Shown: piece after piece, positions 1 to 64,000 of the stretch | Layout: the number at the start of each line of letters is the position of its first letter | Position numbering within the stretch: position 1 is the first letter of the stretch | Origin: Aureimonas populi | GTDB lineage: Bacteria > Pseudomonadota > Alphaproteobacteria > Rhizobiales > Rhizobiaceae | DNA: 64,000 nt | Reading direction: 5' to 3' | NCBI RefSeq assembly: GCF_017815515.1 | Contig: NZ_CP072611.1 | Span: 868,001 to 932,000 of the forward strand | The notes under the pieces: generated by a model | Seen by the model: only the letters and a program-made list of their open reading frames with translations | What the model was told of the DNA's origin: nothing | Database searches by the model: none | Position numbers and translations under genes: made by a program

Positions 1-802
1 GGCCGAAGCCCGTCACCACCTCGTCGGCGACGAGCAGCACGTCGTATTTCGTCAGGACCGCCTGGATCTTCTCCCAATAGCCGGCCGGCGGCGGCACGAT
101 GCCCCCCGTTCCGAGCACCGGCTCGCCGATGAAGGCGGCAACCGTCTCCGGCCCTTCCTCCAGGATCATCTCCTCCAGCTTGCCCGCGCAGAAGGCGGAG
201 AATTCCTCTTCCGACTGCGAGCGGTCGGCCCGGCGGAAGTAATAGGGCGCCTCGGTGTGCAGGATCGGCGCGCGCGGCAAATCGAAGGCGTTGTGGAAGA
301 GCTGGAGGCCGGTGAGCGAGCCGGTCATCACGCCCGAACCGTGATAGCCGCGCCAGCGCGAGATGATCTTCTTCTTCTCGGGCCGCCCGAGAACATTGTT
401 GTAGTACCAGATGAGCTTGATGTTGGTCTCGTTGGCATCCGAGCCCGAGAGGCCAAAATAGACCCGGCTCATGCCTTCCGGCGCGCGATCGATGATCATC
501 CTGGCGAGGCGGATCGAGACCTCCGAGCCGTGGCCGGCATAGGCGTGGTAATAGGCCAGCTTGTGCGCCTGCGCCGCGATGGCCTCGGCGATCTCCGTGC
601 GCCCGTAGCCGACGTTCACGCAGTAGAGCCCGGCGAAGGCGTCGATGCTCTCGCGTCCGTCCCGGTCGACGATGGTGACGCCCTCACCGCCCTCGATGAT
701 GCGCGTCGGGCTCTCGCCGCGCGCGTGCTGGCCCATATGGGTCGAGGGATGGAAGAAATGGTCGCGGTCATAGGCGTTCAGTTCGTTCGAACGGTCGAGC
801 AT
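1..802 (-). CDS. doeD: Class III aminotransferase, probable DABA aminotransferase (partial, C-terminus outside window)
   Basis: About 267 N-terminal residues of a PLP-dependent class III aminotransferase; the C-terminal part lies beyond base 1. Visible family features are the RIIEGGEG / DRDGRESIDAFAGLYCVNVGYG start, a GLSGSDANET cofactor segment, SRWRGYHGSG, and the VLLVADEVVTGFG strand whose aspartate contacts the PLP ring. The ATG at 802 has an AAGGAG site just upstream. It lies 29 bases after doeC on the same strand. In ectoine breakdown the matching enzyme (DoeD, or Atf in Ruegeria) transfers the amino group of L-2,4-diaminobutyrate and gives L-aspartate-beta-semialdehyde. That substrate is inferred from the cluster. 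The family also contains omega-amino acid transaminases, so sequence alone does not fix it. Confidence 0.85.
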   Translation of the reverse strand, partial: MLDRSNELNAYDRDHFFHPSTHMGQHARGESPTRIIEGGEGVTIVDRDGRESIDAFAGLYCVNVGYGRTEIAEAIAAQAHKLAYYHAYAGHGSEVSIRLARMIIDRAPEGMSRVYFGLSGSDANETNIKLIWYYNNVLGRPEKKKIISRWRGYHGSGVMTGSLTGLQLFHNAFDLPRAPILHTEAPYYFRRADRSQSEEEFSAFCAGKLEEMILEEGPETVAAFIGEPVLGTGGIVPPPAGYWEKIQAVLTKYDVLLVADEVVTGFG

Positions 803-831
803 CAGACGGCTCCTTCTGTGGGATTTGATGG

Positions 832-2325
832 TCAGGCTGCGTCGAGGCAGACATATTTGAGGTCGGTGAAGGCCTCGAGGCCGTGGCGCGAGCCCTCGCG
901 CCCGAGGCCGGACTGCTTGACCCCGCCGAAGGGCACCGGCGCGCCGGTGATCTTCACCCGGTTCACCGCCACCATGCCGTAGTCGAGCGCGGCGCTGATC
1001 CGCGCGATGCGTGCGGCGTCGCTCGTCACGAGATAGGCCGCAAGGCCGTATTCGGTGTCGTTGGCGCGGGCCGTCACCTCCTCCTCGGTGTCGAAGGGCG
1101 CAAGGGCCGCGACGGGCCCGAAGGTCTCCTCGCGCATGATCAGCGCATCGTCCGGCACGTCGGCAAGGAGCGTGGGGCGATAGAAGAGAGCGCCGGCCTC
1201 GTGACGCGAGCCGCCGACGAGGAGCCGGGCGCCGCGCGAGACGGCGTCCTTCACCTGCGCGTCCACCTTTGCCACGGCGCGTTCGTGCATCAGGGGACCG
1301 ATCTCGGTGCCCGCGTCGAGCCCGTTGCCGACCCTCAGCGCCTCGATCCGCGCGGCATAGGCGCGCAGGAAGGCTTCGTAGACCGGCCGTTCGACATAGA
1401 TGCGGTTGGCGGCGAGGCAGTCCTGCCCGGAGGTGGCGAACTTGGCGTCCATCGCGATATCGACCGCCTTTTGCAGGTCGGCGTCGGCGAAGACGAGGAG
1501 CGGCGCATGGCCGCCGAGCTCCATCACCAGCCGCTTGACGGTGGGCGCCGATTGCGCGGCGATCAGCCGGCCGATCCCGGTGGATCCGGTAAAGCTCATG
1601 GCGCGCACGCGGGGGTCCTCGCAAAGCCGGCCGACAATGGTGGCGGCCTTGCCGGTGACGACGTTGAAGATACCGGCGGGAAGGCCGGCCCGATCCGCGA
1701 GAGCGGCGAGCGCGAGCGCCGACAGCGGCGTCTCGGAGGAGGGATGGGCAACAGCGGTGCAGCCGGCGGCGAGCGCGGCCGCCGCCTTGCGCGTCAGCAT
1801 GGCGGCCGGGAAGTTCCAGGGCGTCACGAGACCGACGACGCCCAGCGGCACGCGGCTGACCTGCATATGAGCGCCCGGCAGATGGCTCGCCACGCTCTCG
1901 ACGGTAACGCGCCTGGCTTCTTCGGCATAGAACTCCACGAAGGATGCGGCATAGTCGATCTCGCCGCGCGCCTCGGCCAGCGGCTTGCCTTGCTCCAGCA
2001 CCATCAGGAGGGCGAGGTCCTCCCGTGCTTCGAGAATGAGGGCGTGCCATCGCTTCAGGAACGCCCCGCGCTCCTGCGGCAGAAGGCGGCTCCATTTCGC
2101 AAAGGCGGTGCTGGCGGCGTCGATCGCCGCGCTCGTCTCGCCGGCCCCCAGATCGGCCACGAAGGCGACGGCCTGCCCGTTCGCCGGGTCCCGCACGGCG
2201 AAGCTGCGGGCCTCTTGGCCGCGCGTCCAGCGGCCGTTCACATAGGCCTGCTCTCGCAGGAGGCGGGAGTCGGCGAGCCTTGTCATGGCCGGATGCGTCT
2301 CAAGCCGGGCGACCTGCGCATTCAT
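832..2325 (-). CDS. doeC: NAD(P)-dependent aldehyde dehydrogenase of ectoine breakdown (aspartate-semialdehyde / succinate-semialdehyde dehydrogenase type)
   Basis: 497-residue aldehyde dehydrogenase of the GabD/Ssd type. The nucleotide-binding FTGSTGIG is at residues 245-252, the general base Glu269 lies in VMELGG, and the catalytic Cys303 lies in SGQDC. Length is normal for the family. In ectoine degradation DoeC (Ssd) oxidises L-aspartate-beta-semialdehyde made by DoeD to L-aspartate; that role is inferred from context. I chose ATG 2325 because GAGAGGAG lies 8 bases upstream; an open extension to 2391 has no support. That ribosome binding site sits inside a perfect 12-bp inverted repeat (2329-2362), so translation may be controlled. 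The gene is 118 bases downstream of doeX and 29 bases upstream of doeD. Confidence 0.9.
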   Translation of the reverse strand: MNAQVARLETHPAMTRLADSRLLREQAYVNGRWTRGQEARSFAVRDPANGQAVAFVADLGAGETSAAIDAASTAFAKWSRLLPQERGAFLKRWHALILEAREDLALLMVLEQGKPLAEARGEIDYAASFVEFYAEEARRVTVESVASHLPGAHMQVSRVPLGVVGLVTPWNFPAAMLTRKAAAALAAGCTAVAHPSSETPLSALALAALADRAGLPAGIFNVVTGKAATIVGRLCEDPRVRAMSFTGSTGIGRLIAAQSAPTVKRLVMELGGHAPLLVFADADLQKAVDIAMDAKFATSGQDCLAANRIYVERPVYEAFLRAYAARIEALRVGNGLDAGTEIGPLMHERAVAKVDAQVKDAVSRGARLLVGGSRHEAGALFYRPTLLADVPDDALIMREETFGPVAALAPFDTEEEVTARANDTEYGLAAYLVTSDAARIARISAALDYGMVAVNRVKITGAPVPFGGVKQSGLGREGSRHGLEAFTDLKYVCLDAA

Positions 2326-2328
2326 GAC

Positions 2329-2362
2329 AAGCTCCTCTCGAGGTCGGCGACGAGAGGAGCTT
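2329..2362 (-). promoter_or_regulatory. Perfect 12-bp hairpin covering the doeC ribosome binding site
   Basis: Arms AAGCTCCTCTCG (2329-2340) and CGAGAGGAGCTT (2351-2362) are exact reverse complements around a 10-base loop. Read on the minus strand, the downstream arm contains the doeC Shine-Dalgarno GAGAGGAG and ends three bases before the ATG. In the doeX-doeC transcript the site would be paired. There is no T run behind the stem, so an intrinsic terminator is less likely than translational control or mRNA processing. Confidence 0.6.
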
Positions 2363-2443
2363 ACGGGCGTTCGGCCGGAGGCTTGGTCCATTCCTTCGCG
2401 GCGGCGAGGACCGTTTCTCCGAAAGGACGGCCCTCGGCGGAGA

Positions 2444-2941
2444 TTATCTCTCTTCGCAAGCGCCCATGAGCATCGATACGGGCGGCTCGGGCTCCTCCTT
2501 CACCGTGCGGGTGACGATATAGGTGAAGTAGCGCGCGATCCCGATCTCGCGCTCCAGCCAGCCGTCGATGAGCCGCTGATAGGCGTCGATGTCGCGCGCC
2601 ACGATCTTGAGGATGTAATCGACGCCCCCGCCCAGCGCCCAGCAGGCGACCACCTGCGGCGCTTCGCGCACGACCCGCTCGAAACGCTCGAAATCGACAT
2701 GGCGGTGGCTGCCGAGCGTCACCTCCACCATCACCGCCGTGAGCGGCGTGACGAGCCGCATGTCGAGCCGCGCGCCGTAGCCCCGCACGATCCCGGCATC
2801 CTCCAGCTTTTTGAGCCGCATCCAGCACGGCGTGGGCGACAGGCCCACCCTTTCGGCGAGAGCGAGCTTGGTGATCCGGCCCTCGTTCTGGATGGCGGCG
2901 AGGATCTTCAGATCGAAGGCGTCGAGCTTGATGGAGGACAT
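2444..2941 (-). CDS. doeX: Lrp/AsnC-family regulator of ectoine breakdown
   Basis: 165 residues, the usual length for Lrp/AsnC proteins. It has an N-terminal winged helix-turn-helix (LDAFDLKILAAIQNEGRI to PCWMRLKKLEDAGIV, residues about 6-52) and a C-terminal RAM effector domain containing VVREAPQVVACWALGGGVDY. Lrp proteins form dimers to octamers and respond to amino acids. The matching regulators are DoeX in Halomonas and AsnC in the Ruegeria ectoine locus. It is divergent from enuR with a 75-base intergenic region, and precedes doeC and doeD on the same strand. Assignment as the ectoine-locus regulator rests on this position. Confidence 0.88.
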   Translation of the reverse strand: MSSIKLDAFDLKILAAIQNEGRITKLALAERVGLSPTPCWMRLKKLEDAGIVRGYGARLDMRLVTPLTAVMVEVTLGSHRHVDFERFERVVREAPQVVACWALGGGVDYILKIVARDIDAYQRLIDGWLEREIGIARYFTYIVTRTVKEEPEPPVSMLMGACEER

Positions 2942-2989
2942 GGCCCCGTCCGGCCGCCCTGGGGGCGGAATGCGATTTTCGTTGTCGAT

Positions 2990-3022
2990 TGTCATGATTT
3001 CAGGAAAAGTGCGATCATGACA
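2990..3022. promoter_or_regulatory. Inverted-repeat operator candidate at the enuR start
   Basis: TGTCATGAT (2990-2998) and ATCATGACA (3014-3022) are perfect 9-base inverted arms with a 15-base spacer, about 24 bases centre to centre. The right arm contains the enuR start codon at 3017. The same core (TTGTCATG / TTGACATGATTT) recurs upstream of ehuA. Location and repetition suggest the EnuR binding site and autoregulation. This is inference from the motif only. Confidence 0.55.
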
Positions 3023-4399
3023 ATGTGGTTTCTCGATCCGGCCACCCTGAAACGCCCGGTCTATCTCTCCCTGGCGGACCAGATCGCCCGCGCCATCGAG
3101 GATGGCAAGCTCGTGCAAGGCGCGCGGCTGCCCCCGCACCGGGCGCTGGCCGATTCGCTGTCCATCTCCGTCCAGACCGTCAGTCGGGCCTATGAGGAAC
3201 TGATCCGGCGCGGCCTTCTGTCCGGGGAGACGGGGCGCGGAACCTTCGTGCGCACCGCCCGCTCCGAAGGCTCGCTGCCCTACCTGCCCGAGAGGCTGGG
3301 CGAGATCATCGACCTGTCGATCCTCAAGCCGGTCTGCGAGACGCTGCATCTGGACCGGATGCGCAAGGCGTTGATGGAGCTGTCGGAGAACCTGCCGGCG
3401 AGCGCCGCCTTGTCCTTCCGGCCGAACGTCATCTTCCCGCGCCACCGGGCGGTGGCGGTGGAATGGCTGAAACAGTGCGGGCTGGAGGCGCAGGCCTCCA
3501 ACATCTGCCTGACCAACGGGGCGACGGCGGCCATGACGACGGCGCTGCTCTCCACCGCCCCGGCCGGCTCGGCGGTGGCGACGGAAGCGATCGGTTGCCA
3601 TACTCTCATTCCGCTCGCCGCCTATCTCGGCCTGAAGCTCGTCGGCATCGAGCTCGACGAAGAAGGCATCGTCCCGGACGCGCTGGATCATGCCTGCCGC
3701 GCCGAGATGCTGCGCGCGCTCTTCGTGCAGCCCTCCGTCATCAACCCCACCGCCACCCTGATGAGCCTGCGGCGGCGCGAGGAGATCGTCGCGGTGGCAC
3801 GGCGGCACGACATCGCGATCATCGAGGACGACGTTCTGGGCCCGCTGGTGGAAAACCGGCCGCCGCCCATCGCGGCGCTGGCGCCGGAGCGCACGCTCTA
3901 CATCACCAGCTTCACCAAGACGGTCCTTCCGGGCCTGCGCACCGGCTACCTCGCCGTGCCCGACAAGATGCTGCCGGCGGTGATGAACCGCCATCTGGTG
4001 ACGAACTGGATCGCGACCCCCATGATCGCGGAGATCGCCACGCGCTGGGTGAGCGACGGCACGGCGATGGATCTCGTCAGATGGCAACGCCATGCGCTGC
4101 GCTCGCGCCACGCGCTGGCGCGCGACATGCTGTCCGGCATCGCCCATCGTGCCCACCCGGAAGCGCTGCATGTCTGGCTGCCCCTGGCCAGCGAGTGCGA
4201 GGAAAGCCTGTTCATGGCGCAGGCGCGCCTGCGGGGCGTGGCCGTCGCGCCGGGCCAGTCCTTCCAGACCGGACCGGCCCATCAGCCCGCCGTGCGCATC
4301 TCGCTCGGCTCCACCAGCGAGGACGAACTGCGCGCCGGCCTGCGCGTCGTGGCTCATCTCGTGAAGGCCCCCCCTGAACCGCTTCTGCTGGCGATCTAG
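3017..4399 (+). CDS. enuR: MocR/GntR-type PLP-dependent regulator of ectoine utilisation
   Basis: 460 residues: an N-terminal GntR winged helix-turn-helix (about 12-80, with SISVQTVSRAYEELIRRGLL) fused to a fold-type I aminotransferase domain. Lys301 in ITSFTKTVLPG is the expected PLP-binding lysine, and the cofactor-contacting aspartates lie in IAIIEDDVLGP. MocR proteins use the aminotransferase-like domain to sense amino compounds. EnuR from Ruegeria is reported to respond to N-alpha-acetyl-DABA and DABA, which are intermediates of this pathway. ATG 3017 is used; an in-frame ATG at 3023 is an alternative. It is divergent from doeX and lies directly upstream of ehuA, as expected for a repressor of the import and catabolic operon. 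Confidence 0.88.
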   Translation: MTMWFLDPATLKRPVYLSLADQIARAIEDGKLVQGARLPPHRALADSLSISVQTVSRAYEELIRRGLLSGETGRGTFVRTARSEGSLPYLPERLGEIIDLSILKPVCETLHLDRMRKALMELSENLPASAALSFRPNVIFPRHRAVAVEWLKQCGLEAQASNICLTNGATAAMTTALLSTAPAGSAVATEAIGCHTLIPLAAYLGLKLVGIELDEEGIVPDALDHACRAEMLRALFVQPSVINPTATLMSLRRREEIVAVARRHDIAIIEDDVLGPLVENRPPPIAALAPERTLYITSFTKTVLPGLRTGYLAVPDKMLPAVMNRHLVTNWIATPMIAEIATRWVSDGTAMDLVRWQRHALRSRHALARDMLSGIAHRAHPEALHVWLPLASECEESLFMAQARLRGVAVAPGQSFQTGPAHQPAVRISLGSTSEDELRAGLRVVAHLVKAPPEPLLLAI

Positions 4400-4436
4400 G
4401 CGCACCTGCCCAGTTTTTATGCCTGCTTTGGCAAAA

Positions 4437-4472
4437 TTGTCATGGTTTTATTTTGCCGATTGACATGATTTA
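4437..4472 (+). promoter_or_regulatory. Repeated EnuR-like motif and possible -35 upstream of ehuA
   Basis: TTGTCATG (4437-4444) and TTGACATGATTT (4460-4471) repeat, about 23 bases apart, the core seen at 2990-3022. The second copy contains a consensus -35 hexamer TTGACA (4460-4465), about 60 bases before the ehuA start. The local sequence is AT-rich within GC-rich DNA. A repressor bound here would cover the promoter. No good -10 is obvious. Confidence 0.5.
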
Positions 4473-4522
4473 AGCCCGGCGACATCGTTGGTCCACGAAT
4501 GGCCCTGAACCCAGGAGGGAGC

Positions 4523-5305
4523 GTGGCCCAGCCGATCATCCAGCTCGACCGTGTCACCAAGCGCTTCGGCGAGCTGACCGTGCTCGACGATCTCTCCTTC
4601 GATGTCCTGCCGGGCGAGAAGCTCGCCCTGATCGGCCCGTCGGGCTCCGGCAAGACCACCATCCTGCGCGTCCTCATGACACTGGAGAACCTCACGGGCG
4701 GGCACATCGCGGTCGATGGCGAGGGGCTGTTCCATATGCGCAAGGGTAGGCGCGAAGAGCCGGCCGACGAGACGCATCTGCACCGGATGCGCGCCAAGAT
4801 CGGCATGGTCTTCCAGCACTTCAACCTCTTCCCCCACAAATGCGTGCTCGACAACGTCACGCTGGCGCCGATCCTGACGCAAGGAGTGACGCGCGCCGAC
4901 GCGCGGGAGCGGGCGATGGAGCTTCTCGACATGGTCGGCATGGCCGACAAGGCGCAGGCCATGCCCGCACAGCTTTCCGGCGGGCAGAAGCAGCGCGTGG
5001 CGATCGCCCGCGCGCTCGCCCTGCGCCCGAAGATCATGCTGTTCGACGAAGTGACCTCCGCGCTCGATCCCGAGCTGGTGGAGGAGGTGCTGAACGTCAT
5101 GCGCATGCTGGGCCGCGAGACGGACATGACCATGCTGCTCGTCACCCATGAGATGGGCTTTGCCAGGGACTTCGCCGACCGCGTCCTGTTCTTCGACCGG
5201 GGGCGGATCGTGGAGGAGGGCCCGCCCTCGCAGATCTTCACCAGTCCCAGGCAGGAGCGCACCCGGAACTTCCTGCGCAAGGTCGTGGGCGCCGGCCATC
5301 TCTGA
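4523..5305 (+). CDS. ehuA: Ectoine/hydroxyectoine ABC transporter, ATP-binding protein
   Basis: ABC ATPase of the polar amino acid (PAAT/HisP-GlnQ) family, 260 residues from GTG 4523. It has Walker A GPSGSGKTT (about 38-46), a Q-loop in GMVFQHFNLFPHKCVLDNV, signature [15 protein letters not shown], Walker B IMLFDEVTSALD and the H-loop VTHEMGFARDFADRVLF. I prefer GTG 4523 because AGGAGGG ends a few bases before it; an in-frame ATG at 4499 has no comparable site. It powers uptake through EhuC and EhuD of ectoine bound by EhuB in the periplasm. Ectoine specificity is inferred from the following eut/doe genes, in the same order as the ehuABCD-eutABCDE operon of Sinorhizobium meliloti. Confidence 0.9.
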   Translation: MAQPIIQLDRVTKRFGELTVLDDLSFDVLPGEKLALIGPSGSGKTTILRVLMTLENLTGGHIAVDGEGLFHMRKGRREEPADETHLHRMRAKIGMVFQHFNLFPHKCVLDNVTLAPILTQGVTRADARERAMELLDMVGMADKAQAMPAQLSGGQKQRVAIARALALRPKIMLFDEVTSALDPELVEEVLNVMRMLGRETDMTMLLVTHEMGFARDFADRVLFFDRGRIVEEGPPSQIFTSPRQERTRNFLRKVVGAGHL

Positions 5306-5361
5306 CGGGCGGCGATGAGGCCCTCGAAAAGACCATTCGGACAGAAACGACAGGAGCGAAC

Positions 5362-6210
5362 ATGATCCACCGCCATATCCTCGCCGGCGCGCTCGTCGCC
5401 GCCTGCCTCGCCGCCCCCGCAACCGCGCAGGAGGCCGAGGTCCCGGCCGAGGTCCAGGCCTTGCGCGACCAGGGCTTTGCCCGCATCGCCATCGCCAACG
5501 AACCGCCCTACACGGCCGTCGACGCGGACGGCAGCGTTTCAGGCGCCGGTCCCGACGTCGCCCGCGCCGTCTTCCAGCGCCTGGGCATCGACGACGTCGT
5601 CGCCTCGATCTCCGAATATGGGGCGATGATCCCCGGCCTTCAGGCAAGGCGCTTCGACGCCGTGACCGCCGGCCTCTTCATGCAGCCCCAGCGCTGCGCG
5701 GCCGTCGCCTATTCCGAGCCGATCCTGTGCGACGCGGAAGCCTTCCTCCTGAAAGCCGGCAATCCGCTCGGCCTCCAGAGCTTCGCCGACATCGCCAACA
5801 ACCCGGAAGCGCGCATCGGCGCGCCGGGCGGCGGCACGGAAGAGCGCCTCGCGCTGGAAGCCGGCGTGCCGCGCGACCGCGTCGTCGTGGTGCCGGACCC
5901 GCAAAGCGGCCTGACCATGCTCCAGCAAGGGCGCATCGACGTCTATTCGCTGCCCGTCCTGTCGATCAACGCGTTGGCGCAACAGGCCGGCGACGAAAGC
6001 CTGGAGGTCGTGGCTCCCGTTCAGGGCGCTCCGATCTATTGCGACGGCGCCGCATTCCGCCGCGACCAGACCAGCCTTCGCGACGCATTCGACCGCGAGC
6101 TTGCGGCGCTGAAGGAATCGGGCGAGTTCGCGCGGATCGTCGAGCCCTACGGCTTCTCGGCACAGGCGGCGATCTCCTCCAACCGCGAGGCGCTCTGCGC
6201 GCAGGAATAA
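5362..6210 (+). CDS. ehuB: Ectoine/hydroxyectoine-binding periplasmic protein
   Basis: 282-residue family 3 (bac_solute) binding protein. A Sec signal peptide with an A-x-A type cleavage site (hydrophobic LAGALVAACLAAPATAQ) covers about residues 1-22. The mature domain has the family motif GAGPDVARAVFQRLG and, further on, GAPGGGTEERLALEAGV. EhuB proteins hold ectoines in an aromatic and charged pocket and pass them to the EhuC/EhuD channel. The gene is 56 bases after ehuA and is followed by a 78-base spacer with a hairpin, which fits the common pattern of higher expression of the binding protein than of the permeases. Substrate assignment comes from operon context. Confidence 0.88.
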   Translation: MIHRHILAGALVAACLAAPATAQEAEVPAEVQALRDQGFARIAIANEPPYTAVDADGSVSGAGPDVARAVFQRLGIDDVVASISEYGAMIPGLQARRFDAVTAGLFMQPQRCAAVAYSEPILCDAEAFLLKAGNPLGLQSFADIANNPEARIGAPGGGTEERLALEAGVPRDRVVVVPDPQSGLTMLQQGRIDVYSLPVLSINALAQQAGDESLEVVAPVQGAPIYCDGAAFRRDQTSLRDAFDRELAALKESGEFARIVEPYGFSAQAAISSNREALCAQE

Positions 6211-6230
6211 GCGGCTTCCACGCTGCCGGA

Positions 6231-6268
6231 CGCGAAGGAACGCGCCCGGCCCTTTCCCCGGCTTCGCG
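6231..6268 (+). terminator. Intercistronic hairpin after ehuB
   Basis: CGCGAAG (6231-6237) pairs with CTTCGCG (6262-6268), and inner CCGG segments can extend the stem next to the right arm. It sits in the 78-base gap between ehuB and ehuC, the largest gap in the operon. There is no T run, so partial termination or mRNA stabilisation is more likely than full termination. Confidence 0.35.
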
Positions 6269-6288
6269 ACACGAAAGCTTCGACAGGC

Positions 6289-6942
6289 ATGACCTCCGGC
6301 TATCTCTGGCTGATCCTCGAAGGCGCGCTCGTGACGGTGCAACTCACCGTCTACGGCTGCGCCCTCGCGCTGGTCGTCGCCTTCGCCGCCGGGCTGGCGC
6401 GCGTCTCGCGCTTCAGGGGCGTGCGCGCGCTGGCGGTGGCCTATATCGAGTTCTTTCGCGGCACCTCGATCTTCGTCCAGCTCTTCTGGGCCTATTACGT
6501 CCTGCCGCTTCTCGGTGTCACGCTCTCGCCGCTCCAGGCCGGCGTCCTCGCGCTCGGCCTCAATGTCGGGGCCTACGGCGCGGAAGTGGTGCGCGGCGCG
6601 GTGCGCTCCATCGGCCGCGACCAGCGCGAGGCCTGCGTCGCGCTCAACCTGACGCGCTTCCAGGCCATGCGCCACATCCTCCTGCCGCAGGCGGTGGTGG
6701 TGATGCTGCCGACCTTCGGCAACAACGCCATCGAGTTGCTGAAGGCCACCGCCATCGTCTCCCTGATCTCTCTCGGCGACATGACCTTCCAGGCGCAGGT
6801 GGTGCGCGCCCAGACCGGGGACACGCTGATGCCGTTCCTGACGATCCTCGTCCTCTACTTCGCGATGGCCTCGGTCATCTCCGGCCTCATCCGCCTCATT
6901 GAGAGGCGCATGACGCGCGGTCTCGACGGCGTGCGGGCGTAA
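6289..6942 (+). CDS. ehuC: Ectoine/hydroxyectoine ABC transporter permease
   Basis: 217-residue HisMQ-type inner membrane permease with about five hydrophobic segments. The family pattern YIEFFRGTSIFVQLFWAYYVLP follows the second segment. The EAA loop (EACVALNLTRFQAMRHILLPQA), which contacts the EhuA ATPase, is near residues 125-145. It pairs with EhuD, 15 bases downstream, to form the membrane channel. Length and motifs are typical of the polar amino acid family. Specificity for ectoines is inferred from the cluster. Confidence 0.88.
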   Translation: MTSGYLWLILEGALVTVQLTVYGCALALVVAFAAGLARVSRFRGVRALAVAYIEFFRGTSIFVQLFWAYYVLPLLGVTLSPLQAGVLALGLNVGAYGAEVVRGAVRSIGRDQREACVALNLTRFQAMRHILLPQAVVVMLPTFGNNAIELLKATAIVSLISLGDMTFQAQVVRAQTGDTLMPFLTILVLYFAMASVISGLIRLIERRMTRGLDGVRA

Positions 6943-6957
6943 GGGAGGCTACAGGTC

Positions 6958-7614
6958 ATGGAATGGGACTGGGCCTTCGTCTGGCAGATCATGCCGACGC
7001 TCCTGCAAGGGGTGAGGATCACCATCCTCGCCGCGATCCTCAGCTTTGCCGTCGCCGCCGTGGTGGGCCTTGCCATCGCCATCCTGCGGCGTTCGAGGAA
7101 CCGGCTGGTGTCGCGCCCCATCGGCTTCCTCGCCGAGTTCATTCGCGGCACGCCGCTCCTCGTGCAGCTTTATTTCCTCTTCTACGTGCTGCCCGACATC
7201 GGCATCACCCTCTCGCCGCTGGTGGCGGGCGTCATCGGGCTCGGCATCCATTACGCAACCTACACGGCGGAGGTCTATCGCGCCGGCATCGAGAACGTCT
7301 CGCGCGGCCAGTGGGAGGCGGCGAAGGCCTGCAACATGACCACCGGCCAGACATGGCGGCACATCGTCCTGCCGCAGGCCCTCGCGCCCATGATCCCGGC
7401 TCTCGCGAACTACCTCATCGCCATGTTCAAGGAAACGCCGCTGCTCTCGGCCATCACCGTTCTGGAGCTGATGAACCAGGCGCGCTCCATCGCCAATTTC
7501 AACTACCGCTATATCGAGCCGCTGACGCTGGTCGGCGTCTTCTTCCTCGTCATCTCCCTCGTCTCCGTCCTTGGCGTGCGCGCGCTGGAGCGCCGCTATG
7601 GCCGCATCGCGTAA
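6958..7614 (+). CDS. ehuD: Ectoine/hydroxyectoine ABC transporter permease
   Basis: 218-residue HisMQ-type permease, paralogous to EhuC. It shows EFIRGTPLLVQLYFLFYVLPDIG and an EAA loop (EAAKACNMTTGQTWRHIVLPQA) before the last membrane segments. GGGAGGCTACAG precedes the ATG at 6958. Its 3' end overlaps the eutA start by 17 bases, which suggests translational coupling of transport to catabolism. Together with EhuC it forms the transmembrane channel used by EhuA and EhuB. Confidence 0.88.
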   Translation: MEWDWAFVWQIMPTLLQGVRITILAAILSFAVAAVVGLAIAILRRSRNRLVSRPIGFLAEFIRGTPLLVQLYFLFYVLPDIGITLSPLVAGVIGLGIHYATYTAEVYRAGIENVSRGQWEAAKACNMTTGQTWRHIVLPQALAPMIPALANYLIAMFKETPLLSAITVLELMNQARSIANFNYRYIEPLTLVGVFFLVISLVSVLGVRALERRYGRIA

Positions 7615-8398
7615 GACCGCTCCCGTGGCGCAGCTTCACCCCTCCTGCGTGCCGCTTTCCTTCGAAGCCCGCGCCATCGAAAAGCGCGTCGGGCTGATCC
7701 TTCTGGCCACGGACCATACCACCGAGGCCGATTTCGCCCGGATGGTGGCCGGCCCGCGCATCGGGGTCTTCGCGACGCGCATTCCCTACGCCAACCCGGT
7801 GACGCCGGAGAACCTGCGGGCGATGCAGCCGCGCCTCCAAGGAGCCGCAGCCCTGCTCCTGCCGGAGGAGGAACTGGACGTCGTGTGCTTCTCCTGCACG
7901 TCGGCCTCCGTGGTCATCGGCGACGAGGCGGTGGAAGCCGCGATCGGGCTGGCCAAGCCCGGCGTCCCCGTCGTCACGCCGCCGAAGGCCGCCGTCGCCG
8001 GCCTCCGGGCGCTCGGGGCACGGCGTATCGCCATGCTGACGCCCTACACGGCCGGGACGAGCGCGCCGATGGGCGATTATTTCGAGCGCCAGGGCTTCGA
8101 CATCTCGCGCTTCGTCTGTCTCGGCCTCGAAGACGACCGCGACATGGCCCGCCTTTCGCACGATACGCTTGTCGAGGCGGCCATGGACGCGTTCGATCCC
8201 GCCGCAGACGCCCTGTTCATTTCCTGCACCGCGCTGCGCTCCGCCGCCGTCGCGGCCCGCATCGAAGAGCGGATCGGCAAGCCTGTGGTCACGTCCAACC
8301 AGGCGACCGCCTGGGCCTGTCTGCATCATTGCGGCGTCGTGCCGGAGATCGCGGATGCCGGCCGGCTGATGACCCTGCCCATGGCCGGGGCGGCCTGA
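7598..8398 (+). CDS. eutA: Asp/Glu racemase-family protein of hydroxyectoine breakdown
   Basis: 266-residue protein of the Asp/Glu/hydantoin racemase and maleate cis-trans isomerase superfamily. Cysteines of the two conserved active-site segments are visible: Cys97 and Cys100 in VVCFSCTSASVVIG, and Cys210 in FISCTALRSAAV. EutA, EutB and EutC are found in ectoine users and are proposed to convert the hydroxyl-bearing form so that it can enter the ectoine route; the exact EutA reaction is not something I can read from the sequence. Start ATG 7598 overlaps the end of ehuD by 17 bases. An upstream in-frame start at 7571 would overlap ehuD by 44 bases and looks less likely. Confidence 0.85.
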   Translation: MAASRKTAPVAQLHPSCVPLSFEARAIEKRVGLILLATDHTTEADFARMVAGPRIGVFATRIPYANPVTPENLRAMQPRLQGAAALLLPEEELDVVCFSCTSASVVIGDEAVEAAIGLAKPGVPVVTPPKAAVAGLRALGARRIAMLTPYTAGTSAPMGDYFERQGFDISRFVCLGLEDDRDMARLSHDTLVEAAMDAFDPAADALFISCTALRSAAVAARIEERIGKPVVTSNQATAWACLHHCGVVPEIADAGRLMTLPMAGAA

Positions 8399-8403
8399 CG
8401 ATC

Positions 8404-9390
8404 ATGGGCATCGTGCCGCTCCGCGACATCGAAGCGGCGAGCGCGCGCATTGCCGGCCGCGTTCGCCGCACGGCCATGGAGCCTTCGCCCAGCCTGTCCG
8501 AGCTTGCCGGCGCGCCGGTGCATCTGAAGCTCGAACATCATCAGGCGACCGGCGCCTTCAAGCTGCGCGGGGCGACCAACGCCTTGATGCTGCTCTCTCC
8601 TGAAAAACGCGCCACAGGCGTCGCGGCCGCCTCCACCGGCAATCATGGCCGCGCGCTCGCCTTTGCCGCCGCGCGGGAGGGCGTGCCCTGCACGATTTGC
8701 ATGTCCTCCCTGGTGCCCGCGAACAAGGTGGAGGCCATCGCCGCACTCGGCGCGACGATCCGCATCGTCGGCCGCAGCCAGGACGAGGCGCAGAGAGAAG
8801 TCGACCGCCTCGTTTCCGAAGGTATGGCCGGCGTGCCGCCCTTCGACGATCCCGGCATCATCGCCGGGCAGGGCACGATCGGCCTCGAAATCCTTGAGGA
8901 CGTGCCGGATGTGGACACGGTTCTGGTGCCCTTGTCCGGCGGCGGGCTGATCGCCGGCATCGCGGCGGCGGTGAAGGGCCGCAAGCCGGGCGTGCGCGTC
9001 GTCGGCATCTCCATGGCGCGCGGCGCCGCGATGGCCGCCAGCCTCGATGCCGGACGCCCGGTCGCGGTCGGGGAACTGCCGACGCTGGCCGATTCCCTCG
9101 GCGGCGGAATCGGGCTGTCCAACGGCTGGACCTACACGATGGTGCGCGATCTCGTGGACGAGGTGCTGCTGCTGTCGGAGGCGGAGATCGCGGCCGGCAT
9201 TCGCCACACCTATGCGCGCGAGCGCGAGATCGTGGAGGGCGCGGCGGCGGTCGGCATCGCCGCGCTTCTCGCCCGCAAGGTCCGCCCGGACGGGCCGACC
9301 GTGGCTCTTCTTTCCGGCCGCAACATCGACATGGGCCTGCACCGGCGCATCGCGTGCGGCGCGAACTCGCTGGAGGAGGCGTCATGCTGA
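8404..9390 (+). CDS. eutB: Threonine dehydratase-like PLP enzyme of hydroxyectoine breakdown
   Basis: 328-residue fold-type II PLP enzyme of the threonine/serine dehydratase family. Lys53 in ATGAFKLRGA is the expected PLP lysine. ASTGNHG (about 76-82) is the substrate loop, and VPLSGGGLIAG is the glycine-rich phosphate-binding loop. It lacks the C-terminal ACT domain of biosynthetic IlvA. In ectoine operons EutB is proposed to act with EutC on hydroxylated intermediates, by analogy with beta-elimination of a hydroxy amino acid. It starts 5 bases after eutA and overlaps eutC by 7 bases. Confidence 0.87.
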   Translation: MGIVPLRDIEAASARIAGRVRRTAMEPSPSLSELAGAPVHLKLEHHQATGAFKLRGATNALMLLSPEKRATGVAAASTGNHGRALAFAAAREGVPCTICMSSLVPANKVEAIAALGATIRIVGRSQDEAQREVDRLVSEGMAGVPPFDDPGIIAGQGTIGLEILEDVPDVDTVLVPLSGGGLIAGIAAAVKGRKPGVRVVGISMARGAAMAASLDAGRPVAVGELPTLADSLGGGIGLSNGWTYTMVRDLVDEVLLLSEAEIAAGIRHTYAREREIVEGAAAVGIAALLARKVRPDGPTVALLSGRNIDMGLHRRIACGANSLEEASC

Positions 9391-10388
9391 TCCTGACCGA
9401 AGGGGACCTGCGCCCGCTCGTGCCGCTGGACCTCGAGGCCATCGCCACCGTCGAGAGCGCCTTTTCGGCGCTTGCCACGCAGGCCGTCGCCATGCCGCCC
9501 ATCCTGCGGCTCGACATCCCCGAGCATCGCGGCGAGGTGGACGTGAAGACGGCCTATGTGCCGGGCGTGGACAGCTTCGCGGTCAAGATCAGTCCCGGCT
9601 TCTTCGACAATCCGAGGCTCGGCCTGCCGAGCGTGAACGGCCTGATGGTGCTCCTGTCGGCCAGGACCGGCCTCGTGGAGGCGCTGCTTCTCGACAACGG
9701 CTATCTGACGGACATCCGCACCGCAGCCGCCGGGGCCGTCGCGGCCCGGCACCTGTCGCGCGAGGATTCGAGCATCGCCGCGATCTTCGGCGCCGGCGTG
9801 CAGGCGCGCCTGCAACTGAAGGCGCTGACGCTGGTGCGCCCCATCCGGCAGGCGCGCATCTGGGCGCGGGACAGGGAGAAGGCCGCACTGGCGGCGCGTG
9901 AGCTTGCCGGCGAGCTCGGGATCGAGATCCTCGCCCTCGACGATCCGGCGCAGGCGGCGAAGCATGCCGACATCGTGGTGACGACGACGCCCTCCGCAAC
10001 GCCCATCCTGCGCGACGGATGGCTGTCGCCCGGCACGCACGTCACCGCCATGGGCTCGGACGCCGAACACAAGAACGAAATCGACCCCGTGCTGCTGGCC
10101 AGGGCGTTCTACGTGGCCGACCGATGGACACAGACGCGGCTTCTCGGGGAGCTTCACCACGCCATCGAGACCGGCCTCGTCAGCCCAGACGCCGCGTTCC
10201 CCGAACTCGGCGAGATCCTCGCCGGCAAGGCCCCCGGCCGGCCCGACGCAGAGGCGCTGACCCTCGCCGACCTCACCGGCACCGGCGTGCAGGACACCGC
10301 CATCGCCACGCTCGCCTTTTCGCGTGCCCGCGCCGCCGGCGCCGGCACCACCTTTCAAAGCCAGTCCATCCAACGGGTGCCTTCATGA
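9384..10388 (+). CDS. eutC: Ornithine cyclodeaminase/mu-crystallin-family protein of hydroxyectoine breakdown
   Basis: 334-residue member of the ornithine cyclodeaminase / mu-crystallin family, which includes imine reductases and amino acid dehydrogenases. The Rossmann motif GAGVQA is at residues 136-141. The substrate-domain pattern FAVKISPGFFDN and the later VTTTPSATPIL, GTHVTAMGSDA and ELHHAIETGLV segments fit the family. ATG 9384 overlaps the eutB stop, and the gene ends in an ATGA overlap with doeA, so eutB-eutC-doeA are translationally coupled. The role in hydroxyectoine conversion is by analogy with described eutABC genes. Confidence 0.87.
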   Translation: MLILTEGDLRPLVPLDLEAIATVESAFSALATQAVAMPPILRLDIPEHRGEVDVKTAYVPGVDSFAVKISPGFFDNPRLGLPSVNGLMVLLSARTGLVEALLLDNGYLTDIRTAAAGAVAARHLSREDSSIAAIFGAGVQARLQLKALTLVRPIRQARIWARDREKAALAARELAGELGIEILALDDPAQAAKHADIVVTTTPSATPILRDGWLSPGTHVTAMGSDAEHKNEIDPVLLARAFYVADRWTQTRLLGELHHAIETGLVSPDAAFPELGEILAGKAPGRPDAEALTLADLTGTGVQDTAIATLAFSRARAAGAGTTFQSQSIQRVPS

Positions 10389-11566
10389 CCGAGCCCAGAC
10401 TGAACTTCACGCGCGCCGAATATGCCGAGCGGCTGGCCAAGACGCGGCGGGCGATGGAGGCCAGGGGCATCGACCTGCTCTACGTCTCCGATCCGTCCAA
10501 CATGGCCTGGCTCACCGGCTATGACGGCTGGTCCTTCTACGTCCATCAGGGGGTGATCGTGCCGCCGGAGGGCGAGCCCGTCTGGTTCGGGCGCGGGCAG
10601 GACGCCAACGGCGCGCGGCGCACCGCCTATCTGAGCCACGACAACATCGTTCCCTATGCCGACCACTACGTGCAGTCCACCGAGCGCCACCCGATGGACT
10701 ATCTCTCGCAGGTGATCGGGGAGCGCGGGTGGGAAAAGTTCTCCATCGGCGTCGAGATGGACAATTATTACTTCTCGGCCGCCGCTTATCGTTCGCTCCG
10801 GACACACCTGCCCAATGCGCGGTTCGTGGACGCGACGGCGCTCGTCAACTGGCAGCGCGCGGTGAAGAGCGCGCAGGAACTGGACTACATGCGCATAGCG
10901 GGACGGATCGTCGGCGCCATGCACCAGCGTATTTTCGACAAGGTCGAGCCGGGAATGCGCAAATGCGACCTCGTGGCGGAAATCTACGACGCTGGAACGC
11001 GCGGCGTGGATGGCCATGGCGGCGACTATCCGGCGATCGTCCCGCTTTTGCCCTCGGGCGCGGACGCCTCGGCCCCTCACCTGACATGGGACGACAGGCC
11101 CATGCGGCGCGGCGAGGGCACGTTCTTCGAGATCGCAGGCTGCTACAAGCGCTATCACTGCCCGTTGTCGCGCACCGTCTTCCTCGGCAAGCCGACGCAG
11201 GCTTTCCTCGATGCGGAAAAGGCCACGCTGGAGGGCATGGAAGCCGGGCTCGCCGCGGCCAGGCCCGGCAATAGCTGCGAAGATATCGCCAACGCCTTCT
11301 TCGCCGTCCTGAAGAGATACGGGATCGTGAAGGACAACCGCACCGGCTATCCCATCGGCCTCTCCTATCCGCCGGACTGGGGCGAACGCACCATGAGCCT
11401 TCGCCCCGGCGACAGGACGGAATTGAAACCCGGCATGACGTTCCACTTCATGACCGGCCTGTGGCTGGAGGGCATGGGACTGGAGATCACCGAATCCATC
11501 GCGGTGACCGAAACCGGCGTCGAGATGCTGGCCGAGGTGCCGCGCCAGCTTTTCGTGAAGGACTGA
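10385..11566 (+). CDS. doeA: Ectoine hydrolase (M24 creatinase/prolidase fold)
   Basis: 393 residues: a creatinase N-terminal domain (to about 165) and a pita-bread M24 catalytic domain. DoeA (also EutD) opens the ectoine ring to N-acetyl-diaminobutyrate. The canonical M24 metal ligands are missing. The first Asp is Glu in GTFFEIAGCYKRY, the second is not Asp in YHCPLSRT, the HG-x-G His segment reads GYPIGLSYPPDW, and the last Glu region reads LEITESIAV. This supports a non-peptidase, creatinase-like hydrolase rather than an Xaa-Pro aminopeptidase. Three other proteins in this window share these changes (41881-43092, 49319-50506, 55195-56328). It overlaps eutC by 4 bases and is followed 4 bases later by doeB. 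Confidence 0.9.
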   Translation: MTEPRLNFTRAEYAERLAKTRRAMEARGIDLLYVSDPSNMAWLTGYDGWSFYVHQGVIVPPEGEPVWFGRGQDANGARRTAYLSHDNIVPYADHYVQSTERHPMDYLSQVIGERGWEKFSIGVEMDNYYFSAAAYRSLRTHLPNARFVDATALVNWQRAVKSAQELDYMRIAGRIVGAMHQRIFDKVEPGMRKCDLVAEIYDAGTRGVDGHGGDYPAIVPLLPSGADASAPHLTWDDRPMRRGEGTFFEIAGCYKRYHCPLSRTVFLGKPTQAFLDAEKATLEGMEAGLAAARPGNSCEDIANAFFAVLKRYGIVKDNRTGYPIGLSYPPDWGERTMSLRPGDRTELKPGMTFHFMTGLWLEGMGLEITESIAVTETGVEMLAEVPRQLFVKD

Positions 11567-11570
11567 GGCC

Positions 11571-12587
11571 GTGAAGCACGATCCGGTCCTGTCTCCCTCC
11601 CCCATCGTCCCGACGGTGGATTTCGAAGCCGAGGGCATCCAGCACGGCTTCCTGCGCCTTCCCTACAGCCGCGACGATTCCGCCTGGGGGTCGATCCTGA
11701 TCCCCATCACGGTGGCCAGGAACGGGCAAGGGCCGACCGCGCTCCTCACCGGCGGCAACCATGGCGACGAATACGAGGGGCCCATCGCGCTGTTCGACCT
11801 CGCCCGGCGGCTGTCGGTCGAGGAGATCACGGGGCGCGTCGTCATCGTGCCGGCGCTGAACTATCCCGCCTTTCGCGCCGGCAGGCGCACCTCGCCGATC
11901 GACAGGGGCAATCTCAACCGTTCCTTTCCCGGCCGGCCCTTCGGCAACCCGACCGAGAAGATCGCGGACTATGTGACACGCCACCTCCTGCCGCTGGCAG
12001 ACATCGTGCTCGATTTCCATTCGGGTGGCCGCACGCTCGACTTCGTGCCCTTCGCCGCCGCGCATATCCTTCGCGACAAGCGCCAGGAGGCGGCCGCCTT
12101 CGCCGCCGTCGCCGCCTTCGGCGCGCCCTGGTCGGTGAAGATGCTGGAGATCGACGCTGTCGGCATGTTCGATACGACCGCCGAGGAGATGGGCAAGGTC
12201 TTCGTCACCACCGAGCTCGGCGGCGGCGGCACGGCCAGCGCGCGCACGGCCGGCATCGCCAAGCGGGGCGTCTCCAACCTCCTGCGTCATGCGGGCATCC
12301 TGAAGGGCGATGTCGAGCCCACCCGAAGCCGCTGGCTCGACATGCCGGGCGACGACTGCTTCACCTTCTCCGAGATGGACGCGATGATGGAGCCTCTGGT
12401 CGATCTCGGCGAGGCCGTTCGCAAGGGCCAGCCCATCGGCCGCGCCTGGAGCATCGAGCGCACGGGTCTGGCGCCCTTCGAGTTCAGGGCCAAGATGGAC
12501 GGCATCCTCGCGGCCCGTCACTTCCCCGGACTGGTCAAGGCCGGCGACTGCATCGCGGTGATCGGCGTGGCGGACGAGGTGCCGTAG
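11571..12587 (+). CDS. doeB: N-alpha-acetyl-L-2,4-diaminobutyrate deacetylase
   Basis: 338-residue zinc carboxypeptidase-like protein of the succinylglutamate desuccinylase/aspartoacylase (AstE/AspA) family. Zinc-ligand segments are GGNHGDEYEG (His and Glu) and VLDFHSGG (His). The GNLNRSFPG segment is also typical. DoeB (also EutE) removes the acetyl group from the product of DoeA and yields diaminobutyrate for DoeD. The start is GTG 11571 with GAGG just upstream, 4 bases after the doeA stop. It is the last gene of the ehu-eut operon and converges with the LacI gene 5 bases downstream. Confidence 0.9.
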   Translation: MKHDPVLSPSPIVPTVDFEAEGIQHGFLRLPYSRDDSAWGSILIPITVARNGQGPTALLTGGNHGDEYEGPIALFDLARRLSVEEITGRVVIVPALNYPAFRAGRRTSPIDRGNLNRSFPGRPFGNPTEKIADYVTRHLLPLADIVLDFHSGGRTLDFVPFAAAHILRDKRQEAAAFAAVAAFGAPWSVKMLEIDAVGMFDTTAEEMGKVFVTTELGGGGTASARTAGIAKRGVSNLLRHAGILKGDVEPTRSRWLDMPGDDCFTFSEMDAMMEPLVDLGEAVRKGQPIGRAWSIERTGLAPFEFRAKMDGILAARHFPGLVKAGDCIAVIGVADEVP

Positions 12588-12592
12588 TCCAG

Positions 12593-13645
12593 TCAGCCAT
12601 CCAGGGGTGTCGTTGCCGGGGGAGCCACGCTCTGGCGCTCGATGAGTTGCACCGGCAGCAATTCGGCCGGCGCCTGAGAGCTTCCCGCCTCGATCATTGC
12701 GAGCAGGAGCCGCGCCGCGCGCTCGCCGATCAGGCGGCGGGGCTGGCGGATCGTCGTCAGCGCCGGCACCAGATGGGCGCTCACCTCGATATCGTCGAAG
12801 CCGACCACGGACACCGCGCCCGGCACGTCGATGCCGGCATGCCGCAAGGCCCCCATGAAGCCGCATGCCATTTCGTCCGAGGCACAGAAGACGGCGGTGG
12901 GCCGGTCGCGCAGCGCGAGCCAGCGCTCGGCGGCGCTCGCGCCGGATCCCAGCCCGAAATCGCCGGGGAACAGATGGTCGGGCGCGAGCTTCAGCCCGGC
13001 CTCCGACAAGGCCTGCCTCGTCCCCGCGAGGCGGCTTTCTGTCAGAACGTTGCCCGATGGCCCCGTCAGGTGCCCGATCGCGCGATGGCCGCGCCGCAGG
13101 AGATGGCGGATGGCCAGCGCGGCGCCGCCTTCATTGTCCACCCGCACGGACGGAAGGTTCGGCCGGGACCATTCGCAGGCCAGCACCATGGGGGGCCGGG
13201 CTCCCTCGAACACCATGCCGTCGGGCAGCCGGCTGTCGAAGATCACCACGCCGTCCGCCATACCGGCGGCGAGATAGTCGTTCAGCCGCGCGGCCGGATG
13301 GGGGCCGATATGGGTGTCGCCCACCAGAAGCCCGTGGCCCGATTCGGCCAGAACGCTCGACAGGCCCGACAGGATCTCGGAGAAGAAGGGATTGGCGAGG
13401 TTCGGAACGAGCGCGAGAATGCTGCCGCTGCGGCGCCGGCGCAGATTGCGCGCCGTTCGGTTCACCCTGTAGCCGGAGCGGCGCACGGCATCGAGCACCA
13501 GCGAGCGGGTGGCCTCGGCCACGCGCTCGGGGTGCGACAGCGCCCGGCTTACCGTGGCCGTCGACACCCCGGCCGCACGCGCGATGTCCTGAATCGTAGC
13601 AGGTTTGCGCAACCCCTCCCCCCCTGCGATGTCGCGCCCGATCAT
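12593..13645 (-). CDS. LacI-family regulator of the adjacent sugar ABC operon
   Basis: 350 residues. A LacI helix-turn-helix (TIQDIARAAGVSTATVSRALSHPERV, about 17-42) with hinge and a periplasmic-binding-protein-like sensor domain (VPNLANPFFSEIL, VVGFDDIEV). It is divergent from the sugar isomerase gene at 13747, and two tandem LacI-type operators lie in the gap (13664-13710). It therefore probably represses both itself and the isomerase-ABC operon until a sugar or polyol ligand binds. The inducer cannot be read from the sequence. ATG 13645 is used; an internal TTG just before RKPATIQ is possible. Confidence 0.88.
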   Translation of the reverse strand: MIGRDIAGGEGLRKPATIQDIARAAGVSTATVSRALSHPERVAEATRSLVLDAVRRSGYRVNRTARNLRRRRSGSILALVPNLANPFFSEILSGLSSVLAESGHGLLVGDTHIGPHPAARLNDYLAAGMADGVVIFDSRLPDGMVFEGARPPMVLACEWSRPNLPSVRVDNEGGAALAIRHLLRRGHRAIGHLTGPSGNVLTESRLAGTRQALSEAGLKLAPDHLFPGDFGLGSGASAAERWLALRDRPTAVFCASDEMACGFMGALRHAGIDVPGAVSVVGFDDIEVSAHLVPALTTIRQPRRLIGERAARLLLAMIEAGSSQAPAELLPVQLIERQSVAPPATTPLDG

Positions 13646-13663
13646 GGCCGGCCGGGAGCATCT

Positions 13664-13710
13664 TGTAAACGATTACAGATGACGCTAGCCTCCGCTTGCA
13701 AACGATTACA
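13664..13710. promoter_or_regulatory. Two tandem LacI-type operators
   Basis: TGTAAACGATTACA (13664-13677) and TGCAAACGATTACA (13697-13710) are near-identical 14-base sites with palindromic outer bases and a central CG, typical of LacI/GalR operators. They are 33 bases apart, about three helical turns, on the same face of DNA. They lie between the divergent LacI gene and the isomerase gene. Confidence 0.8.
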
Positions 13711-13746
13711 TCGCTTGCGGGCGGCGGGAGGCTGCCGGGAGGATCA

Positions 13747-14805
13747 ATGCGGACCATAAAAGGCCCGGCTCTGTTTCTTGCGCAGTTCGTCAGCGATGCG
13801 GCGCCTTTCGACAACTGGCCGGCGATCACGCGCTGGGCCGCCGATTGCGGCTATGTCGGCGTCCAGGTTCCCAGCGGCGCGGCCCGCCTCTTCGACCTGG
13901 AAGCCGCCGCCGCGTCCAGGGATTACTGCGACAGCTTCAAGGGACAGGCCGGCGAGAACGGCATCACCGTCACCGAGCTGTCTTGCCATGTCCAGGGCCA
14001 GCTCATGGCCGTGCACCCGGCCTATGATCTTCTGATGGACGGCCTTGCGCCGCCGCATGTGCGGGGAGACCCGAGGGCGCGGCAGGCCTTTGCGACGGAT
14101 CAGGTCAGGAAAACGCTTCTCGCCTCGCGGAACCTCGGGCTCTCGGCCATGGCGACGTTCTCGGGCTCCCTCGCCTGGCCCTATCTCTATCCGTGGCCGC
14201 AGCGGCCGGCCGGTCTTGTGGAGGCGGCCTTCGACGAGCTTGCGGCGCGCTGGCGTCCCATCCTCGATCTTGCGGATGAATGCGGCGTCGACGTCTGCTT
14301 CGAGATCCACCCGGCGGAGGATCTGCACGACGGGACGACGTTCGAGATGTTCCTGGAGCGCGTGGGCGGCCATGCCCGCTGCAACATGCTCTACGACCCC
14401 TCGCACTACGTGCTCCAGGCGCTCGACTACCTGGAACATATCGACATCTATGCGGACCGCATCCGCATGTTCCACGTCAAGGATGCCGAGTTCCGGCCAA
14501 CCGGGCGACAGGGCGTCTATGGGGGCTATCAGCCCTGGGTGAACCGCGCGGGCCGCTTCCGCAGCCCCGGCGACGGGCAGGTCGATTTCGGCGCTGTCTT
14601 CTCCAAGCTGACGGCGGCCGATTTCGACGGCTGGGCGGTGGTGGAATGGGAGTGCGCGCTGAAGCATCCCGAGGACGGCGCCCGGGAGGGCGCGCGTTTC
14701 GTGCGCGACCACATCATCCGCGTGACGGAGCACGCCTTCGACGACTTCGCCGCCGCCGGAACCGATGCGAGCGCCAACCGCGCGCTTCTGGGGCTCGGGT
14801 CATGA
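13747..14805 (+). CDS. Sugar phosphate isomerase/epimerase (xylose isomerase-like TIM barrel)
   Basis: 352-residue TIM-barrel protein of the AP-endonuclease 2 / xylose isomerase-like family. Candidate metal ligands are visible in order: Glu186 (CFEIHP), Asp217 (LYDPSH), His243 (FHVKD) and Glu300 (VVEWE). GGGAGGATCA precedes ATG 13747. It is the first gene of an operon with an RbsABC-type transporter and lies under LacI control. It probably isomerises or epimerises the imported sugar or an oxidised derivative. The substrate is unknown; some relatives act on inosose in inositol breakdown. Confidence 0.8.
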   Translation: MRTIKGPALFLAQFVSDAAPFDNWPAITRWAADCGYVGVQVPSGAARLFDLEAAAASRDYCDSFKGQAGENGITVTELSCHVQGQLMAVHPAYDLLMDGLAPPHVRGDPRARQAFATDQVRKTLLASRNLGLSAMATFSGSLAWPYLYPWPQRPAGLVEAAFDELAARWRPILDLADECGVDVCFEIHPAEDLHDGTTFEMFLERVGGHARCNMLYDPSHYVLQALDYLEHIDIYADRIRMFHVKDAEFRPTGRQGVYGGYQPWVNRAGRFRSPGDGQVDFGAVFSKLTAADFDGWAVVEWECALKHPEDGAREGARFVRDHIIRVTEHAFDDFAAAGTDASANRALLGLGS

Positions 14806-14842
14806 GCCGCGCCTCCCGCCCCGCGCGACCGCCGTCGGCCGG

Positions 14843-14938
14843 ATGGTGCCGGGGCTGGCCGAGTGGCTGGCGGGCATGGCGTTCTTCGACGCAGGGCTGC
14901 GATCCCCGCGCCGCGACGCCGCCCGGGTGACGCCATGA
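14843..14938 (+). pseudogene. Short coding-like fragment before the sugar ABC ATPase (possible C-terminal remnant)
   Basis: A 31-codon reading frame starting ATG GTG CCG and ending in an ATGA overlap with the ABC ATPase start at 14935. Third codon positions are nearly all G or C, like real genes here. The residues EWLAGMAFFDAGLRSPRRDA resemble the C-terminal helix of Gfo/Idh/MocA oxidoreductases, which often accompany such isomerases. It may be the tail of a deleted dehydrogenase gene kept because it couples translation of the ATPase. Chance coding-like sequence is possible. Confidence 0.3.
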
Positions 14939-16437
14939 ATGTTCCGGTCCTTGCCATCGAGAAGGTCTCGCGCCGGTTCGGGCCGGTCCAGGTGCTGTTC
15001 GACATCGATTTCGACCTGCGGGCGGGCGAGGTCCACGCCCTGATCGGCGAGAACGGTGCCGGAAAATCGACGACGATGAAGATTCTCGGCGGCTATCTCA
15101 TGCCGTCCGAGGGCCGCGTGCTCCTCGACGGGCAGCCGGCCGGGTTCGCGTCCTCGCGCGACGCGGAGGATCGGGGCATCGTCCTGATCCACCAGGAATT
15201 CAATCTCGCGCCGCAGCTTTCCGTCGAGGAGAACATCTTTCTCGGCCGCGAACTGAGACGCGGACCCTTTCTGGCCCGCCGCGCGATGGAGAACGAAAGC
15301 CGCGCGCTTCTCCGCCGGCTCGACTGCATGGTCGATCCGCGCGCGAGGGTGGGCGATATCTCGGTGCCGAACCGGCAGATGGTCGAGATCGCCAAGGCGC
15401 TCGGGCGCGATGCGCGCGTGCTCATCATGGACGAGCCGACCGCCGTCCTCACCGCGCGCGAGACCGATACGCTGCTGAAGCTGATCGAGCGCCTGCGCGG
15501 CGAGGGCACCGCGATCCTCTACACCTCCCACAAGCTCGACGAGGTGGCGCGCATCGCCGACCGCGTCACGGTGCTTCGCGACGGGCGCAAGGTCCTCGAG
15601 GCGCCGGCCGGCATCGGTGAGGACGCCATGGCCGAGGCGATGGTCGGGCGCGAGCTTTCCGACCTGTTTCCGCCCAGGCGGGACGGCGCCGGCCCCCCGG
15701 TCCTGGAGGTGCGCAACCTTCAGGTCGAGGGCCTCGTCGCTCCCGCGAACTTCACGCTGCGCGGCGGCGAGGTACTGGGCTTTGCCGGCCTCGTCGGCTC
15801 GGGGCGCACCGAGCTGATGGAGGGCGTGGTGGGCCTGCGTCCCTCCAGCGGCGAGGTGCGCGTCGGCGGCAGGGCGGTGAAGCGCGGCTCGGTGATGGCC
15901 GCGCGGCAGGCCGGCCTCGTCTACCTGACCGAGGACCGCAAGGAGAAGGGCCTTCTCCTCGGCAAGACTCTGCGCGAGAACCTGACGCTGCTCGCGCTCG
16001 ACCGCTTTTCCCCGCGCGCTCTGATCGACACGAAGGCCGAGGAGGCCGCGCTGGACCGCGCCGTGCGCGAGTTCGACATCCGCACCGGCGACCGCACGGT
16101 GGCCGCCGGCCAGCTTTCGGGCGGCAACCAGCAGAAGCTGCTACTCGCCAAGATCATGCTCGCCGAGCCGGACATCGTCATCATCGACGAGCCGACGCGC
16201 GGCATCGACATCGGCACCAAGCAGCAGATCTACGGCTTCATCCGCAAGCTGGCCGACAGCGGCAAGAGCGTCATCGTCGTTTCGTCCGAGCTCGCCGAGG
16301 TGATCGGGCTTGCCGGGCGGGTCGTCGTGATGGCCGCCGGGCGCATCGCCGGCGAGGTGGAGGGTGAAGATGTCAACGAAAGCGCCATCGTGAGGCTCGC
16401 GATGGGCATCGGCAACCGGGAGGCCCTGGCGTCATGA
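14935..16437 (+). CDS. Sugar ABC transporter ATP-binding protein (RbsA/MglA type, two ATPase domains)
   Basis: 500 residues with two ABC domains in tandem, the standard length for CUT2 (ribose/galactose-type) ATPases. The N-terminal half has Walker A GENGAGKSTT, the Q-loop VLIHQEFNLAPQLSVEENIFLGRE and Walker B VLIMDEPTAV. The C-terminal half has the degenerate VGSGRTELMEG loop, signature LSGGNQQKLLLAKIM and Walker B IVIIDEPTRGIDIGTK. It energises sugar uptake through the permease at 16434, whose start overlaps by 4 bases. The substrate is not determined. Confidence 0.9.
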   Translation: MNVPVLAIEKVSRRFGPVQVLFDIDFDLRAGEVHALIGENGAGKSTTMKILGGYLMPSEGRVLLDGQPAGFASSRDAEDRGIVLIHQEFNLAPQLSVEENIFLGRELRRGPFLARRAMENESRALLRRLDCMVDPRARVGDISVPNRQMVEIAKALGRDARVLIMDEPTAVLTARETDTLLKLIERLRGEGTAILYTSHKLDEVARIADRVTVLRDGRKVLEAPAGIGEDAMAEAMVGRELSDLFPPRRDGAGPPVLEVRNLQVEGLVAPANFTLRGGEVLGFAGLVGSGRTELMEGVVGLRPSSGEVRVGGRAVKRGSVMAARQAGLVYLTEDRKEKGLLLGKTLRENLTLLALDRFSPRALIDTKAEEAALDRAVREFDIRTGDRTVAAGQLSGGNQQKLLLAKIMLAEPDIVIIDEPTRGIDIGTKQQIYGFIRKLADSGKSVIVVSSELAEVIGLAGRVVVMAAGRIAGEVEGEDVNESAIVRLAMGIGNREALAS

Positions 16438-17444
16438 GCGAAGCCGCATCGCCCGGGCGCGTCCAGGCGCGCCGGCACAGCATCAATCTGCACGTGCTCG
16501 GCCCCATTCTGGCCCTCGTGCTTCTCGTCGCGCTCGGGGCGTGGCTGAACCCGAACTTCCTGTCCTACGGCAACGTCACCAACGTGCTCGCCCGCTCCGC
16601 CTTCATCGGCATCATCGCGGTCGGCATGACCTTCGTGATCACGGCCGGGGGCATCGATCTTTCCGTCGGCGCGATGGCGGCCTTCGTGGCGGGCACCATG
16701 ATCCTGGCGATGAACGCCCTGGTGCCGGTGATGGGGGTCGGCGTGCCTCTCGTTCTCGCCGGCATGGCGGTGGCGCTGCTGACGGGCTTCGCCGCGGGCG
16801 TGGTCAACGGCGCCCTCATCGCCAAGGTGAGGATCGAGGCCTTCATCGTCACGCTCGGCTCGATGGGCATCTATCGCTCGCTCGTCACCTGGCTCGCCGA
16901 TGGGGGAACGCTCTCGCTGGATTCGGCGGCGCGCACCCTCTACCGCCCGGTCTATTATGACGGGCTGTTCGGCGTCGCCTGGCCGATCATCGTGTTCGCG
17001 CTCGTCGCGATCATCGGGGAGGTGCTGATGCGCCGGACCGCCTTCGGCCGGCATTGTGCAGCGCTGGGCGCCAGCGAGCAGGTCGCGCGCTACTCGGCGG
17101 TCAATGTCGACCGGGTGCGGATGGCGACCTTCGTGCTGCTCGGCGTCCTCGTCGGCATCGCGACCATCATGTACGTGCCGCGTCTCGGCTCGGCTTCCGG
17201 CTCGACGGGCGTCCTTTGGGAACTGGAGGCCATCGCAGCCGTGATCATCGGCGGCACGGTGCTGAAGGGCGGCTTCGGGCGCGTCTGGGGAACCGTGGTC
17301 GGCGTGCTGATCCTCAGCCTCATCGGCAACATCCTGAACCTCGCCTCGATCGTGAGCCCGTATCTGAACGGCGCGATCCAGGGCGTGATCGTCATTCTCG
17401 CCGTAGTGCTCCAGCGGGATTCGAAAGCCACCTCGAGGCGGTGA
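16434..17444 (+). CDS. Sugar ABC transporter permease (RbsC type)
   Basis: 336-residue CUT2 permease with about eight to ten hydrophobic segments. The family signatures GMTFVITAGGIDLSVGAMAAF (N-terminal half) and AVIIGGTVLKGGFGRVWGTVVG (C-terminal half) are clear. A basic N-terminus of about 20 residues precedes the first membrane segment. It forms a homodimeric channel in the inner membrane with the ATPase encoded immediately upstream; ATGA overlap at 16434-16437. Confidence 0.9.
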   Translation: MSEAASPGRVQARRHSINLHVLGPILALVLLVALGAWLNPNFLSYGNVTNVLARSAFIGIIAVGMTFVITAGGIDLSVGAMAAFVAGTMILAMNALVPVMGVGVPLVLAGMAVALLTGFAAGVVNGALIAKVRIEAFIVTLGSMGIYRSLVTWLADGGTLSLDSAARTLYRPVYYDGLFGVAWPIIVFALVAIIGEVLMRRTAFGRHCAALGASEQVARYSAVNVDRVRMATFVLLGVLVGIATIMYVPRLGSASGSTGVLWELEAIAAVIIGGTVLKGGFGRVWGTVVGVLILSLIGNILNLASIVSPYLNGAIQGVIVILAVVLQRDSKATSRR

Positions 17445-17466
17445 AGACAAAAAAGGGAGGAAGACC

Positions 17467-18435
17467 ATGAAACGCAGAACATTCCTGAGCGCGATCGCAG
17501 CATCGACGATGTTGGCCGGCGCTGCCGTCATCATGCCGGCCACCGCGCAGGAGGACGAAAGCTACACCATTGGCGTCGCCATTCCCTCGGCCACCCACGG
17601 CTTCATGGGCGGGTTGAACTGGCATGCGCAGGACACGATCGCGCGCCTCGGCCGGACCTATCCGAACATCGAGTTCGTCCTGTCGACCGCCGGCGACGCC
17701 TCCACGATGGTCAACGACATCGAGGACATGGTTGCCACGCGCGACATCGACGCGCTCGTCGTGCTGCCCTTCGAAAGCGAACCGCTGACGGCGCCCGTGC
17801 AGTCGGTCGCCGAGCAGGACATCTGGGTGACGGTGGTCGACCGCGGCCTGTCCGAAGAGGGCATAGAGGACCTCTATGTGGCCGGAGACAACACAGGCTT
17901 CGGGCGGGTGGCGGGCGAGTACTTCGCCGAGGCCCTCGGTGAGGGCGACAAGATCGTCGTCCTGCGCGGCATTCCCACGACGCTGGACAACGAGCGCGTG
18001 GAAGCCTTCCAGGCCGCGATCGAAGGCTCGGGCATCGAGGTGCTCGACATGCAGCACGGCAACTGGAGCCGAGACGACGCCTTCAACGTGATGCAGGACT
18101 ACCTGTCCCGCTTCCCCGAGATCGACGCCGTCTGGGCGGCCGACGACGACATGGCGATCGGCGCGCTGGAGGCGATCGCGCAGGCCGGGCGCCAGGACGA
18201 GATGTGGGTGGTCGGCGGCGCGGGCATGAAGGAGGTCATCCAGCGCATGATGGACGGCGACCCCCAGCTTCCGGTCAACGTCACCTATCCTCCGGCGCAG
18301 ATCTCGACCGCGATCGAACTGACCGCGCTCGGCCTGGTCTCCTCGTCGCCGGTTTCGGGCCGCTTCATCATCGCCTCGCAGCGGATCACGCCGGAGAACG
18401 CGGAGAACTTCTACTTCCCCGACAGCCCGTTCTGA
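17467..18435 (+). CDS. Sugar-binding periplasmic protein (RbsB/family 1 type)
   Basis: 322 residues. The signal peptide (MKRRTFLSAIAASTMLAGAAVIMPATAQ, described here in parts: basic MKRR, then a hydrophobic stretch to about residue 28) may be Sec or Tat-like. The mature part is a periplasmic binding protein type I fold: IGVAIPSATHGFMGGL at the start, IDALVVLPFES, DAVWAADDDMAIGALEA. It is the last gene of the operon, with a strong hairpin right after its stop, and GGGAGGAAG before its ATG. It delivers an unknown sugar to the RbsC-type permease. Confidence 0.88.
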   Translation: MKRRTFLSAIAASTMLAGAAVIMPATAQEDESYTIGVAIPSATHGFMGGLNWHAQDTIARLGRTYPNIEFVLSTAGDASTMVNDIEDMVATRDIDALVVLPFESEPLTAPVQSVAEQDIWVTVVDRGLSEEGIEDLYVAGDNTGFGRVAGEYFAEALGEGDKIVVLRGIPTTLDNERVEAFQAAIEGSGIEVLDMQHGNWSRDDAFNVMQDYLSRFPEIDAVWAADDDMAIGALEAIAQAGRQDEMWVVGGAGMKEVIQRMMDGDPQLPVNVTYPPAQISTAIELTALGLVSSSPVSGRFIIASQRITPENAENFYFPDSPF

Positions 18436-18441
18436 AGCCGT

Positions 18442-18474
18442 GGCGCCGGGCGGGGAAGCCCCCCGCCCGGCGCC
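18442..18474 (+). terminator. Strong GC hairpin after the sugar-binding protein gene
   Basis: GGCGCCGGGCGGGG (18442-18455) and CCCCGCCCGGCGCC (18461-18474) form a perfect 14-bp stem with a 5-base loop, starting 7 bases after the stop codon. No T run follows, so it may act with Rho or as an mRNA 3' end protector. Confidence 0.6.
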
Positions 18475-18603
18475 GACCGACGCAAGGAAAGCCCCCCGCC
18501 CGCCATCACGGGATGACACGCCTCGAGCCTGCCGCCGATCCGCCGGAAACGGACATAGGATGAGGTTCGATCGCAGGAACCATATTGTGCTGGCCGCATA
18601 GTC

Positions 18604-18627
18604 CGATATGGTCGTTCATACATATCG
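18604..18627. promoter_or_regulatory. Candidate Mo-box (ModE-like operator) before the molybdate transporter
   Basis: CGATATG (18604-18610) and CATATCG (18621-18627) are perfect inverted arms; the whole element is 24 bases and ends 20 bases before the molA-like start. The known ModE site, as I recall it, is also about 24 bases, with outer CG and TATATA halves around a 6-base spacer; the right half here fits well and the left half only partly. An overlapping ACCATAT (18579-18585) / ATATGGT (18606-18612) repeat is also present. Confidence 0.45.
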
Positions 18628-18647
18628 AGTTTGCATGGGCGAACGGC

Positions 18648-19682
18648 ATGTTGATTCTCCGGCGTGGCCTTCTCACGCTCCTCGTCACCATCGCGCTCTT
18701 AGTTCCCGCGCTCGCCCAGACGCGCATCTTCACCGACGATGCCGGGCGCATGGTCGAGATTCCCGGGCGGGTGGAACGCGTGATGGCGGCGGGACCGCCC
18801 GCGGCGGTCCTCCTCTATTCCCTGGCGCCGGACAAGATGGCGGGCTGGGTCACAGCTCCTTCGGAGGAGGCCAGGGCCTTCCTCGCCGAGCCTTATCGCG
18901 ACCTGCCCGCCCATGGACGCCTGACGGGGCGCGGCGGAACGGCCAATGTGGAGGCGGCCCTCGCCATGCGCCCGGACATCATCCTCGATGTCGGCACGGT
19001 GGACGAGACCTACGCCTCGCTCGCCGACCGCGTGCAGGAGCAGACCGGCATTCCCTACGTGCTGATCGAGGGGCGCTTCGAGGGCACGGTGGAGACGATC
19101 GAGAAGGCGGGCGACCTTCTTGGGCAGGAGGAGCGGGCCGAGCAACTGGCCGCCTACGGGCGCGAGGCCCTCGCCCGGCTCGACGCCCTTCTGGCGCAGG
19201 TTCCGCAGGACGAGCGCCCGCGCGTCTATTACGGACGCGGCCCCGAAGGGCTGGAAACCGGCGTCGCGAACTCCATCAACACCGAGGTCCTGGAGGCCGT
19301 CGGCGCGGTGAACGTCGCGCGGTCGGCCGGCTCTGGCGGGCTCGCCGGCGTTTCGGTGGAGCAGGTGCTTGCGTGGGATCCGGACGTGATCCTGACGCTC
19401 GACCCCGCCTTCCACGCCTCCTTGGCGGCCAATCCCCTCTGGGCCGGCATCGCGGCGGTGGAGAACGGGCGCGTCTTCCGGGCTCCGGCACTACCCTTCG
19501 GCTGGTTCGACGCCCCGCCCGGCATCAACCGCCTCATCGGCGTCTCCTGGCTCGCATCGGTTCTCTATCCCGATCGCTTCGAGGATGACCTTCGCGGCGA
19601 GACGGCCGAATTCTACCGCCTCTTCTACCGGGTCGATCTCACCGAAGAGCAGCTCGACACGCTTCTTGCGGATGCACAGTGA
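18648..19682 (+). CDS. molA: Molybdate/tungstate-type periplasmic binding protein (BtuF/FecB-like)
   Basis: 344 residues with a signal peptide (LRRGLLTLLVTIALLVPALAQ, about 1-23) and a class III periplasmic binding fold: TRIFTDDAGRMVEIPGRVERV start, NVEAALAMRPDIILDVG, and the closing INRLIGVSWLASVLYPDRF. The fold is shared with iron-siderophore and cobalamin binding proteins. I favour an oxyanion such as molybdate or tungstate because the operon encodes a Mop protein, as in MolABC of Haemophilus, and has a Mo-box-like operator. Iron or cobalamin uptake is the main alternative. The stop overlaps the permease start. Confidence 0.7.
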   Translation: MLILRRGLLTLLVTIALLVPALAQTRIFTDDAGRMVEIPGRVERVMAAGPPAAVLLYSLAPDKMAGWVTAPSEEARAFLAEPYRDLPAHGRLTGRGGTANVEAALAMRPDIILDVGTVDETYASLADRVQEQTGIPYVLIEGRFEGTVETIEKAGDLLGQEERAEQLAAYGREALARLDALLAQVPQDERPRVYYGRGPEGLETGVANSINTEVLEAVGAVNVARSAGSGGLAGVSVEQVLAWDPDVILTLDPAFHASLAANPLWAGIAAVENGRVFRAPALPFGWFDAPPGINRLIGVSWLASVLYPDRFEDDLRGETAEFYRLFYRVDLTEEQLDTLLADAQ

Positions 19683-20722
19683 ACGGAGCGCGTCGAGCCG
19701 CGGCGGCCAGCCTCGCCATTCCCCGGCGCGGCGCTCCTCTCGGCCTCCTCGTGCTGGCGGCGCTCCTGTTCTTGGCGCTCGGGACCGGCCGCTACGAGGT
19801 CTCGCCGGAGGAGATCGCGCGCATCCTCCTCGCGCCCCTGACGGGCACGGAAAGCGGGGCGAGCGCCACGGCCGAGACGGTGATATGGAACGTGCGCCTG
19901 CCGCGCGTCCTCACCGGCCTTCTGGTCGGCGCGGCGCTGGCCACGGCCGGTGCCGTCTATCAGGGCCTCTTCCGCAATCCGCTCGTCTCGCCCGACATTC
20001 TCGGCGTCTCGGCGGGCGCGAGCCTCGGCGCGGTGCTCGGCATCTTCCTCTCCCAGTCCGCCCTGATGATCCAGGCGCTCGCCTTCGCGGGCGGGCTTCT
20101 GGCGGTCACGCTCGTCGCCCTCCTCGGCAGCGCGATCCGGGGACGCGACCCCATCCTCGTCCTCGTTCTGGCGGGCGTGGCCATCGGCGCGCTTCTGGGG
20201 GCGCTGATCTCGCTGGTGAAGATTCTCGCCGATCCCTACAACCAGCTTCCCGCCATCACCTTCTGGCTGCTCGGCAGCCTTGCGAGCGTCACGCGCGGCG
20301 ATCTTCTGTCCATCCTCCCGGCCATCCTGCTCGGCCTCATGCCGCTGGTGCTGCTGCGCTGGCGCATGAACCTGATGACGCTCGACGACGAGGAGGCGCG
20401 CTCGCTCGGCCTGGAAACGCGCCGCCTGCGCATCCTCCTCATCGCCGCCGCCACCTTGATGACGGCCGCCGCCGTCTCCGTCTCCGGGGTCGTCGGCTGG
20501 ATCGGGCTGCTGGTGCCGCATGTCGCGCGCATGATCGTCGGGCCGGACTTCTCTCGCCTCCTGCCGGCCTCGCTGATGCTGGGCGGGGGCTATCTCGTGG
20601 CGGTCGACACGCTGGCGCGCACCATAGCCGAGATCGAGGTGCCGCTCGGCATCCTGACGGCGGCCATCGGCGCGCCCTTCTTCCTGTGGCTTCTCACGAC
20701 GACGCGGACAGGCTGGCGATGA
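19679..20722 (+). CDS. molB: FecCD/BtuC-family permease, probable molybdate/tungstate transporter
   Basis: 347-residue FecCD-type permease with about ten membrane segments. Family signatures include RLPRVLTGLLVGAALATAGA, NPLVSPDILGVSAGASLGAVL and the ATPase-contact region GVVGWIGLLVPHVARMIVGPD. It starts at GTG 19679 in a GTGA overlap with the binding protein and ends in an ATGA overlap with the ATPase. Together they form a B12-type importer. Molybdate or tungstate is inferred from the Mop gene downstream. Confidence 0.72.
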   Translation: MNGARRAAAASLAIPRRGAPLGLLVLAALLFLALGTGRYEVSPEEIARILLAPLTGTESGASATAETVIWNVRLPRVLTGLLVGAALATAGAVYQGLFRNPLVSPDILGVSAGASLGAVLGIFLSQSALMIQALAFAGGLLAVTLVALLGSAIRGRDPILVLVLAGVAIGALLGALISLVKILADPYNQLPAITFWLLGSLASVTRGDLLSILPAILLGLMPLVLLRWRMNLMTLDDEEARSLGLETRRLRILLIAAATLMTAAAVSVSGVVGWIGLLVPHVARMIVGPDFSRLLPASLMLGGGYLVAVDTLARTIAEIEVPLGILTAAIGAPFFLWLLTTTRTGWR

Positions 20723-21519
20723 GCTTCCTCACCGCCGCCGACCTCGCCTTCGGCTATCGCGGCGCGCCGGTCGGCCGTGACGTGACCCTGTCCGTCGCGC
20801 GCGGCGAGGTGCTGGCGCTGCTGGGCCCGAACGGGTGCGGCAAGACCACCCTGTTCAAGACCCTTCTCGGCCTCCTGCCCCCGCGGGGCGGACGGCTGCT
20901 TCTGGAAGGGCGGGAGGTCGCGGCCTTCACGCGCGCAGAGTTCGCCCGGCGCGTCGCCTATGTGCCGCAGGCGCACGGCGCGACCTTTCCGTTCCGGGTG
21001 CGCGAGATGGTGCTGATGGGCCGCGCCAGCCGCATCGACACCTTTGCCACCCCTTCCGCCATCGACCGCCAGGCAGCGGACGCGGCGATGGAAACGCTCG
21101 GAATCGCGCATCTGGCCGACCGTCTCTTTCCCGAAGTGTCGGGCGGCGAGCGGCAGATGGCGCTGATCGCCCGGGCCCTGGCGCAGGAGCCCGCCATGCT
21201 GGTGATGGACGAACCGACCGCCAGCCTCGATTTCGGCAATCAGGCGCGCGTCCTCGAGCGAATCGCAGACCTGTCGCGCTCGGGTCTTGCCATCGTCCTG
21301 TCCACCCACGATCCCGGCCACGCCTTCGCCTGCGCCCACCGCGTTGCCCTGATGAAGGGCGGGCGGGTGCTCGCGACAGGGTCGCCGCAGGAGGTGGTGA
21401 CAGCCGAGGCTCTGCGCGGCCTCTACGGCGTGGAGGTGGCGATCGCCTATATGCAGGGCGCGGGACGGCACGTCTGCGTGCCGACGCTCACACGAAACGA
21501 GAAGGAAAGAGATTCATGA
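20719..21519 (+). CDS. molC: ABC transporter ATP-binding protein, probable molybdate/tungstate uptake
   Basis: 266-residue FepC/BtuD-type ATPase. Walker A is GPNGCGKTT, the Q-loop is [24 protein letters not shown], the signature is [15 protein letters not shown], Walker B is [12 protein letters not shown], and the H-loop is [17 protein letters not shown]. The end overlaps the mop start by 4 bases, so the metal-binding protein is co-translated with the importer. Confidence 0.75.
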
Positions 21520-21725
21520 AGATCAGCGCTCGCAACCTCATCGAGGGCAAGGTGGTCGAGGTCACGAAGGGCGCGACCACAGCCCATGTGAAGCTCGACA
21601 TCGGCAACGGCACCATCGTCACCTCCTCGATCACCAACCAGTCGGTGGACGACCTCGGCCTCGAAGTCGGCAAGCAAGCCTACGCGGTCATCAAGGCCTC
21701 CGACGTGCTCGTCGCCGTCGACTGA
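21516..21725 (+). CDS. mop: Mop-domain molybdate-binding protein (molbindin)
   Basis: 69 residues, a single Mop (TOBE) domain: [16 protein letters not shown], then [15 protein letters not shown] and the closing [12 protein letters not shown]. Free-standing Mop proteins assemble into hexamers that bind molybdate or tungstate between subunits in the cytoplasm, for storage or buffering. This gene is the main evidence that the upstream importer handles Mo or W. It lies between the ATPase (ATGA overlap) and trmO (2-base gap). Confidence 0.9.
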
Positions 21726-21727
21726 CC

Positions 21728-22219
21728 ATGGTGCGCGAGAACGAGATCCGTGCGGGCGAAGTCTCGGTGGAGGCGCCCGCGGCAACGGATGCGGGCCTTG
21801 CCTTCATCGGCCGCATCCGCACGCCCTGGACGCATCGGCGCGCGGCGCCCCGGCAGGGGCGCAAGGACGGCCCGCCCTGCCATATCGAGATCTTCGAGCC
21901 CTGGGTCACCGCACTTCAGGGGATCGATGCCTATGAGGAACTGGAGGTTCTTTACTGGCTGCACCTCTCGCGGCGCGATCTTGTCCTCCAGAGCCCGGCG
22001 AGCGACGGCACGGTGCGCGGCACCTTCGCGCTGCGCTCGCCCGTTCGGCCGAACCCGATCGGCACCTCCATCGTCAAGCTGGTGAAGCGTGAGGGGCCGG
22101 TGCTGACCGTCCAGGGGCTCGATTGCCTCGACGGAACCCCGCTCGTCGACCTCAAGCCCGACCGCTGCCGCTTCACCCCCCTCGCCCCGCCCCAGCCGGG
22201 AGACGACGAGACGGCATAG
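21728..22219 (+). CDS. trmO: TrmO/TsaA-family tRNA methyltransferase (UPF0066)
   Basis: 163 residues. The hallmark [20 protein letters not shown] is present together with FIGRIRTPW at the start and [16 protein letters not shown] near the end. TrmO uses S-adenosylmethionine to methylate N6-threonylcarbamoyladenosine at position 37 of tRNA-Thr(GGU). The protein here is shorter than E. coli TrmO and lacks its C-terminal extension, so the substrate may differ. It is the last gene of the Mo-type operon, 2 bases after mop; a functional link to molybdenum is unexplained. Confidence 0.82.
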
Positions 22220-22222
22220 ACG

Positions 22223-22248
22223 CGACCGAATAGCTCAGCGCTCGGTCG
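22223..22248 (+). terminator. Weak hairpin after trmO
   Basis: CGACCGA (22223-22229) pairs with TCGGTCG (22242-22248) with a 12-base loop just after the trmO stop. There is no T run. The remaining sequence to 22349 is comparatively AT-richer and probably holds the promoter of the following small gene. Confidence 0.3.
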
Positions 22249-22349
22249 ATGAAGCCCCTGCAGAGCAGCCGGCGATTTTGCCGCTTGCCCTCTTTCGGGG
22301 TCATTTATCGTGTAGGTACAGCGTACGAAACCGGATTGGCGAAATCGAA

Positions 22350-22511
22350 ATGTCCACCACCACCACCACCACCCCGCTCCTCACGCATGACCAGATCGTT
22401 TGGAAAGAAGGCCGCGACGCCGCCAAGAAGCGGGCGAAGAAGAAAGACAACCCCTACGCGCAGGGGAGTTCGGATCATCGCGCCTGGAGCAAGGGCTTCA
22501 AGGGCGATTGA
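22350..22511 (+). CDS. Rmf/CrpP-like small protein
   Basis: 53 residues, strongly basic (KEGRDAAKKRAKKKDNPY). The C-terminal pattern W-x-x-G-x-x-A ... NPY ... S-x-x-x-x-A-W-x-x-G-F matches the ribosome modulation factor / CrpP-like fold. RMF binds ribosomes and helps form inactive 100S dimers in stationary phase; alphaproteobacterial relatives are mostly uncharacterised. The N-terminus has a run of six Thr codons. ATG 22350 was chosen because the longer open frame upstream has no coding character. It stands alone and converges with the mscS-type gene. Confidence 0.7.
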   Translation: MSTTTTTTPLLTHDQIVWKEGRDAAKKRAKKKDNPYAQGSSDHRAWSKGFKGD

Positions 22512-22624
22512 GACCGGCATTCGCAACGCCGCACCACCGGCCCGACCTTCGGCACCCCATGGCGGGGAAGGCAGCGCGCGGCGGTGCCAGCCATGCGAAG
22601 CGGGAGGTGCGGCGACGACGCGGC

Positions 22625-23737
22625 TCAGGCGCCCACGAGGATCGTCTCCCGCTTCGCGGGTGGGGCCGACCGCTGTCCTGGCTGGATGTCGATATCCGTT
22701 CGCGATCTCGGAAGTGCCTCCGGCATCTCGGCCTGGATGAAGGAGATGAGCTTCTCGCGCACTTCGCATCTGAGATCGAAAGCGGTTGGTGCGTTGCGGG
22801 CGCTGACGAGGACGCGAACCTGCATCGTCGCCTCGGTCGTCTCGACGATCTGAAGACCCGCCACCTGCCGATCCCATAATGGGGACGCCTCGGCGATCTC
22901 GCTCAGCTTGGCCCGGATACGATCCACCGGGGCACGATAGTCCAGGTAGAGCATGACGACGCCGATGAGCGAGGCCGTCTCGCGGGTCCAGTTCTGGAAC
23001 GGCTGCTCGATGAAGTATCGAAGCGGGACGATCAAACGGCGCCAGTCCCAGATCTTGATGACCACATAGGTCGCTGTGATCTCCTCGATCGTGCCCCACT
23101 CCCCTTCCACGATGACGGCGTCGTCGATGCGGATCGGCTGGGTCAGCGCCAGTTGCAGGCCGGCAAAGAGGTTCGAGAGAACCGGCTGGGCCGCGAGGCC
23201 GACGATGACACCCGCGGCGCCACCGGCGGCGAGGAGGCTGACGCCGTACTGGCGCACGGATTCGAACGTCATCAGGGCCGCGGCCGTGGTTATGACGATG
23301 ATGACGAGCGCCACCGCCCGCCGGAGAATTCGCGTCTGCGTGATATGCTTTCGGGCCAGAAGATTGTCTTCGACGTCCATGCGATAGCGCCGAAGATGCA
23401 GGCCCACGGCGACGTCCAGCGCCTTGAGGGCGATCCAGCCGACCAGTGCGATGAAAGAGGCGGACAGCAGCCGCGAGATGGTGTCGCTCGTGTAGACGGT
23501 GAACGGCGCGAATGGCAGCGCGGCGCTCAGGGCGAAATTCACGAGAGCCCACCGGGTGGGAACCTTGGTCTCGGAGAGAAGGCGATGCGCGAAGACCTGA
23601 TCCTGTTTCAGCAGCGATCGGATGCCTCGCAGCAGCAGGCCGTGGACGGAGATGGCCAAAGCGGCGGCAAGCAGCAGGAGGCCCGTTCCAACCGCCCAGC
23701 CGGGGAGCCAGCTCAGGCGCGCTATGATGTCTGGCAT
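22625..23737 (-). CDS. MscS-family mechanosensitive ion channel
   Basis: 370 residues from ATG 23737 (382 from an in-frame ATG at 23773). Four to five hydrophobic segments come first (GWAVGTGLLLLAAALAIS, WALVNFALSAALPFAPF, SASFIALVGWIALKAL, AVALVIIVITTAAALMTF). The pore helix GVSLLAAGGAAGVIVGLAAQPVLSNLFAGLQ follows, then the cytoplasmic beta domain PIRIDDAVIVEGEWGTIEEI. The layout is closest to the YbdG/YnaI-like medium-length group. Such channels release solutes during hypo-osmotic shock, which fits an organism that handles ectoines, though no operon link exists. Confidence 0.88.
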   Translation of the reverse strand: MPDIIARLSWLPGWAVGTGLLLLAAALAISVHGLLLRGIRSLLKQDQVFAHRLLSETKVPTRWALVNFALSAALPFAPFTVYTSDTISRLLSASFIALVGWIALKALDVAVGLHLRRYRMDVEDNLLARKHITQTRILRRAVALVIIVITTAAALMTFESVRQYGVSLLAAGGAAGVIVGLAAQPVLSNLFAGLQLALTQPIRIDDAVIVEGEWGTIEEITATYVVIKIWDWRRLIVPLRYFIEQPFQNWTRETASLIGVVMLYLDYRAPVDRIRAKLSEIAEASPLWDRQVAGLQIVETTEATMQVRVLVSARNAPTAFDLRCEVREKLISFIQAEMPEALPRSRTDIDIQPGQRSAPPAKRETILVGA

Positions 23738-24015
23738 GGTGTCATATCCGGCAAGCGTTGACCTCCCCAGCATTCGAGCTAGGGCATCGCTTGCGTGATG
23801 CTACCCATACCCCGGGGCGCGCTCCCTCTTCCTTCCATGCGCGCACGGAGCCCGCGCCCCGGAGATCACCGGGCCGAACGAGACGTTCGCAGGTCCACCC
23901 GGCCCCGATCTCGTGGACCTTGCCATGCCCGTCCGCGCCGGAATTGTCTCCGGCAAGCGCGTTTCCGGGAGGTGCCAGGGTCCGGTGACGGCTGCCCCTC
24001 CAGCCCGCGAGCCTG
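23738..24015. other. Intergenic gap without a recognisable gene
   Basis: 278 bases between the mscS-type gene and the epimerase gene. Overlapping open frames here lack family resemblance. The only structure seen is a 10-base inverted repeat, CCGGGGCGCG (23812-23821) and CGCGCCCCGG (23853-23862), with a 31-base spacer. Confidence 0.4.
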
Positions 24016-24885
24016 TCAGGCGAACGGGCTTTTCGTCAGCCCGTACTGCGCGGCCTTGGAGCGCAGGAAGGGCAGGCCGACGCCCAGCACTTCTTCACGG
24101 GAGGGCGCCACCGGGCGCCAGACGGAGAGGGCCGAAGCGATCTGCGGGGGAACCTCGATGAAGCTCTCCATCGCCATGCCGCCCTTGAAACCGATCGCCG
24201 CGAGCGCGGCGAACACCTCATCCCACGCCACCGTGTCGTTGCCGGGCGTGCCGCGATCGCTCGCCGAAAGGTGGATGTACTTCAAGTGCTCGCCGGCGAT
24301 CAGCACGCCGTTGGCGATGCCCTTTTCCTCGATATTCATGTGGTACGTATCGAGATGGATGAAGACGTTCGGCGCGCCGACCTTCTCGACCATCGCCACC
24401 GCCTGGGCCGCCGTGTTCAGGATATGGTTCTCGTAGCGGTTCACCGCTTCCAGGCCGTAGCCCATGCCCCGCTCGGCGGCGTAGGCGGCAGCCTTCCCGA
24501 CGACCCGCGCGGTGGCGTCGATCTCGGCTTCGGTCGGGCCGACGCCGGTGCGCTGGCCGATCGCGCCATAGATGACGCCGCTCATGGCCCTGGCGCCGAT
24601 CGCGTGGCTCTTTTCGATCGCCATCTTCAGAAAGTCGAGCGCGCCGTCCGGGTCGTTCGTCGGGAGCTTGTCGAGCGGCAGGCCGAGCGAGCAGACGCAT
24701 TCGACCTCATGGCGCTCCAGGAGCGAACGCGTGTGCTCGGCGTCGACGCCGTCCGGGTCGAGCATGGTGATCTCGAGGAAGTCGATCTTGTGCTTCACCG
24801 CCTCGGGAATGGCGAACTCTGCGGCCTGCCGGTTCCACTCCATCGCCCACATCGCGGTGTGGACGCCAAAACCCGATACACTCAT
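24016..24885 (-). CDS. Sugar epimerase of the D-tagatose/D-psicose 3-epimerase type
   Basis: 289-residue TIM-barrel protein. The four metal and catalytic residues of the DTE/DPE group are in place: Glu146 (GYGLEAVNRYENH), Asp179 (FIHLDTYHMN), His205 (YIHLSASDRG) and Glu240 (GGMAMESF). The length is typical. It is the last gene of a minus-strand sugar ABC operon and overlaps the preceding permease gene by 4 bases. It probably epimerises the imported ketose or a related sugar. The exact substrate is not readable. Confidence 0.82.
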   Translation of the reverse strand: MSVSGFGVHTAMWAMEWNRQAAEFAIPEAVKHKIDFLEITMLDPDGVDAEHTRSLLERHEVECVCSLGLPLDKLPTNDPDGALDFLKMAIEKSHAIGARAMSGVIYGAIGQRTGVGPTEAEIDATARVVGKAAAYAAERGMGYGLEAVNRYENHILNTAAQAVAMVEKVGAPNVFIHLDTYHMNIEEKGIANGVLIAGEHLKYIHLSASDRGTPGNDTVAWDEVFAALAAIGFKGGMAMESFIEVPPQIASALSVWRPVAPSREEVLGVGLPFLRSKAAQYGLTKSPFA

Positions 24886-25946
24886 TGATTCGGTCCCTTG
24901 GTTGCCGGCGCAGGCGTTCGGCCCGCGCGAAGGAAAGAGCCCAGGGCGAGTTCGCCCCACACATATCGCAGCACCATCACCAGGATCAGGATGCCGCCCC
25001 ACAGCGCCGTCGCGAGGTGCTGGTTGGTGCCCAGAAGATTGAGGCCGGAACCGATCACCTGCAGGATGACGAGCGCGATCACCACCGGCAGGACGCGCCC
25101 GAAGCCGCCGAACGGATCGACGCGCCCGAGGAAGCAGGCCAGCACCGTGATCAGGAGGTAGGACTCCCCATGGCCGATGCGCACGGAGTTGAAGCGTGTG
25201 AGCATGACGATGCCGGCCACCGCGCACATGACCCCCGAGAGGGTGTAGATCAGCGTCACCATCCTGCGTGTGTCCACGCCCGAATAGCGCGTCGCCTCGA
25301 TGTTGGACCCGAGCATGTAAGTGGAGAAGCCCAGGCGCGTGCGCCGAAGCACCACCGCCCAGATCGCGACGCACAGGATGAAGATCAGAAGCGGGATCGG
25401 AATGCCCAGCACCGAACCCTGTCCCAACTGCACCACATAGGGAGGGAAGCCGGAAACGTCGCCGCCGCGGGTCAGAAACTCGCCGAGCCCGCGCAGGAAG
25501 ATCATCATGGCGAGCGAGACGAGGATGGGGTGCGCGCCGGTATAGGCGATGACGAGGCCCATCGAGCCACCGATCAGCGCGCCCGTCAGGAGGGCCGCGA
25601 GGACGCCGAGCACGAAGATTTCAGGTCCGGCGGCAGGACCGCCGCCCCATTGAAGCACCCAGGCGAAGACGAGCCCCGCGATGTTGGCCGAGAAGGTGAT
25701 GGCCAGGTTCAGCCCGCCCGAGATGATCGGAATGAGCATGGCGAGCGTCAGGAGGCCGAGTTCGGGGAGCTGGAACGCGATCGAGGTGAAGGTGGCCTGC
25801 GACACGAAGCGTCCTGTCAGGCCCTCCAGCAAGAGAACGAGCACGAGGAGGACGCCGATAAGGCTCAAGGCTTCGCCGACGCCCGATCCGCCGGCGCGCT
25901 TCTGCGAGCCCGGTCGCCCCAGGAGAGCCGATACCACCTGTTTCAT
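24882..25946 (-). CDS. Sugar ABC transporter permease (second of pair)
   Basis: 354-residue CUT2-type permease with about nine hydrophobic segments. Family patterns are LTLAMLIPIISGGLNLAITFSANIAGL in the first half and the FLGRVDPFGGFGRVLPVVIAL region near the end. A short basic, flexible tail ends AGRTPAPATKGPNQ. It is paired with the permease at 25943-26947 (overlap of 4 bases), so this system uses two different permease subunits, unlike the RbsC homodimer of the first sugar system. Confidence 0.88.
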   Translation of the reverse strand: MKQVVSALLGRPGSQKRAGGSGVGEALSLIGVLLVLVLLLEGLTGRFVSQATFTSIAFQLPELGLLTLAMLIPIISGGLNLAITFSANIAGLVFAWVLQWGGGPAAGPEIFVLGVLAALLTGALIGGSMGLVIAYTGAHPILVSLAMMIFLRGLGEFLTRGGDVSGFPPYVVQLGQGSVLGIPIPLLIFILCVAIWAVVLRRTRLGFSTYMLGSNIEATRYSGVDTRRMVTLIYTLSGVMCAVAGIVMLTRFNSVRIGHGESYLLITVLACFLGRVDPFGGFGRVLPVVIALVILQVIGSGLNLLGTNQHLATALWGGILILVMVLRYVWGELALGSFLRAGRTPAPATKGPNQ

Positions 25947-26947
25947 CGTGCGGCCTCCGCGCCGGCCCTGCGATCGCGCAGGCGTTCCTTCAGCCCCGCG
26001 ATCGTCTCGGAGGACAGGCTGATCGCGACAAGGATCACCGCCCCCACGATCATGCGGAACGCGTAAGGGGAGACGCCGAGCAGATTGAGCCCGTTCTGCG
26101 TGATGGAGATGAGGACGAGGCCGAGGACGGCGCCGAGCAGCGTGCCGCGCCCGCCCCCGAGCCTTGCGCCGCCCAGAACGACGGCGGCCAGCACCTCCAG
26201 CTCACGGCCGTAGAGCGCGTTCGGCACGATCTCGCGGGCGTAATGGGCCTGCATCAGCCCTGCGATGCCCGCACACGCGCCGAGCCAGCCGTAAGCCAGA
26301 TAGTGCATGGCCCCGATGCGGATGCCGAGCCGCCGCGCGCCCTCCGGATTGTCGCCCATGGCAAAGAGCTGTCGCCCGATCGAAAGGCGCCGCAGCAGCA
26401 GCCAGGTCGCGAACACGACGAACACCATCGCAAGCACCGGCAGCGTGATCTCCGCCCAGCCGATCGCCGTCTCGTACTCGAACAGGATGACGCGCCGCGA
26501 CAGCCAGGACGGCAGGTCGTAGATCGACACGCCTCCGGTGAAGAACATCAGCAGCCCGAAGAACAGGTTGAAGGTCGCGATGGTGACGACGATCGAGATG
26601 ATGCGGAAATGGTAGATCAGCGCCGCATTGATGGAGCCGAGCGCCGCGCCGAAAAGGATCGCGAGCGAGATGCCGATCGCCCAATTGCCGCCGCCCCACT
26701 CGGCCAGCGTGATCGCGACGAGATACTGGACCACGGAGGCAGCCACCGCGAAGGAGATGTCGATTCCGCCCGCGATGAGCACGACCAGGAGGCCGGCGGC
26801 GAAGATGATGTTCACCGACGAATAGTTCAGGATGTCGAACAGATTGACCAGCGTCAGGAAAGTGTCGGTCGCGATCGACAGGTAAAGGCAGATGAGGGCG
26901 ATGACGACGAACAGCCATCGCTCCGTCGCGCCGATCGATTTAAGCAT
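25943..26947 (-). CDS. Sugar ABC transporter permease (first of pair)
   Basis: 334-residue CUT2-type permease. The conserved region IIFAAGLLVVLIAGGIDISFA and the later AAVVLGGARLGGGRGTLLGAVLG are the standard RbsC-like signatures. ATG 26947 overlaps the end of the ATPase gene by 8 bases, and the open frame upstream of it is only the shadow of that gene. With the following permease it forms a heterodimeric channel in the inner membrane. Confidence 0.88.
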   Translation of the reverse strand: MLKSIGATERWLFVVIALICLYLSIATDTFLTLVNLFDILNYSSVNIIFAAGLLVVLIAGGIDISFAVAASVVQYLVAITLAEWGGGNWAIGISLAILFGAALGSINAALIYHFRIISIVVTIATFNLFFGLLMFFTGGVSIYDLPSWLSRRVILFEYETAIGWAEITLPVLAMVFVVFATWLLLRRLSIGRQLFAMGDNPEGARRLGIRIGAMHYLAYGWLGACAGIAGLMQAHYAREIVPNALYGRELEVLAAVVLGGARLGGGRGTLLGAVLGLVLISITQNGLNLLGVSPYAFRMIVGAVILVAISLSSETIAGLKERLRDRRAGAEAAR

Positions 26948-28463
26948 GGACGTCCCTCTCGATGGCGTCGACCTCTGTCTGCTGCGGCCTGTATTCCCCG
27001 ACCACCCGTCCGTCCCGCATGTGAAGCACGCGGTCGGCGTTGAAGTAGGCCTCGCTCGCCTCGTCGGTGATGAGGAGGATGGCCATGCCGGCATCGGCGA
27101 GTTCGTGGACGATGCGGAAGATTCCCGCCTTCGCCCCCACGTCGACCCCGACCGTCGGCGCATCGAGGATCAGGAGCTTCGGCTCGGTCGCCAGCCACTT
27201 GGCGAGCACGATGCGCTGCTGGTTGCCGCCCGACAGCGTCGAGACGGCGTCCTCCCGGTGGCCGATCTTCACCCGCAGGCGCTCGATCCATCCATCGACC
27301 AGATCGCGGCGGCGGGAGGCGGAGAGAAGACCGGACGCCCCGCGCAGCTTTCCAAGGACCGTCACGACGGTGTTGTCGGCGATCGACTGCGGCTGGATGA
27401 GGCCGAGCGACAGCCGGTCCTCCGAGACATAGGCGATGCCGGCCCGGATCGCGTCGCGATTGGAGCGGAAGGAGACCTCGCGCCCCTCGATCGCGATCCG
27501 CCCACGGTCCGGGCGGCGCATCCCGAAGATCGAAAGCGCGAGTTCGGTTCGCCCCGCGCCCAGCCGACCGATGAGGCCGACGATCTCGCCCGCGCGGATC
27601 TCCATGGAAACGTCCTCGTACTCCCCGCCGCGCGAGAGGTTCGAGAGCGACAGCACCGGCTTTCCGAAGCCGCGCGAAGCATCGGCCCGGAGCGCGTCGT
27701 CGAAGGTCGAGCCGGTCATCAGCTCGGTCAGTTTCGTCTGTGTCATGCCAGCGGTCGGGAATGTGCCGACGAGGCGGCCGTCGCGCAGCACCGTGACCCG
27801 CTCGCAGACCTCCAGAACCTCGGCAAGGCGGTGGCTGACGAAGACGACGGCGATGCCTGCGGCGGACAGGCGCCGCACGATCTCGATCAACGCATCGGTC
27901 TCGGAGCGGGAGAGCGAGGCGGTCGGCTCGTCCATGAAGACGAGCCGTGCCTGCGCGACCAGCGCCCGCGCGATGGCGACGAGCTGACGCTGCGCGATCG
28001 GCAACTCGCGAACCGGCCTCTCGAGGTCGAGCAAGACGCCGAGCCGCTCCAGCGTGCCCGCCGCCGCGCGGCGCATCGCTCCGTAGTCGACAAGGCGAGG
28101 CGCGCCGCCGAGATTGCGCTCTATGGCGATGTTCTCGGCCACACTCATTTCGGGAAAGAGAGAAAGATCCTGCCAGATCACCTGGATGCCCAGTGCGCGG
28201 GCCCGGGCCGGATCGAGACCGGAGATGTCCTCGCCATCGAAGCGCATCACCGCGCCGGGCTCGGGCTGATGCACCCCGCTGATGGTCTTGATGAGAGTGG
28301 ACTTGCCGCAGCCGTTCTCACCGGCAAGGCAAAGCACCTCGCCCGGCATCACCTCGAAAGCGACGTCGTTGAGTGCGAGCACGCCGCCGAAGCGCTTGGA
28401 GATGCGGGACAGCTCCAGAAGCGGACGGTCTGCGGATCGGTTCGGGGATACGGCGGAGGACAT
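26940..28463 (-). CDS. Sugar ABC transporter ATP-binding protein (two ATPase domains)
   Basis: 507-residue CUT2 ATPase with two ABC domains. Walker A is GENGCGKSTLIKTI (about residues 45-58), with Q-loop VIWQDLSLFPEMSVAENIAIERN and Walker [16 protein letters not shown]. The second half has the degenerate LGAGRTELALSIF loop, signature LSGGNQQRIVLAKWL and LLILDAPTVGVDVGAK, where the Walker B glutamate is Ala (DAP rather than DEP). It energises the permease pair encoded downstream, 88 bases after the binding protein gene. Confidence 0.88.
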   Translation of the reverse strand: MSSAVSPNRSADRPLLELSRISKRFGGVLALNDVAFEVMPGEVLCLAGENGCGKSTLIKTISGVHQPEPGAVMRFDGEDISGLDPARARALGIQVIWQDLSLFPEMSVAENIAIERNLGGAPRLVDYGAMRRAAAGTLERLGVLLDLERPVRELPIAQRQLVAIARALVAQARLVFMDEPTASLSRSETDALIEIVRRLSAAGIAVVFVSHRLAEVLEVCERVTVLRDGRLVGTFPTAGMTQTKLTELMTGSTFDDALRADASRGFGKPVLSLSNLSRGGEYEDVSMEIRAGEIVGLIGRLGAGRTELALSIFGMRRPDRGRIAIEGREVSFRSNRDAIRAGIAYVSEDRLSLGLIQPQSIADNTVVTVLGKLRGASGLLSASRRRDLVDGWIERLRVKIGHREDAVSTLSGGNQQRIVLAKWLATEPKLLILDAPTVGVDVGAKAGIFRIVHELADAGMAILLITDEASEAYFNADRVLHMRDGRVVGEYRPQQTEVDAIERDVHA

Positions 28464-28510
28464 GGGCCGGCCTTCGGGTCAAAGGCGCTCGCACGCCTCT
28501 TGCGAAGAAA

Positions 28511-28537
28511 GGCGGGCACCCGCAGGGGGTGCCTGCC
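28511..28537 (-). terminator. Intercistronic terminator-like hairpin after the sugar-binding protein gene
   Basis: GGCACCC (28515-28521) and GGGTGCC (28527-28533) form a 7-bp stem with a 5-base loop; the outer GGC/GCC bases (28511-28513, 28535-28537) extend it past one mismatch. On the minus strand it is followed by TTTCTT. It lies between the binding protein and the ATPase genes, so partial termination would raise the ratio of binding protein to transporter. Confidence 0.5.
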
Positions 28538-28551
28538 CGTCGAATGTCTCG

Positions 28552-29562
28552 TCAGAGGCCGAGAGCGGCGAGATCGTCCACGGTCTCGCGATTGATCTCG
28601 ACGAGCTGGTCCACGATGATCGTGCGGTTCTCGGCGTCGGGCTCGACGACGCCGAGACCCTCGATCTCCATGCCGGCGGTGATCTCCTCACCGCGCGCCA
28701 GCATCGTGCCGAGCGTGACGAAGACCTCGCCCGCCTGCTTGGGGTTCCACATGAAACCGCCGGTCAGGATGCCGTCATGGACGAGCTGGCGACCCTGGCC
28801 GGGCGAGAATGGCCCGAGCACGATCACTTCGCCGCTGCGGCGGCGCTCTTCCACGGCGCGCGCCGCGCCGATCGGCCCCTGGCTGCCGAAGCCCAGGAAA
28901 CCCTTGATGTCCGGATGGGCCCGCATGAGGTCGAGCGCCGTGCGGCGCGAGGCATCGACGTCCTCGGCCACACCGTAGCGCTCGCCGACGAGTTCCATGT
29001 CCGGCTCGTTCGCCTCGATCCAGGCGATCGCGGCGTCCGCCCAAGCGTTGTGCAGCGGAACGGTGAGTGAACCGACGAAGACGGCGTACTTGCCTTCGCC
29101 GCCCATCAGCTCGGCAAGACGCTGGCCGTAGGCCTCTCCGAACCCTTGGGCCGACGCGAGCTCGAAGTCCCAGTCGACATTCTGCTGGCCGGGGGATTCA
29201 TGGGTGAGGACATGGATGCCGGCCTCCATCGCGCGCCGCAGCACGGGCTCGAGCACCTGCGCATCGTTCGGGACGACGCCGATCACGTCGACGCCCTGCG
29301 CGATGAGATCTTCGACGGCGCGCACCTGAAGCGCCGGATCGGCGCTGGTCGGCCCGACCATGAAGCCGTTCACGCCCAGTTCGGCCGCCTTCTCCCGGAT
29401 GCCGGCTTCCATCGCGTTGAACCAGGGAATGCCGCCGATCTTGGCGACGACGCCGATCGTCGGGGTTTCAGCGCTCTGAGCGAGCGCCATCGGCGCCGAT
29501 ACCAGGATTAAAGCTGCGGATGCGGCGCCCAGAAGGGCGCGACGGGTCGTTGATGCACGCAT
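28552..29562 (-). CDS. Sugar-binding periplasmic protein (family 1)
   Basis: 336 residues. A signal peptide of about 28 residues (MRASTTRRALLGAASAALIL then SAPMALAQ) has twin arginines but may be Sec-dependent. The mature part is a type I binding fold: IGVVAKIGGIPWFNAMEAGIREKAAELG, DVIGVVPNDAQVLEPV, IKGFLGFGSQGPIGAARAVEE. The pattern is close to the AI-2/rhamnose-type (LsrB, RhaS) binding proteins. It is the first gene of the minus-strand operon and is divergent from the LacI gene at 29818. Confidence 0.87.
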   Translation of the reverse strand: MRASTTRRALLGAASAALILVSAPMALAQSAETPTIGVVAKIGGIPWFNAMEAGIREKAAELGVNGFMVGPTSADPALQVRAVEDLIAQGVDVIGVVPNDAQVLEPVLRRAMEAGIHVLTHESPGQQNVDWDFELASAQGFGEAYGQRLAELMGGEGKYAVFVGSLTVPLHNAWADAAIAWIEANEPDMELVGERYGVAEDVDASRRTALDLMRAHPDIKGFLGFGSQGPIGAARAVEERRRSGEVIVLGPFSPGQGRQLVHDGILTGGFMWNPKQAGEVFVTLGTMLARGEEITAGMEIEGLGVVEPDAENRTIIVDQLVEINRETVDDLAALGL

Positions 29563-29646
29563 GAAGGACCTCCCGTTCCTTGCGGGGACCAGCGGCAGGC
29601 CTCCCGTCGACCGTCGGCATCATCTCCCAAACCGACTTGCCGAAAA

Positions 29647-29664
29647 TGCTAAATCCATTTAGCA
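29647..29664. promoter_or_regulatory. Palindromic LacI-type operator
   Basis: TGCTAAATCCATTTAGCA is an 18-base palindrome with perfect 8-base arms. It sits in the 255-base gap between the binding protein gene (start 29562, minus) and the LacI gene (start 29818, plus), and is an AT-rich island in GC-rich DNA. The position fits control of both genes. Confidence 0.72.
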
Positions 29665-29817
29665 GTGGCGTCAACGGGTGGCTGTCGGATCGCAACGGTT
29701 TGCCGTCCGCCGGTCCGGACCGGGTTCGGACCCCTCGGGCGCGAGCGGGTGATGCTTCGGGCATCGAGACCGATATCGGCCGGCCGCAAGGATGGCGTGC
29801 CTCGCGGAGGAGGATGT

Positions 29818-30852
29818 GTGAGGAAGCGGGAGGACCGTGCACGGTCCACCATCTACGATATCGCCAAGCGGGCGGGCACATCCGCCTCGACGGTCAGCCT
29901 CGTGCTCAACGGGAGCTGGCAGCGTTATCGCATCAATTCCGATACCGCGGCTCGGGTCCGGGAGGCGGCGGACGCGCTCGGCTACCGGACCAACCAGCGC
30001 GCCAGGGGACTGCGCCTTTCGCGTTCGAGCCTCGCCGGAATGGCGATCCCTCATTACCGGAACCGCTTCTTCGCGGGGCTCGCGGAAGAGTTCGAGGCGC
30101 AGGCGCGCTCGCGCGGGCTGTGCCCCGTCGTGGTTTCCACCCAGCGCGACAGGGCGACGGAGCGCTTCGTGATCGAAACCCTTCTCGCCCAGCAGGTGGA
30201 AATGGTGATCGTCGCCGGCGTCGACCGGCCGGACATCCTGAACGAGCTCTGCGCCCTGGCCGGGATCGCCTGTGTCAACCTCGACCTGCCGGGCTCGAAA
30301 GCGCCATCCGTCGTGTCCGACAATCGCGGCGGGGCCCGGAGGCTGACCACGATCCTCGTGGACGAGGTGCGCGCACGGGGCGGCGACCCCTCGCAGATCG
30401 CTTTTGTCGGCGGAAATTCCGGCGAGTACGCCACCGAGGAGCGGCTCGCGGGATTCCGCGAGGCGACGGCCGGTTTCGCCCTCGACGAGAGCCGCGTTCT
30501 TCGATGCGGCTATTCGCCGGCAACGGCGGAAGCCCTGATCGAGAGCTGGGCGCGACAGGGCGATGGCTTCCCGCCCGGCATCTTCGTCAATTCGATCACC
30601 GCATGCGAAGGGTTCGCGGCGGTCTTGCGCCGCCGCCTGGAGCTGGGCCAGCGAACCTCGCTCGCCTGCTTCGACTGGGATCCGTTCGCCGCTTCTCTTC
30701 CCGTCCCGATCGCCATGATGCGCCAGGATGTCGACCGCCTGATCGGCGCCTGCTTCGAGCTCATCGAAAGGGAGGAGCCGTGCGAGGCGGCGATGATCAC
30801 CGTGGAACCGACGCTGGAGATCGTGTCGGCCTTCGGAACGGCCGCCGGCTGA
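29818..30852 (+). CDS. LacI-family regulator of the second sugar ABC operon
   Basis: 344 residues from GTG 29818, which is preceded by GGAGGAGG; longer open frames upstream run through the operator and are unlikely. The helix-turn-helix is TIYDIAKRAGTSASTVSLVLNGSWQRYRI, followed by the hinge and a sensor domain. The sensor starts with SSLAGMAIPHYRNRFFAGL and ends at ACFDWDPFAASLPVPIAMMRQD. It is divergent from the sugar transport operon, with a palindromic operator between. The effector is unknown. Confidence 0.86.
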   Translation: MRKREDRARSTIYDIAKRAGTSASTVSLVLNGSWQRYRINSDTAARVREAADALGYRTNQRARGLRLSRSSLAGMAIPHYRNRFFAGLAEEFEAQARSRGLCPVVVSTQRDRATERFVIETLLAQQVEMVIVAGVDRPDILNELCALAGIACVNLDLPGSKAPSVVSDNRGGARRLTTILVDEVRARGGDPSQIAFVGGNSGEYATEERLAGFREATAGFALDESRVLRCGYSPATAEALIESWARQGDGFPPGIFVNSITACEGFAAVLRRRLELGQRTSLACFDWDPFAASLPVPIAMMRQDVDRLIGACFELIEREEPCEAAMITVEPTLEIVSAFGTAAG

Positions 30853-30998
30853 GCATCCCCCCGGAGCCTCGCCGCTCAGGTTCGGCGCGGACCGTCCCGG
30901 TCGACGACGGGAGAACTCGCGTCATCGACGCCGATGCACGCGATGAGCGACGGTCCCTTAAGGCGCCGAGGGAACCGACGCCCCCACGGTCCGGCCGT

Positions 30999-31640
30999 TC
31001 AGCCGGAGGAGTTCACGACGCGAAAATCGGGCTCGACGCTTCGTTCCAGCACGAGGCGGACGTTCGGCAGATCGTTGCCTTCGAGCTTGGCCCGGGCGTC
31101 CTCGATACCCAGCCCCGACCAGCGGCCATGAAGGCGCGCGGCGATCTCCTCGTAGGGTGCCTCCAGCATCGCCGTAAGGTCGAAATGCGTGCGCAACGGT
31201 GCCCAGCGCGGATCGTCCAGAAGAAGGTAGTTGCCCTCCACGAGCACGATGCGCGAGGCGGGACCGACGATCCGGGCGCCTGCTCGCGCGATCTCCAGTG
31301 CGCGGTCGAAGACCGGCACGGCGACCTCTCCCATGGCGGCCTTGACCCGGGCGAGCATGATGTCGAGGCCCTCGACGTCGAAAGTGTGCGGCGCGCCCTT
31401 GCGGGGCCGGTGGCCGCGCGCGTTCAGCACCGCGTCGTCATAGTGGAAGCCGTCCATCGGCAGCAGTTCGGCCCAATCGGCCCGAAACACGTTCAGCCGC
31501 TCGCGAAGCGCCTCGGAGAAGGTGGACTTGCCGACGCCCGGCGGCCCCGCGAGCGCGACGAGGATGCGCCGAGGCTGGACTTGCGCGCGCGCCGCGATCT
31601 CATCCGCCAGGGTTTCGAGCGTCCGCCATTGGCCGTTCAT
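30999..31640 (-). CDS. Uridine kinase/PanK-like P-loop kinase (FrcK-like)
   Basis: 213 residues with P-loop GPPGVGKST at 32-40, MDGFHYDD (acceptor-site motif of the phosphoribulokinase/uridine kinase/pantothenate kinase group), and VLVEGNYLLLDDPRW. Proteins of this type sit beside fructose-type ABC genes in rhizobia (FrcK of frcBCAK), where their substrate is not firmly settled. Here the gene converges with the LacI gene. It plausibly phosphorylates the imported sugar or epimerised product. ATG 31640 was preferred over 31691 because the extra residues look like shadow sequence and AAAGGG lies upstream. Confidence 0.78.
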   Translation of the reverse strand: MNGQWRTLETLADEIAARAQVQPRRILVALAGPPGVGKSTFSEALRERLNVFRADWAELLPMDGFHYDDAVLNARGHRPRKGAPHTFDVEGLDIMLARVKAAMGEVAVPVFDRALEIARAGARIVGPASRIVLVEGNYLLLDDPRWAPLRTHFDLTAMLEAPYEEIAARLHGRWSGLGIEDARAKLEGNDLPNVRLVLERSVEPDFRVVNSSG

Positions 31641-31739
31641 CGTCCGTTCGCCCTTTCGCTGCCACCGCAGGCTTCTGGCCCCGTGCCCCATCGAAATCCA
31701 GGCCCTGCGGGAAACATCCGCCGGCCGTCGAAGGACTTA

Positions 31740-33919
<2,180 letters not shown>

Positions 33920-33930
33920 CGCCGCCCCCC

Positions 33931-35259
33931 TCAACTCATCAGCCAGGCGGGGAAGAAGAGGACGATGGCCGGGAAGGCGACGAGGAGGCCGACGCGGATG
34001 ATTTCGGCGAAGAAGAAGGGGGCCGCGCCCTTGAACGTCTCCAGCATCGGCACGTCGCGTGCCATGGCGTTGATGACGAAGACGTTCATGCCGACGGGCG
34101 GCGTGATCAGCCCCAGCTCCACCACGATGAGCGCCAGAATGCCGAACCAGAGCTTCAGCTCCAGCGGGCTCATGCCGAAATCGAGCTGGGCGATCACCGG
34201 CCAGAAGAAGGGCAAGGTCAGGATGATCATGGACAGGGAGTCCATGAACATGCCGAGCAGGATGAGCGCCACCAGCATGAGGATGAGCAATGTGTAGGGC
34301 TCGAGGCCCGAGTTGAGCATGAAGCTGGCGGCAGCCTGCGGCACGCCACCGCGCGACATGAAGATCTTGAGAAGCTCCGCGCCGAAGACGATCAGGTAGA
34401 TCATCCCCGCATTGCGCGCCGTGTCCAGAACCGCGTCGCGGATGTCGCGAAGGCCGATGAGCCCGCGCGCCACACCGTAGACGAGGACGAGGAAGACGCC
34501 GATCGAGGCGGCGGGCGTGGGCGTGAAGAGGCCGGCATACATGCCGCCCAGCATCAGGCCGAAGACGATCGTCACGGGGATGACGCCGAGCGTGGCCGAA
34601 ACCAGCTCCGCGCGGCTGACCGCACCGCCCTTCGGCCCGGCCTCGGGGTATATCCAGGTGTAGACCACGATCACCGCCACGAAGAAGCAGACGGCCAGAA
34701 GGCCGGGGATCATCGCGGCGGAGAACATCGTCACGATGTTCACCTCCACGATCACCGAGTAGATGACGAGGACGATGGAGGGCGGAATGAGAATGCCGAG
34801 CGTACCGCCGGCGGCGAGCGTGCCGGTGGCGAGAGCGGGCGAATAGCGGTAGCGGCGAAGCTCGGGCAGCGCCACCTTGCCCATGGTGGTGGCGGTGGCG
34901 AGCGATGAGCCGCAGACGGCCGAGAAGCCGGCGCAGGCCGCGATGGCGGCCATGGCCACGCCGCCGCGAAGCCGCCCGAACCAGGCGTTGGCCGCCCGGA
35001 ACAACCCTTGCGAGAGATTGGCCCTCGTCGCCAGATGCCCCATCAGGATGAAGAGCGGCACCACCGACAGGTCGTAGTTGGAGAAGGTGCCGTAGGCGAG
35101 CGTCTTGAGCTGCGACAGGAGGATCAGCGGGCCCGACAGCGCCCAGACGCCCGCCATGCCCACCGCCGCCATCGCGAAGGCGATGGGAATGCGGATCGCG
35201 ATCAGCCCCACGAGCCCGACAAGGCCGAGCACGCCGATCAGAAGTTGAGAACCACCCAT
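33931..35259 (-). CDS. TRAP transporter large permease (DctM family)
   Basis: 442-residue inner membrane protein with about twelve hydrophobic segments. Family features are SVVPLFILMGHLATRANLSQGLFRAANAWFGRL, GFSAVCGSSLATATTMGKVALPELRRYRY, GTLGILIPPSIVLVIYS and the late GLITPPVGMNVFVINAMARDVPM. It carries Na+-coupled import of an organic acid bound by the periplasmic subunit. Unusually, 151 bases separate it from the small permease gene, and an inverted repeat there covers its ribosome binding site and start codon. Confidence 0.92.
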   Translation of the reverse strand: MGGSQLLIGVLGLVGLVGLIAIRIPIAFAMAAVGMAGVWALSGPLILLSQLKTLAYGTFSNYDLSVVPLFILMGHLATRANLSQGLFRAANAWFGRLRGGVAMAAIAACAGFSAVCGSSLATATTMGKVALPELRRYRYSPALATGTLAAGGTLGILIPPSIVLVIYSVIVEVNIVTMFSAAMIPGLLAVCFFVAVIVVYTWIYPEAGPKGGAVSRAELVSATLGVIPVTIVFGLMLGGMYAGLFTPTPAASIGVFLVLVYGVARGLIGLRDIRDAVLDTARNAGMIYLIVFGAELLKIFMSRGGVPQAAASFMLNSGLEPYTLLILMLVALILLGMFMDSLSMIILTLPFFWPVIAQLDFGMSPLELKLWFGILALIVVELGLITPPVGMNVFVINAMARDVPMLETFKGAAPFFFAEIIRVGLLVAFPAIVLFFPAWLMS

Positions 35260-35322
35260 CGAGCCTTATCCAGCCTGTTCGGGAGCGCTTGCCGTCCGGC
35301 ACCGGATTCGGAAAGGCTCGAT
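35257..35322 (-). promoter_or_regulatory. Inverted repeat covering the start and ribosome binding site of the TRAP large permease
   Basis: ATCGAGCCTT (35258-35267) and AAGGCTCGAT (35313-35322) are perfect 10-base arms. On the mRNA (minus strand) the downstream arm is AAGGCTCGAT followed by G, that is the AAGG ribosome binding site plus the ATG of the large permease. The 45-base loop holds an internal TCCGG-TG-CCGGA hairpin. Pairing would hide the start of translation. Confidence 0.45.
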
Positions 35323-35410
35323 TTCTCTGATGTCCCGCATGCGCGGGCGGGAGGCGTTCCCCGGCGGTCCTTCGAGAGGCCGCCGGCGAGCGCAAGGGCC
35401 GCAACGGCGC

Positions 35411-35938
35411 TCAAGGGCCGTCGACTTCCTCGGGCAGGACGCCCCGGCTCGCCTGAAGGAGGTTGGTCGCCGCCGCCAGCACCCACAAGGCGAGCGAGGC
35501 GAGGATCGGCCCGTAGGCGTACCAGATCGGGAACTGGTAGATCGCCGTGGTCTCGCGATAGGTGTAGACGTCACGAGCGCCCTCGCTCATGCGCCAGAGC
35601 AGGAACGCGGCGAGCGCAAGGCCGAAGAAGGCCCCGAGCGCGCCGAGGAACACCACGGCGCGGCGCGGCATCGCCGACGTGAAGATGTCGGCGGTGATAT
35701 TGGCGCCGGTGGCCTGCCCGTAAGGCAGGAACATGAACATCGCCACCGCCGCGCCGACCTGCACCACCTCGTAGACGCCGGGGAAGGGCCGGCCGAAGAA
35801 CAGCGCCCCGGCGACGCTGTAGACGTTGACGGCCACCAGGCCGAAAATGACGATCCCTCCGCCATAGGCCCACCAACGCGTCAGCGCGCGCACGAGGCAG
35901 GCGAAGCGATCCCTTCGGGAAAGACCGGTGGCCGTCAT
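35411..35938 (-). CDS. TRAP transporter small permease (DctQ family)
   Basis: 175 residues with four hydrophobic segments: GGGIVIFGLVAVNVYSVAGALFF, VQVGAAVAMFMFLPYG, RAVVFLGALGAFFGLALAAFLLW and GPILASLALWVLAAATNLLQ. The loop ANITADIFTSAMPRR is typical of DctQ proteins. It forms the membrane complex with the large permease. ATG 35938 is 11 bases after the stop of the periplasmic subunit gene. Confidence 0.9.
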   Translation of the reverse strand: MTATGLSRRDRFACLVRALTRWWAYGGGIVIFGLVAVNVYSVAGALFFGRPFPGVYEVVQVGAAVAMFMFLPYGQATGANITADIFTSAMPRRAVVFLGALGAFFGLALAAFLLWRMSEGARDVYTYRETTAIYQFPIWYAYGPILASLALWVLAAATNLLQASRGVLPEEVDGP

Positions 35939-35949
35939 GGGAGGCGTCC

Positions 35950-36993
35950 TTACTGCTGGTGCGACGCGATGGCCTCGCGGGCCGCCTCGACGAGCGCCGC
36001 GCCCTCCACGCCCTGCCGCGAGACGTCCTCCACCCAGCGGGCGACGACCGGCTCCAGCGTTTCCACGAAGACGGCGCTTTCCTCCGCGGTGAGCGTGACG
36101 TGGTTGTTGCCCGCCTCCACGGCGAGCGCGATGCCCGCATCGTCGATATCGCGCCAGATCCGGCCCACCTCCCGCAGCCAGTCCTCCCCGGAATGGTCGA
36201 GGAAGATCTGCCGGATATCCTCGGGCAGCGCATCCCAGCGCGCCTTGTTCATCGAGACCTGGAAGACGCTCGTTCCCAGGCGGCCATTGTCGGCCAGTTC
36301 GATCTGGTAGTCGGTCAGGTCCTGAAGCTGGAGGGCGGGAATGATCTCCCAAGGAACGAGCCCCCCGTGCACCACCCCGCGCGAGAGCGCCTGCGGGAAG
36401 TCCGGCACCGGCATGGACACGGGATTGGCGCCGAGCGCCTCCACCACCCAGGCGCCGGTGCGCGTGGGAATGCGCAACGTGGTTCCGGCCAGGTCGGAAG
36501 GCGCACGCACTTCGCGGTCGGCCATCTGGATGGCCTGCCCCGCATGAACGTGCTGGAACAGCACCTGCACGCCGACATGCTCCTGCGCCAGATGCTCGTC
36601 GAAGAGATCGGCCATCGCCAGATTCGTCGCCACCGTGTCGTTGGTGTGGACGTTCGGCAGCTCGAACACCTCGGTGCGCGGGAAAAGGCCCGGCGAGTAG
36701 CCGTTCAGTGTCCAGATCATGTCCACCACGCCGTCCCGCGCCTGCCGTATCAACTCCTGCGGCGTGCCGCCGAGCGACATGGACGGATAGAGCTCGATGG
36801 AGATACGCCCCTGCGAGGCTTCCTCGATGCGCTCGGCCCAGGGGGCGAGCATCCGCGTCTGGGCCGGCGCCTGCGGCCCCAGGAAGTGGTGCAGCGAGAA
36901 GGTGAATTCCTGCGACAGCGCCGGGGTGGCGACGAACGCGCAGGACAACATCGCGCCGGCAAGGAACGCTCGGCCGGCAATCCGGATGGTCAT
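35950..36993 (-). CDS. TRAP transporter periplasmic solute-binding protein (DctP family)
   Basis: 347 residues with a signal peptide (AFLAGAMLSCAFVATPALSQ, cleaved near residue 27). Family features are FSLHHFLGPQAPAQTRMLAPWAERIEEASQGRISIELYP, SLGGTPQELIRQARDGVVDM and the conserved carboxylate-binding Arg region TTLRIPTRTGAWVVEALGANPV. The ligand is probably an organic acid. It is the first TRAP gene; an IclR gene lies upstream on the same strand with a palindrome between them. Confidence 0.9.
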   Translation of the reverse strand: MTIRIAGRAFLAGAMLSCAFVATPALSQEFTFSLHHFLGPQAPAQTRMLAPWAERIEEASQGRISIELYPSMSLGGTPQELIRQARDGVVDMIWTLNGYSPGLFPRTEVFELPNVHTNDTVATNLAMADLFDEHLAQEHVGVQVLFQHVHAGQAIQMADREVRAPSDLAGTTLRIPTRTGAWVVEALGANPVSMPVPDFPQALSRGVVHGGLVPWEIIPALQLQDLTDYQIELADNGRLGTSVFQVSMNKARWDALPEDIRQIFLDHSGEDWLREVGRIWRDIDDAGIALAVEAGNNHVTLTAEESAVFVETLEPVVARWVEDVSRQGVEGAALVEAAREAIASHQQ

Positions 36994-37089
36994 GTCTCAA
37001 TTCCTCCCTGAGCCCGTCTCCCTCGGGCTGTCGTTTCCGACGTTAAAGAGCTTCCAGCCGTGTTGTAAATTGACGATTGGCGCTCCTCT

Positions 37090-37107
37090 CATAACCTGCC
37101 GGTTATG
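37090..37107. promoter_or_regulatory. Palindrome upstream of the TRAP operon (IclR operator candidate)
   Basis: CATAACC (37090-37096) and GGTTATG (37101-37107) are perfect 7-base arms around TGCC. It is about 100 bases upstream of the TRAP binding protein start and 30 bases downstream of the iclR-type gene stop. It could be the binding site of that regulator or a short terminator stem. Confidence 0.45.
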
Positions 37108-37137
37108 GATTGAACCAACTCTTCGCCCCCTCCCCGT

Positions 37138-37905
37138 TCAGGTGGCCGCTTCGCCGTAAAGGCGGCGGGCGATCTCGCCGGCGCCCGCGCGAAGAGGAGC
37201 GACGAAGCCCTCCATCGCCGCCTCGCCGAAACGCGCCGCCGAGCCGAAGGCGGACAGGGCGCAGATCATGCGCCCGGTGCGCGAGAGCGACGGCACCGCG
37301 ACGGCGTTGATCTGCGCCTCGCGCTCGCCGCGATTGAAGGCAAGGCCCGTCCTGCGCACCTTGGCGAGTTCCTCCTCCAGTTCGGGGCGCGCGACCATGG
37401 TGCTCCGCGTCATCGCCACGCGCTCGGCTGTGTCGAACCAACGTTCGAGGTCGGCTGGCGGCAGATGGGCAAGCCAGGATTTGCCATGCGCCGTGCAATG
37501 GGCTTCGAGGCGCGTTCCGCGCCGCACGTCCACGAAAAGCGGCCGGTCCGGCACCGCCCTGGCGATACAGACCACCTTCTCGCCATCGAAGAGCGTGGCC
37601 ATGGTCGCCTCGCCGATCTCCCCGGTCAGCCGCTCCAGGATCGGCTGGACGACGGGAACGAGGTTGCCGGGCGCCGCGGCGCGAGCGCCGAGATCGGCCA
37701 GCGCGAAGCCCGGCCGATAGTGGCCCCGCGATGCCGCCACCACCATGCCCGTTTCCTCCAGCGTGCGCAGGAAGCGATGGGCGGTGACGGCGTTCATGCC
37801 CAGATGCGCCTTCAGCGTTGCCGCGCAGATCTCCTCGCGCCCCTCGCCGAAGAGCGAGAGGATCTCGAAGGCCTTCACCACCGAACCGTTGATCTGGCTG
37901 CTCAC
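37138..37905 (-). CDS. IclR-family transcriptional regulator
   Basis: 255 residues from GTG 37905, preceded by GGAGGG; an upstream ATG at 37968 lacks such a site. The winged helix-turn-helix is INGSVVKAFEILSLFGEG to LGMNAVTAHRFLRTLEETGMV. The C-terminal effector domain includes CTAHGKSWLAHLPPADLERWF and VAVPSLSRTGRMICALSAFG. It lies between the TRAP operon (same strand) and the divergent TPP enzyme gene, so it probably controls both. The ligand is likely the TRAP substrate or its product. Confidence 0.87.
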   Translation of the reverse strand: MSSQINGSVVKAFEILSLFGEGREEICAATLKAHLGMNAVTAHRFLRTLEETGMVVAASRGHYRPGFALADLGARAAAPGNLVPVVQPILERLTGEIGEATMATLFDGEKVVCIARAVPDRPLFVDVRRGTRLEAHCTAHGKSWLAHLPPADLERWFDTAERVAMTRSTMVARPELEEELAKVRRTGLAFNRGEREAQINAVAVPSLSRTGRMICALSAFGSAARFGEAAMEGFVAPLRAGAGEIARRLYGEAAT

Positions 37906-37959
37906 GCACCCTCCGCAGACGCCCACCTTCTTGCGAAGGCTCACCGAGCTTCTTGCCGA

Positions 37960-38026
37960 GATTGACAAAGCTACGCCCGGCCGTCAACAATTAGGAATAC
38001 ATTTTTCTAATAAAGAAATATAGCCC
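37960..38026. promoter_or_regulatory. AT-rich divergent promoter region between iclR-type gene and TPP enzyme gene
   Basis: The last 50 bases before the TPP gene are strikingly AT-rich (around AATTAGGAATACATTTTT and CTAATAAAGAAATATAG) compared with the rest of the window. TTTCT-AATAA-AGAAA (38003-38017) is a small inverted repeat. This is the expected place for promoters and the IclR operator; exact -35 and -10 elements are not certain. Confidence 0.4.
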
Positions 38027-39778
38027 ATGTCCGCGCTTGGCCGATCTGCCGATCCCGCTCCCCCATCCACCCACGCGAATCCGGCCCCGATGACGGCGGG
38101 AGGCGCGCTTTTGGCGCGGTTGAAGGCGGTCGGCGTCGATTACATCTTCGCCAATTCCGGCACGGACTTCCCGCCCGTGATCGAAGGGCTGGCGGAAGCG
38201 CAGGCACGCGACCTTCCCCTGCCCCACGCGCTCGTCATGCCGCACGAAGCGGCGGCGATGGGCATGGCGCATGGCTACTATCTTGCAACGGGCCGGGCGC
38301 AGGCGGTGATGGCCCACACCAATGTGGGCCTTGCCAATTGCGCCATCGGCGCGATCAACGCGGCGGCCGAGCAGGTGCCCGTCCTCCTCTTCTCGGGCCG
38401 CACCCCCACCACCGAGGCCGGACGGCTCGGCTCGCGCACCGTGCCCATCGGCTGGGGACAGGAGATGCGGGACCAGCACGCGCTGGTGCGCGAGGCGTCG
38501 AAATGGGACTACGAGTTGCGCTTTCCCGAGCAGGTGCCGCAGATCGTCGACCGCGCCCATGCCATCGCCCATTCCACGCCACCCGGCCCGGTCTATGTCA
38601 GCCTGCCGCGCGAGACCTTGTGCGAGAGCATCGCCTATCCGGCACTTTCGGCCCCGCCGAGCGCCGCCCCCGCCAAGGCTTGCGCCGATCCGGCGGCTCT
38701 TGACGAAGCGGCCCGGCTCATCGCCTCCGCCGAGCGTCCCCTAATCGTCGCGCAGCGCGGCTGCGGGTCGCAGGAGGGCTTCGCCGCGCTCGCCCGCATC
38801 GCGGAGCGATGGGCGATACCCGTGGTCCAATACTGGGCGATCCAGCTCGCCATCGCGGCCGATCATCCCATGTCGGCGGGCGTTGATCCTTCGCCCTATA
38901 TCGAGGAGGCCGACCTCATCCTCGCGATCGACTGCCTCTCGCCCTGGTCGCCGGCCGCCCATCGTCCGAGCGAGAATGCCCGCATCCTCCATCTCGGGCG
39001 CGATCCGCTCTACCAGCGCTTTCCGGTGCGTCATTTCCCTTCCCATCTCTCCATCGTCAGCGAGGTCGACGCAGGGCTTCTGGCGCTCGAGAAGGCGCTC
39101 GCGCCGCTGCGCGAGGAGGCGGACCGGCGCGTGGAGACGCGCAGGCCCAGGATCGAGTCGCGGGTGCGCAAGACGCGCGAGAGCGTCCTTGCCGCGGCCC
39201 GCGCCGGCGCGGGCGATCCGCCGACCAAGGAGCATGTAAGCCTGTGCCTCGGCGAGGCCCTCCGGGGCCGGGAGGCGGCCGTGTTCTCCGAACTCGGCTG
39301 CCCGCTGGCGCCGCTTGCCCTCACCCGACCGGATTCGTGGTATCAGGAGCCGCATTCGGGCGGGCTCGGCTGGGCCTTTCCGGCAGCGCTCGGCTTCCAG
39401 CTTGCGCGGCGCGAGCGGCTCGTTGTCGCCACCATGGGGGATGGCTCCTACATCTTCTCCAACCCCGCCGCCTGCCATCAGATCGCCGAGGCGCTGGAGC
39501 TTCCCGTCCTCATTCTCGTGCTGAACAACAGCGAGTGGGGCGCGGTGCGCCAATCCGTGCTCGGCCTCTATCCGGACGGCTATGCCTCGAAGGCCAACAC
39601 CATGCCCCTGACCTCGCTTGCCCCCACGCCCGACTTCACTCGCATCGCGCAAGCGAGCCGCGCGTGGACGGCGCTGGTGGAGACGGGCGAGGCGCTGCCG
39701 GCCGTGCTCACGGAGGCCATCGCCCATGTCGAGACAGAGCGCACCCACGCCCTCGTCGAGATCAGGGTCCGGCCCTGA
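38027..39778 (+). CDS. Thiamine pyrophosphate-dependent enzyme, acetolactate synthase/benzoylformate decarboxylase superfamily
   Basis: 583 residues with the three-domain layout. The N-terminal PYR domain has the cofactor-activating Glu74 in VMPHEAAAMGMAHGYY. The central domain follows, and the C-terminal PP domain has GDGSYIF ... LVLNNSEW (about residue 470 onward), the Mg-TPP motif. The substrate is unknown. Relatives include decarboxylases and ligases of 2-oxo acids. Its divergence from the iclR-type gene beside a TRAP acid importer suggests it acts on the imported 2-oxo or aryl-oxo acid. A strong 16-bp hairpin follows. Confidence 0.8.
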   Translation: MSALGRSADPAPPSTHANPAPMTAGGALLARLKAVGVDYIFANSGTDFPPVIEGLAEAQARDLPLPHALVMPHEAAAMGMAHGYYLATGRAQAVMAHTNVGLANCAIGAINAAAEQVPVLLFSGRTPTTEAGRLGSRTVPIGWGQEMRDQHALVREASKWDYELRFPEQVPQIVDRAHAIAHSTPPGPVYVSLPRETLCESIAYPALSAPPSAAPAKACADPAALDEAARLIASAERPLIVAQRGCGSQEGFAALARIAERWAIPVVQYWAIQLAIAADHPMSAGVDPSPYIEEADLILAIDCLSPWSPAAHRPSENARILHLGRDPLYQRFPVRHFPSHLSIVSEVDAGLLALEKALAPLREEADRRVETRRPRIESRVRKTRESVLAAARAGAGDPPTKEHVSLCLGEALRGREAAVFSELGCPLAPLALTRPDSWYQEPHSGGLGWAFPAALGFQLARRERLVVATMGDGSYIFSNPAACHQIAEALELPVLILVLNNSEWGAVRQSVLGLYPDGYASKANTMPLTSLAPTPDFTRIAQASRAWTALVETGEALPAVLTEAIAHVETERTHALVEIRVRP

Positions 39779-39812
39779 GGAAGGCCCCGCCGAAGAACGC
39801 GGCGGCGCCTCC

Positions 39813-39852
39813 ATGACGATCCCCCGAATGCCGGGCTTCGGGGGATCGTCAT
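39813..39852. repeat. Perfect 16-bp inverted repeat (hairpin)
   Basis: ATGACGATCCCCCGAA (39813-39828) and TTCGGGGGATCGTCAT (39837-39852) are exact reverse complements around TGCCGGGC. It lies 35 bases after the TPP gene stop and could terminate it, although no T run follows. The length and perfection also fit a small mobile repeat. Confidence 0.7.
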
Positions 39853-39901
39853 ACATGTCGCAGGCTGTGGGCCGCTTGGGGGAGGCCTTTCCGCCGTACG
39901 C

Positions 39902-39949
39902 CCGGCCGACGCCGGAAGATGCGCCGATGATGAACCATGCCTTGGTCAT
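39902..39949 (-). pseudogene. Short-chain dehydrogenase N-terminal remnant
   Basis: ATG 39949 (preceded by GGAAA) reads MTKAWFIIGASSGVGR, matching the very start of short-chain dehydrogenases (the TGxxxGxG nucleotide motif, with IGASSGVG here). After about 16 codons the resemblance stops and runs into the hairpin. It looks like the leftover of a deleted or interrupted gene. Confidence 0.5.
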
Positions 39950-40111
39950 GTATCGTTTCCGCTCGTTCGTTCTGCTCCCGAGACAGGCGCGGCTCTTTGC
40001 TGGGGATCAGGCCCTCGGATCGGCGGCGCTCCCGTGTCCGAGGTGACGTGCTGGCGGAAGGGCTGGCCCGTTGTCCGGGCCGGATCGAACGGCTGATGCG
40101 ACTGAACGCAC

Positions 40112-41065
40112 TCAGGTGCGCGGCTCCGGCGCCGGGGAGAGATCGGAAATCGCCTCCCTCAACCTCATCCTCGCCTCTCGTTCGTAGGCAATGGCCGCCT
40201 CCGGGGCGATAGGGCGAAACGCGATGGGGTCTCGCGATACGGTCTGTGCGAGCCGCCCGATGTCGCATGTGATGACAGTGGCGATCTTCGCGTAGCCGCC
40301 CGTCGTCTGGCGGTCGGCCATCAGGATCACGGGGTGGCCGGAAGGCGGGATCTGGATCGAGCCCATCACCGTGCCGTCCGACACGATGTCGTGCCCCCGG
40401 GCGGAGGAGAGGAGCGGGCCCTCCAGGATCATCGCCATGCGGTCGCGTTTCGAAGTCACGCGGAAGGGTTCGCGTGTCAAGGAGCGCCATGCGTCCGCAT
40501 CGAAGAAATGGGCTTGCGGTCCCGGCACGACGTGGATCGGGGCGGATCGGGGGCGGAAAGGGCGCGCAAGCGCCAGGAGCGGCGCACCGCTCTCCTCGCC
40601 GAGCGGCAGGACGTCACCGGGCCGGAGGCTGCGCCCGTCGAGACCACCGAGACCGCTGCGCAGATGGGTCGCCCGGCTGCCCATCACCGGAACGGTATCG
40701 ATGCCGCCGGACACGGCGAGGTAGCCCCACACGGCATCGCGCAACGCACCGAGCGTGATCCGAGCGCCTGCGCGGGCATGGAACGCGCGCCAGGCGGGCA
40801 CGCGCCTGCCGTCCACCACGATTTCGAGGGAACCGCCCGTCACCGCAAGGCGCGCCGGGCGCGACAGCTCGAAGCTTCCGCCTGTCAACGCGAACTCCAG
40901 GCAGGCCGCGCCGGGACCGTTGCCCACGAGCGCGTTCGCGATGGCGAACGCCGCCGCGTCCATGGGGCCCGAGGCCGAAACGCCGAAGCGCAGATAGCCG
41001 CGACGGCCGGAATCCTGCACCGTCGTCATCGGTCCCGCCTCGCGGACGAAAAGCTCCCGCCTCAT
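40112..41065 (-). CDS. pxpC: 5-oxoprolinase subunit C (biotin-dependent carboxyltransferase-like)
   Basis: 317-residue KipA/AHS2-family protein. It shows VQDSGRRGYLRFGVSASGPMDAAAFAIANALVGN at the start, MGSRATHLRSGLGGLDGRSLRPGD, and the closing SDGTVMGSIQIPPSGHPVILMADRQTTGGYAKIATV. PxpA, B and C together use ATP to open 5-oxoproline (pyroglutamate) to glutamate. It overlaps pxpB by 4 bases at the end of the nine-gene operon. Sequence cannot exclude action on another cyclic amide or urea derivative, since the family includes allophanate hydrolase-like members. Confidence 0.88.
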   Translation of the reverse strand: MRRELFVREAGPMTTVQDSGRRGYLRFGVSASGPMDAAAFAIANALVGNGPGAACLEFALTGGSFELSRPARLAVTGGSLEIVVDGRRVPAWRAFHARAGARITLGALRDAVWGYLAVSGGIDTVPVMGSRATHLRSGLGGLDGRSLRPGDVLPLGEESGAPLLALARPFRPRSAPIHVVPGPQAHFFDADAWRSLTREPFRVTSKRDRMAMILEGPLLSSARGHDIVSDGTVMGSIQIPPSGHPVILMADRQTTGGYAKIATVITCDIGRLAQTVSRDPIAFRPIAPEAAIAYEREARMRLREAISDLSPAPEPRT

Positions 41066-41799
41066 CGCGCGATATGCCGATCCGCAAGCCGGATCGCGTC
41101 GAATTCGGCACGTTCGATGCGCCGAAAGCGAATGCGATCCCCCGCCTCGAGCAGAAAAGGTGCTGCGCGTTCGGGGGCGAAAAGTCGCAGCGGCGTCTGT
41201 CCGATGAAATGCCAGCCACTCGGCCCGGCGACGGAACTGACGCTGGCCTGGACGCCGCCGATGCCGATCGCCCCTTCGGGCACGCGCTGGCGCGGGATCG
41301 CGCGGCGGGGCGTGCGAAGCGGCTCGGGCAGACCGGAAAGATAGGCGAAGCCGGGGGCGAAGCCGATCATGGCGACCTCGTACTCGGCCGAGAGATGCAG
41401 CTCGACCAGAGCGTCCGTCGTCATTCCCTTGCCGGCGGCCAGCTCGCTCAGGTCGAGGCAGGCCTCCCCCTCATAGAGAACCGGCACGGATATCTCGCGT
41501 CCCGCCTCGCGCGCCACGGGAAGGGTTGCCAGGCGCTTCGTCACGCCTCGCGCGATCCTCGCCATATCGGTCTGGATCGGATCGAACGTCACGAGCAGCG
41601 AACGATAGGTCGGGACCACTTCGTCGATCCCGGGCAGCGGCGTGGCGCTCAGGGATTGGGCGAGGGCGACAGCGAGCCGGTTGGCGGCCTTGTCGATCGT
41701 TTCGCAGAACTCCACCGTCACCGCGCTCTCGCCACAGGAGGCGATGCGCGGGGATGTCAGGGAAGGCGTTCCCTCGGCCGGCCACCAGATTTCTCTCAT
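41062..41799 (-). CDS. pxpB: 5-oxoprolinase subunit B
   Basis: 245-residue KipI/AHS1-family protein. The conserved GFAPGFAYLSGLPEPL, IPRQRVPEGAIGIGGVQASVSSVAGPSGWHFIGQTPLRLF regions are present. ATG 41799 has a GGAG site 6 bases upstream; a GTG at 41814 is possible. It forms the ATP-using complex with PxpC. In this window the third subunit gene, pxpA, lies about 12 kb away (53625-54389) on the same strand but outside this operon. An 81-base gap separates it from the M24 gene upstream. Confidence 0.88.
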   Translation of the reverse strand: MREIWWPAEGTPSLTSPRIASCGESAVTVEFCETIDKAANRLAVALAQSLSATPLPGIDEVVPTYRSLLVTFDPIQTDMARIARGVTKRLATLPVAREAGREISVPVLYEGEACLDLSELAAGKGMTTDALVELHLSAEYEVAMIGFAPGFAYLSGLPEPLRTPRRAIPRQRVPEGAIGIGGVQASVSSVAGPSGWHFIGQTPLRLFAPERAAPFLLEAGDRIRFRRIERAEFDAIRLADRHIAR

Positions 41800-41880
41800 C
41801 GTCGCTCCGGGCACCGCCCAGTGTGAAGGGACCCCTCCCCGGTCGCGCTCCTGCTCCGCACCACTGTGCAGGCCTGCCGC

Positions 41881-43092
41881 TCACGCCGTCCAGAGCTGAA
41901 GCGGCAAGGCGCTGAAGGTTTCCACACCTCCGCTGGCGCGGATCGCGAAGGTTTGCCCGAGACCGGCGGCGAGACCGGTCCGCGCATCCGGAATCATGAT
42001 GTGGACGAAGAACACCATGCCCGGCTCCAGAACAAGCGGGTTGCCGCTGTAGATCATCGGCGGCACGTCCATCCATGTCGGCTTGAAGGTGCAGCCGAGC
42101 GCGTAGCCGCAGGCGGCGTAGCGGGCATGCGCGAAACCCGCGCGGTCCAGCACGTCACGATGAATGTCGTCGAGCGTGCCGAGCGTCTCGCCGGGCCTGG
42201 CCGCCTCCTTCACCTTCTCCAGCGCCTCGATGGTGACAGCCATTTGCCGCTGCTGGCGCGGGTCCGGCGTGCCGACCGCGAAGGTGTGCTCGATGACGAC
42301 GTGATAGCGGCAGACCGAGGCCGCAAGCTCCACGAGAACCTGATCCCGCGGCTCGATCCTGCGGGGACCGCCGATACCGCGGCCGAACAGGGCGCGAGAC
42401 CCAACATTGACGAGCGGGCCGCCGGACGGCATGTCGGCGCCGCCCGAGAGCATGGCGGTCACCGCCGCGCCGGACAGGGCTGTATCGAAGGCACCGGGCG
42501 TGGTCGCGGCGAAAGCCGCCTCCACTGCCGCGTCCGCCAGCCGCCCCGCCTCGCGCACATAGTCGAGCTCCAGCGGCGACTTCACGAGGCGCTGCCGGCG
42601 CACGATGTCGGAGGCGTCCTCGATCGCGGCGAAGCCGGACAGGGCGGCCTCGACGCTGCGCCCGTTGGCGGCCGTCAATCCGTGCGTGGCGAACTCGACG
42701 CCGATGCGCCGGCCCTCCAGGCCGAGTTCGGCAAGGAGGGCGCGAAGGTCGCGCGCCGGGTCGGCCCCTTCCGCGTTCAGCCAGATCCGCACCTCGTCGT
42801 AGAGCGAGGCGACCTCGGCCTGGCGCTTGTCGGGCGTGCGCGTGAGGAGGACGAGTGGCCCATCCTCAGCCGTAACGATGCCCGCCTGGAAGAAGACGTA
42901 ACCGGCCGTATCGAAGCCGGTGAGATAGAAATGGCTTTCCTGCGCGAAGACGAGCAGCGCGTCGAGATCGCGCTCGGCCAGATGCCGGCGCGTCTCGGCG
43001 AGCCGGGCGCGCAGTTCCGTCTCGGGAAAGCGCAACACGACCTCGCGGCCCGCGCGGGTGCGGCCGGGCCACTCCGTCCCCAGGTCGATCAT
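41881..43092 (-). CDS. M24-fold hydrolase, DoeA/creatinase-like (not a canonical aminopeptidase)
   Basis: 403 residues: a creatinase N-domain (ALLVFAQESHFYLTGFDTAGYVFFQ) and an M24 C-domain. Metal ligands are changed: the first Asp is Glu in QVLVELAASVCRYH, the second is absent (VVIEHT), the HG segment reads GYALGCTFKPTWMD, and the last Glu region reads GLGQTFAI. The GY-x-x-G-x-x-x-x-P pattern is shared with DoeA of this window. It therefore probably hydrolyses a small amide or cyclic compound rather than Xaa-Pro peptides. It overlaps the upstream M20 gene by 4 bases and shares VPPMIYSGN with the M24 protein at 49319. Confidence 0.82.
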   Translation of the reverse strand: MIDLGTEWPGRTRAGREVVLRFPETELRARLAETRRHLAERDLDALLVFAQESHFYLTGFDTAGYVFFQAGIVTAEDGPLVLLTRTPDKRQAEVASLYDEVRIWLNAEGADPARDLRALLAELGLEGRRIGVEFATHGLTAANGRSVEAALSGFAAIEDASDIVRRQRLVKSPLELDYVREAGRLADAAVEAAFAATTPGAFDTALSGAAVTAMLSGGADMPSGGPLVNVGSRALFGRGIGGPRRIEPRDQVLVELAASVCRYHVVIEHTFAVGTPDPRQQRQMAVTIEALEKVKEAARPGETLGTLDDIHRDVLDRAGFAHARYAACGYALGCTFKPTWMDVPPMIYSGNPLVLEPGMVFFVHIMIPDARTGLAAGLGQTFAIRASGGVETFSALPLQLWTA

Positions 43093-44321
43093 TGCGCCTC
43101 GCAGATGTCGCAGATGGTGATCAGGTAGATTCGGATCATGTCGAGATAGTCGGGAATATCGACCCGCTCGTCCGGCATGGTGTTGTAGCGCCCGCCCGGC
43201 CCGCACACGACGCCCTCCATGCCGCCTTCGGCGAAGAGATGCCCGGCATCGGTGCCGAAGAAGCCGGGAGGGGCGATCGCGCCCGTGGGCTGCGGCTCCC
43301 CGCGCACCGCTTCGTAAGCCGCGTTGATGGCGGTCACGATCCGGCTGTTCCGGGCGACCTCGAAGGCCGGCATGACCGGGCGGCCCTGCGCTTCCTCGGT
43401 GCGCAGGCTGGTCCTCAAGCCCGGCCAGCGAGCTTCGAGGCCGGCGAGGACGCGGCGAAGGTCGGCCAGCGCGTTTTCCTCGCTCTGCCCCGGCCCGTAG
43501 CGTCCCGACCCCTTCAGCCGCACGAAATCGGCGACCTGCGGCGGGCGCCACTCGTGCAGGTCGCGGCCGAGCGCGCCGTGGATGACGCCGACATGCACGC
43601 GATTGATCGAGCGATGCTCCTCGCTCGGGGCGTCGGAGAACGTCAGCCCGGTCAGCTCGGGTATCAGGTCGCAGGCGGCGCGGATCGCATCCACCGCCGC
43701 CTCGCGCTTCGACAGATGGCGCGTGACGCCCTCCAGCTCGATCACGAAGGTGAAGGCGGCGGCGTGCATGGTGATCGCCTGAAGGTCGGACGGCTCGGAA
43801 TTGATGAAGTAGTCCGCCCGAAGGCCCGCTTTCACCGCCGCCAGCGTGCCGACGCCCCCCTGCAGCTCACCGATCACGAAGGTCAGGATCACGTCGCCCT
43901 TCAGGCGCACGCCGTTCTGGATGAGGGAGCGGACGGCGCACAGATAGGCCGCATCGCCGGCCTTCATGTTCGACACGCCGATGCCGTAGATGAACGCTTC
44001 GTCGATCAGGCCGCCCCAGGGATCGACGGTCCAGCCCTCCGTTGCCGGGTTCGTGTCGAGATGGCCGTTGAACAGCAGGCTCCTGCCGCCCCCGGTCCCC
44101 CTCCAGACGCCAACCGCGTTCACGCGGTCGCCCTCCACCGGCATCAGATAGGCTTCATCCAGACCCATCCCGCGCATGATCTCGACCATGCGCTCGGCCA
44201 GGGCCCGCTCGCCGGGCGTCTCGGAGTAGCTCTTGTGGCGAACCATCTCGGCAAGCGTGTCGAGGCAGGCCCTCTCATCGATCCGGCGGGCGAGGGCGAG
44301 GGCGTCCACAGTGCCGGTCAT
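43089..44321 (-). CDS. M20-fold amidohydrolase with altered metal site
   Basis: 410 residues of the M20 (ArgE/DapE/carboxypeptidase G2) family: zinc-binding domain with inserted dimerisation domain. The first His is present (NGHLDT, His87). The bridging Asp is Asn118 (VSNMKAGDA), the metal Glu after the catalytic Glu152 is Leu153 (GELQGG), Glu176 (NSEPSD) is kept, and the final His is Asn380 (NTMPDE). Three of five ligands are thus replaced. It may hydrolyse an N-acyl or amide bond with a different metal state, or have lost classic activity. It is translationally coupled to the ABC ATPase upstream (ATGA) and to the M24 gene downstream. Confidence 0.8.
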   Translation of the reverse strand: MTGTVDALALARRIDERACLDTLAEMVRHKSYSETPGERALAERMVEIMRGMGLDEAYLMPVEGDRVNAVGVWRGTGGGRSLLFNGHLDTNPATEGWTVDPWGGLIDEAFIYGIGVSNMKAGDAAYLCAVRSLIQNGVRLKGDVILTFVIGELQGGVGTLAAVKAGLRADYFINSEPSDLQAITMHAAAFTFVIELEGVTRHLSKREAAVDAIRAACDLIPELTGLTFSDAPSEEHRSINRVHVGVIHGALGRDLHEWRPPQVADFVRLKGSGRYGPGQSEENALADLRRVLAGLEARWPGLRTSLRTEEAQGRPVMPAFEVARNSRIVTAINAAYEAVRGEPQPTGAIAPPGFFGTDAGHLFAEGGMEGVVCGPGGRYNTMPDERVDIPDYLDMIRIYLITICDICEAQ

Positions 44322-45967
44322 GCGGCAAACCCCTCTTCGATCCGGGCCGGTGCGGGCACCGCGCCGAGCAGCGCCCTGGTGTAGGGATGACGATCCGCAC
44401 TCATCGCCTCTTCGACCCCGAACAGGTCGACCAGCCGGCCCCGCTGCATCACCGCGATGCGGTGCGCGAGTTGGCGGACAAGGTTGAGGTCGTGCGTGAT
44501 GAAGAGGCACGCCGCGCCGAAATCGCGCTGGAGATCGACGAGGAGGCGCGCCACCGTCGCCTGAACCGACACGTCCAGCGCGGCCGTGATCTCGTCGCAG
44601 ATGACGAGCTTGGGCTCGGCGGCGAAGGCGCGGGCGATGGCGACGCGCTGCTTCTCGCCCCCCGAAAGCTGGTGCGGGTAGCGCCCGGCGTGGTCCGCCG
44701 GCAGGCGAACCATCTCGAGAAGCTCGCGCACCCGGCCGGCGACGGCGCGGCGCGGCACGATGCCGTAGAGCAGCAGCGGGCGCGACAGGATTCCGCCGAT
44801 GGTCTGGCGCGGGTTCAGGCTGGCATCCGGGTGCTGGAAGACGATCTGCACGTTGCGGCGATAGGCACGGTCGAAAGCCGCCGATCCCTTGAAATCGCGT
44901 CCCTCGAAGTGAAAGCTTCCCTCGAAGTCGACGAGCCCGGTCGCGGCCTTGGCGATGGTCGACTTTCCCGAGCCGCTTTCGCCGACGATGCCCAGAAGCT
45001 CGCCGGCCCGGATGTCGAAGCTGACGTCGCTGGCGCCCGGATGCGCGGCGGCGCTGCGATCGAGCATCCGCGTCAGCCATCCGGGCCGGCCGTACTGCAC
45101 CCCTATCCGTTCGGCGGAAAAGAGCGCGCCGCCGGCCTCGGGAGTCGATACCGTGATGCGCTCGTCGGGCTTGGGCACCGCCTCGATCAGCCGGCGCGTA
45201 TAGGCATCGCGCGGCTTGCGGAAGACCTCGTGAACCGGCCCGCTCTCCACGATCCTGCCGCGATGGATCACCGACACCTTGTCGGCGACGCGGGCAACGA
45301 GCCCGAGATCGTGGGAAATGTAGAGCGCGGCCACGCCCGTCTCCTCGCGCAGCTTCAGGAAGAGTTCGAGGATCTGGTTGGCGATCAGGATGTCGAGCGC
45401 GGTCGTGGGCTCGTCGAAGATGATCAGCTCGGGATTGCACGCAAAGGCGGTCGCGATCACCACGCGCTGCTTCTCGCCGCCGGAGGCTTCGTGCGGATAA
45501 CGCCGCATCATCGCCTTGGGATCGGAGATGCCGGTGCGCGCAAGCGCCTGCTCGCCTTCGCGCCACGCTTCCTCGCGGCTCATGCGACGGTGGCGGACCA
45601 GCACCTCGGCGAGCTGCTCACCGAGCCGTATCGAGGGGTTCAGGGCCGAACCCGGGTCCTGGAACACCATGGCGACGCGGCGCCCGCGCAAGGCGTCGAG
45701 CTCGGCGGGCGTGGAGCCGATCATGTCCTCGCCCGACAGGAGGATGGCGCCCCCGAGATCGACGGCATTCGGCGCCAGATAGCGCATGATGGCGAAGGCG
45801 AGCGTGGACTTGCCCGAGCCGCTCTCGCCCACCAGCGCATGGGTTTCGCCACGCCGGATCGAGAGCGAGACCGATTTGAGCGCCTCGAGGCGGCCTTCGT
45901 CTGTGTCGTAGGCGAGCGAGTAGTCCGTGACCTCGAGTACGGGACGAAGCTGGGTGGAAGCGGTCAA
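44318..45967 (-). CDS. Peptide/opine-type ABC transporter, fused two-domain ATPase
   Basis: 549 residues from TTG 45967, in a TTGA overlap with the permease stop. It holds two complete DppD/DppF-type ATPase domains: Walker [13 protein letters not shown] with signature [15 protein letters not shown] and Walker [13 protein letters not shown]; then [27 protein letters not shown] and [12 protein letters not shown]. Fused forms like GsiA and YejF are known. It serves the permeases at 45964-47725 and the binding protein at 47735. Confidence 0.88.
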
Positions 45968-46782
45968 CGGCTCCTCCGCGGATCGAAGGCGTCGCGCAAG
46001 GCGTCGCCGAACAGGTTGAAGCCCATCGCCGCGATGGCGATGGCGACGCCCGGCACGGCAACGGTCCAGGGATTGCGGAACATGAACTGGCGCGCCTCGG
46101 AGACCATCAGGCCCCACTCGGTGGACGGGGGCTGGGCGCCCAGCCCCAGGAAGCCCAGCGTCGCCCCGATCATGATGGCGAAGGAGACCCGGATCGTGGC
46201 TTCCACGATGATGGGGCCGACGGCGTTGGGCAGGACCTCGCGGCCGATGATCCAGGATCGGGACTCGCCGCGCGCCACGGCCGCGAGCACATATTCCCGC
46301 GTTCGCACGGACAGGACGGCGCTTCGGGCGATGCGCGCCATGCCGGGCGTGAACGTCACCGCCACCGCCAGCATGGCCTGCGTGGTCCCGCCGCCCAGAA
46401 GCGTGACGATCAGCAGCGTGAACAGAAGCTCGGGCATGGCGAGCAGGCCGTCGAGGATGCGCATCACGATCGCATCGGTCGTGCCGCCCGTAACGCCGGC
46501 GAAGACGCCGATCACCGACCCGAGGCCGACGCCCAGGACCGTCGCCCCGAGGCCGAAGGAGACGGTCGCGGGCGCACCGCTGAGAATGCGGGACAGAAGG
46601 TCCCGGCCATACTGGTCGGTGCCGAGCGGGAATGCCCAGCTCGGCCCCTCGAGCCGCGATGTGGCGTGGAAGGCCTGGGGATCGTACGGGGCGAGCCAGG
46701 GGCCGAACAGCGCGGCGAACAGGACGAGCGTGAGCAGGATCGTGCCGATGAGCCCGGCCGGGCTTCGAAGGATGTCACGCAT
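45964..46782 (-). CDS. Peptide/opine-type ABC transporter permease (DppC type)
   Basis: 272-residue inner membrane permease with about six hydrophobic segments. It has the LGTDQYGRDLLSRILSGA motif of DppC proteins and an EAA loop around REYVLAAVARGESRSWIIGREVLPNA. ATG 46782 overlaps the preceding permease gene by 8 bases; the longer open frame is that gene's shadow. Confidence 0.88.
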   Translation of the reverse strand: MRDILRSPAGLIGTILLTLVLFAALFGPWLAPYDPQAFHATSRLEGPSWAFPLGTDQYGRDLLSRILSGAPATVSFGLGATVLGVGLGSVIGVFAGVTGGTTDAIVMRILDGLLAMPELLFTLLIVTLLGGGTTQAMLAVAVTFTPGMARIARSAVLSVRTREYVLAAVARGESRSWIIGREVLPNAVGPIIVEATIRVSFAIMIGATLGFLGLGAQPPSTEWGLMVSEARQFMFRNPWTVAVPGVAIAIAAMGFNLFGDALRDAFDPRRSR

Positions 46783-47725
46783 AGCGAACCCGGGGATCGA
46801 GAGCGGCGATGACGATGTCCGCCAGGAGGTTGGAGAGCGCATAGACCACCGCCATCAGCAGGGCCACGGCCTGGATCACCGGGAGGTCGCGGTTCTGAAG
46901 CGCGTAGATCAGCAGCCGCCCGAGGCCGGGCCATGCGAAGATCTCCTCCACCACGATGATGCCGCCGAGCAGATAGCCGACGTCGAGAGAAATCACCGCG
47001 ATCGCCGGCGCCAGCGAGTTCGGCAGCGCGTGCCGGCGGATCACCCGGCCACGCTTCAGACCCTTGAGGCGCGCGGCGCGGATGTAGTCCGAGGACAGGA
47101 CGTCCGACATCTCGCTGCGCACCTGGCGCGAGATATGCGCCATGAGGACCATGCCCAGAGTGGCGGCCGGGAGCACGAGATGGGACAGGAATCCGGTGAA
47201 GCTCTCGGACGGAGCGACGAAGCCGCCCGCCGGGAAGATCGGCGAGCCGGGTGCGGCGAAGATGACGAGGAGGAGGGTCGCCGTCACGAATTCGGGCACC
47301 GCCGTGCCGACATAGGAAAAGACGCCGATGCCCAGATCGGTGCCGGTGCCGCGCTTGAGCGCAGCGAGGGCGCCGAGCGGGATCGCGACGACGGTGACGG
47401 CGACGAGCGCGGTGGCGCCGAGCAGCGCCGAGTTCCAGAAAGCCTCCCCGACGACCTGGGACACCGGCAGCGACAGGCGCAGCGACATTCCGAAGTCGCC
47501 GCGCACGACACCGGACACCCAGTCGAAATACTGGACGAGAAGGGGTTGATCGAGACCGAGCTGCCGCTCGAGCGCGGCCAGCGATTCAGGCGTGGCGTAT
47601 TCGCCGAGGATCATCAGGGCGGCGTTTCCCGGCAGGATCATCGTCACCGTGAAGACGGCCACGGTGACGATGGCCAGGACGACGATGATCATCCCGAGAC
47701 GGCGCAGGAAATAGGCGAGCGTCAC
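46775..47725 (-). CDS. Peptide/opine-type ABC transporter permease (DppB type)
   Basis: 316-residue permease with six hydrophobic segments. DppB features are the first segment MIIVVLAIVTVAVFTVTMILPGNAA, LGLDQPLLVQYFDWVSGVVRGDFGMSL, and the EAA loop YIRAARLKGLKRGRVIRRHALPNSLAP. It begins at GTG 47725, 9 bases after the binding protein stop. It forms a heterodimer with the DppC-type protein. Confidence 0.88.
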   Translation of the reverse strand: MTLAYFLRRLGMIIVVLAIVTVAVFTVTMILPGNAALMILGEYATPESLAALERQLGLDQPLLVQYFDWVSGVVRGDFGMSLRLSLPVSQVVGEAFWNSALLGATALVAVTVVAIPLGALAALKRGTGTDLGIGVFSYVGTAVPEFVTATLLLVIFAAPGSPIFPAGGFVAPSESFTGFLSHLVLPAATLGMVLMAHISRQVRSEMSDVLSSDYIRAARLKGLKRGRVIRRHALPNSLAPAIAVISLDVGYLLGGIIVVEEIFAWPGLGRLLIYALQNRDLPVIQAVALLMAVVYALSNLLADIVIAALDPRVRYA

Positions 47726-47734
47726 GCGGCCGTC

Positions 47735-49285
47735 TCAGCTACGCTCGAGCCAGACGTCTTCGACGTAGAAGTAGCGGCTGATCGGCGCGATGCTCCAGTC
47801 CTCCACCGTGTCGCGACTGGCCGTCAGGACATCCTCGAAGAACGGCACGATGTAAGGCCGCTCCTCGATCTCCAGGGCCTGCGCCTGCGCATAGATCTCG
47901 GCGCGTCGCGCCTCGTCCACCGTCGCGCGTCCCTCGGCGATGAGCCGGTCGAACGTCTCGTTCTTCCAGGCCGTGTCCTCATAGGAGGCTTCCGAGGTGA
48001 GCAGCAGGTTGTACGTCGCGTCGATCGTCGGCTGCATGCCCCAGTAGCCGATGTAGAAGGCGCCCTTCATCCAGACATTGGCGAGGTAGGTGTCGTGCGG
48101 CATCGTCTCCACCTCGATGGTGAAGCCTGCCGCGGCCGCCGTCTGCTGGATGGCGATCGCGGTCTGGACGCGGATGCCCGGCCGGTCCGAAGCCACGAGC
48201 GTCGCCCGGATGCCATCCGGATAACCGGCCTCGGCAAGGAGCGCGCGCGCCCGGTCGGGATCGTAGGCGATCTCTTCCGTCCCGGTCGCGAACTGGATCT
48301 CCGGCGCCACGATGCTGTCATAGGCGGGACGGCCGAACCCTTCGAGGATGATATCGACGAGGAGCTGCCGGTCGACCGCATGCGCGAGCGCCTTGCGAAC
48401 TCTCACATCGTTCCACGGCTCCTGATCCTGGCGCATGGTGACGCAGACGTAACGGCCCGAAGCGACCCGCTGGGCCTCGATGCCGATGGCATCGGCAACG
48501 CGCTGGAAGTCGGCCTGCTGCACCGTCAGCATGACATCCGTCGAGCCCGACAGGAAGTTGGCGGTTTCGGCGGTGAGGTCGGGGAAGAGCAGCATCTCGA
48601 CGGCGTCGAGATAGGGCTTGCCCTCCTGATAGTAGTTCTCGTTCTTGACCAGACGGACGATGCGCGCGCTGTCATAGCGCTCCAGCTTGAACGGGCCGGT
48701 GCCGTTGGCCTTCGTGTCGAGCTCGCTCAGCGGGGCTTCCAGGGCCGCGCGCGACAGGATGCGCGCGTTGGCGTGGGCGGTCGAGAAGGGCAGGTCGGCG
48801 AACGGCGTCTTCAGCTTGAACACCACCGTGAGGGGATCGACCGCCTCCACCGTGTCGACCATGTCGAGCACCGGACGCGCGGCTGCCGGCACGTCGGGAT
48901 CGAGGATCGCCTCGAAGGTCGCCACCACGTCGTCGGCCGTGAAGGGCTGGCCGTCGTGGAAGGTGACGTTCTCGCGCAGGTGGAACGTGAACTCGGTCGC
49001 GTCGTCCGAGGCCTCCCAGCTCGTGGCCAGGTCCGGATGAGCCTGGTTGTCGACGCCGATGCGCGTGAGCCCCGAATAGATCATGTCGATGCAGGGATAT
49101 TCCGCCGGCCCCGACAGGGAGAGAACATTGAGCGTCGCGATCCGGGTGGAGTGGCTGATGCGCAGCGTGCCGCCGGCCTGCGGCGTGCCCGACTGGGCAA
49201 GGGCCGTGCCGCGCATGGGCAGGAGCGCGGCCGAGGCGAGACCGCCCAGAAGCACATGGCGCCTGGTGAGGGTGAAGTGGGTCAT
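47735..49285 (-). CDS. Peptide/opine-type periplasmic binding protein (family 5)
   Basis: 516 residues. The N-terminus (TRRHVLLGGLASAALLPMRG) has twin arginines and looks like a Tat signal. The mature domain is family 5: GGTLRISHSTRIATLNVLS, DLATSWEASDDATEFTFHLRENVTFHDGQPFTADDVVATFE. Binding proteins of this group carry di- and oligopeptides, opines or other amides. It is the second gene of the operon, 33 bases after an M24 gene. Confidence 0.88.
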   Translation of the reverse strand: MTHFTLTRRHVLLGGLASAALLPMRGTALAQSGTPQAGGTLRISHSTRIATLNVLSLSGPAEYPCIDMIYSGLTRIGVDNQAHPDLATSWEASDDATEFTFHLRENVTFHDGQPFTADDVVATFEAILDPDVPAAARPVLDMVDTVEAVDPLTVVFKLKTPFADLPFSTAHANARILSRAALEAPLSELDTKANGTGPFKLERYDSARIVRLVKNENYYQEGKPYLDAVEMLLFPDLTAETANFLSGSTDVMLTVQQADFQRVADAIGIEAQRVASGRYVCVTMRQDQEPWNDVRVRKALAHAVDRQLLVDIILEGFGRPAYDSIVAPEIQFATGTEEIAYDPDRARALLAEAGYPDGIRATLVASDRPGIRVQTAIAIQQTAAAAGFTIEVETMPHDTYLANVWMKGAFYIGYWGMQPTIDATYNLLLTSEASYEDTAWKNETFDRLIAEGRATVDEARRAEIYAQAQALEIEERPYIVPFFEDVLTASRDTVEDWSIAPISRYFYVEDVWLERS

Positions 49286-49318
49286 GGCATCGGGTCCTTC
49301 GCTTGGCGGGGATGAGGA

Positions 49319-50506
49319 TCAGGAGATGACGGTCAGCTCGTCCGGCAGGCCGGTCAGGAGTTCGGGCGCGCCGTCGGTGACGAGCAGCGTGTGGCCGACG
49401 CCCATGGCCAGCCCGGTGTCGCCGTCGCCGTTCATCACGTGGTAGAACAGCGTCATGCCCGGCTCGCAGAGCGTGGCGTTGCCGGAATAGATCATCGGCG
49501 GGACGTCCATCGACGTCGGCGCGAAGGAGATGCCGACCGAATAGCCGGTCGCACCGTAGCGCGAAGCGCGGTAACCGGCGTCGTCCAGCCCGGTCGCATA
49601 GGCGTCGAAGATTTCTCCCAGACTGGTGCCGGGGCGCGCGATCCCGGTCATCCGCGCGAGCGTCCGCCGTGCGACGTCGTACATGTGCCGCTGGCGATCC
49701 GGGACCTTGCCGAAGAGGATCGTCCATTCCGTCTTCACGTTGTAGTGGCGATAGGGAACGGGATATTCGACCAGGATCTGATCGTTCGGCTCGATCCGCC
49801 GGGGGGCGGTGACGCCACGGCCGAACACGGCGCGCTCCCCCGAATTGAAGATCGGCGCGTTGGGCGGCATGTCGGCGCCGTCCGCCAGGATCGAGTCGAG
49901 GTAAGCGGCCTTGATCTGGCTATCGAGCACGCCGGGCCGGGCGGCGTCGATCACGCGAGCGAGCGAGCGGTCGCAGATTTCGCCGGCCTTTCGCATCATC
50001 GCGATCTCCGCCGGAGACTTGACGACGCGCAGCTTGCGGATCAGGTGCCCGTCGTCCTCCAGCCGCACCCGGTCGCCGAAGGCCTGCTGGCACCGCCAGA
50101 GGTTCCATCCGGTGAGGCCGTGGGTGTTGAGCTCGATCAGGACGCGGCCGCCCGGAAGGCCCAACTCCTGGAGAATCGCCTTCAGGTCCTCCGCCGGGTT
50201 GGCGTCGTCCGCGTCCCACCAGATGCGGATGTCCTCGATGGTGGATGTCTGGCGCGCCTGAAGAAGGTCGGGCCGGCGCGTGAGGAGCACGATCGGCCGG
50301 TCGTCGGCCGTGACGACGGCGCACTGAAAGAAGACGAAGCCGCCCGTATCGTAGCCGGTGAGCCAGAAAAGGCTCTCCTGCGAAAAGACGAGCATGGCGT
50401 CCCCACCGCGTTCGGCGAGCGCGCGGCGAAGCCGTGCCTGCCGGTCGAGGTGCTCGCCGCGAGCGAACGGAAGATGAGAGGCGGGTCTGGAAAGCACGAC
50501 GACCAT
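49319..50506 (-). CDS. M24-fold hydrolase, DoeA/creatinase-like
   Basis: 395 residues from ATG 50506. The N-domain has MLVFSQESLFWLTGYDTGGFVFFQ, and the C-domain is M24 with altered ligands: Glu in QILVEYPVPYRHYN, no second Asp (VKTEWT), GYSVGISFAPTSMD instead of the HG segment, and VGHTLLVT at the last Glu. It is similar to the M24 protein at 41881 in the same operon (VPPMIYSGN, FGRG-rich loop, PRRIEP). First gene of the operon, divergent from the GntR gene. A longer open frame upstream has no coding character. Confidence 0.82.
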   Translation of the reverse strand: MVVVLSRPASHLPFARGEHLDRQARLRRALAERGGDAMLVFSQESLFWLTGYDTGGFVFFQCAVVTADDRPIVLLTRRPDLLQARQTSTIEDIRIWWDADDANPAEDLKAILQELGLPGGRVLIELNTHGLTGWNLWRCQQAFGDRVRLEDDGHLIRKLRVVKSPAEIAMMRKAGEICDRSLARVIDAARPGVLDSQIKAAYLDSILADGADMPPNAPIFNSGERAVFGRGVTAPRRIEPNDQILVEYPVPYRHYNVKTEWTILFGKVPDRQRHMYDVARRTLARMTGIARPGTSLGEIFDAYATGLDDAGYRASRYGATGYSVGISFAPTSMDVPPMIYSGNATLCEPGMTLFYHVMNGDGDTGLAMGVGHTLLVTDGAPELLTGLPDELTVIS

Positions 50507-50573
50507 TTCGCTGCTCGGCCGGGCGAATGACGCACCGCACCGCAAAAAGCTGATTGAACGGATCGTATGGTTC

Positions 50574-50581
50574 GGTATACC
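50574..50581. promoter_or_regulatory. GGTATACC palindrome between divergent operons (GntR/FCD operator candidate)
   Basis: GGTATACC is an 8-base palindrome in the context TTCGGTATACCAGA, in the 203-base gap between the M24 gene (minus) and the GntR gene (plus). FCD-type GntR proteins often bind GTATAC-centred sites. Supported only by position and form. Confidence 0.45.
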
Positions 50582-50709
50582 AGACGTCAACCGAGAGAAT
50601 ATGTTCGGTTCGAAATTTTTGGATTGCGATCGGAGGGGGTTGCGCCACAAGGCTCCGATGTGCGCCAACGGAGCGCATCCGCTGGGCGCGAACGATGCAG
50701 GAAGGCGAT

Positions 50710-51360
50710 ATGCTGGGCACTCCGGAGAAGCGGCTGGCGCTTCAGGCCTACGAAAAGATTCTCGATCTCATCCTCAACGGCCCGGCCGTTCCGGGTGATG
50801 TCGTCAACGAGCGGCGGATAGCCGAGATCGTCGGCATGTCCCGCACCCCGGTTCGCGACGCGTTGCTGATGCTGGAGGGAGAAGGGTTGCTCCTGCGGCA
50901 AGGCCGCGCTCTGCACGTCAAGCGGATGCGCCTCGAGGATTACATGGATGCGCTGCAGATCAGGCTCCTTCTGGAGCCGACCGTGGCGCGTCTGGCGGCC
51001 GGCCAGGTCGAGAAGGCCGACACGCAGCGCCTGCGCGAGGAGCTGGAGGACATTCTCGGCTCGGAGCCCACGGAGCGGGCCGATCGATCGCTGGTGCGTG
51101 GCGTCGACGAAAGCCTCCACGGCCTGCTGGCCGACGTCGCGGGGAACGCGCAATTGTCGGCGATCATCCGCACGCTGCGTCGCCAGACACAGATGTTCGA
51201 CCTTCGCAGCATGCCGGAGCGTCTGGAGGATACGTGCCAGGAACATCTCGCCATCGTCGACGCCGTCGAGGCCGGAGACGGGGAACGCGCTGCCGCGGCC
51301 ATGACGGCCCATCTCAGCCGGGTGCGCGACAGCATCATTGGCAGATTGACCCGCACCTGA
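50710..51360 (+). CDS. GntR-family regulator (FCD subfamily)
   Basis: 216 residues from ATG 50710, with AGGAAGG 6 bases upstream; ATG 50695 is the alternative. The N-terminal winged helix-turn-helix (VNERRIAEIVGMSRTPVRDALLMLEGEGLL) is followed by an all-helical FCD effector domain with metal-binding candidates (DESLHGLLADVAGN and ECQEHLAIVDAVEAGD-like regions). It starts a plus-strand operon with an amidohydrolase and a hydroxyacid dehydrogenase and is divergent from the M24/ABC/M20/pxp operon, so it likely controls both. Confidence 0.87.
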   Translation: MLGTPEKRLALQAYEKILDLILNGPAVPGDVVNERRIAEIVGMSRTPVRDALLMLEGEGLLLRQGRALHVKRMRLEDYMDALQIRLLLEPTVARLAAGQVEKADTQRLREELEDILGSEPTERADRSLVRGVDESLHGLLADVAGNAQLSAIIRTLRRQTQMFDLRSMPERLEDTCQEHLAIVDAVEAGDGERAAAAMTAHLSRVRDSIIGRLTRT

Positions 51361-51382
51361 CTTCATCCGCCCGGAGACCCAA

Positions 51383-52674
51383 GTGAACCTCGAGACATCC
51401 CGCATCGCCGCGCCCCCCGAGCCTGATATCGTGCTGGCGGAGCGGCTCTTTGAGGAACTGCGCGAACGCACCGGCACGTCCGCCGGGATCACGCGCGCCT
51501 CCTACGGGATGGGCGAGCAGATCGCGCACGACATGGTTCGGCGCGAGGCCCGGCGCCTCGGCATGACGTGCCAGACGGATGCCGGCTGCAACCTCTACAT
51601 GACCCTCAAGGGGCGCGGGGACGGCCCGGCCATCTTCATCGGATCGCACCTCGACTCCGTCCCGTTCGGCGGCAATTTCGACGGTGCGGCCGGCGTCCTG
51701 GCGGGACTTGCGGTCGCCAGCGGCTATCGGCAGGCCGGGGTGGTGCCTCCCCAGGACCTCACGGTCGCGGCGATACGTGCGGAAGAGAGCACCTGGTTCG
51801 GGGCATCCTATATCGGCAGCCGGGCCGCCTTCGGCCGCCTGACCGGCGCGGAGCTTGACGGCGTCTTGCGCGCCGGCGACCTGATCAAGCTCGGAGCGGC
51901 GATCGACGCGGCGGGCGGCGACACCAGCGAAATCCGCCGGGGCACGCCGCAGCTCGACGCCGCGCGCATCGGCCTTTTCATCGAACCCCATATCGAGCAG
52001 GGGCCGGCGCTTGTCGATGCGAACCGGCCCGTCGGCATCGTGACCGGCATACGCGGCAGCTTCCGCTACCGGCAAGCCCGCTGCATCGGCGTCTACGCCC
52101 ATTCCGGCGCGACACCGCGCGCGAGCCGCAGCGACGCCGCCCTTGCCGTGGCCCTTCTGATGGCCGAACTCGACGAGTTGTGGACGCGGCTGGCCGACGA
52201 TGGTCATGACCTCGTCATCACCTTCGGGCAGATTTCGACCGATCCCGCCGAGGCGGCCTTTTCCAAGATCGCCGGCCGGGTCGACTTTTCCGTCGATATT
52301 CGCAGCCAGAGCGTCGAGACGCTCGGCCTCATGCGAGCCGAATTCGCCCGCAAGGTCGCCGGGGTGGAAGCAAGGCAGCGGGTCCGGTTCGAGCTGGGCA
52401 GGCAAACCTCCAGCGAGCCGGCCATGATGCACCCGGAGGTGGTCGGCGGCTTCACGCGGATCGCCGACACGCAGCGCGTGCCGGCGCTCGTGATGCCGAG
52501 CGGGGCCGGCCACGATGCCGCGGTCTTCGCGGCGGAAGGCGTGCCCACCGGCATGCTTTTCATCCGCAACCGCAACGGCAGCCACAATCCGAACGAGGCG
52601 ATGGAGATCGCCGACTTCGCGCAGGCCTGCCGCCTCCTGTCGGTCTTCTGCCTCCGAGATCTGCGGCGGGCCGC

Positions 52675-52678
<4 letters not shown>
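51383..52678 (+). CDS. M20C amidohydrolase (N-carbamoyl-amino acid / allantoate amidohydrolase type)
   Basis: 431 residues from GTG 51383. The binuclear metal site of hydantoinase/carbamoylase proteins is intact: His89 (GSHLDS), Asp100 (GGNFDG), Glu134-Glu135 (RAEES), plus IEPHIEQGP and the SGAGHDA motif. The family cleaves carbamoyl or ureido C-N bonds, for example N-carbamoyl-L-amino acids, ureidoglycolate precursors or beta-ureidopropionate. Contrast with the altered M20 protein at 43089. It overlaps the dehydrogenase gene by 4 bases. The substrate is unknown. Confidence 0.85.
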
Positions 52679-53595
<917 letters not shown>

Positions 53596-53624
53596 GCCTG
53601 GGTCGGACCGGGGCCGGGGCGCCG

Positions 53625-54389
53625 TCAGGGGGCCAGGCTGGACCCCAGCACGAAGCCCGCCGCCTCGAGCCCCTCGCGCAGCATGCGCGCCATCGCGAGC
53701 GCGTTCGGACTGTCGCCGTGAACGCAGATCGAATCGATCCCGACGTCGAGGGACTTGCCCGAGGTCGAGACGATGCGCCGTCCGCGCACCATGTCGATCA
53801 CCCTCGCCAGGGCTTCACGGGAATCGTGCACCATCGCGTCGGGCTCGCTGCGCGGCGTGAGGTTGAAGCTGTCGGCATAGGTGCGGTCGGCGTAGATCTC
53901 GCGGATCGGCCGAAGACCGAGCGTTTCGGCCGCTCTTTCCGTCGCGGTGCCCGGCATGACCATGAAGGCGAGGCCGGAATCGACGGCGCGAATGCCGCGA
54001 GCGACCGCGAGCGCCAACTCGTCGTCGTCCGCGCAGGCGTTGCCGAGAGCGCCGTGCGTCTTCACATGCGTCATCGGGTGATCCTCCAGAGCGCAGATGC
54101 CGGCGAGGGCTCCTGCCTGATAGGCGACGAGATTCTCGATGTCGCGCAGGGAGAGGCCCGGCATCGGGCGGCGGCCGAAGCCCGCGAGATCGGCGTAACC
54201 CGGATGCGCACCGACCGCCACGTTCCGCTCGCGCGCGGCGGCGACCGTCGAACGCATGATCGCCGGGTCGCCGGCATGGAAGCCGCAGGCGACGTTCGCG
54301 GTGGTGACGACGCCCAGCAGCGCGGCGTCGTCTCCCATGCGCCATGGCCCGAAGCCCTCCCCGAGATCGGCGTTGAGATCGATCCGCAT
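53625..54389 (-). CDS. pxpA: 5-oxoprolinase subunit A
   Basis: 254-residue LamB/YcsF-family protein. The clear family block MRIDLNADLGEGFG ... DAALLGVVTTANVACGFHAGDPAIM is at the start, followed by GAHPGYADLAGFGRRPM and HVKTHGALGN. It is the third subunit of the ATP-dependent 5-oxoprolinase. It is separated from pxpBC by 12 kb and eleven genes, which is unusual since pxpABC are normally adjacent. It converges with the dehydrogenase gene and is divergent from the amidotransferase gene. Confidence 0.9.
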   Translation of the reverse strand: MRIDLNADLGEGFGPWRMGDDAALLGVVTTANVACGFHAGDPAIMRSTVAAARERNVAVGAHPGYADLAGFGRRPMPGLSLRDIENLVAYQAGALAGICALEDHPMTHVKTHGALGNACADDDELALAVARGIRAVDSGLAFMVMPGTATERAAETLGLRPIREIYADRTYADSFNLTPRSEPDAMVHDSREALARVIDMVRGRRIVSTSGKSLDVGIDSICVHGDSPNALAMARMLREGLEAAGFVLGSSLAP

Positions 54390-54412
54390 GGCGGGATTCC
54401 TTTCTCTTCCGA

Positions 54413-54434
54413 GCCGCGGCGGCCGCGGTCTTTT
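54413..54434 (+). terminator. GC stem with T run between pxpA and amidotransferase gene
   Basis: CCGCGG (54414-54419) and CCGCGG (54423-54428) pair around CGG and are followed by TCTTTTT. This is intrinsic-terminator-like on the plus strand, 21 bases before the amidotransferase ATG. It could stop read-through from the 50.7-53.6 kb operon or act as an attenuator in the leader. Confidence 0.45.
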
Positions 54435-54454
54435 TCCAGCAGGGCGTTCAGGCA

Positions 54455-55162
54455 ATGAGCAAAAGCAGACGACTTCTTTATCTCGGTAACGGGCGCGCGC
54501 TGCAATCGGTCGCCAGGCTCGACGAGCGCTTCGAAGGCTGGAACCTGGCCGTGGACCGTTACTGGGCGCTCGACGGGCAATTTCCCGAAAGCCTCGACGG
54601 CTACGACGCCATCTTCCTGTCCGGCAGCCCCCACGGCGCCTACGAGGACGTGCCGTTCATCCTGCGGGAACACGAGCTGATCCGGGAAGCGGCCAGGCGC
54701 TCCATTCCCATGCTCGGCATCTGCTTCGGCAGCCAGATTCTCGCCTCGGCGCTGTGCGGCCGCGACCAGGTGTTCCGCCGCCCGAATTGCGAGATCGGCT
54801 ACAAGGACCTGGCCGTCACCTCCTCGGCGGGCGACGACGCGCTGGCGAGGGATTGGGGGGCGAGCGTGCGCATGTTCGTCTGGCACAACGACGAAGTCCG
54901 CCACGACCATCCCGACATGGTGATCCTCGCCTCCTCCGACGCCTGCCCCAACCAGGTCTGGCGCCACCGCACGGTTCCGGCGTGGGGAATCCAGGGCCAT
55001 CCGGAGATCACCAGGGCGCAGGCGCCTGCCTGGTTCTCCCAGAACCGCCTGCGAATGGAAAAGGACGGAGGCGACGTCGACGGCTTCATCGCCGAGGCCG
55101 ACGAGGCCGCGGAGGCGAAGACGATGCTGAGCCGGTTCGCCGAACTCGTCCGCAACGGCTGA
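54455..55162 (+). CDS. Class I glutamine amidotransferase-like protein
   Basis: 235 residues of the stand-alone class I amidotransferase type. The catalytic triad is visible: Cys90 (LGICFGSQ), His182 and Glu184 (GIQGHPEI). No synthetase partner domain is present. Stand-alone members hydrolyse glutamine or gamma-glutamyl amides. It precedes an M24 gene by 32 bases on the same strand. A gamma-glutamyl compound would fit the nearby 5-oxoprolinase genes, but that is inference. Confidence 0.82.
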   Translation: MSKSRRLLYLGNGRALQSVARLDERFEGWNLAVDRYWALDGQFPESLDGYDAIFLSGSPHGAYEDVPFILREHELIREAARRSIPMLGICFGSQILASALCGRDQVFRRPNCEIGYKDLAVTSSAGDDALARDWGASVRMFVWHNDEVRHDHPDMVILASSDACPNQVWRHRTVPAWGIQGHPEITRAQAPAWFSQNRLRMEKDGGDVDGFIAEADEAAEAKTMLSRFAELVRNG

Positions 55163-55194
55163 TCGCCCCGCCGAGACCAAGGAGACAGACATTG

Positions 55195-56328
55195 GTGCAG
55201 ACCGCCTACTGGTTCGAGCCCGCCGAATATCGCGCGCGCATCCTTCGGGTCCAGGCAATGCTCACAGAGCGCGGCCTGGACGCGGCTCTGGCCTTCATGC
55301 CCGAGACCGTGACCTGGACGACGGGATACTTCACCCGCGGCTACGGCACGTTCCAGTTCGCCATCATCCCCGCCTCGGGCGAGCCGACGCTCTTCTGCCG
55401 GGACGTGGAGGCCTATTATCTCGACACGACCTGCGTCTTTCCGGACCGCGTCCTATGGACCGACAGCGACGACCGGACCGCCCTGGCCGTCGAGGCGATC
55501 CGTTCCCGCGTCGGCCGGACGGCCGCGATCGGCGTGGAGATGGGAAGCTGGGTTCTCAATGCCCAGCGCTGGGAAGCCATCCGCGCGGGGCTGCCGGGCG
55601 CGCGTTTCGAGGATCTGACCGAGCATCTGGCGCAGATGCGCTTCGTCAAATCGGGCGCCGAGATCGCCTATCAGCGTCGCGCCGCCCTGGCGGCGGAAGC
55701 GGGCATGCAGGCGGCGATCGCGACGGCCGGCACCGGTGTTCCGGAGCGGGAGATGGCGGCCGAGGTGTGTGCGGCGATGATTCGGGCGGGCTCCGATCTG
55801 CCGGGGCCGGGCGTCATGTCCTCGGGCGAACGCGCCTACCATCTTCACGGGGGCTACGGCGATCGCGTTCTGGAACGCGGCGACATCGTGCAGATCGAGG
55901 TCACACCGAACTCTCGACACTACCATGCCCGCTTCATGCGCCCGATCCGCGTGGCCGAGGCAAGCGATGAAGACCACCGGATCGTGGAAACGTTGATCCG
56001 CATTCAGGACGAGGCGATCGCCGCCGTGCGTCCCGGCGTGCCGGCCCGCCTGCCGGATGCGATCTATCGCGAGGGCGTGATGTCGGCCGGGTTGCGGGCG
56101 ACCTACACCAACAAGACCTTCTATTCGGTCGGCCTCATGTTGCAGCCGAACGGGGGCGAAGCGCTGGAGGCGCACCCCCTGTCCGACTGGTCGTTCGAGG
56201 AAGGCATGGTGTTTCACACCTATGTTCTCGCCAGGGGCTTCGGCATGTCGGAGACGATCGCGGTGACGAAGGACGGCTGCGAGCGGCTGACGAACTTCCC
56301 CCGCCGGCTCTTCGTTACCAGCCGCTGA
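55195..56328 (+). CDS. M24-fold hydrolase, DoeA/creatinase-like
   Basis: 377 residues from GTG 55195 (TTG 55192 is equally possible; GGAG lies 7-10 bases upstream). N-domain ALAFMPETVTWTTGYFTRGYGTFQF; C-domain M24 with altered ligands: Glu in DIVQIEVTPNSRHYH, no second Asp (ARFMRPIRV), FYSVGLMLQPN instead of the HG segment, and GMSETIAVT at the last Glu. The ends resemble DoeA (ESIAVTETG and PRQLF there; ETIAVTKDG and PRRLF here). It follows the amidotransferase gene and converges with the CocE-type gene. The substrate is unknown. Confidence 0.82.
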   Translation: MQTAYWFEPAEYRARILRVQAMLTERGLDAALAFMPETVTWTTGYFTRGYGTFQFAIIPASGEPTLFCRDVEAYYLDTTCVFPDRVLWTDSDDRTALAVEAIRSRVGRTAAIGVEMGSWVLNAQRWEAIRAGLPGARFEDLTEHLAQMRFVKSGAEIAYQRRAALAAEAGMQAAIATAGTGVPEREMAAEVCAAMIRAGSDLPGPGVMSSGERAYHLHGGYGDRVLERGDIVQIEVTPNSRHYHARFMRPIRVAEASDEDHRIVETLIRIQDEAIAAVRPGVPARLPDAIYREGVMSAGLRATYTNKTFYSVGLMLQPNGGEALEAHPLSDWSFEEGMVFHTYVLARGFGMSETIAVTKDGCERLTNFPRRLFVTSR

Positions 56329-56362
56329 GCGCGCGGCGGCGAACGGGGCTTCCTCTCCTGGC

Positions 56363-58237
56363 TCAGGCGCTCGCGGGAAGCACCCGGACGCTGAGGCGCG
56401 AGGGCGTCTCGCGCGAGAGGTGGACGCTGTTGCGGGCGACCCGCCTCGAGCGCCCGCACCCCTCCGGCGCGCCGGTGTTCGGGTTGACGTCGTATTTCGG
56501 AAAGTTGCTGGAGGAGATGTCGAGCCGGATCCGGTGCCCCTTGGCGAAGAGATTGGCCGTGGCGAAGGGCTCGATCTCGATGCGGAACACTTCGCCCTTC
56601 ACCAGGAGTTCCGGCGTGTCCCAGCCCTTGCGATAGCGGCAGCGGAAGATGCCGTCCGTCACGTTCATGGCAAAGCCGGTCGGGTAGTCTTCGCTCGGCG
56701 GATAGACGTCGACGAGCTTGGCGGTGAAGTCCGTGTCCGGCGCGTCGGAGGAAACGAAGAGCTCGATCGTCAGCGGCCCGACGATCTGCACGTCCTCGGC
56801 CAGAGGCTCGGTTTCGAAGGAGAGCACGTCGTGGCGCGCGGCCAGCGGCAGGCCGGGGTGGCGGCAACCGAAGAAGCGTTCGTCCTCACGCTGGTCGAAG
56901 GCCCCTCCGGTGAAGATCGGCTCGCCGCTGGTGAGGGAACCGCCGATGGTCGGCACCGGGTTCGAGGGGTCGAAATCGTAGGTGATCGCCGCCTTGCCCG
57001 GCTCCGGCGTGTCGCCGAGTGTCATGTCCGCGCGCAGGTAAAGGAAGCGCTCCCGCGTGCCCGGCAACGGCCAGCTTTGCGCCTCGATCCAGCGACCGCC
57101 GTGATCGAGCTTGCCCTCGGCGGTCTTGCGCCCGCTGCCGCCGCCCATGACGAAGACGTGCACCGGCGGCGTTTCGGCCGCCGGCTCGTCCTTCAGCCAG
57201 CGGTCGAAGAAGCGGATGCGGTATTCGAGCCAGTTGTCGGCGACATTGCCGTCGAAGGGCGCCCTGTCGCCGAAATCCACGTCTCCGAACACGCGCTGGG
57301 TGCGGTTGCCGTGGGTCCACGGCCCCATGATCAAGGTCAGCGGACGCTCCGGGTCGCCCTTCAGCCCCTCGTAATTGTCGAGCGTCGAGTGGACATAGGC
57401 GTCGTACCAGCTCGACATGAAGATCGTCGGAATCTTCGGAAAGGTATCGTAGAAGCCGGCCGCATAGATGCCCACCTTCTTCCAGAAATCGTCGAAGGTG
57501 CCGCGCTGCCACTGTTCGAGGAGATAGCTCTCGTAGTCCGGCTCCCAGCGCACAGGCGAACGGCGCGGCCCCCAGGGCATCATCTTGAACCATTCGTGAA
57601 GGTTCTCGGCCTGCACCGCCCGGCGGATCGAGGGGTCGGCCTCGGCGGCGCGGCTCTCGATGGCGCGGTGATAGGCCCAGGTCGCCTGCTTCAGCTCGAA
57701 CGCCCCGCCCTGCCGGATGCCGCAGCGATAGGCGTTGGCGAAGCCGCCCGAATCCACGGCCATGCAGGCAAGCGCCGGCGGGTTGAGGCAGGCGGCCGCC
57801 ATCTGCGTATGGGCGTCGTAGGACAAGCCCATCATGCCGATCCTGCCGGAGAACTCCTGCGCCGCGATCCATTCGAGCGCGTCGTAGCCGTCCTCGCCCT
57901 CCGAGAGGTATTTGGTGAACTCGCCTTCGGAGAGATAGCGGCCCCGGCAGTCCTGCCAGATCACGACATAGCCGCGCCGCACGAGTTCCACGGCAAGCTC
58001 GGGCCGGGTCAGCGACTGCGCCATGCCGAGGTTGAACTCGGTGCGCGGGCGCCCGCCCTTGTCATAGGGCGTGCGCTCGAAGATGACGGGCAGCGGCCCG
58101 CCCGGCACCCGGCCGTCATGGGCCGGGCGATAGATGTCCGTGGCGAGCCGGACCCCGTCGCGCATCGCCACCATGACGTTGCGGTGGACGACGACATCGG
58201 GCGAGACTTCGACGGGATCGGGCAGCATTGGCTTCAT
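56363..58237 (-). CDS. CocE/NonD-type serine hydrolase (X-Pro dipeptidyl-peptidase S15 family)
   Basis: 624 residues. An alpha/beta hydrolase domain has the nucleophile Ser139 in GMMGLSYDAHTQ, a candidate Asp in SSWYDAYVHST and the His in GPWTHGN. A C-terminal jelly-roll (X-Pro dipeptidyl-peptidase C) domain is closed by HRIRLDISSSNFPKYDVNPNTG. Family members cleave X-Pro dipeptides, cocaine-type esters or acylated amino acids. It is the last gene of the second peptide ABC operon, 2 bases after the binding protein, and presumably acts on what that system imports. Confidence 0.87.
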   Translation of the reverse strand: MKPMLPDPVEVSPDVVVHRNVMVAMRDGVRLATDIYRPAHDGRVPGGPLPVIFERTPYDKGGRPRTEFNLGMAQSLTRPELAVELVRRGYVVIWQDCRGRYLSEGEFTKYLSEGEDGYDALEWIAAQEFSGRIGMMGLSYDAHTQMAAACLNPPALACMAVDSGGFANAYRCGIRQGGAFELKQATWAYHRAIESRAAEADPSIRRAVQAENLHEWFKMMPWGPRRSPVRWEPDYESYLLEQWQRGTFDDFWKKVGIYAAGFYDTFPKIPTIFMSSWYDAYVHSTLDNYEGLKGDPERPLTLIMGPWTHGNRTQRVFGDVDFGDRAPFDGNVADNWLEYRIRFFDRWLKDEPAAETPPVHVFVMGGGSGRKTAEGKLDHGGRWIEAQSWPLPGTRERFLYLRADMTLGDTPEPGKAAITYDFDPSNPVPTIGGSLTSGEPIFTGGAFDQREDERFFGCRHPGLPLAARHDVLSFETEPLAEDVQIVGPLTIELFVSSDAPDTDFTAKLVDVYPPSEDYPTGFAMNVTDGIFRCRYRKGWDTPELLVKGEVFRIEIEPFATANLFAKGHRIRLDISSSNFPKYDVNPNTGAPEGCGRSRRVARNSVHLSRETPSRLSVRVLPASA

Positions 58238-58239
58238 TT

Positions 58240-59814
58240 TCAGTTGGCCGAAAGGGTCCAGGCGGCGGTCGTGTACTCGCTCATGTTCGGCGTGTAGCCG
58301 AAGCCCTCGCGCGCGGCCCAATGGACGCGCTGCCAGAAGAGCGGAACGATCGCCATGTCCTCGAAGGCGATGCGGGTGGCCGCCTCGAGGCCGTCGATGC
58401 GGCCCTGGGTGTCGAAATCCTCCAGCGCCGTGGCGAGTGCGGCGTCGAACTCGGGGTTCGAGTAGCGCATCCGGTTGAAGCTGCCCGTACCTGCCTCCTG
58501 GCTGTAGGTCTCCAGAAGCGCCGAGAGGTTCGGAGCCGCATCCGGCGTCGAGGTGCCGAGCGAGAAGACGAAGGCGCCGAACTCGCCCTTCGAGGCGTTG
58601 GCCGCATAGACGTTGTAGGGCTGCGTCACCACGCCGTTCACCGTCAGCCCTCCGCGTGCGAACATCTGGCCGAGCGCCTGGGCGATGTCGCCGTCGCCGG
58701 CGAAACGGTCGTTGGAGGAATGGACGGTGATGCCGAAGCCCTCGGCATAGCCCGCCTCGGCCAGAAGCGCCTTGGCGCCCTCCACGTCGGCCTCGTCCGC
58801 CGGCAGGTCGGCCACATGGCCGCCGATGCCTTCGGGCACGAGCTGCCCGGCCGCCGTCCCCGAGCCGTTGATCAGGCGGTCGATGATGAGCTGGCGGTCG
58901 ATGAGCTTCGACAGCGCCTTGCGGACCCTCGGGTCCCGGGCCGGACTCGGGTCCAGCGGCTGGCCGGAAAGGTCGACGAAAAAGGGCACCGCGCCGGGGC
59001 GCTGGTTGATGCCGAGATAGATCAGCCGGCCGCTGTCGATGGACTCGACATTGACGCCGGACGTGTTCTGCAGCCGGTCGAGATCGGCGGGCGGCACGGC
59101 GTCGATCAGGTCGACCGAGCCGGAGAGGAAAGCCGCGACGCGCGCCGCGTCGTTGGCGATGAAGCGCAGCGTGACGTTCTCGAAGTCGGGCCTCTCGCCC
59201 CAATAGTCCTCGTTGCGCGCCAGCACGAGCTGTTCGCCCGGCGTCCAGCGCTCGAACTTGTAGGGGCCGGTGCCGATGGCGGCCGCGCCGGAGTTGAAGT
59301 CGTCGATCGACTTGCCCTCTGCGGCGGCCCTGGAGACGATGAAGACGCGCCCGATCTCCTCGATCAGGGCCGGCGCCGGTGTCCTCGTCTTCACGCGCAG
59401 CGTCAGCGGATCGACGACCTCATAGGCCTCGACGCTCGCCACCATGTCGGTATAGGGCGCGGGGCTGTTCGGAATGTCCTTCACCCGCTCCAGCGAGTAG
59501 ACGACGTCCTCGGCGGTGAAGTCGGAGCCGTCGTGGAATTTCACGCCCTCGCGCAGCTTGATTTCCCAGGTTAGCGGATCGAGATTCGTCCAGCTCAAGG
59601 CAAGACCCGGCGAGATCTGCAACTGCGGGTCCGACATCACCAGCCGGTCGAAAATGTCGCTGGAGGTCATCTGGTTGTTGGCCGAGCGCGAGAAGTGCGG
59701 ATCGATCGACGAGGGTTCGGTCGCGCGGCCGATCGTGACGTCCTGCGCAAGGGCCGTGCCGGCCATGGCGAGCGCGGCGAAGCCGGCCAGGATCGTTGTC
59801 TTGAAGGCGTTCAT
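58240..59814 (-). CDS. Peptide-type periplasmic binding protein (family 5)
   Basis: 524 residues with a Sec signal peptide (LAGFAALAMAGTALAQ, cleaved near residue 23). Mature family 5 features: VTIGRATEPSSIDPHFSRSANNQM, LALSWTNLDPLTWEIKLREGVKFHDGSDFTAEDVVYSLERVKD, GTGPYKFERWTPGEQLVLARNEDYWG. It is 17 bases after the ATPase gene upstream. The ligand is probably a short peptide or peptide-like amide. Confidence 0.9.
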   Translation of the reverse strand: MNAFKTTILAGFAALAMAGTALAQDVTIGRATEPSSIDPHFSRSANNQMTSSDIFDRLVMSDPQLQISPGLALSWTNLDPLTWEIKLREGVKFHDGSDFTAEDVVYSLERVKDIPNSPAPYTDMVASVEAYEVVDPLTLRVKTRTPAPALIEEIGRVFIVSRAAAEGKSIDDFNSGAAAIGTGPYKFERWTPGEQLVLARNEDYWGERPDFENVTLRFIANDAARVAAFLSGSVDLIDAVPPADLDRLQNTSGVNVESIDSGRLIYLGINQRPGAVPFFVDLSGQPLDPSPARDPRVRKALSKLIDRQLIIDRLINGSGTAAGQLVPEGIGGHVADLPADEADVEGAKALLAEAGYAEGFGITVHSSNDRFAGDGDIAQALGQMFARGGLTVNGVVTQPYNVYAANASKGEFGAFVFSLGTSTPDAAPNLSALLETYSQEAGTGSFNRMRYSNPEFDAALATALEDFDTQGRIDGLEAATRIAFEDMAIVPLFWQRVHWAAREGFGYTPNMSEYTTAAWTLSAN

Positions 59815-59831
59815 GCGTCAGTCTCCTTGGG

Positions 59832-60860
59832 TCACGCCGCCTGCACGGCCGGGCGCTTGATTTCGGACAGATCGTTCAGGTGGCATGCGCTGCGATGCCC
59901 GCCGCCCACCTCGCGAAGCACCGGCCGCTCCATCCGGCAGCGCTCGAAGGCATGGGGGCAACGCGGGTGGAAGTGGCAGCCCTTCGGCGGATTGGTGGGT
60001 GAAGGGATCTCGCCCTTGATCGCCGCGAAATCACGCTTGCGCACGTCGATGCGCGGGATCTCGGACAGGAGGGCGACCGTGTAGGGATGGTTCGGCCGGG
60101 CGAAGAGCTCGTCCGCCGGGGCGCTCTCGACGATCCGCCCCAGATACATGATCACGACGCGGTCGCTGATATGGCGCACGACGCCGAGGTCGTGGCTGAT
60201 GAAGAGATAGGTGAGGCCGAGCTCGCGCTGCAGGTCCATGAACAGGTTGATCACCTGCGCCTGGATGGAGACGTCGAGCGCGGCGACGCTCTCGTCGCAG
60301 ATCAGGAATTTCGGGTTCACCGCCAGCGCGCGGGCGATGCCGATGCGCGCCCTCTGGCCGCCGGAGAACTGGTGCGGGTAGCGCGCCGCCATGTCCGGGT
60401 CGAGCCCGACCTTCTCCAGAAGCTCGCGGACGAACCGGCCCTTATCGGAGCGCTTCACGAGCCCGTGGGCGACGGGCGCCTCGCCGATAATGTCGATGAC
60501 ACGTTTTCGAGGGTTCAGGGCCGACATCGGGTCCTGGAAGATGATCTGCGCGTCGAGGCGGGCCTGGCGCGCTTCCCGGCCGCGCAGGGCGGAGCGCTGG
60601 CGACCCTCGATCAGCACTTCGCCCTCGCTCGCCGGCATCGTTCCGGCCATGATGCGACCGAGCGTGGACTTGCCGCAGCCGCTCTCGCCGACGAGGCCGA
60701 CAACCTCCCCCCTGGCGACGGCAAGATCGACACCGTCGAGCGCGTGGACGGTCGTCGCGGCCCGCTTCGCGCCGAACCGGGCCGCGATGCGGTCGGCGAG
60801 GTCGAGATCGGAGACGAAGCGCTTCGAGACGCCCCGCGCCTCGGCGAGGATATCGGTCAT
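59832..60860 (-). CDS. Peptide ABC transporter ATP-binding protein (DppF/OppF type)
   Basis: 342 residues from ATG 60860, in an ATGA overlap with the partner ATPase. Walker A GESGCGKSTLGR, Q-loop IIFQDPMSALNPRKRVIDII, signature FSGGQRARIGIARAL, Walker B FLICDESVAALD. The C-terminal oligopeptide-type extension with cysteines is present (GCHFHPRCPHAFERC), which in DppD/DppF relatives can hold an iron-sulphur cluster. Confidence 0.9.
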   Translation of the reverse strand: MTDILAEARGVSKRFVSDLDLADRIAARFGAKRAATTVHALDGVDLAVARGEVVGLVGESGCGKSTLGRIMAGTMPASEGEVLIEGRQRSALRGREARQARLDAQIIFQDPMSALNPRKRVIDIIGEAPVAHGLVKRSDKGRFVRELLEKVGLDPDMAARYPHQFSGGQRARIGIARALAVNPKFLICDESVAALDVSIQAQVINLFMDLQRELGLTYLFISHDLGVVRHISDRVVIMYLGRIVESAPADELFARPNHPYTVALLSEIPRIDVRKRDFAAIKGEIPSPTNPPKGCHFHPRCPHAFERCRMERPVLREVGGGHRSACHLNDLSEIKRPAVQAA

Positions 60861-61828
60861 CGGGCCACCGCGTTCTGGGGGTGGAAGCAGCGCCAGCTTC
60901 GGCCGTCCGCCCATTCCTCGGGCGGCTCCGTGCGGCAGATGTCGGTGGCATGGTCGCAGCGCGGCCGGAAGGAGCAGCCCTCCGGCCGCTTCAGCGGCGG
61001 CGGGGCGGAACCGCGGATCTGGCGAAGCGGGACGCCGCGCTCGTTGGCGATCGGCACCGATCCGATCAGCCCGACCGTGTAGGGGTGCACCGGGCGGTCG
61101 AGCACCTCGTCGACCGTGCCCTGCTCGACGATGCGGCCCGCATACATCACCGCGATCCGGTCCGCGAGGCCGGCGACGACGCCCAGATCATGGCTGATCC
61201 AGATCATGCTCATGCCGAACCGGCGGCAGAGCCCCTGCACCTGCGCCAGGATCTGCGCCTGGATGGTGACGTCGAGCGCGGTGGTGGGCTCGTCGGCGAT
61301 GATGAGGTCGGGCTTGTGCAGGAGGGCGATGGCGATGGCCACGCGCTGGCGCATGCCGCCGGAGAACTCGTGCGGATAGGCGCGCAGGCGCTCCTCCGGC
61401 GAGGGGATTCCGACCAGCGACAGGGCCTCGGCGGAGCGCCGGCGGGCCTCGGCGCGGCCGACCTTCTCATGCGCGAGCACGGTCTCGACCATCTGCGTCT
61501 CGATGCTCAGCACCGGGTTCAGCGTCATCATCGGGTCCTGGAAGATCATCGCGATGCGGTTGCCCCGCAGATCGCGCATCCGGGCAGGCCTGGCCTGCGT
61601 CAGCTCCTCGTTCTTGAAGCGGATCGATCCGCCGACGATGCGCCCCGGACGATCCACGAGGCCGAGGATCGAGAAGCCCGTGATCGACTTGCCCGAGCCC
61701 GACTCGCCGACAAGGCCGAGGATCTCGCCGCGCCCCACGGTGAGGTTGACGCCATCGACCGAGCGGACGATCCCGCCCGCCGTCGGGAACTGTGTCCGCA
61801 GATCGCGGACGACGAGCGTGTCCTGCAT
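60857..61828 (-). CDS. Peptide ABC transporter ATP-binding protein (DppD/OppD type)
   Basis: 323 residues from ATG 61828, which has GGAGG 7-8 bases upstream; GTG 61846 in a GTGA overlap with the permease stop is an alternative. Walker [14 protein letters not shown]-loop [19 protein letters not shown], signature [15 protein letters not shown], Walker [13 protein letters not shown], and the C-terminal Cys-containing tail [15 protein letters not shown]. Confidence 0.9.
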
Positions 61829-61842
61829 GTCGCCTGCCTCCG

Positions 61843-62745
61843 TCACGATGCGAGCCTCGGGTTGAAGATCTCGCGCAGCCGGTCGCCGACGATGTTGATG
61901 GAGAAGACAAGCGCGAGAAGCAGGAGGCCCGGAAAGACCGAGATCCAGTAGAGGCCCGCGAGGAGCACCTGATAGCCGTTGGAAATCAGCAGCCCGAGCG
62001 AGGGCTCGGTGATGGGCAGGCCGATGCCGAGGAAGGAGAGCGTCGCCTCGGCCGAGATGGCGCTGGCGACCTGGATCGTGCCGATGACGATGATCGGCGG
62101 CAAGCAGTTGGGCAGAAGATGCCCGAAAACGATGCGCGGGGGCGAGAGCCCGAGGCAGCGCGCCGCTTCGATGTAGTCCTTGGAGGATTCCACCAGCGCC
62201 GTGCCGCGCACGGCGCGCGCGAAATAGGCCCATTGCACGAAGACCAGCGCGAAGATGACCTTCGCCGTTCCCTGCCCGAAGACGGCGAGGATGATGAGGG
62301 CGACGAGGATGGTCGGGAAGCCGAGCATGAGATCGACGAAGCGCATGATCAGCGTTTCGGTGCGGCCGCCGAAATAAGCGGCGGCGAGCCCGAGCGAGGT
62401 GCCGATGACGAGCGCGCAGAGCCCGCTGATGACGCCGACCGCAAGGCTCGTGCGCAGGCCGTAGAGCATGGCGGAGAACATGTCCCGGCCCTGCCCGTCC
62501 GTGCCGAGCCAGTAACGCATCCCCTCCATCGATTCCGCCCCCGGCGGCAGCCGCGAATCGAAGATCGAGAGCTGCGCGAGATCGTAGGGGTTCTGCGGGG
62601 CGATCAGCGGGGCGAAGACCGCCGCGAACACGAGAAGAACGCAGGCGAGCGCGGCGATCGTCGCCTTGGGGCTCGTCAGGATGCCGCGCAAGGTGCGGGC
62701 GGCGAGCGTGTCGGAGGGCAGCCGGCCGGCGAGGGAGAGGGCCAT
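61843..62745 (-). CDS. Peptide ABC transporter permease (DppC type)
   Basis: 300 residues, six hydrophobic segments. The N-terminal cytoplasmic part precedes ATIAALACVLLVFAAVFAPLIAP. DppC features are the LGTDGQGRDMFSAMLYGLRTSL motif and the EAA loop YIEAARCLGLSPPRIVFGHLLPNCLP. It lies 3 bases after the other permease gene. It forms the channel with the DppB-type protein. Confidence 0.9.
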   Translation of the reverse strand: MALSLAGRLPSDTLAARTLRGILTSPKATIAALACVLLVFAAVFAPLIAPQNPYDLAQLSIFDSRLPPGAESMEGMRYWLGTDGQGRDMFSAMLYGLRTSLAVGVISGLCALVIGTSLGLAAAYFGGRTETLIMRFVDLMLGFPTILVALIILAVFGQGTAKVIFALVFVQWAYFARAVRGTALVESSKDYIEAARCLGLSPPRIVFGHLLPNCLPPIIVIGTIQVASAISAEATLSFLGIGLPITEPSLGLLISNGYQVLLAGLYWISVFPGLLLLALVFSINIVGDRLREIFNPRLAS

Positions 62746-62748
62746 CGC

Positions 62749-63714
62749 TCAGCTCCTGCCGCGCACGCGCGGGTCGAGGACCGCATAGAGAAGGTCCACG
62801 ACGAAGTTGATGAGGATGAACATGGTGACGATCACCAGGATGTAGGCGACCACCACCGGGCGATCGAGATTGTTGATGGAATCGATGATCAGCTTGCCGA
62901 CGCCCGGCCAGGCGAAGATCGTCTCGGTGACGACGGCGAAGGCGAGAAGGCTGCCGAACTCCACCCCCATGACGGTGACGAGCGGAATCAGGATGTTCTT
63001 GAAGACATGGACGCCCACGATCCGGCGCTCGCGCAGCCCCTTGGCGCGCGCGAACTTGACGAAGTCGAGCGGCATCGTCTCCTGCACGCCGGTGCGCGTC
63101 AGGCGGATGACGAGCGCGATCTGCGCCAGGGCCAGGTTCAGTGCCGGCAGGAACAGGTGGCGAAGCCCGTCCACCGTCGCCAGGCTCGTGGTGATGCCGA
63201 AGATCTCGCCGGTCTGCCCGCGCCCGGTGGAGGGCAGCCAGCCGAGCCAGACCGCGAAGATCATGATCAGCATCATGCCCTGCCAGAAATTCGGCAGCGA
63301 AAAGCCGAGGATCGAGCCGGTCATGATCGTCTCATCGACGGCGGTGCGCGGCTTCAGCCCCGCCCACATGCCGAGCGGCAGCCCGATGACGATGGACAGG
63401 ATAAGGGCGACGAAAGCAAGTTCGAGCGTCGCGGGCAGGCGTTGGAGAATGAGCTGGATGGCCGGCTGGTTGAAGACGAAGGATCGCCCGAAATCGCCCT
63501 GCAGCGCATTGCCCAGGAACGCGGCGTATTGCACGTAGAGCGGACGGTCGAGGCCCAGGCTCGCCACGACCTGCGCGCGCTCGGCCATGGACGCATCGGC
63601 CGGGAGCAGGATTTCAAGCGGATCGCCGACCGCGTAGACTCCGAGGAACACGATCGCCGAGGTCAGGAAGAGGACCACGACACTCTGGACCAGACGTCGG
63701 ATAATGAAGGCCAC
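62749..63714 (-). CDS. Peptide ABC transporter permease (DppB type)
   Basis: 321 residues from GTG 63714 (AFIIRRLVQSVVVLFLTSAIVFL directly after it is the first membrane segment). The longer open frame to 63843 adds a non-membrane stretch without coding character and would overlap the LysR gene start. Family features: LGLDRPLYVQYAAFLGNALQGDFGRSFVF, and the EAA loop FVKFARAKGLRERRIVGVHVFKNILIP. First gene of the operon. Confidence 0.88.
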   Translation of the reverse strand: MAFIIRRLVQSVVVLFLTSAIVFLGVYAVGDPLEILLPADASMAERAQVVASLGLDRPLYVQYAAFLGNALQGDFGRSFVFNQPAIQLILQRLPATLELAFVALILSIVIGLPLGMWAGLKPRTAVDETIMTGSILGFSLPNFWQGMMLIMIFAVWLGWLPSTGRGQTGEIFGITTSLATVDGLRHLFLPALNLALAQIALVIRLTRTGVQETMPLDFVKFARAKGLRERRIVGVHVFKNILIPLVTVMGVEFGSLLAFAVVTETIFAWPGVGKLIIDSINNLDRPVVVAYILVIVTMFILINFVVDLLYAVLDPRVRGRS

Positions 63715-63807
63715 GCGCGCCTCGTTGATCGGTGAAGACTGTTTATTCGCGGTGCAGCATCGGTTATTGCGCGCACTTTGGGCAGATGGCGGGAAGGCCG
63801 CAATAGT

Positions 63808-64000
63808 ATGACGAGGGCGGGTAGGCTTATGCGTTCGCCGCATAGCGACGGGAGAAGCGGCGATGTCAGCCTGCGCCAGCTCGAGGTCTTCCGTGCCATC
63901 GTCGCCAACGGGTCGACGCTAGGCGCCGCGCGCGAGCTGGAGATCTCGCAATCGGCCGTCTCGCGCCTTCTGACGCAGCTCGAGGAGACGCTGGGCGTGC
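63808..64000 (+). CDS. LysR-family regulator (partial, runs off the window)
   Basis: The first 64 or so residues are visible. The LysR winged helix-turn-helix is clear: SLRQLEVFRAIVANGSTLGAA and ELEISQSAVSRLLTQLEETLGV. Two in-frame starts are possible (ATG 63808 with GAAGG, ATG 63829 with GAGGGCGGG upstream). It is divergent from the peptide ABC operon, so it probably regulates it. Confidence 0.85.
   Translation, partial: MTRAGRLMRSPHSDGRSGDVSLRQLEVFRAIVANGSTLGAARELEISQSAVSRLLTQLEETLGV

Follow-up and report, generated by a model that had tools for sequence, protein, structure and literature searches.

A fifteen-gene island of Aureimonas populi that looks like one FCD-controlled regulon, possibly for catabolism of a small N-substituted amino-acid-like compound

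In hyuAB-hyuC systems, an ATP-driven cyclic-amide hydrolase adjoins an M20C N-carbamoyl-amino-acid hydrolase, and the M20C group acts on N-carbamoyl or ureido groups, not on peptides. Another M20 protein, 5-nitroanthranilate aminohydrolase (5NAA-A), binds a single metal; to our knowledge, mononuclear addition-elimination M20 chemistry is so far known from one nitroaromatic enzyme. The M24 protein creatinase has the catalytic set H232, E262 and E358 (reference positions). According to PMC13274462, PxpABC is a 5-oxoprolinase, and pxpTABC of Corynebacterium glutamicum has a GntR-type regulator with an inverted-repeat operator. Here we compare a locus of Aureimonas populi with these systems and with doeAB/eutDE.

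The window is the whole 64,000-nt stretch of A. populi DNA that was analysed (NZ_CP072611.1, assembly GCF_017815515.1, positions 868,001-932,000, forward strand). Pfam and NCBIfam profile scans of the window located fifteen named genes at 40112-56328, every one of those listed in an earlier, sequence-only reading of this DNA. Beyond the set, the window carries an S15/PepX_C gene and a second peptide-type importer. A second pxpA and seven HyuB-type genes are present elsewhere in the genome.

Loci were compared using the M20 protein M20_1 as the anchor. One or both of the M24 proteins M24_1 and M24_2, of the window type, lay beside M20_1 in 33 of 80 database loci, and the full set was found on a single contig in 9 of the 22 genomes checked for pxp genes; the M24, ABC, M20 and pxp genes thus do co-occur. 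Seven of the nine full-set genomes share the order M24_3-GATase / pxpA-pxpC-pxpB / dehydrogenase / M20C / FCD regulator // M24_2-SBP-OppB-OppC-ATPase-M20_1-M24_1. Among 297 genomes of the family, drawn independently of M24_1, this protein was present at at least 70% identity in three, A. populi included, and all three fall among the seven with M20_1. In a comparison with locus L038, ten genes gave dN/dS values of 0.10-0.33, as expected under purifying selection. Soil and marine bacteria of varied kinds keep the gene set together. Given its recurrence in other genomes and the purifying selection on ten genes, the island appears to be more than a chance assembly. No described pathway with this gene set was found in the open-access papers searched, and the sequence-only reading had likewise been unable to match it to one.

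The importer and M20_1 also recur in what we call type B systems (Rhizobium, Bosea, Pantoea), which comprise the importer, M20_1, a c1 M20 protein retaining the HxD, DMK, EE and C-terminal His motifs, often a c3 M24 protein, and a HutC-like regulator; no characterisation of these was found in the open-access literature either. M20_1 was 63-79% identical on 61 plasmid records and, by identities, is the best conserved importer-operon protein across both system types.

The gene of the GntR/FCD regulator (50710..51360, plus strand; PF00392 and PF07729) starts at ATG 50710, the coding score permitting 50695 too. A TGGTATACCA palindrome was present between the regulator and M24_2 genes in 24 of 25 loci (one mismatch allowed; shuffle control: mean 0.16, maximum 2) and between pxpA and the GATase gene in 10 of 12 spacers (mean 0.03, maximum 2); two of these ten spacers are on contigs other than that of the core. 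The palindrome was absent from all four FCD-less loci tested. Since the same palindrome occurs in both divergent promoters of relatives and is missing where the regulator is missing, it points to one regulon. In the window, the predicted FCD operator, the palindrome CGGTATACCA (50573..50582, no strand; one mismatch to TGGTATACCA) overlaps the sequence TTGAC-N3-TGGTATACC at minus-strand positions 50590-50574. The fifteen genes thus look like one regulon, and gene content, order and the shared predicted operator support the claim of the sequence-only reading that they are a single system. Against this stands the window's own pxpA-GATase spacer, which is without the operator, its best match having four mismatches.

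M24_1 (41881..43092, minus strand) has a creatinase/ectoine-hydrolase fold; M24_2 (49319..50506, minus strand) is its paralogue (46%), and M24_3 (55192..56328, plus strand, starting at TTG 55192 or GTG 55195) is DoeA/creatinase-like. All three matched PF00557/PF01321. Alignment revealed no metal ligands in any of them, as had been claimed for M24_1 and M24_2. At the creatinase catalytic positions, M24_1 has R238 (29/29 copies), E255 (29/29) and Q380 (28/29), and M24_2 has R230, E247 and H372, each in 29/29 copies. The creatinase His is therefore replaced by Arg in both, and the second Glu by Gln in M24_1 or His in M24_2, whereas M24_3 keeps a creatinase-type His/Glu/Glu set (H219, E236 and E354 in 6/6 copies). 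The M24_1 model (built on six sequences; mean pLDDT 75.9, below 50 at 237-241 and 326-352) had EutD 6yo9 as its best fold match (TM 0.82/0.83, E 4.5e-26), with prolidases close behind. The best-scoring profile models for all three proteins were those of DoeA, but the scores (114/167 bits for M24_1, 113/150 for M24_2 and 111/172 for M24_3) were below the cut-offs of 613 (TIGR02993) and 575 (NF038259). The best PDB match of M24_3 was DoeA 6twk (101 bits); creatinase 1chm gave 60 bits.

Of the M20 motif residues, M20_1 (43089..44321, minus strand; PF01546) retains the HxD His and Asp as H87 and D89, together with E152 as the catalytic Glu and E176 as a Glu ligand, while N118 replaces the bridging Asp, L153 the second Glu and N380 the C-terminal His. 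H87, N118, L153, E176 and N380 are invariant in 81/81 copies. M20_1, described earlier as metal-ligand-poor, is not metal-free: all 81 copies retain one metal site's ligands and have lost those of the other. A di-metal ArgE/DapE deacylase was rejected (TIGR01910, 137.5 versus a cut-off of 217.6; ligands replaced). The same replacement pattern was seen in 5NAA-A in an alignment with 5k8p. In the fold search with the M20_1 model, in which pLDDT is below 50 at 379-384 and in three other stretches, the 5NAA-A match was tied with 3pfo, annotated just as a putative deacetylase.

The Opp/Dpp importer is complete by domains (SBP_bac_5, two BPD_transp_1 permeases and an ABC ATPase with oligo_HPY). It consists of a family 5 solute-binding protein, or SBP (47735..49285; PF00496, 298 bits), an OppB-type permease (46775..47725; PF00528, PF19300), an OppC-type permease (45964..46782, ATG at 46782; PF00528, PF12911) and a fused double ATPase of the DppD-DppF type (44318..45967, start set from the coding score; two PF00005 stretches, PF08352), all on the minus strand. 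The best PDB matches of the SBP were AgaA 6hlx (175 bits), 5u4o (167) and YliB 1uqw (157).

Also on the minus strand are pxpA (LamB/YcsF; 53625..54389; PF03746, 309 bits), pxpB (carboxyltransferase subdomain C/D; 41062..41814; PF02682, 222 bits) and a pxpC-like gene (subdomain A/B; 40112..41065; PF02626, 290 bits). PxpA scored 338 with NF003814 (cut-off 226) and PxpB 174.6 with TIGR00370 (145.55); PxpC reached 269 with the broader TIGR00724 (230) but 223 with the 5-oxoprolinase equivalog NF045499 (500), a shortfall that counts against the reading favoured below. M20_2 (51383..52678, plus strand) had been read as an intact M20C carbamoyl/ureido hydrolase; in agreement, its motif is intact and it scored 240 with the M20C hydantoinase/carbamoylase-family model TIGR01879 (204). 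It was below the narrower ErtE (257 versus 520), AllC (163 versus 598) and PRK12891 (436 versus 461) models, and its best PDB match was N-carbamoyl-L-amino acid hydrolase 3n5f (153 bits). Next to it lies the gene of a phosphoglycerate-dehydrogenase-like D-2-hydroxyacid dehydrogenase (52675..53595, plus strand; PF02826, PF00389; 1wwk, 225 bits). The gene once called glutaminase-like is present (54455..55162, plus strand; PF00117, 66.5 bits), and its product is better described as a class I glutamine-amidotransferase (GATase)-type hydrolase (TM1158, hypothetical, 58 bits; GMP synthase subunit A, 49; gamma-glutamyl peptidase 1, 44).

The reading that we favour, with a little less than even confidence, is one regulon controlled by the FCD regulator through TGGTATACCA, whose products would take up a small N-substituted amino-acid-like compound and degrade it by non-classical C-N hydrolysis, ATP-driven ring opening by PxpABC and decarbamoylation. 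It is based on sequence and comparison: the conserved gene set, the site shared by the divergent promoters of relatives, the Opp-type importer whose ATPase is fused, and the residues lost from active sites. The M20_1 residue pattern, the M24 fold and the PxpABC chemistry of PMC13274462 also speak for it, as do the recurrence of M20C, pxpBC and dehydrogenase genes as a module in L050 and that of M24_3-GATase with another importer. On a Terrarubrum plasmid, moreover, a type A locus adjoins allophanate-hydrolase, AtzE and HpxZ genes and is without M20_1, whereas a type B locus on that plasmid carries it. The SBP and OppBC/ATPase would import a conjugate bearing an amide, amidine or ureido group. 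M24_1 and M24_2 together, probably as a heterodimer, would form a C-N hydrolase of the creatinase/EutD type that is metal-free and uses a new catalytic set, and one-metal M20_1 would cleave another C-N bond by addition-elimination, as 5NAA-A does. M24_3 and the GATase-type hydrolase may clip amidino or gamma-glutamyl-type side groups. PxpABC would use ATP to open a five-membered ring, either a lactam or a cyclic ureide, and M20_2 would remove an N-carbamoyl group, so that pxpABC would replace hyuAB in the hydantoin logic of hyuAB-hyuC. The dehydrogenase may handle a 2-oxo or 2-hydroxy acid remainder. The end product is probably an amino acid, possibly glutamate, which would pass to central metabolism. 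The pyroglutamyl or N-acyl substrate suggested in the sequence-only reading is likewise a conjecture.

The family 5 SBP and Opp permeases could also belong to peptide use, in which pyroglutamyl, D-amino-acid-containing or cell-wall peptides are imported, the M24 and M20 proteins are peptidases or their relatives, and Pxp turns pyroglutamate into glutamate. The type B operon ends in ddpX (D-Ala-D-Ala dipeptidase) in Pantoea dispersa and Sodalis praecaptivus and adjoins racemase and D-cysteine desulfhydrase genes in Paracoccus aminophilus, and the S15/PepX_C gene and second importer next in the window fit as well. We nevertheless consider peptide use unlikely, though a serious contender: M24_1 to M24_3 are without prolidase metal ligands, M20_1 has only one of the two metal sites found in M20 peptidases, and M20_2 belongs to a group that acts on N-carbamoyl or ureido substrates.

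The island might instead be made up of two or three portable modules, unrelated to one another (importer-M24-M20, pxpABC-M20C-dehydrogenase, GATase-M24_3), that co-travel for loosely related substrates. Each occurs apart: the first in type B loci, the second in L050 (M20C, pxpBC and dehydrogenase as a separate module with a TRAP transporter), while M24_3-GATase recur with another importer and M24_3 relatives with other importers; in the L039, L041 and L046 genomes, pxpABC with an FCD-like gene lie away from the core. Several observations count against the single regulon. Type B systems have the importer and M20_1 but no pxp genes in the core; pxpA/pxpC are absent near the core in L039, L041, L045, L046 and L062; a Roseomonas plasmid carries GATase-M24_3 without an adjoining core; and in the window pxpBC sit at the opposite end of the set from pxpA. 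The second pxpA of A. populi also fits separate modules. Since the same site is found in both promoters and is absent from the four regulator-less loci, and nine genomes have the complete set, seven of them in one order, we consider co-travelling modules slightly less likely still. The proposal that the island mirrors ectoine breakdown did not hold beyond fold kinship, and it is very improbable that the M24 proteins hydrolyse a ring or an amidine in some variant pathway for ectoine/hydroxyectoine or creatine, for although all three score best to DoeA models, M24_3 matches DoeA at 101 bits and EutD is the best fold match of M24_1, the 111-172 bits are far under 575 and 613, the catalytic His and second Glu are lost in M24_1 and M24_2, and a Pfam scan of the fifteen genes found no DoeB (AstE/AspA-type) deacylase.

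Beyond the favoured one-regulon reading, a bolder version can be put forward as a long shot: M24_1/M24_2 would be an obligate heterodimer with a composite metal-free site (Arg and Gln of one chain, Arg and His of the other, around the kept Glu) cleaving C-N bonds unlike creatinase or EutD, M20_1 a natural-substrate branch of mononuclear addition-elimination M20 chemistry, and PxpABC an ATP-dependent hydantoinase-type enzyme, together degrading a widespread environmental compound without a known bacterial pathway. Since the importer and M20_1 recur across alpha-, beta- and gammaproteobacteria, whose sources include sea water and soil as well as plant roots, nodules and leaves, the substrate should be common, and the predicted operator and SBP make it findable by a reporter or binding screen. 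With three conserved enzymes whose active sites have been rebuilt, M24 catalysis without metal and M20 catalysis with one metal become directly testable. If PxpABC works with the M20C carbamoylase here, other "5-oxoprolinase" genes may hide lactam or ureide hydrolases.

As in doeAB/eutDE, the genes of an M24 hydrolase, another hydrolase and a regulator lie in one cluster, the nearest curated family of the M24 proteins being DoeA and the nearest fold of M24_1 that of EutD. The M24_1 and M24_2 catalytic set is, however, changed, and none of the M24 scores comes near the equivalog cut-offs; the second hydrolase is an M20 protein, whereas DoeB/EutE are of the desuccinylase/aspartoacylase kind, and the doe genes as described in PMC3187862 include no pxpABC, M20C or GATase gene. 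The island resembles pxpTABC (PMC13274462) in its PxpA and PxpB, which are over their model cut-offs, its GntR-type regulator and its inverted-repeat operator; it differs in the operator (TGGTATACCA versus agattgttcaacaatct), the PxpC score below the equivalog, the transporter type and eleven further structural genes in the putative regulon. Unlike in hyuAB-hyuC, the ring opener would be PxpABC, not HyuAB. M20_1 has the one-site ligand pattern of 5NAA-A (5k8m-5k8p), but is 19-24% identical to it in structural alignments and stands beside an amino-acid-type importer, in a set without an aromatic ring-cleavage gene. The type B core is without FCD, M20C, pxp and dehydrogenase genes, while importer gene order and M20_1 are common to type B systems and the island.

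By coding-frame scoring combined with Pfam matches, fifteen genes were found between positions 40112 and 56328. Genes for PxpC, PxpB, the M24-fold protein M24_1, the one-metal-site M20 protein M20_1, a fused ABC ATPase, OppC, OppB, a family 5 solute-binding protein (SBP) and M24_2 lie on the minus strand; they are followed by the GntR/FCD regulator (FCD), M20C hydrolase (M20_2) and D-2-hydroxyacid dehydrogenase genes on the plus strand, pxpA on the minus strand, and genes for a GATase-type hydrolase and the third M24-fold protein, M24_3, on the plus strand. Same-strand neighbors overlap by a few bases or are separated by at most 66 bases. Scans of the window with Rfam (gathering threshold) and for tRNAs returned no match. 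The host genome is a single contig of 3.82 Mb, of which the window covers 868001-932000. Elsewhere in it are a second pxpA (G000:C1:643188-643901) and seven HyuB/5-oxoprolinase-type genes; the Pxp proteins of the set are thus not the sole candidate 5-oxoprolinase.

Conservation was searched with M20_1 as the anchor. Among the database matches listed (best 120 of 2356; 8000 candidates scored), its other relatives are 78-88% identical. M20_1 is present in 7 of 297 genomes of the host family, and the three family genomes with M24_1 at 70% identity or more, the host's own included, are all among these seven. In a class-wide sample of 385 genomes, only the host's own has M24_1 above 54% identity. 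A pattern-based scan of 84,980 genomes retrieved 271 M20_1 relatives; the 80 top-ranking ones were compared together with flanks of up to 10 kb. Loci carrying the window's M24_1 and/or M24_2 at more than 60% identity (33 of 80) were designated type A; a different gene set, type B, was found at 36 loci, and 11, several of them short contigs, belonged to neither type. In type A loci the operon M24_2-SBP-OppB-OppC-ATPase-M20_1-M24_1 is usually divergent from FCD-M20_2-dehydrogenase. In the window the set is followed on the minus strand (56363-63843) by an S15/PepX_C gene and by another ABC importer of the peptide type, made up of SBP5, two ATPase genes and two permeases; neither recurs beside the set within the 10 kb flanks of type A loci.

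The remaining genes of the set were sought in 22 type A genomes, in 13 of which the core contig was extended. Nine genomes (L038, L044, L047, L049, L051, L053, L055, L059 and L060) carry the full set on a single contig, M24_3 of L051 reaching past the contig end. Seven of them share the order M24_3-GATase / pxpA-pxpC-pxpB / dehydrogenase-M20_2-FCD // M24_2 to M24_1; in L038 and L060, as in the window, where pxpBC stands at the far end of the set, the pieces are arranged differently. All genes are also present in L050, where pxpC, pxpB, M20C hydrolase, 2-hydroxyacid dehydrogenase and FCD-like genes form a separate operon with TRAP transporter genes (12770-20806), which suggests that PxpBC and a carbamoylase together form a portable unit. 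No pxpA or pxpC was found near the core in L039, L041, L045, L046 and L062; L039, L041 and L046 have a pxpABC-FCD group (about 50-57% identity) elsewhere in the genome. L061 and L064 have pxpA (46-48%) as the single pxp gene near the core and lack the dehydrogenase. FCD and an M24_1 ortholog are absent from L067, L069 and L071, the last of which also lacks M20_2. In L040 and L066 the search was halted by contig ends.

We consider it highly probable that the fifteen genes constitute one catabolic regulon. Spacers between FCD and M24_2 were gathered from 25 loci, including the window. The predicted operator TGGTATACCA is exact in 19 of them and occurs with at most one mismatch in 24, the L046 spacer having two mismatches; among shuffled spacers, a mean of 0.16 and a maximum of 2 contained the site. 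The window copy, CGGTATACCA at 50573-50582, is the sole such site in the 64 kb. The same site is present in 10 of 12 pxpA/GATase spacers (shuffle mean 0.03, maximum 2); two of the ten (L153 and L154) lie on contigs apart from that of the core. The two spacers devoid of it, L147 and L148, are extensions of the regulator-less L067 and L069, and the site is likewise missing upstream of M24_2 in each of the four loci without FCD that were tested, the best match having four mismatches. The 65-base pxpA-GATase spacer of the window itself contains no site, so a promoter there must be driven otherwise.

Decay into pseudo-enzymes was considered for M20_1, M24_1 and M24_2, whose active sites are altered, and is rejected: the changed M20_1 residues are identical in 81 of 81 copies, those of M24_1 and M24_2 are each constant in 28 or 29 of the 29 copies, and the three genes have dN/dS values of 0.10-0.17 (three pairs compared). 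A metal-free M20_1 is also rejected, as the protein retains the ligands that form its first metal site.

M20_1 was also found on 61 plasmid records, including 29 from Rhizobium, 13 from Pantoea and 6 from Neorhizobium. Type B, consisting of a HutC-like regulator, M20 c1, an importer and M20_1, accounts for 13 of 14 plasmid neighborhoods examined; M24 c3 is present in eight of the 14, and c1 is absent from that of Variovorax. In Pantoea dispersa and Sodalis plasmids (L121:3661-12932 and L123:3656-12912) the operon comprises an importer, two M20 genes, one M24 gene and, as the last gene, ddpX, coding for D-Ala-D-Ala dipeptidase; it is a candidate second catabolic system based on the same M20_1. 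In a FastTree phylogeny of M20_1, one clade of 37 (support 1.0) contains all 34 type A copies; its other members are L068, L077 and L085. A Terrarubrum plasmid carries a type A locus without M20_1, which is instead present in a separate type B locus of the same plasmid; the type A operon has the operator with one mismatch and adjoins allophanate hydrolase, AtzE and HpxZ genes.

On four plasmids examined, M24_3 relatives (49-70%) stand beside another kind of ABC importer, with varying other neighbors (GATase or gamma-glutamyl-GABA hydrolase, 2-hydroxyacid dehydrogenase, Asp/Glu racemase). A legume-symbiont plasmid (L158:8011-19731) carries an ABC importer, M24, 2-hydroxyacid dehydrogenase, gamma-glutamyl-GABA hydrolase, class III aminotransferase, semialdehyde dehydrogenase, tartrate dehydrogenase and racemase. 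A lone M24 almost equidistant from M24_1 (48%) and M24_2 (51%) precedes genes for M20, amidohydrolase and FAD-oxidase proteins, with an SBP_8 importer and a gene for a GcvT-DAO dehydrogenase alongside (L133:3662-15452); these genes may serve catabolism of an N-methyl or guanidino compound.

We infer both the substrate and the order of steps, and hold the chemistry of the set as a whole tentatively, its chances being somewhat below even. An N-rich cyclic amide, ureide or amidine fits the contexts of the set better than an ordinary peptide does, given the ureide genes beside one copy, the carbamoylase within the set, the creatinase kinship and Pxp; the ddpX and racemase neighbors of type B, however, point the opposite way. 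No description of such a gene set was found in the open-access literature searched, nor did the papers listed by a literature search give a catabolic cluster for mycosporine-like amino acids, which we considered because of kinship to 5-nitroanthranilate aminohydrolase and marine hosts and which, as the substrate, are a guess. A phage-borne origin is rejected: a comparison with 50,697 phage records at E 1e-30 gave no match to M20_1. An ergothioneine-type pathway is likewise rejected, since M20_2 scores only 257 bits against ErtE, for which the cut-off is 520.
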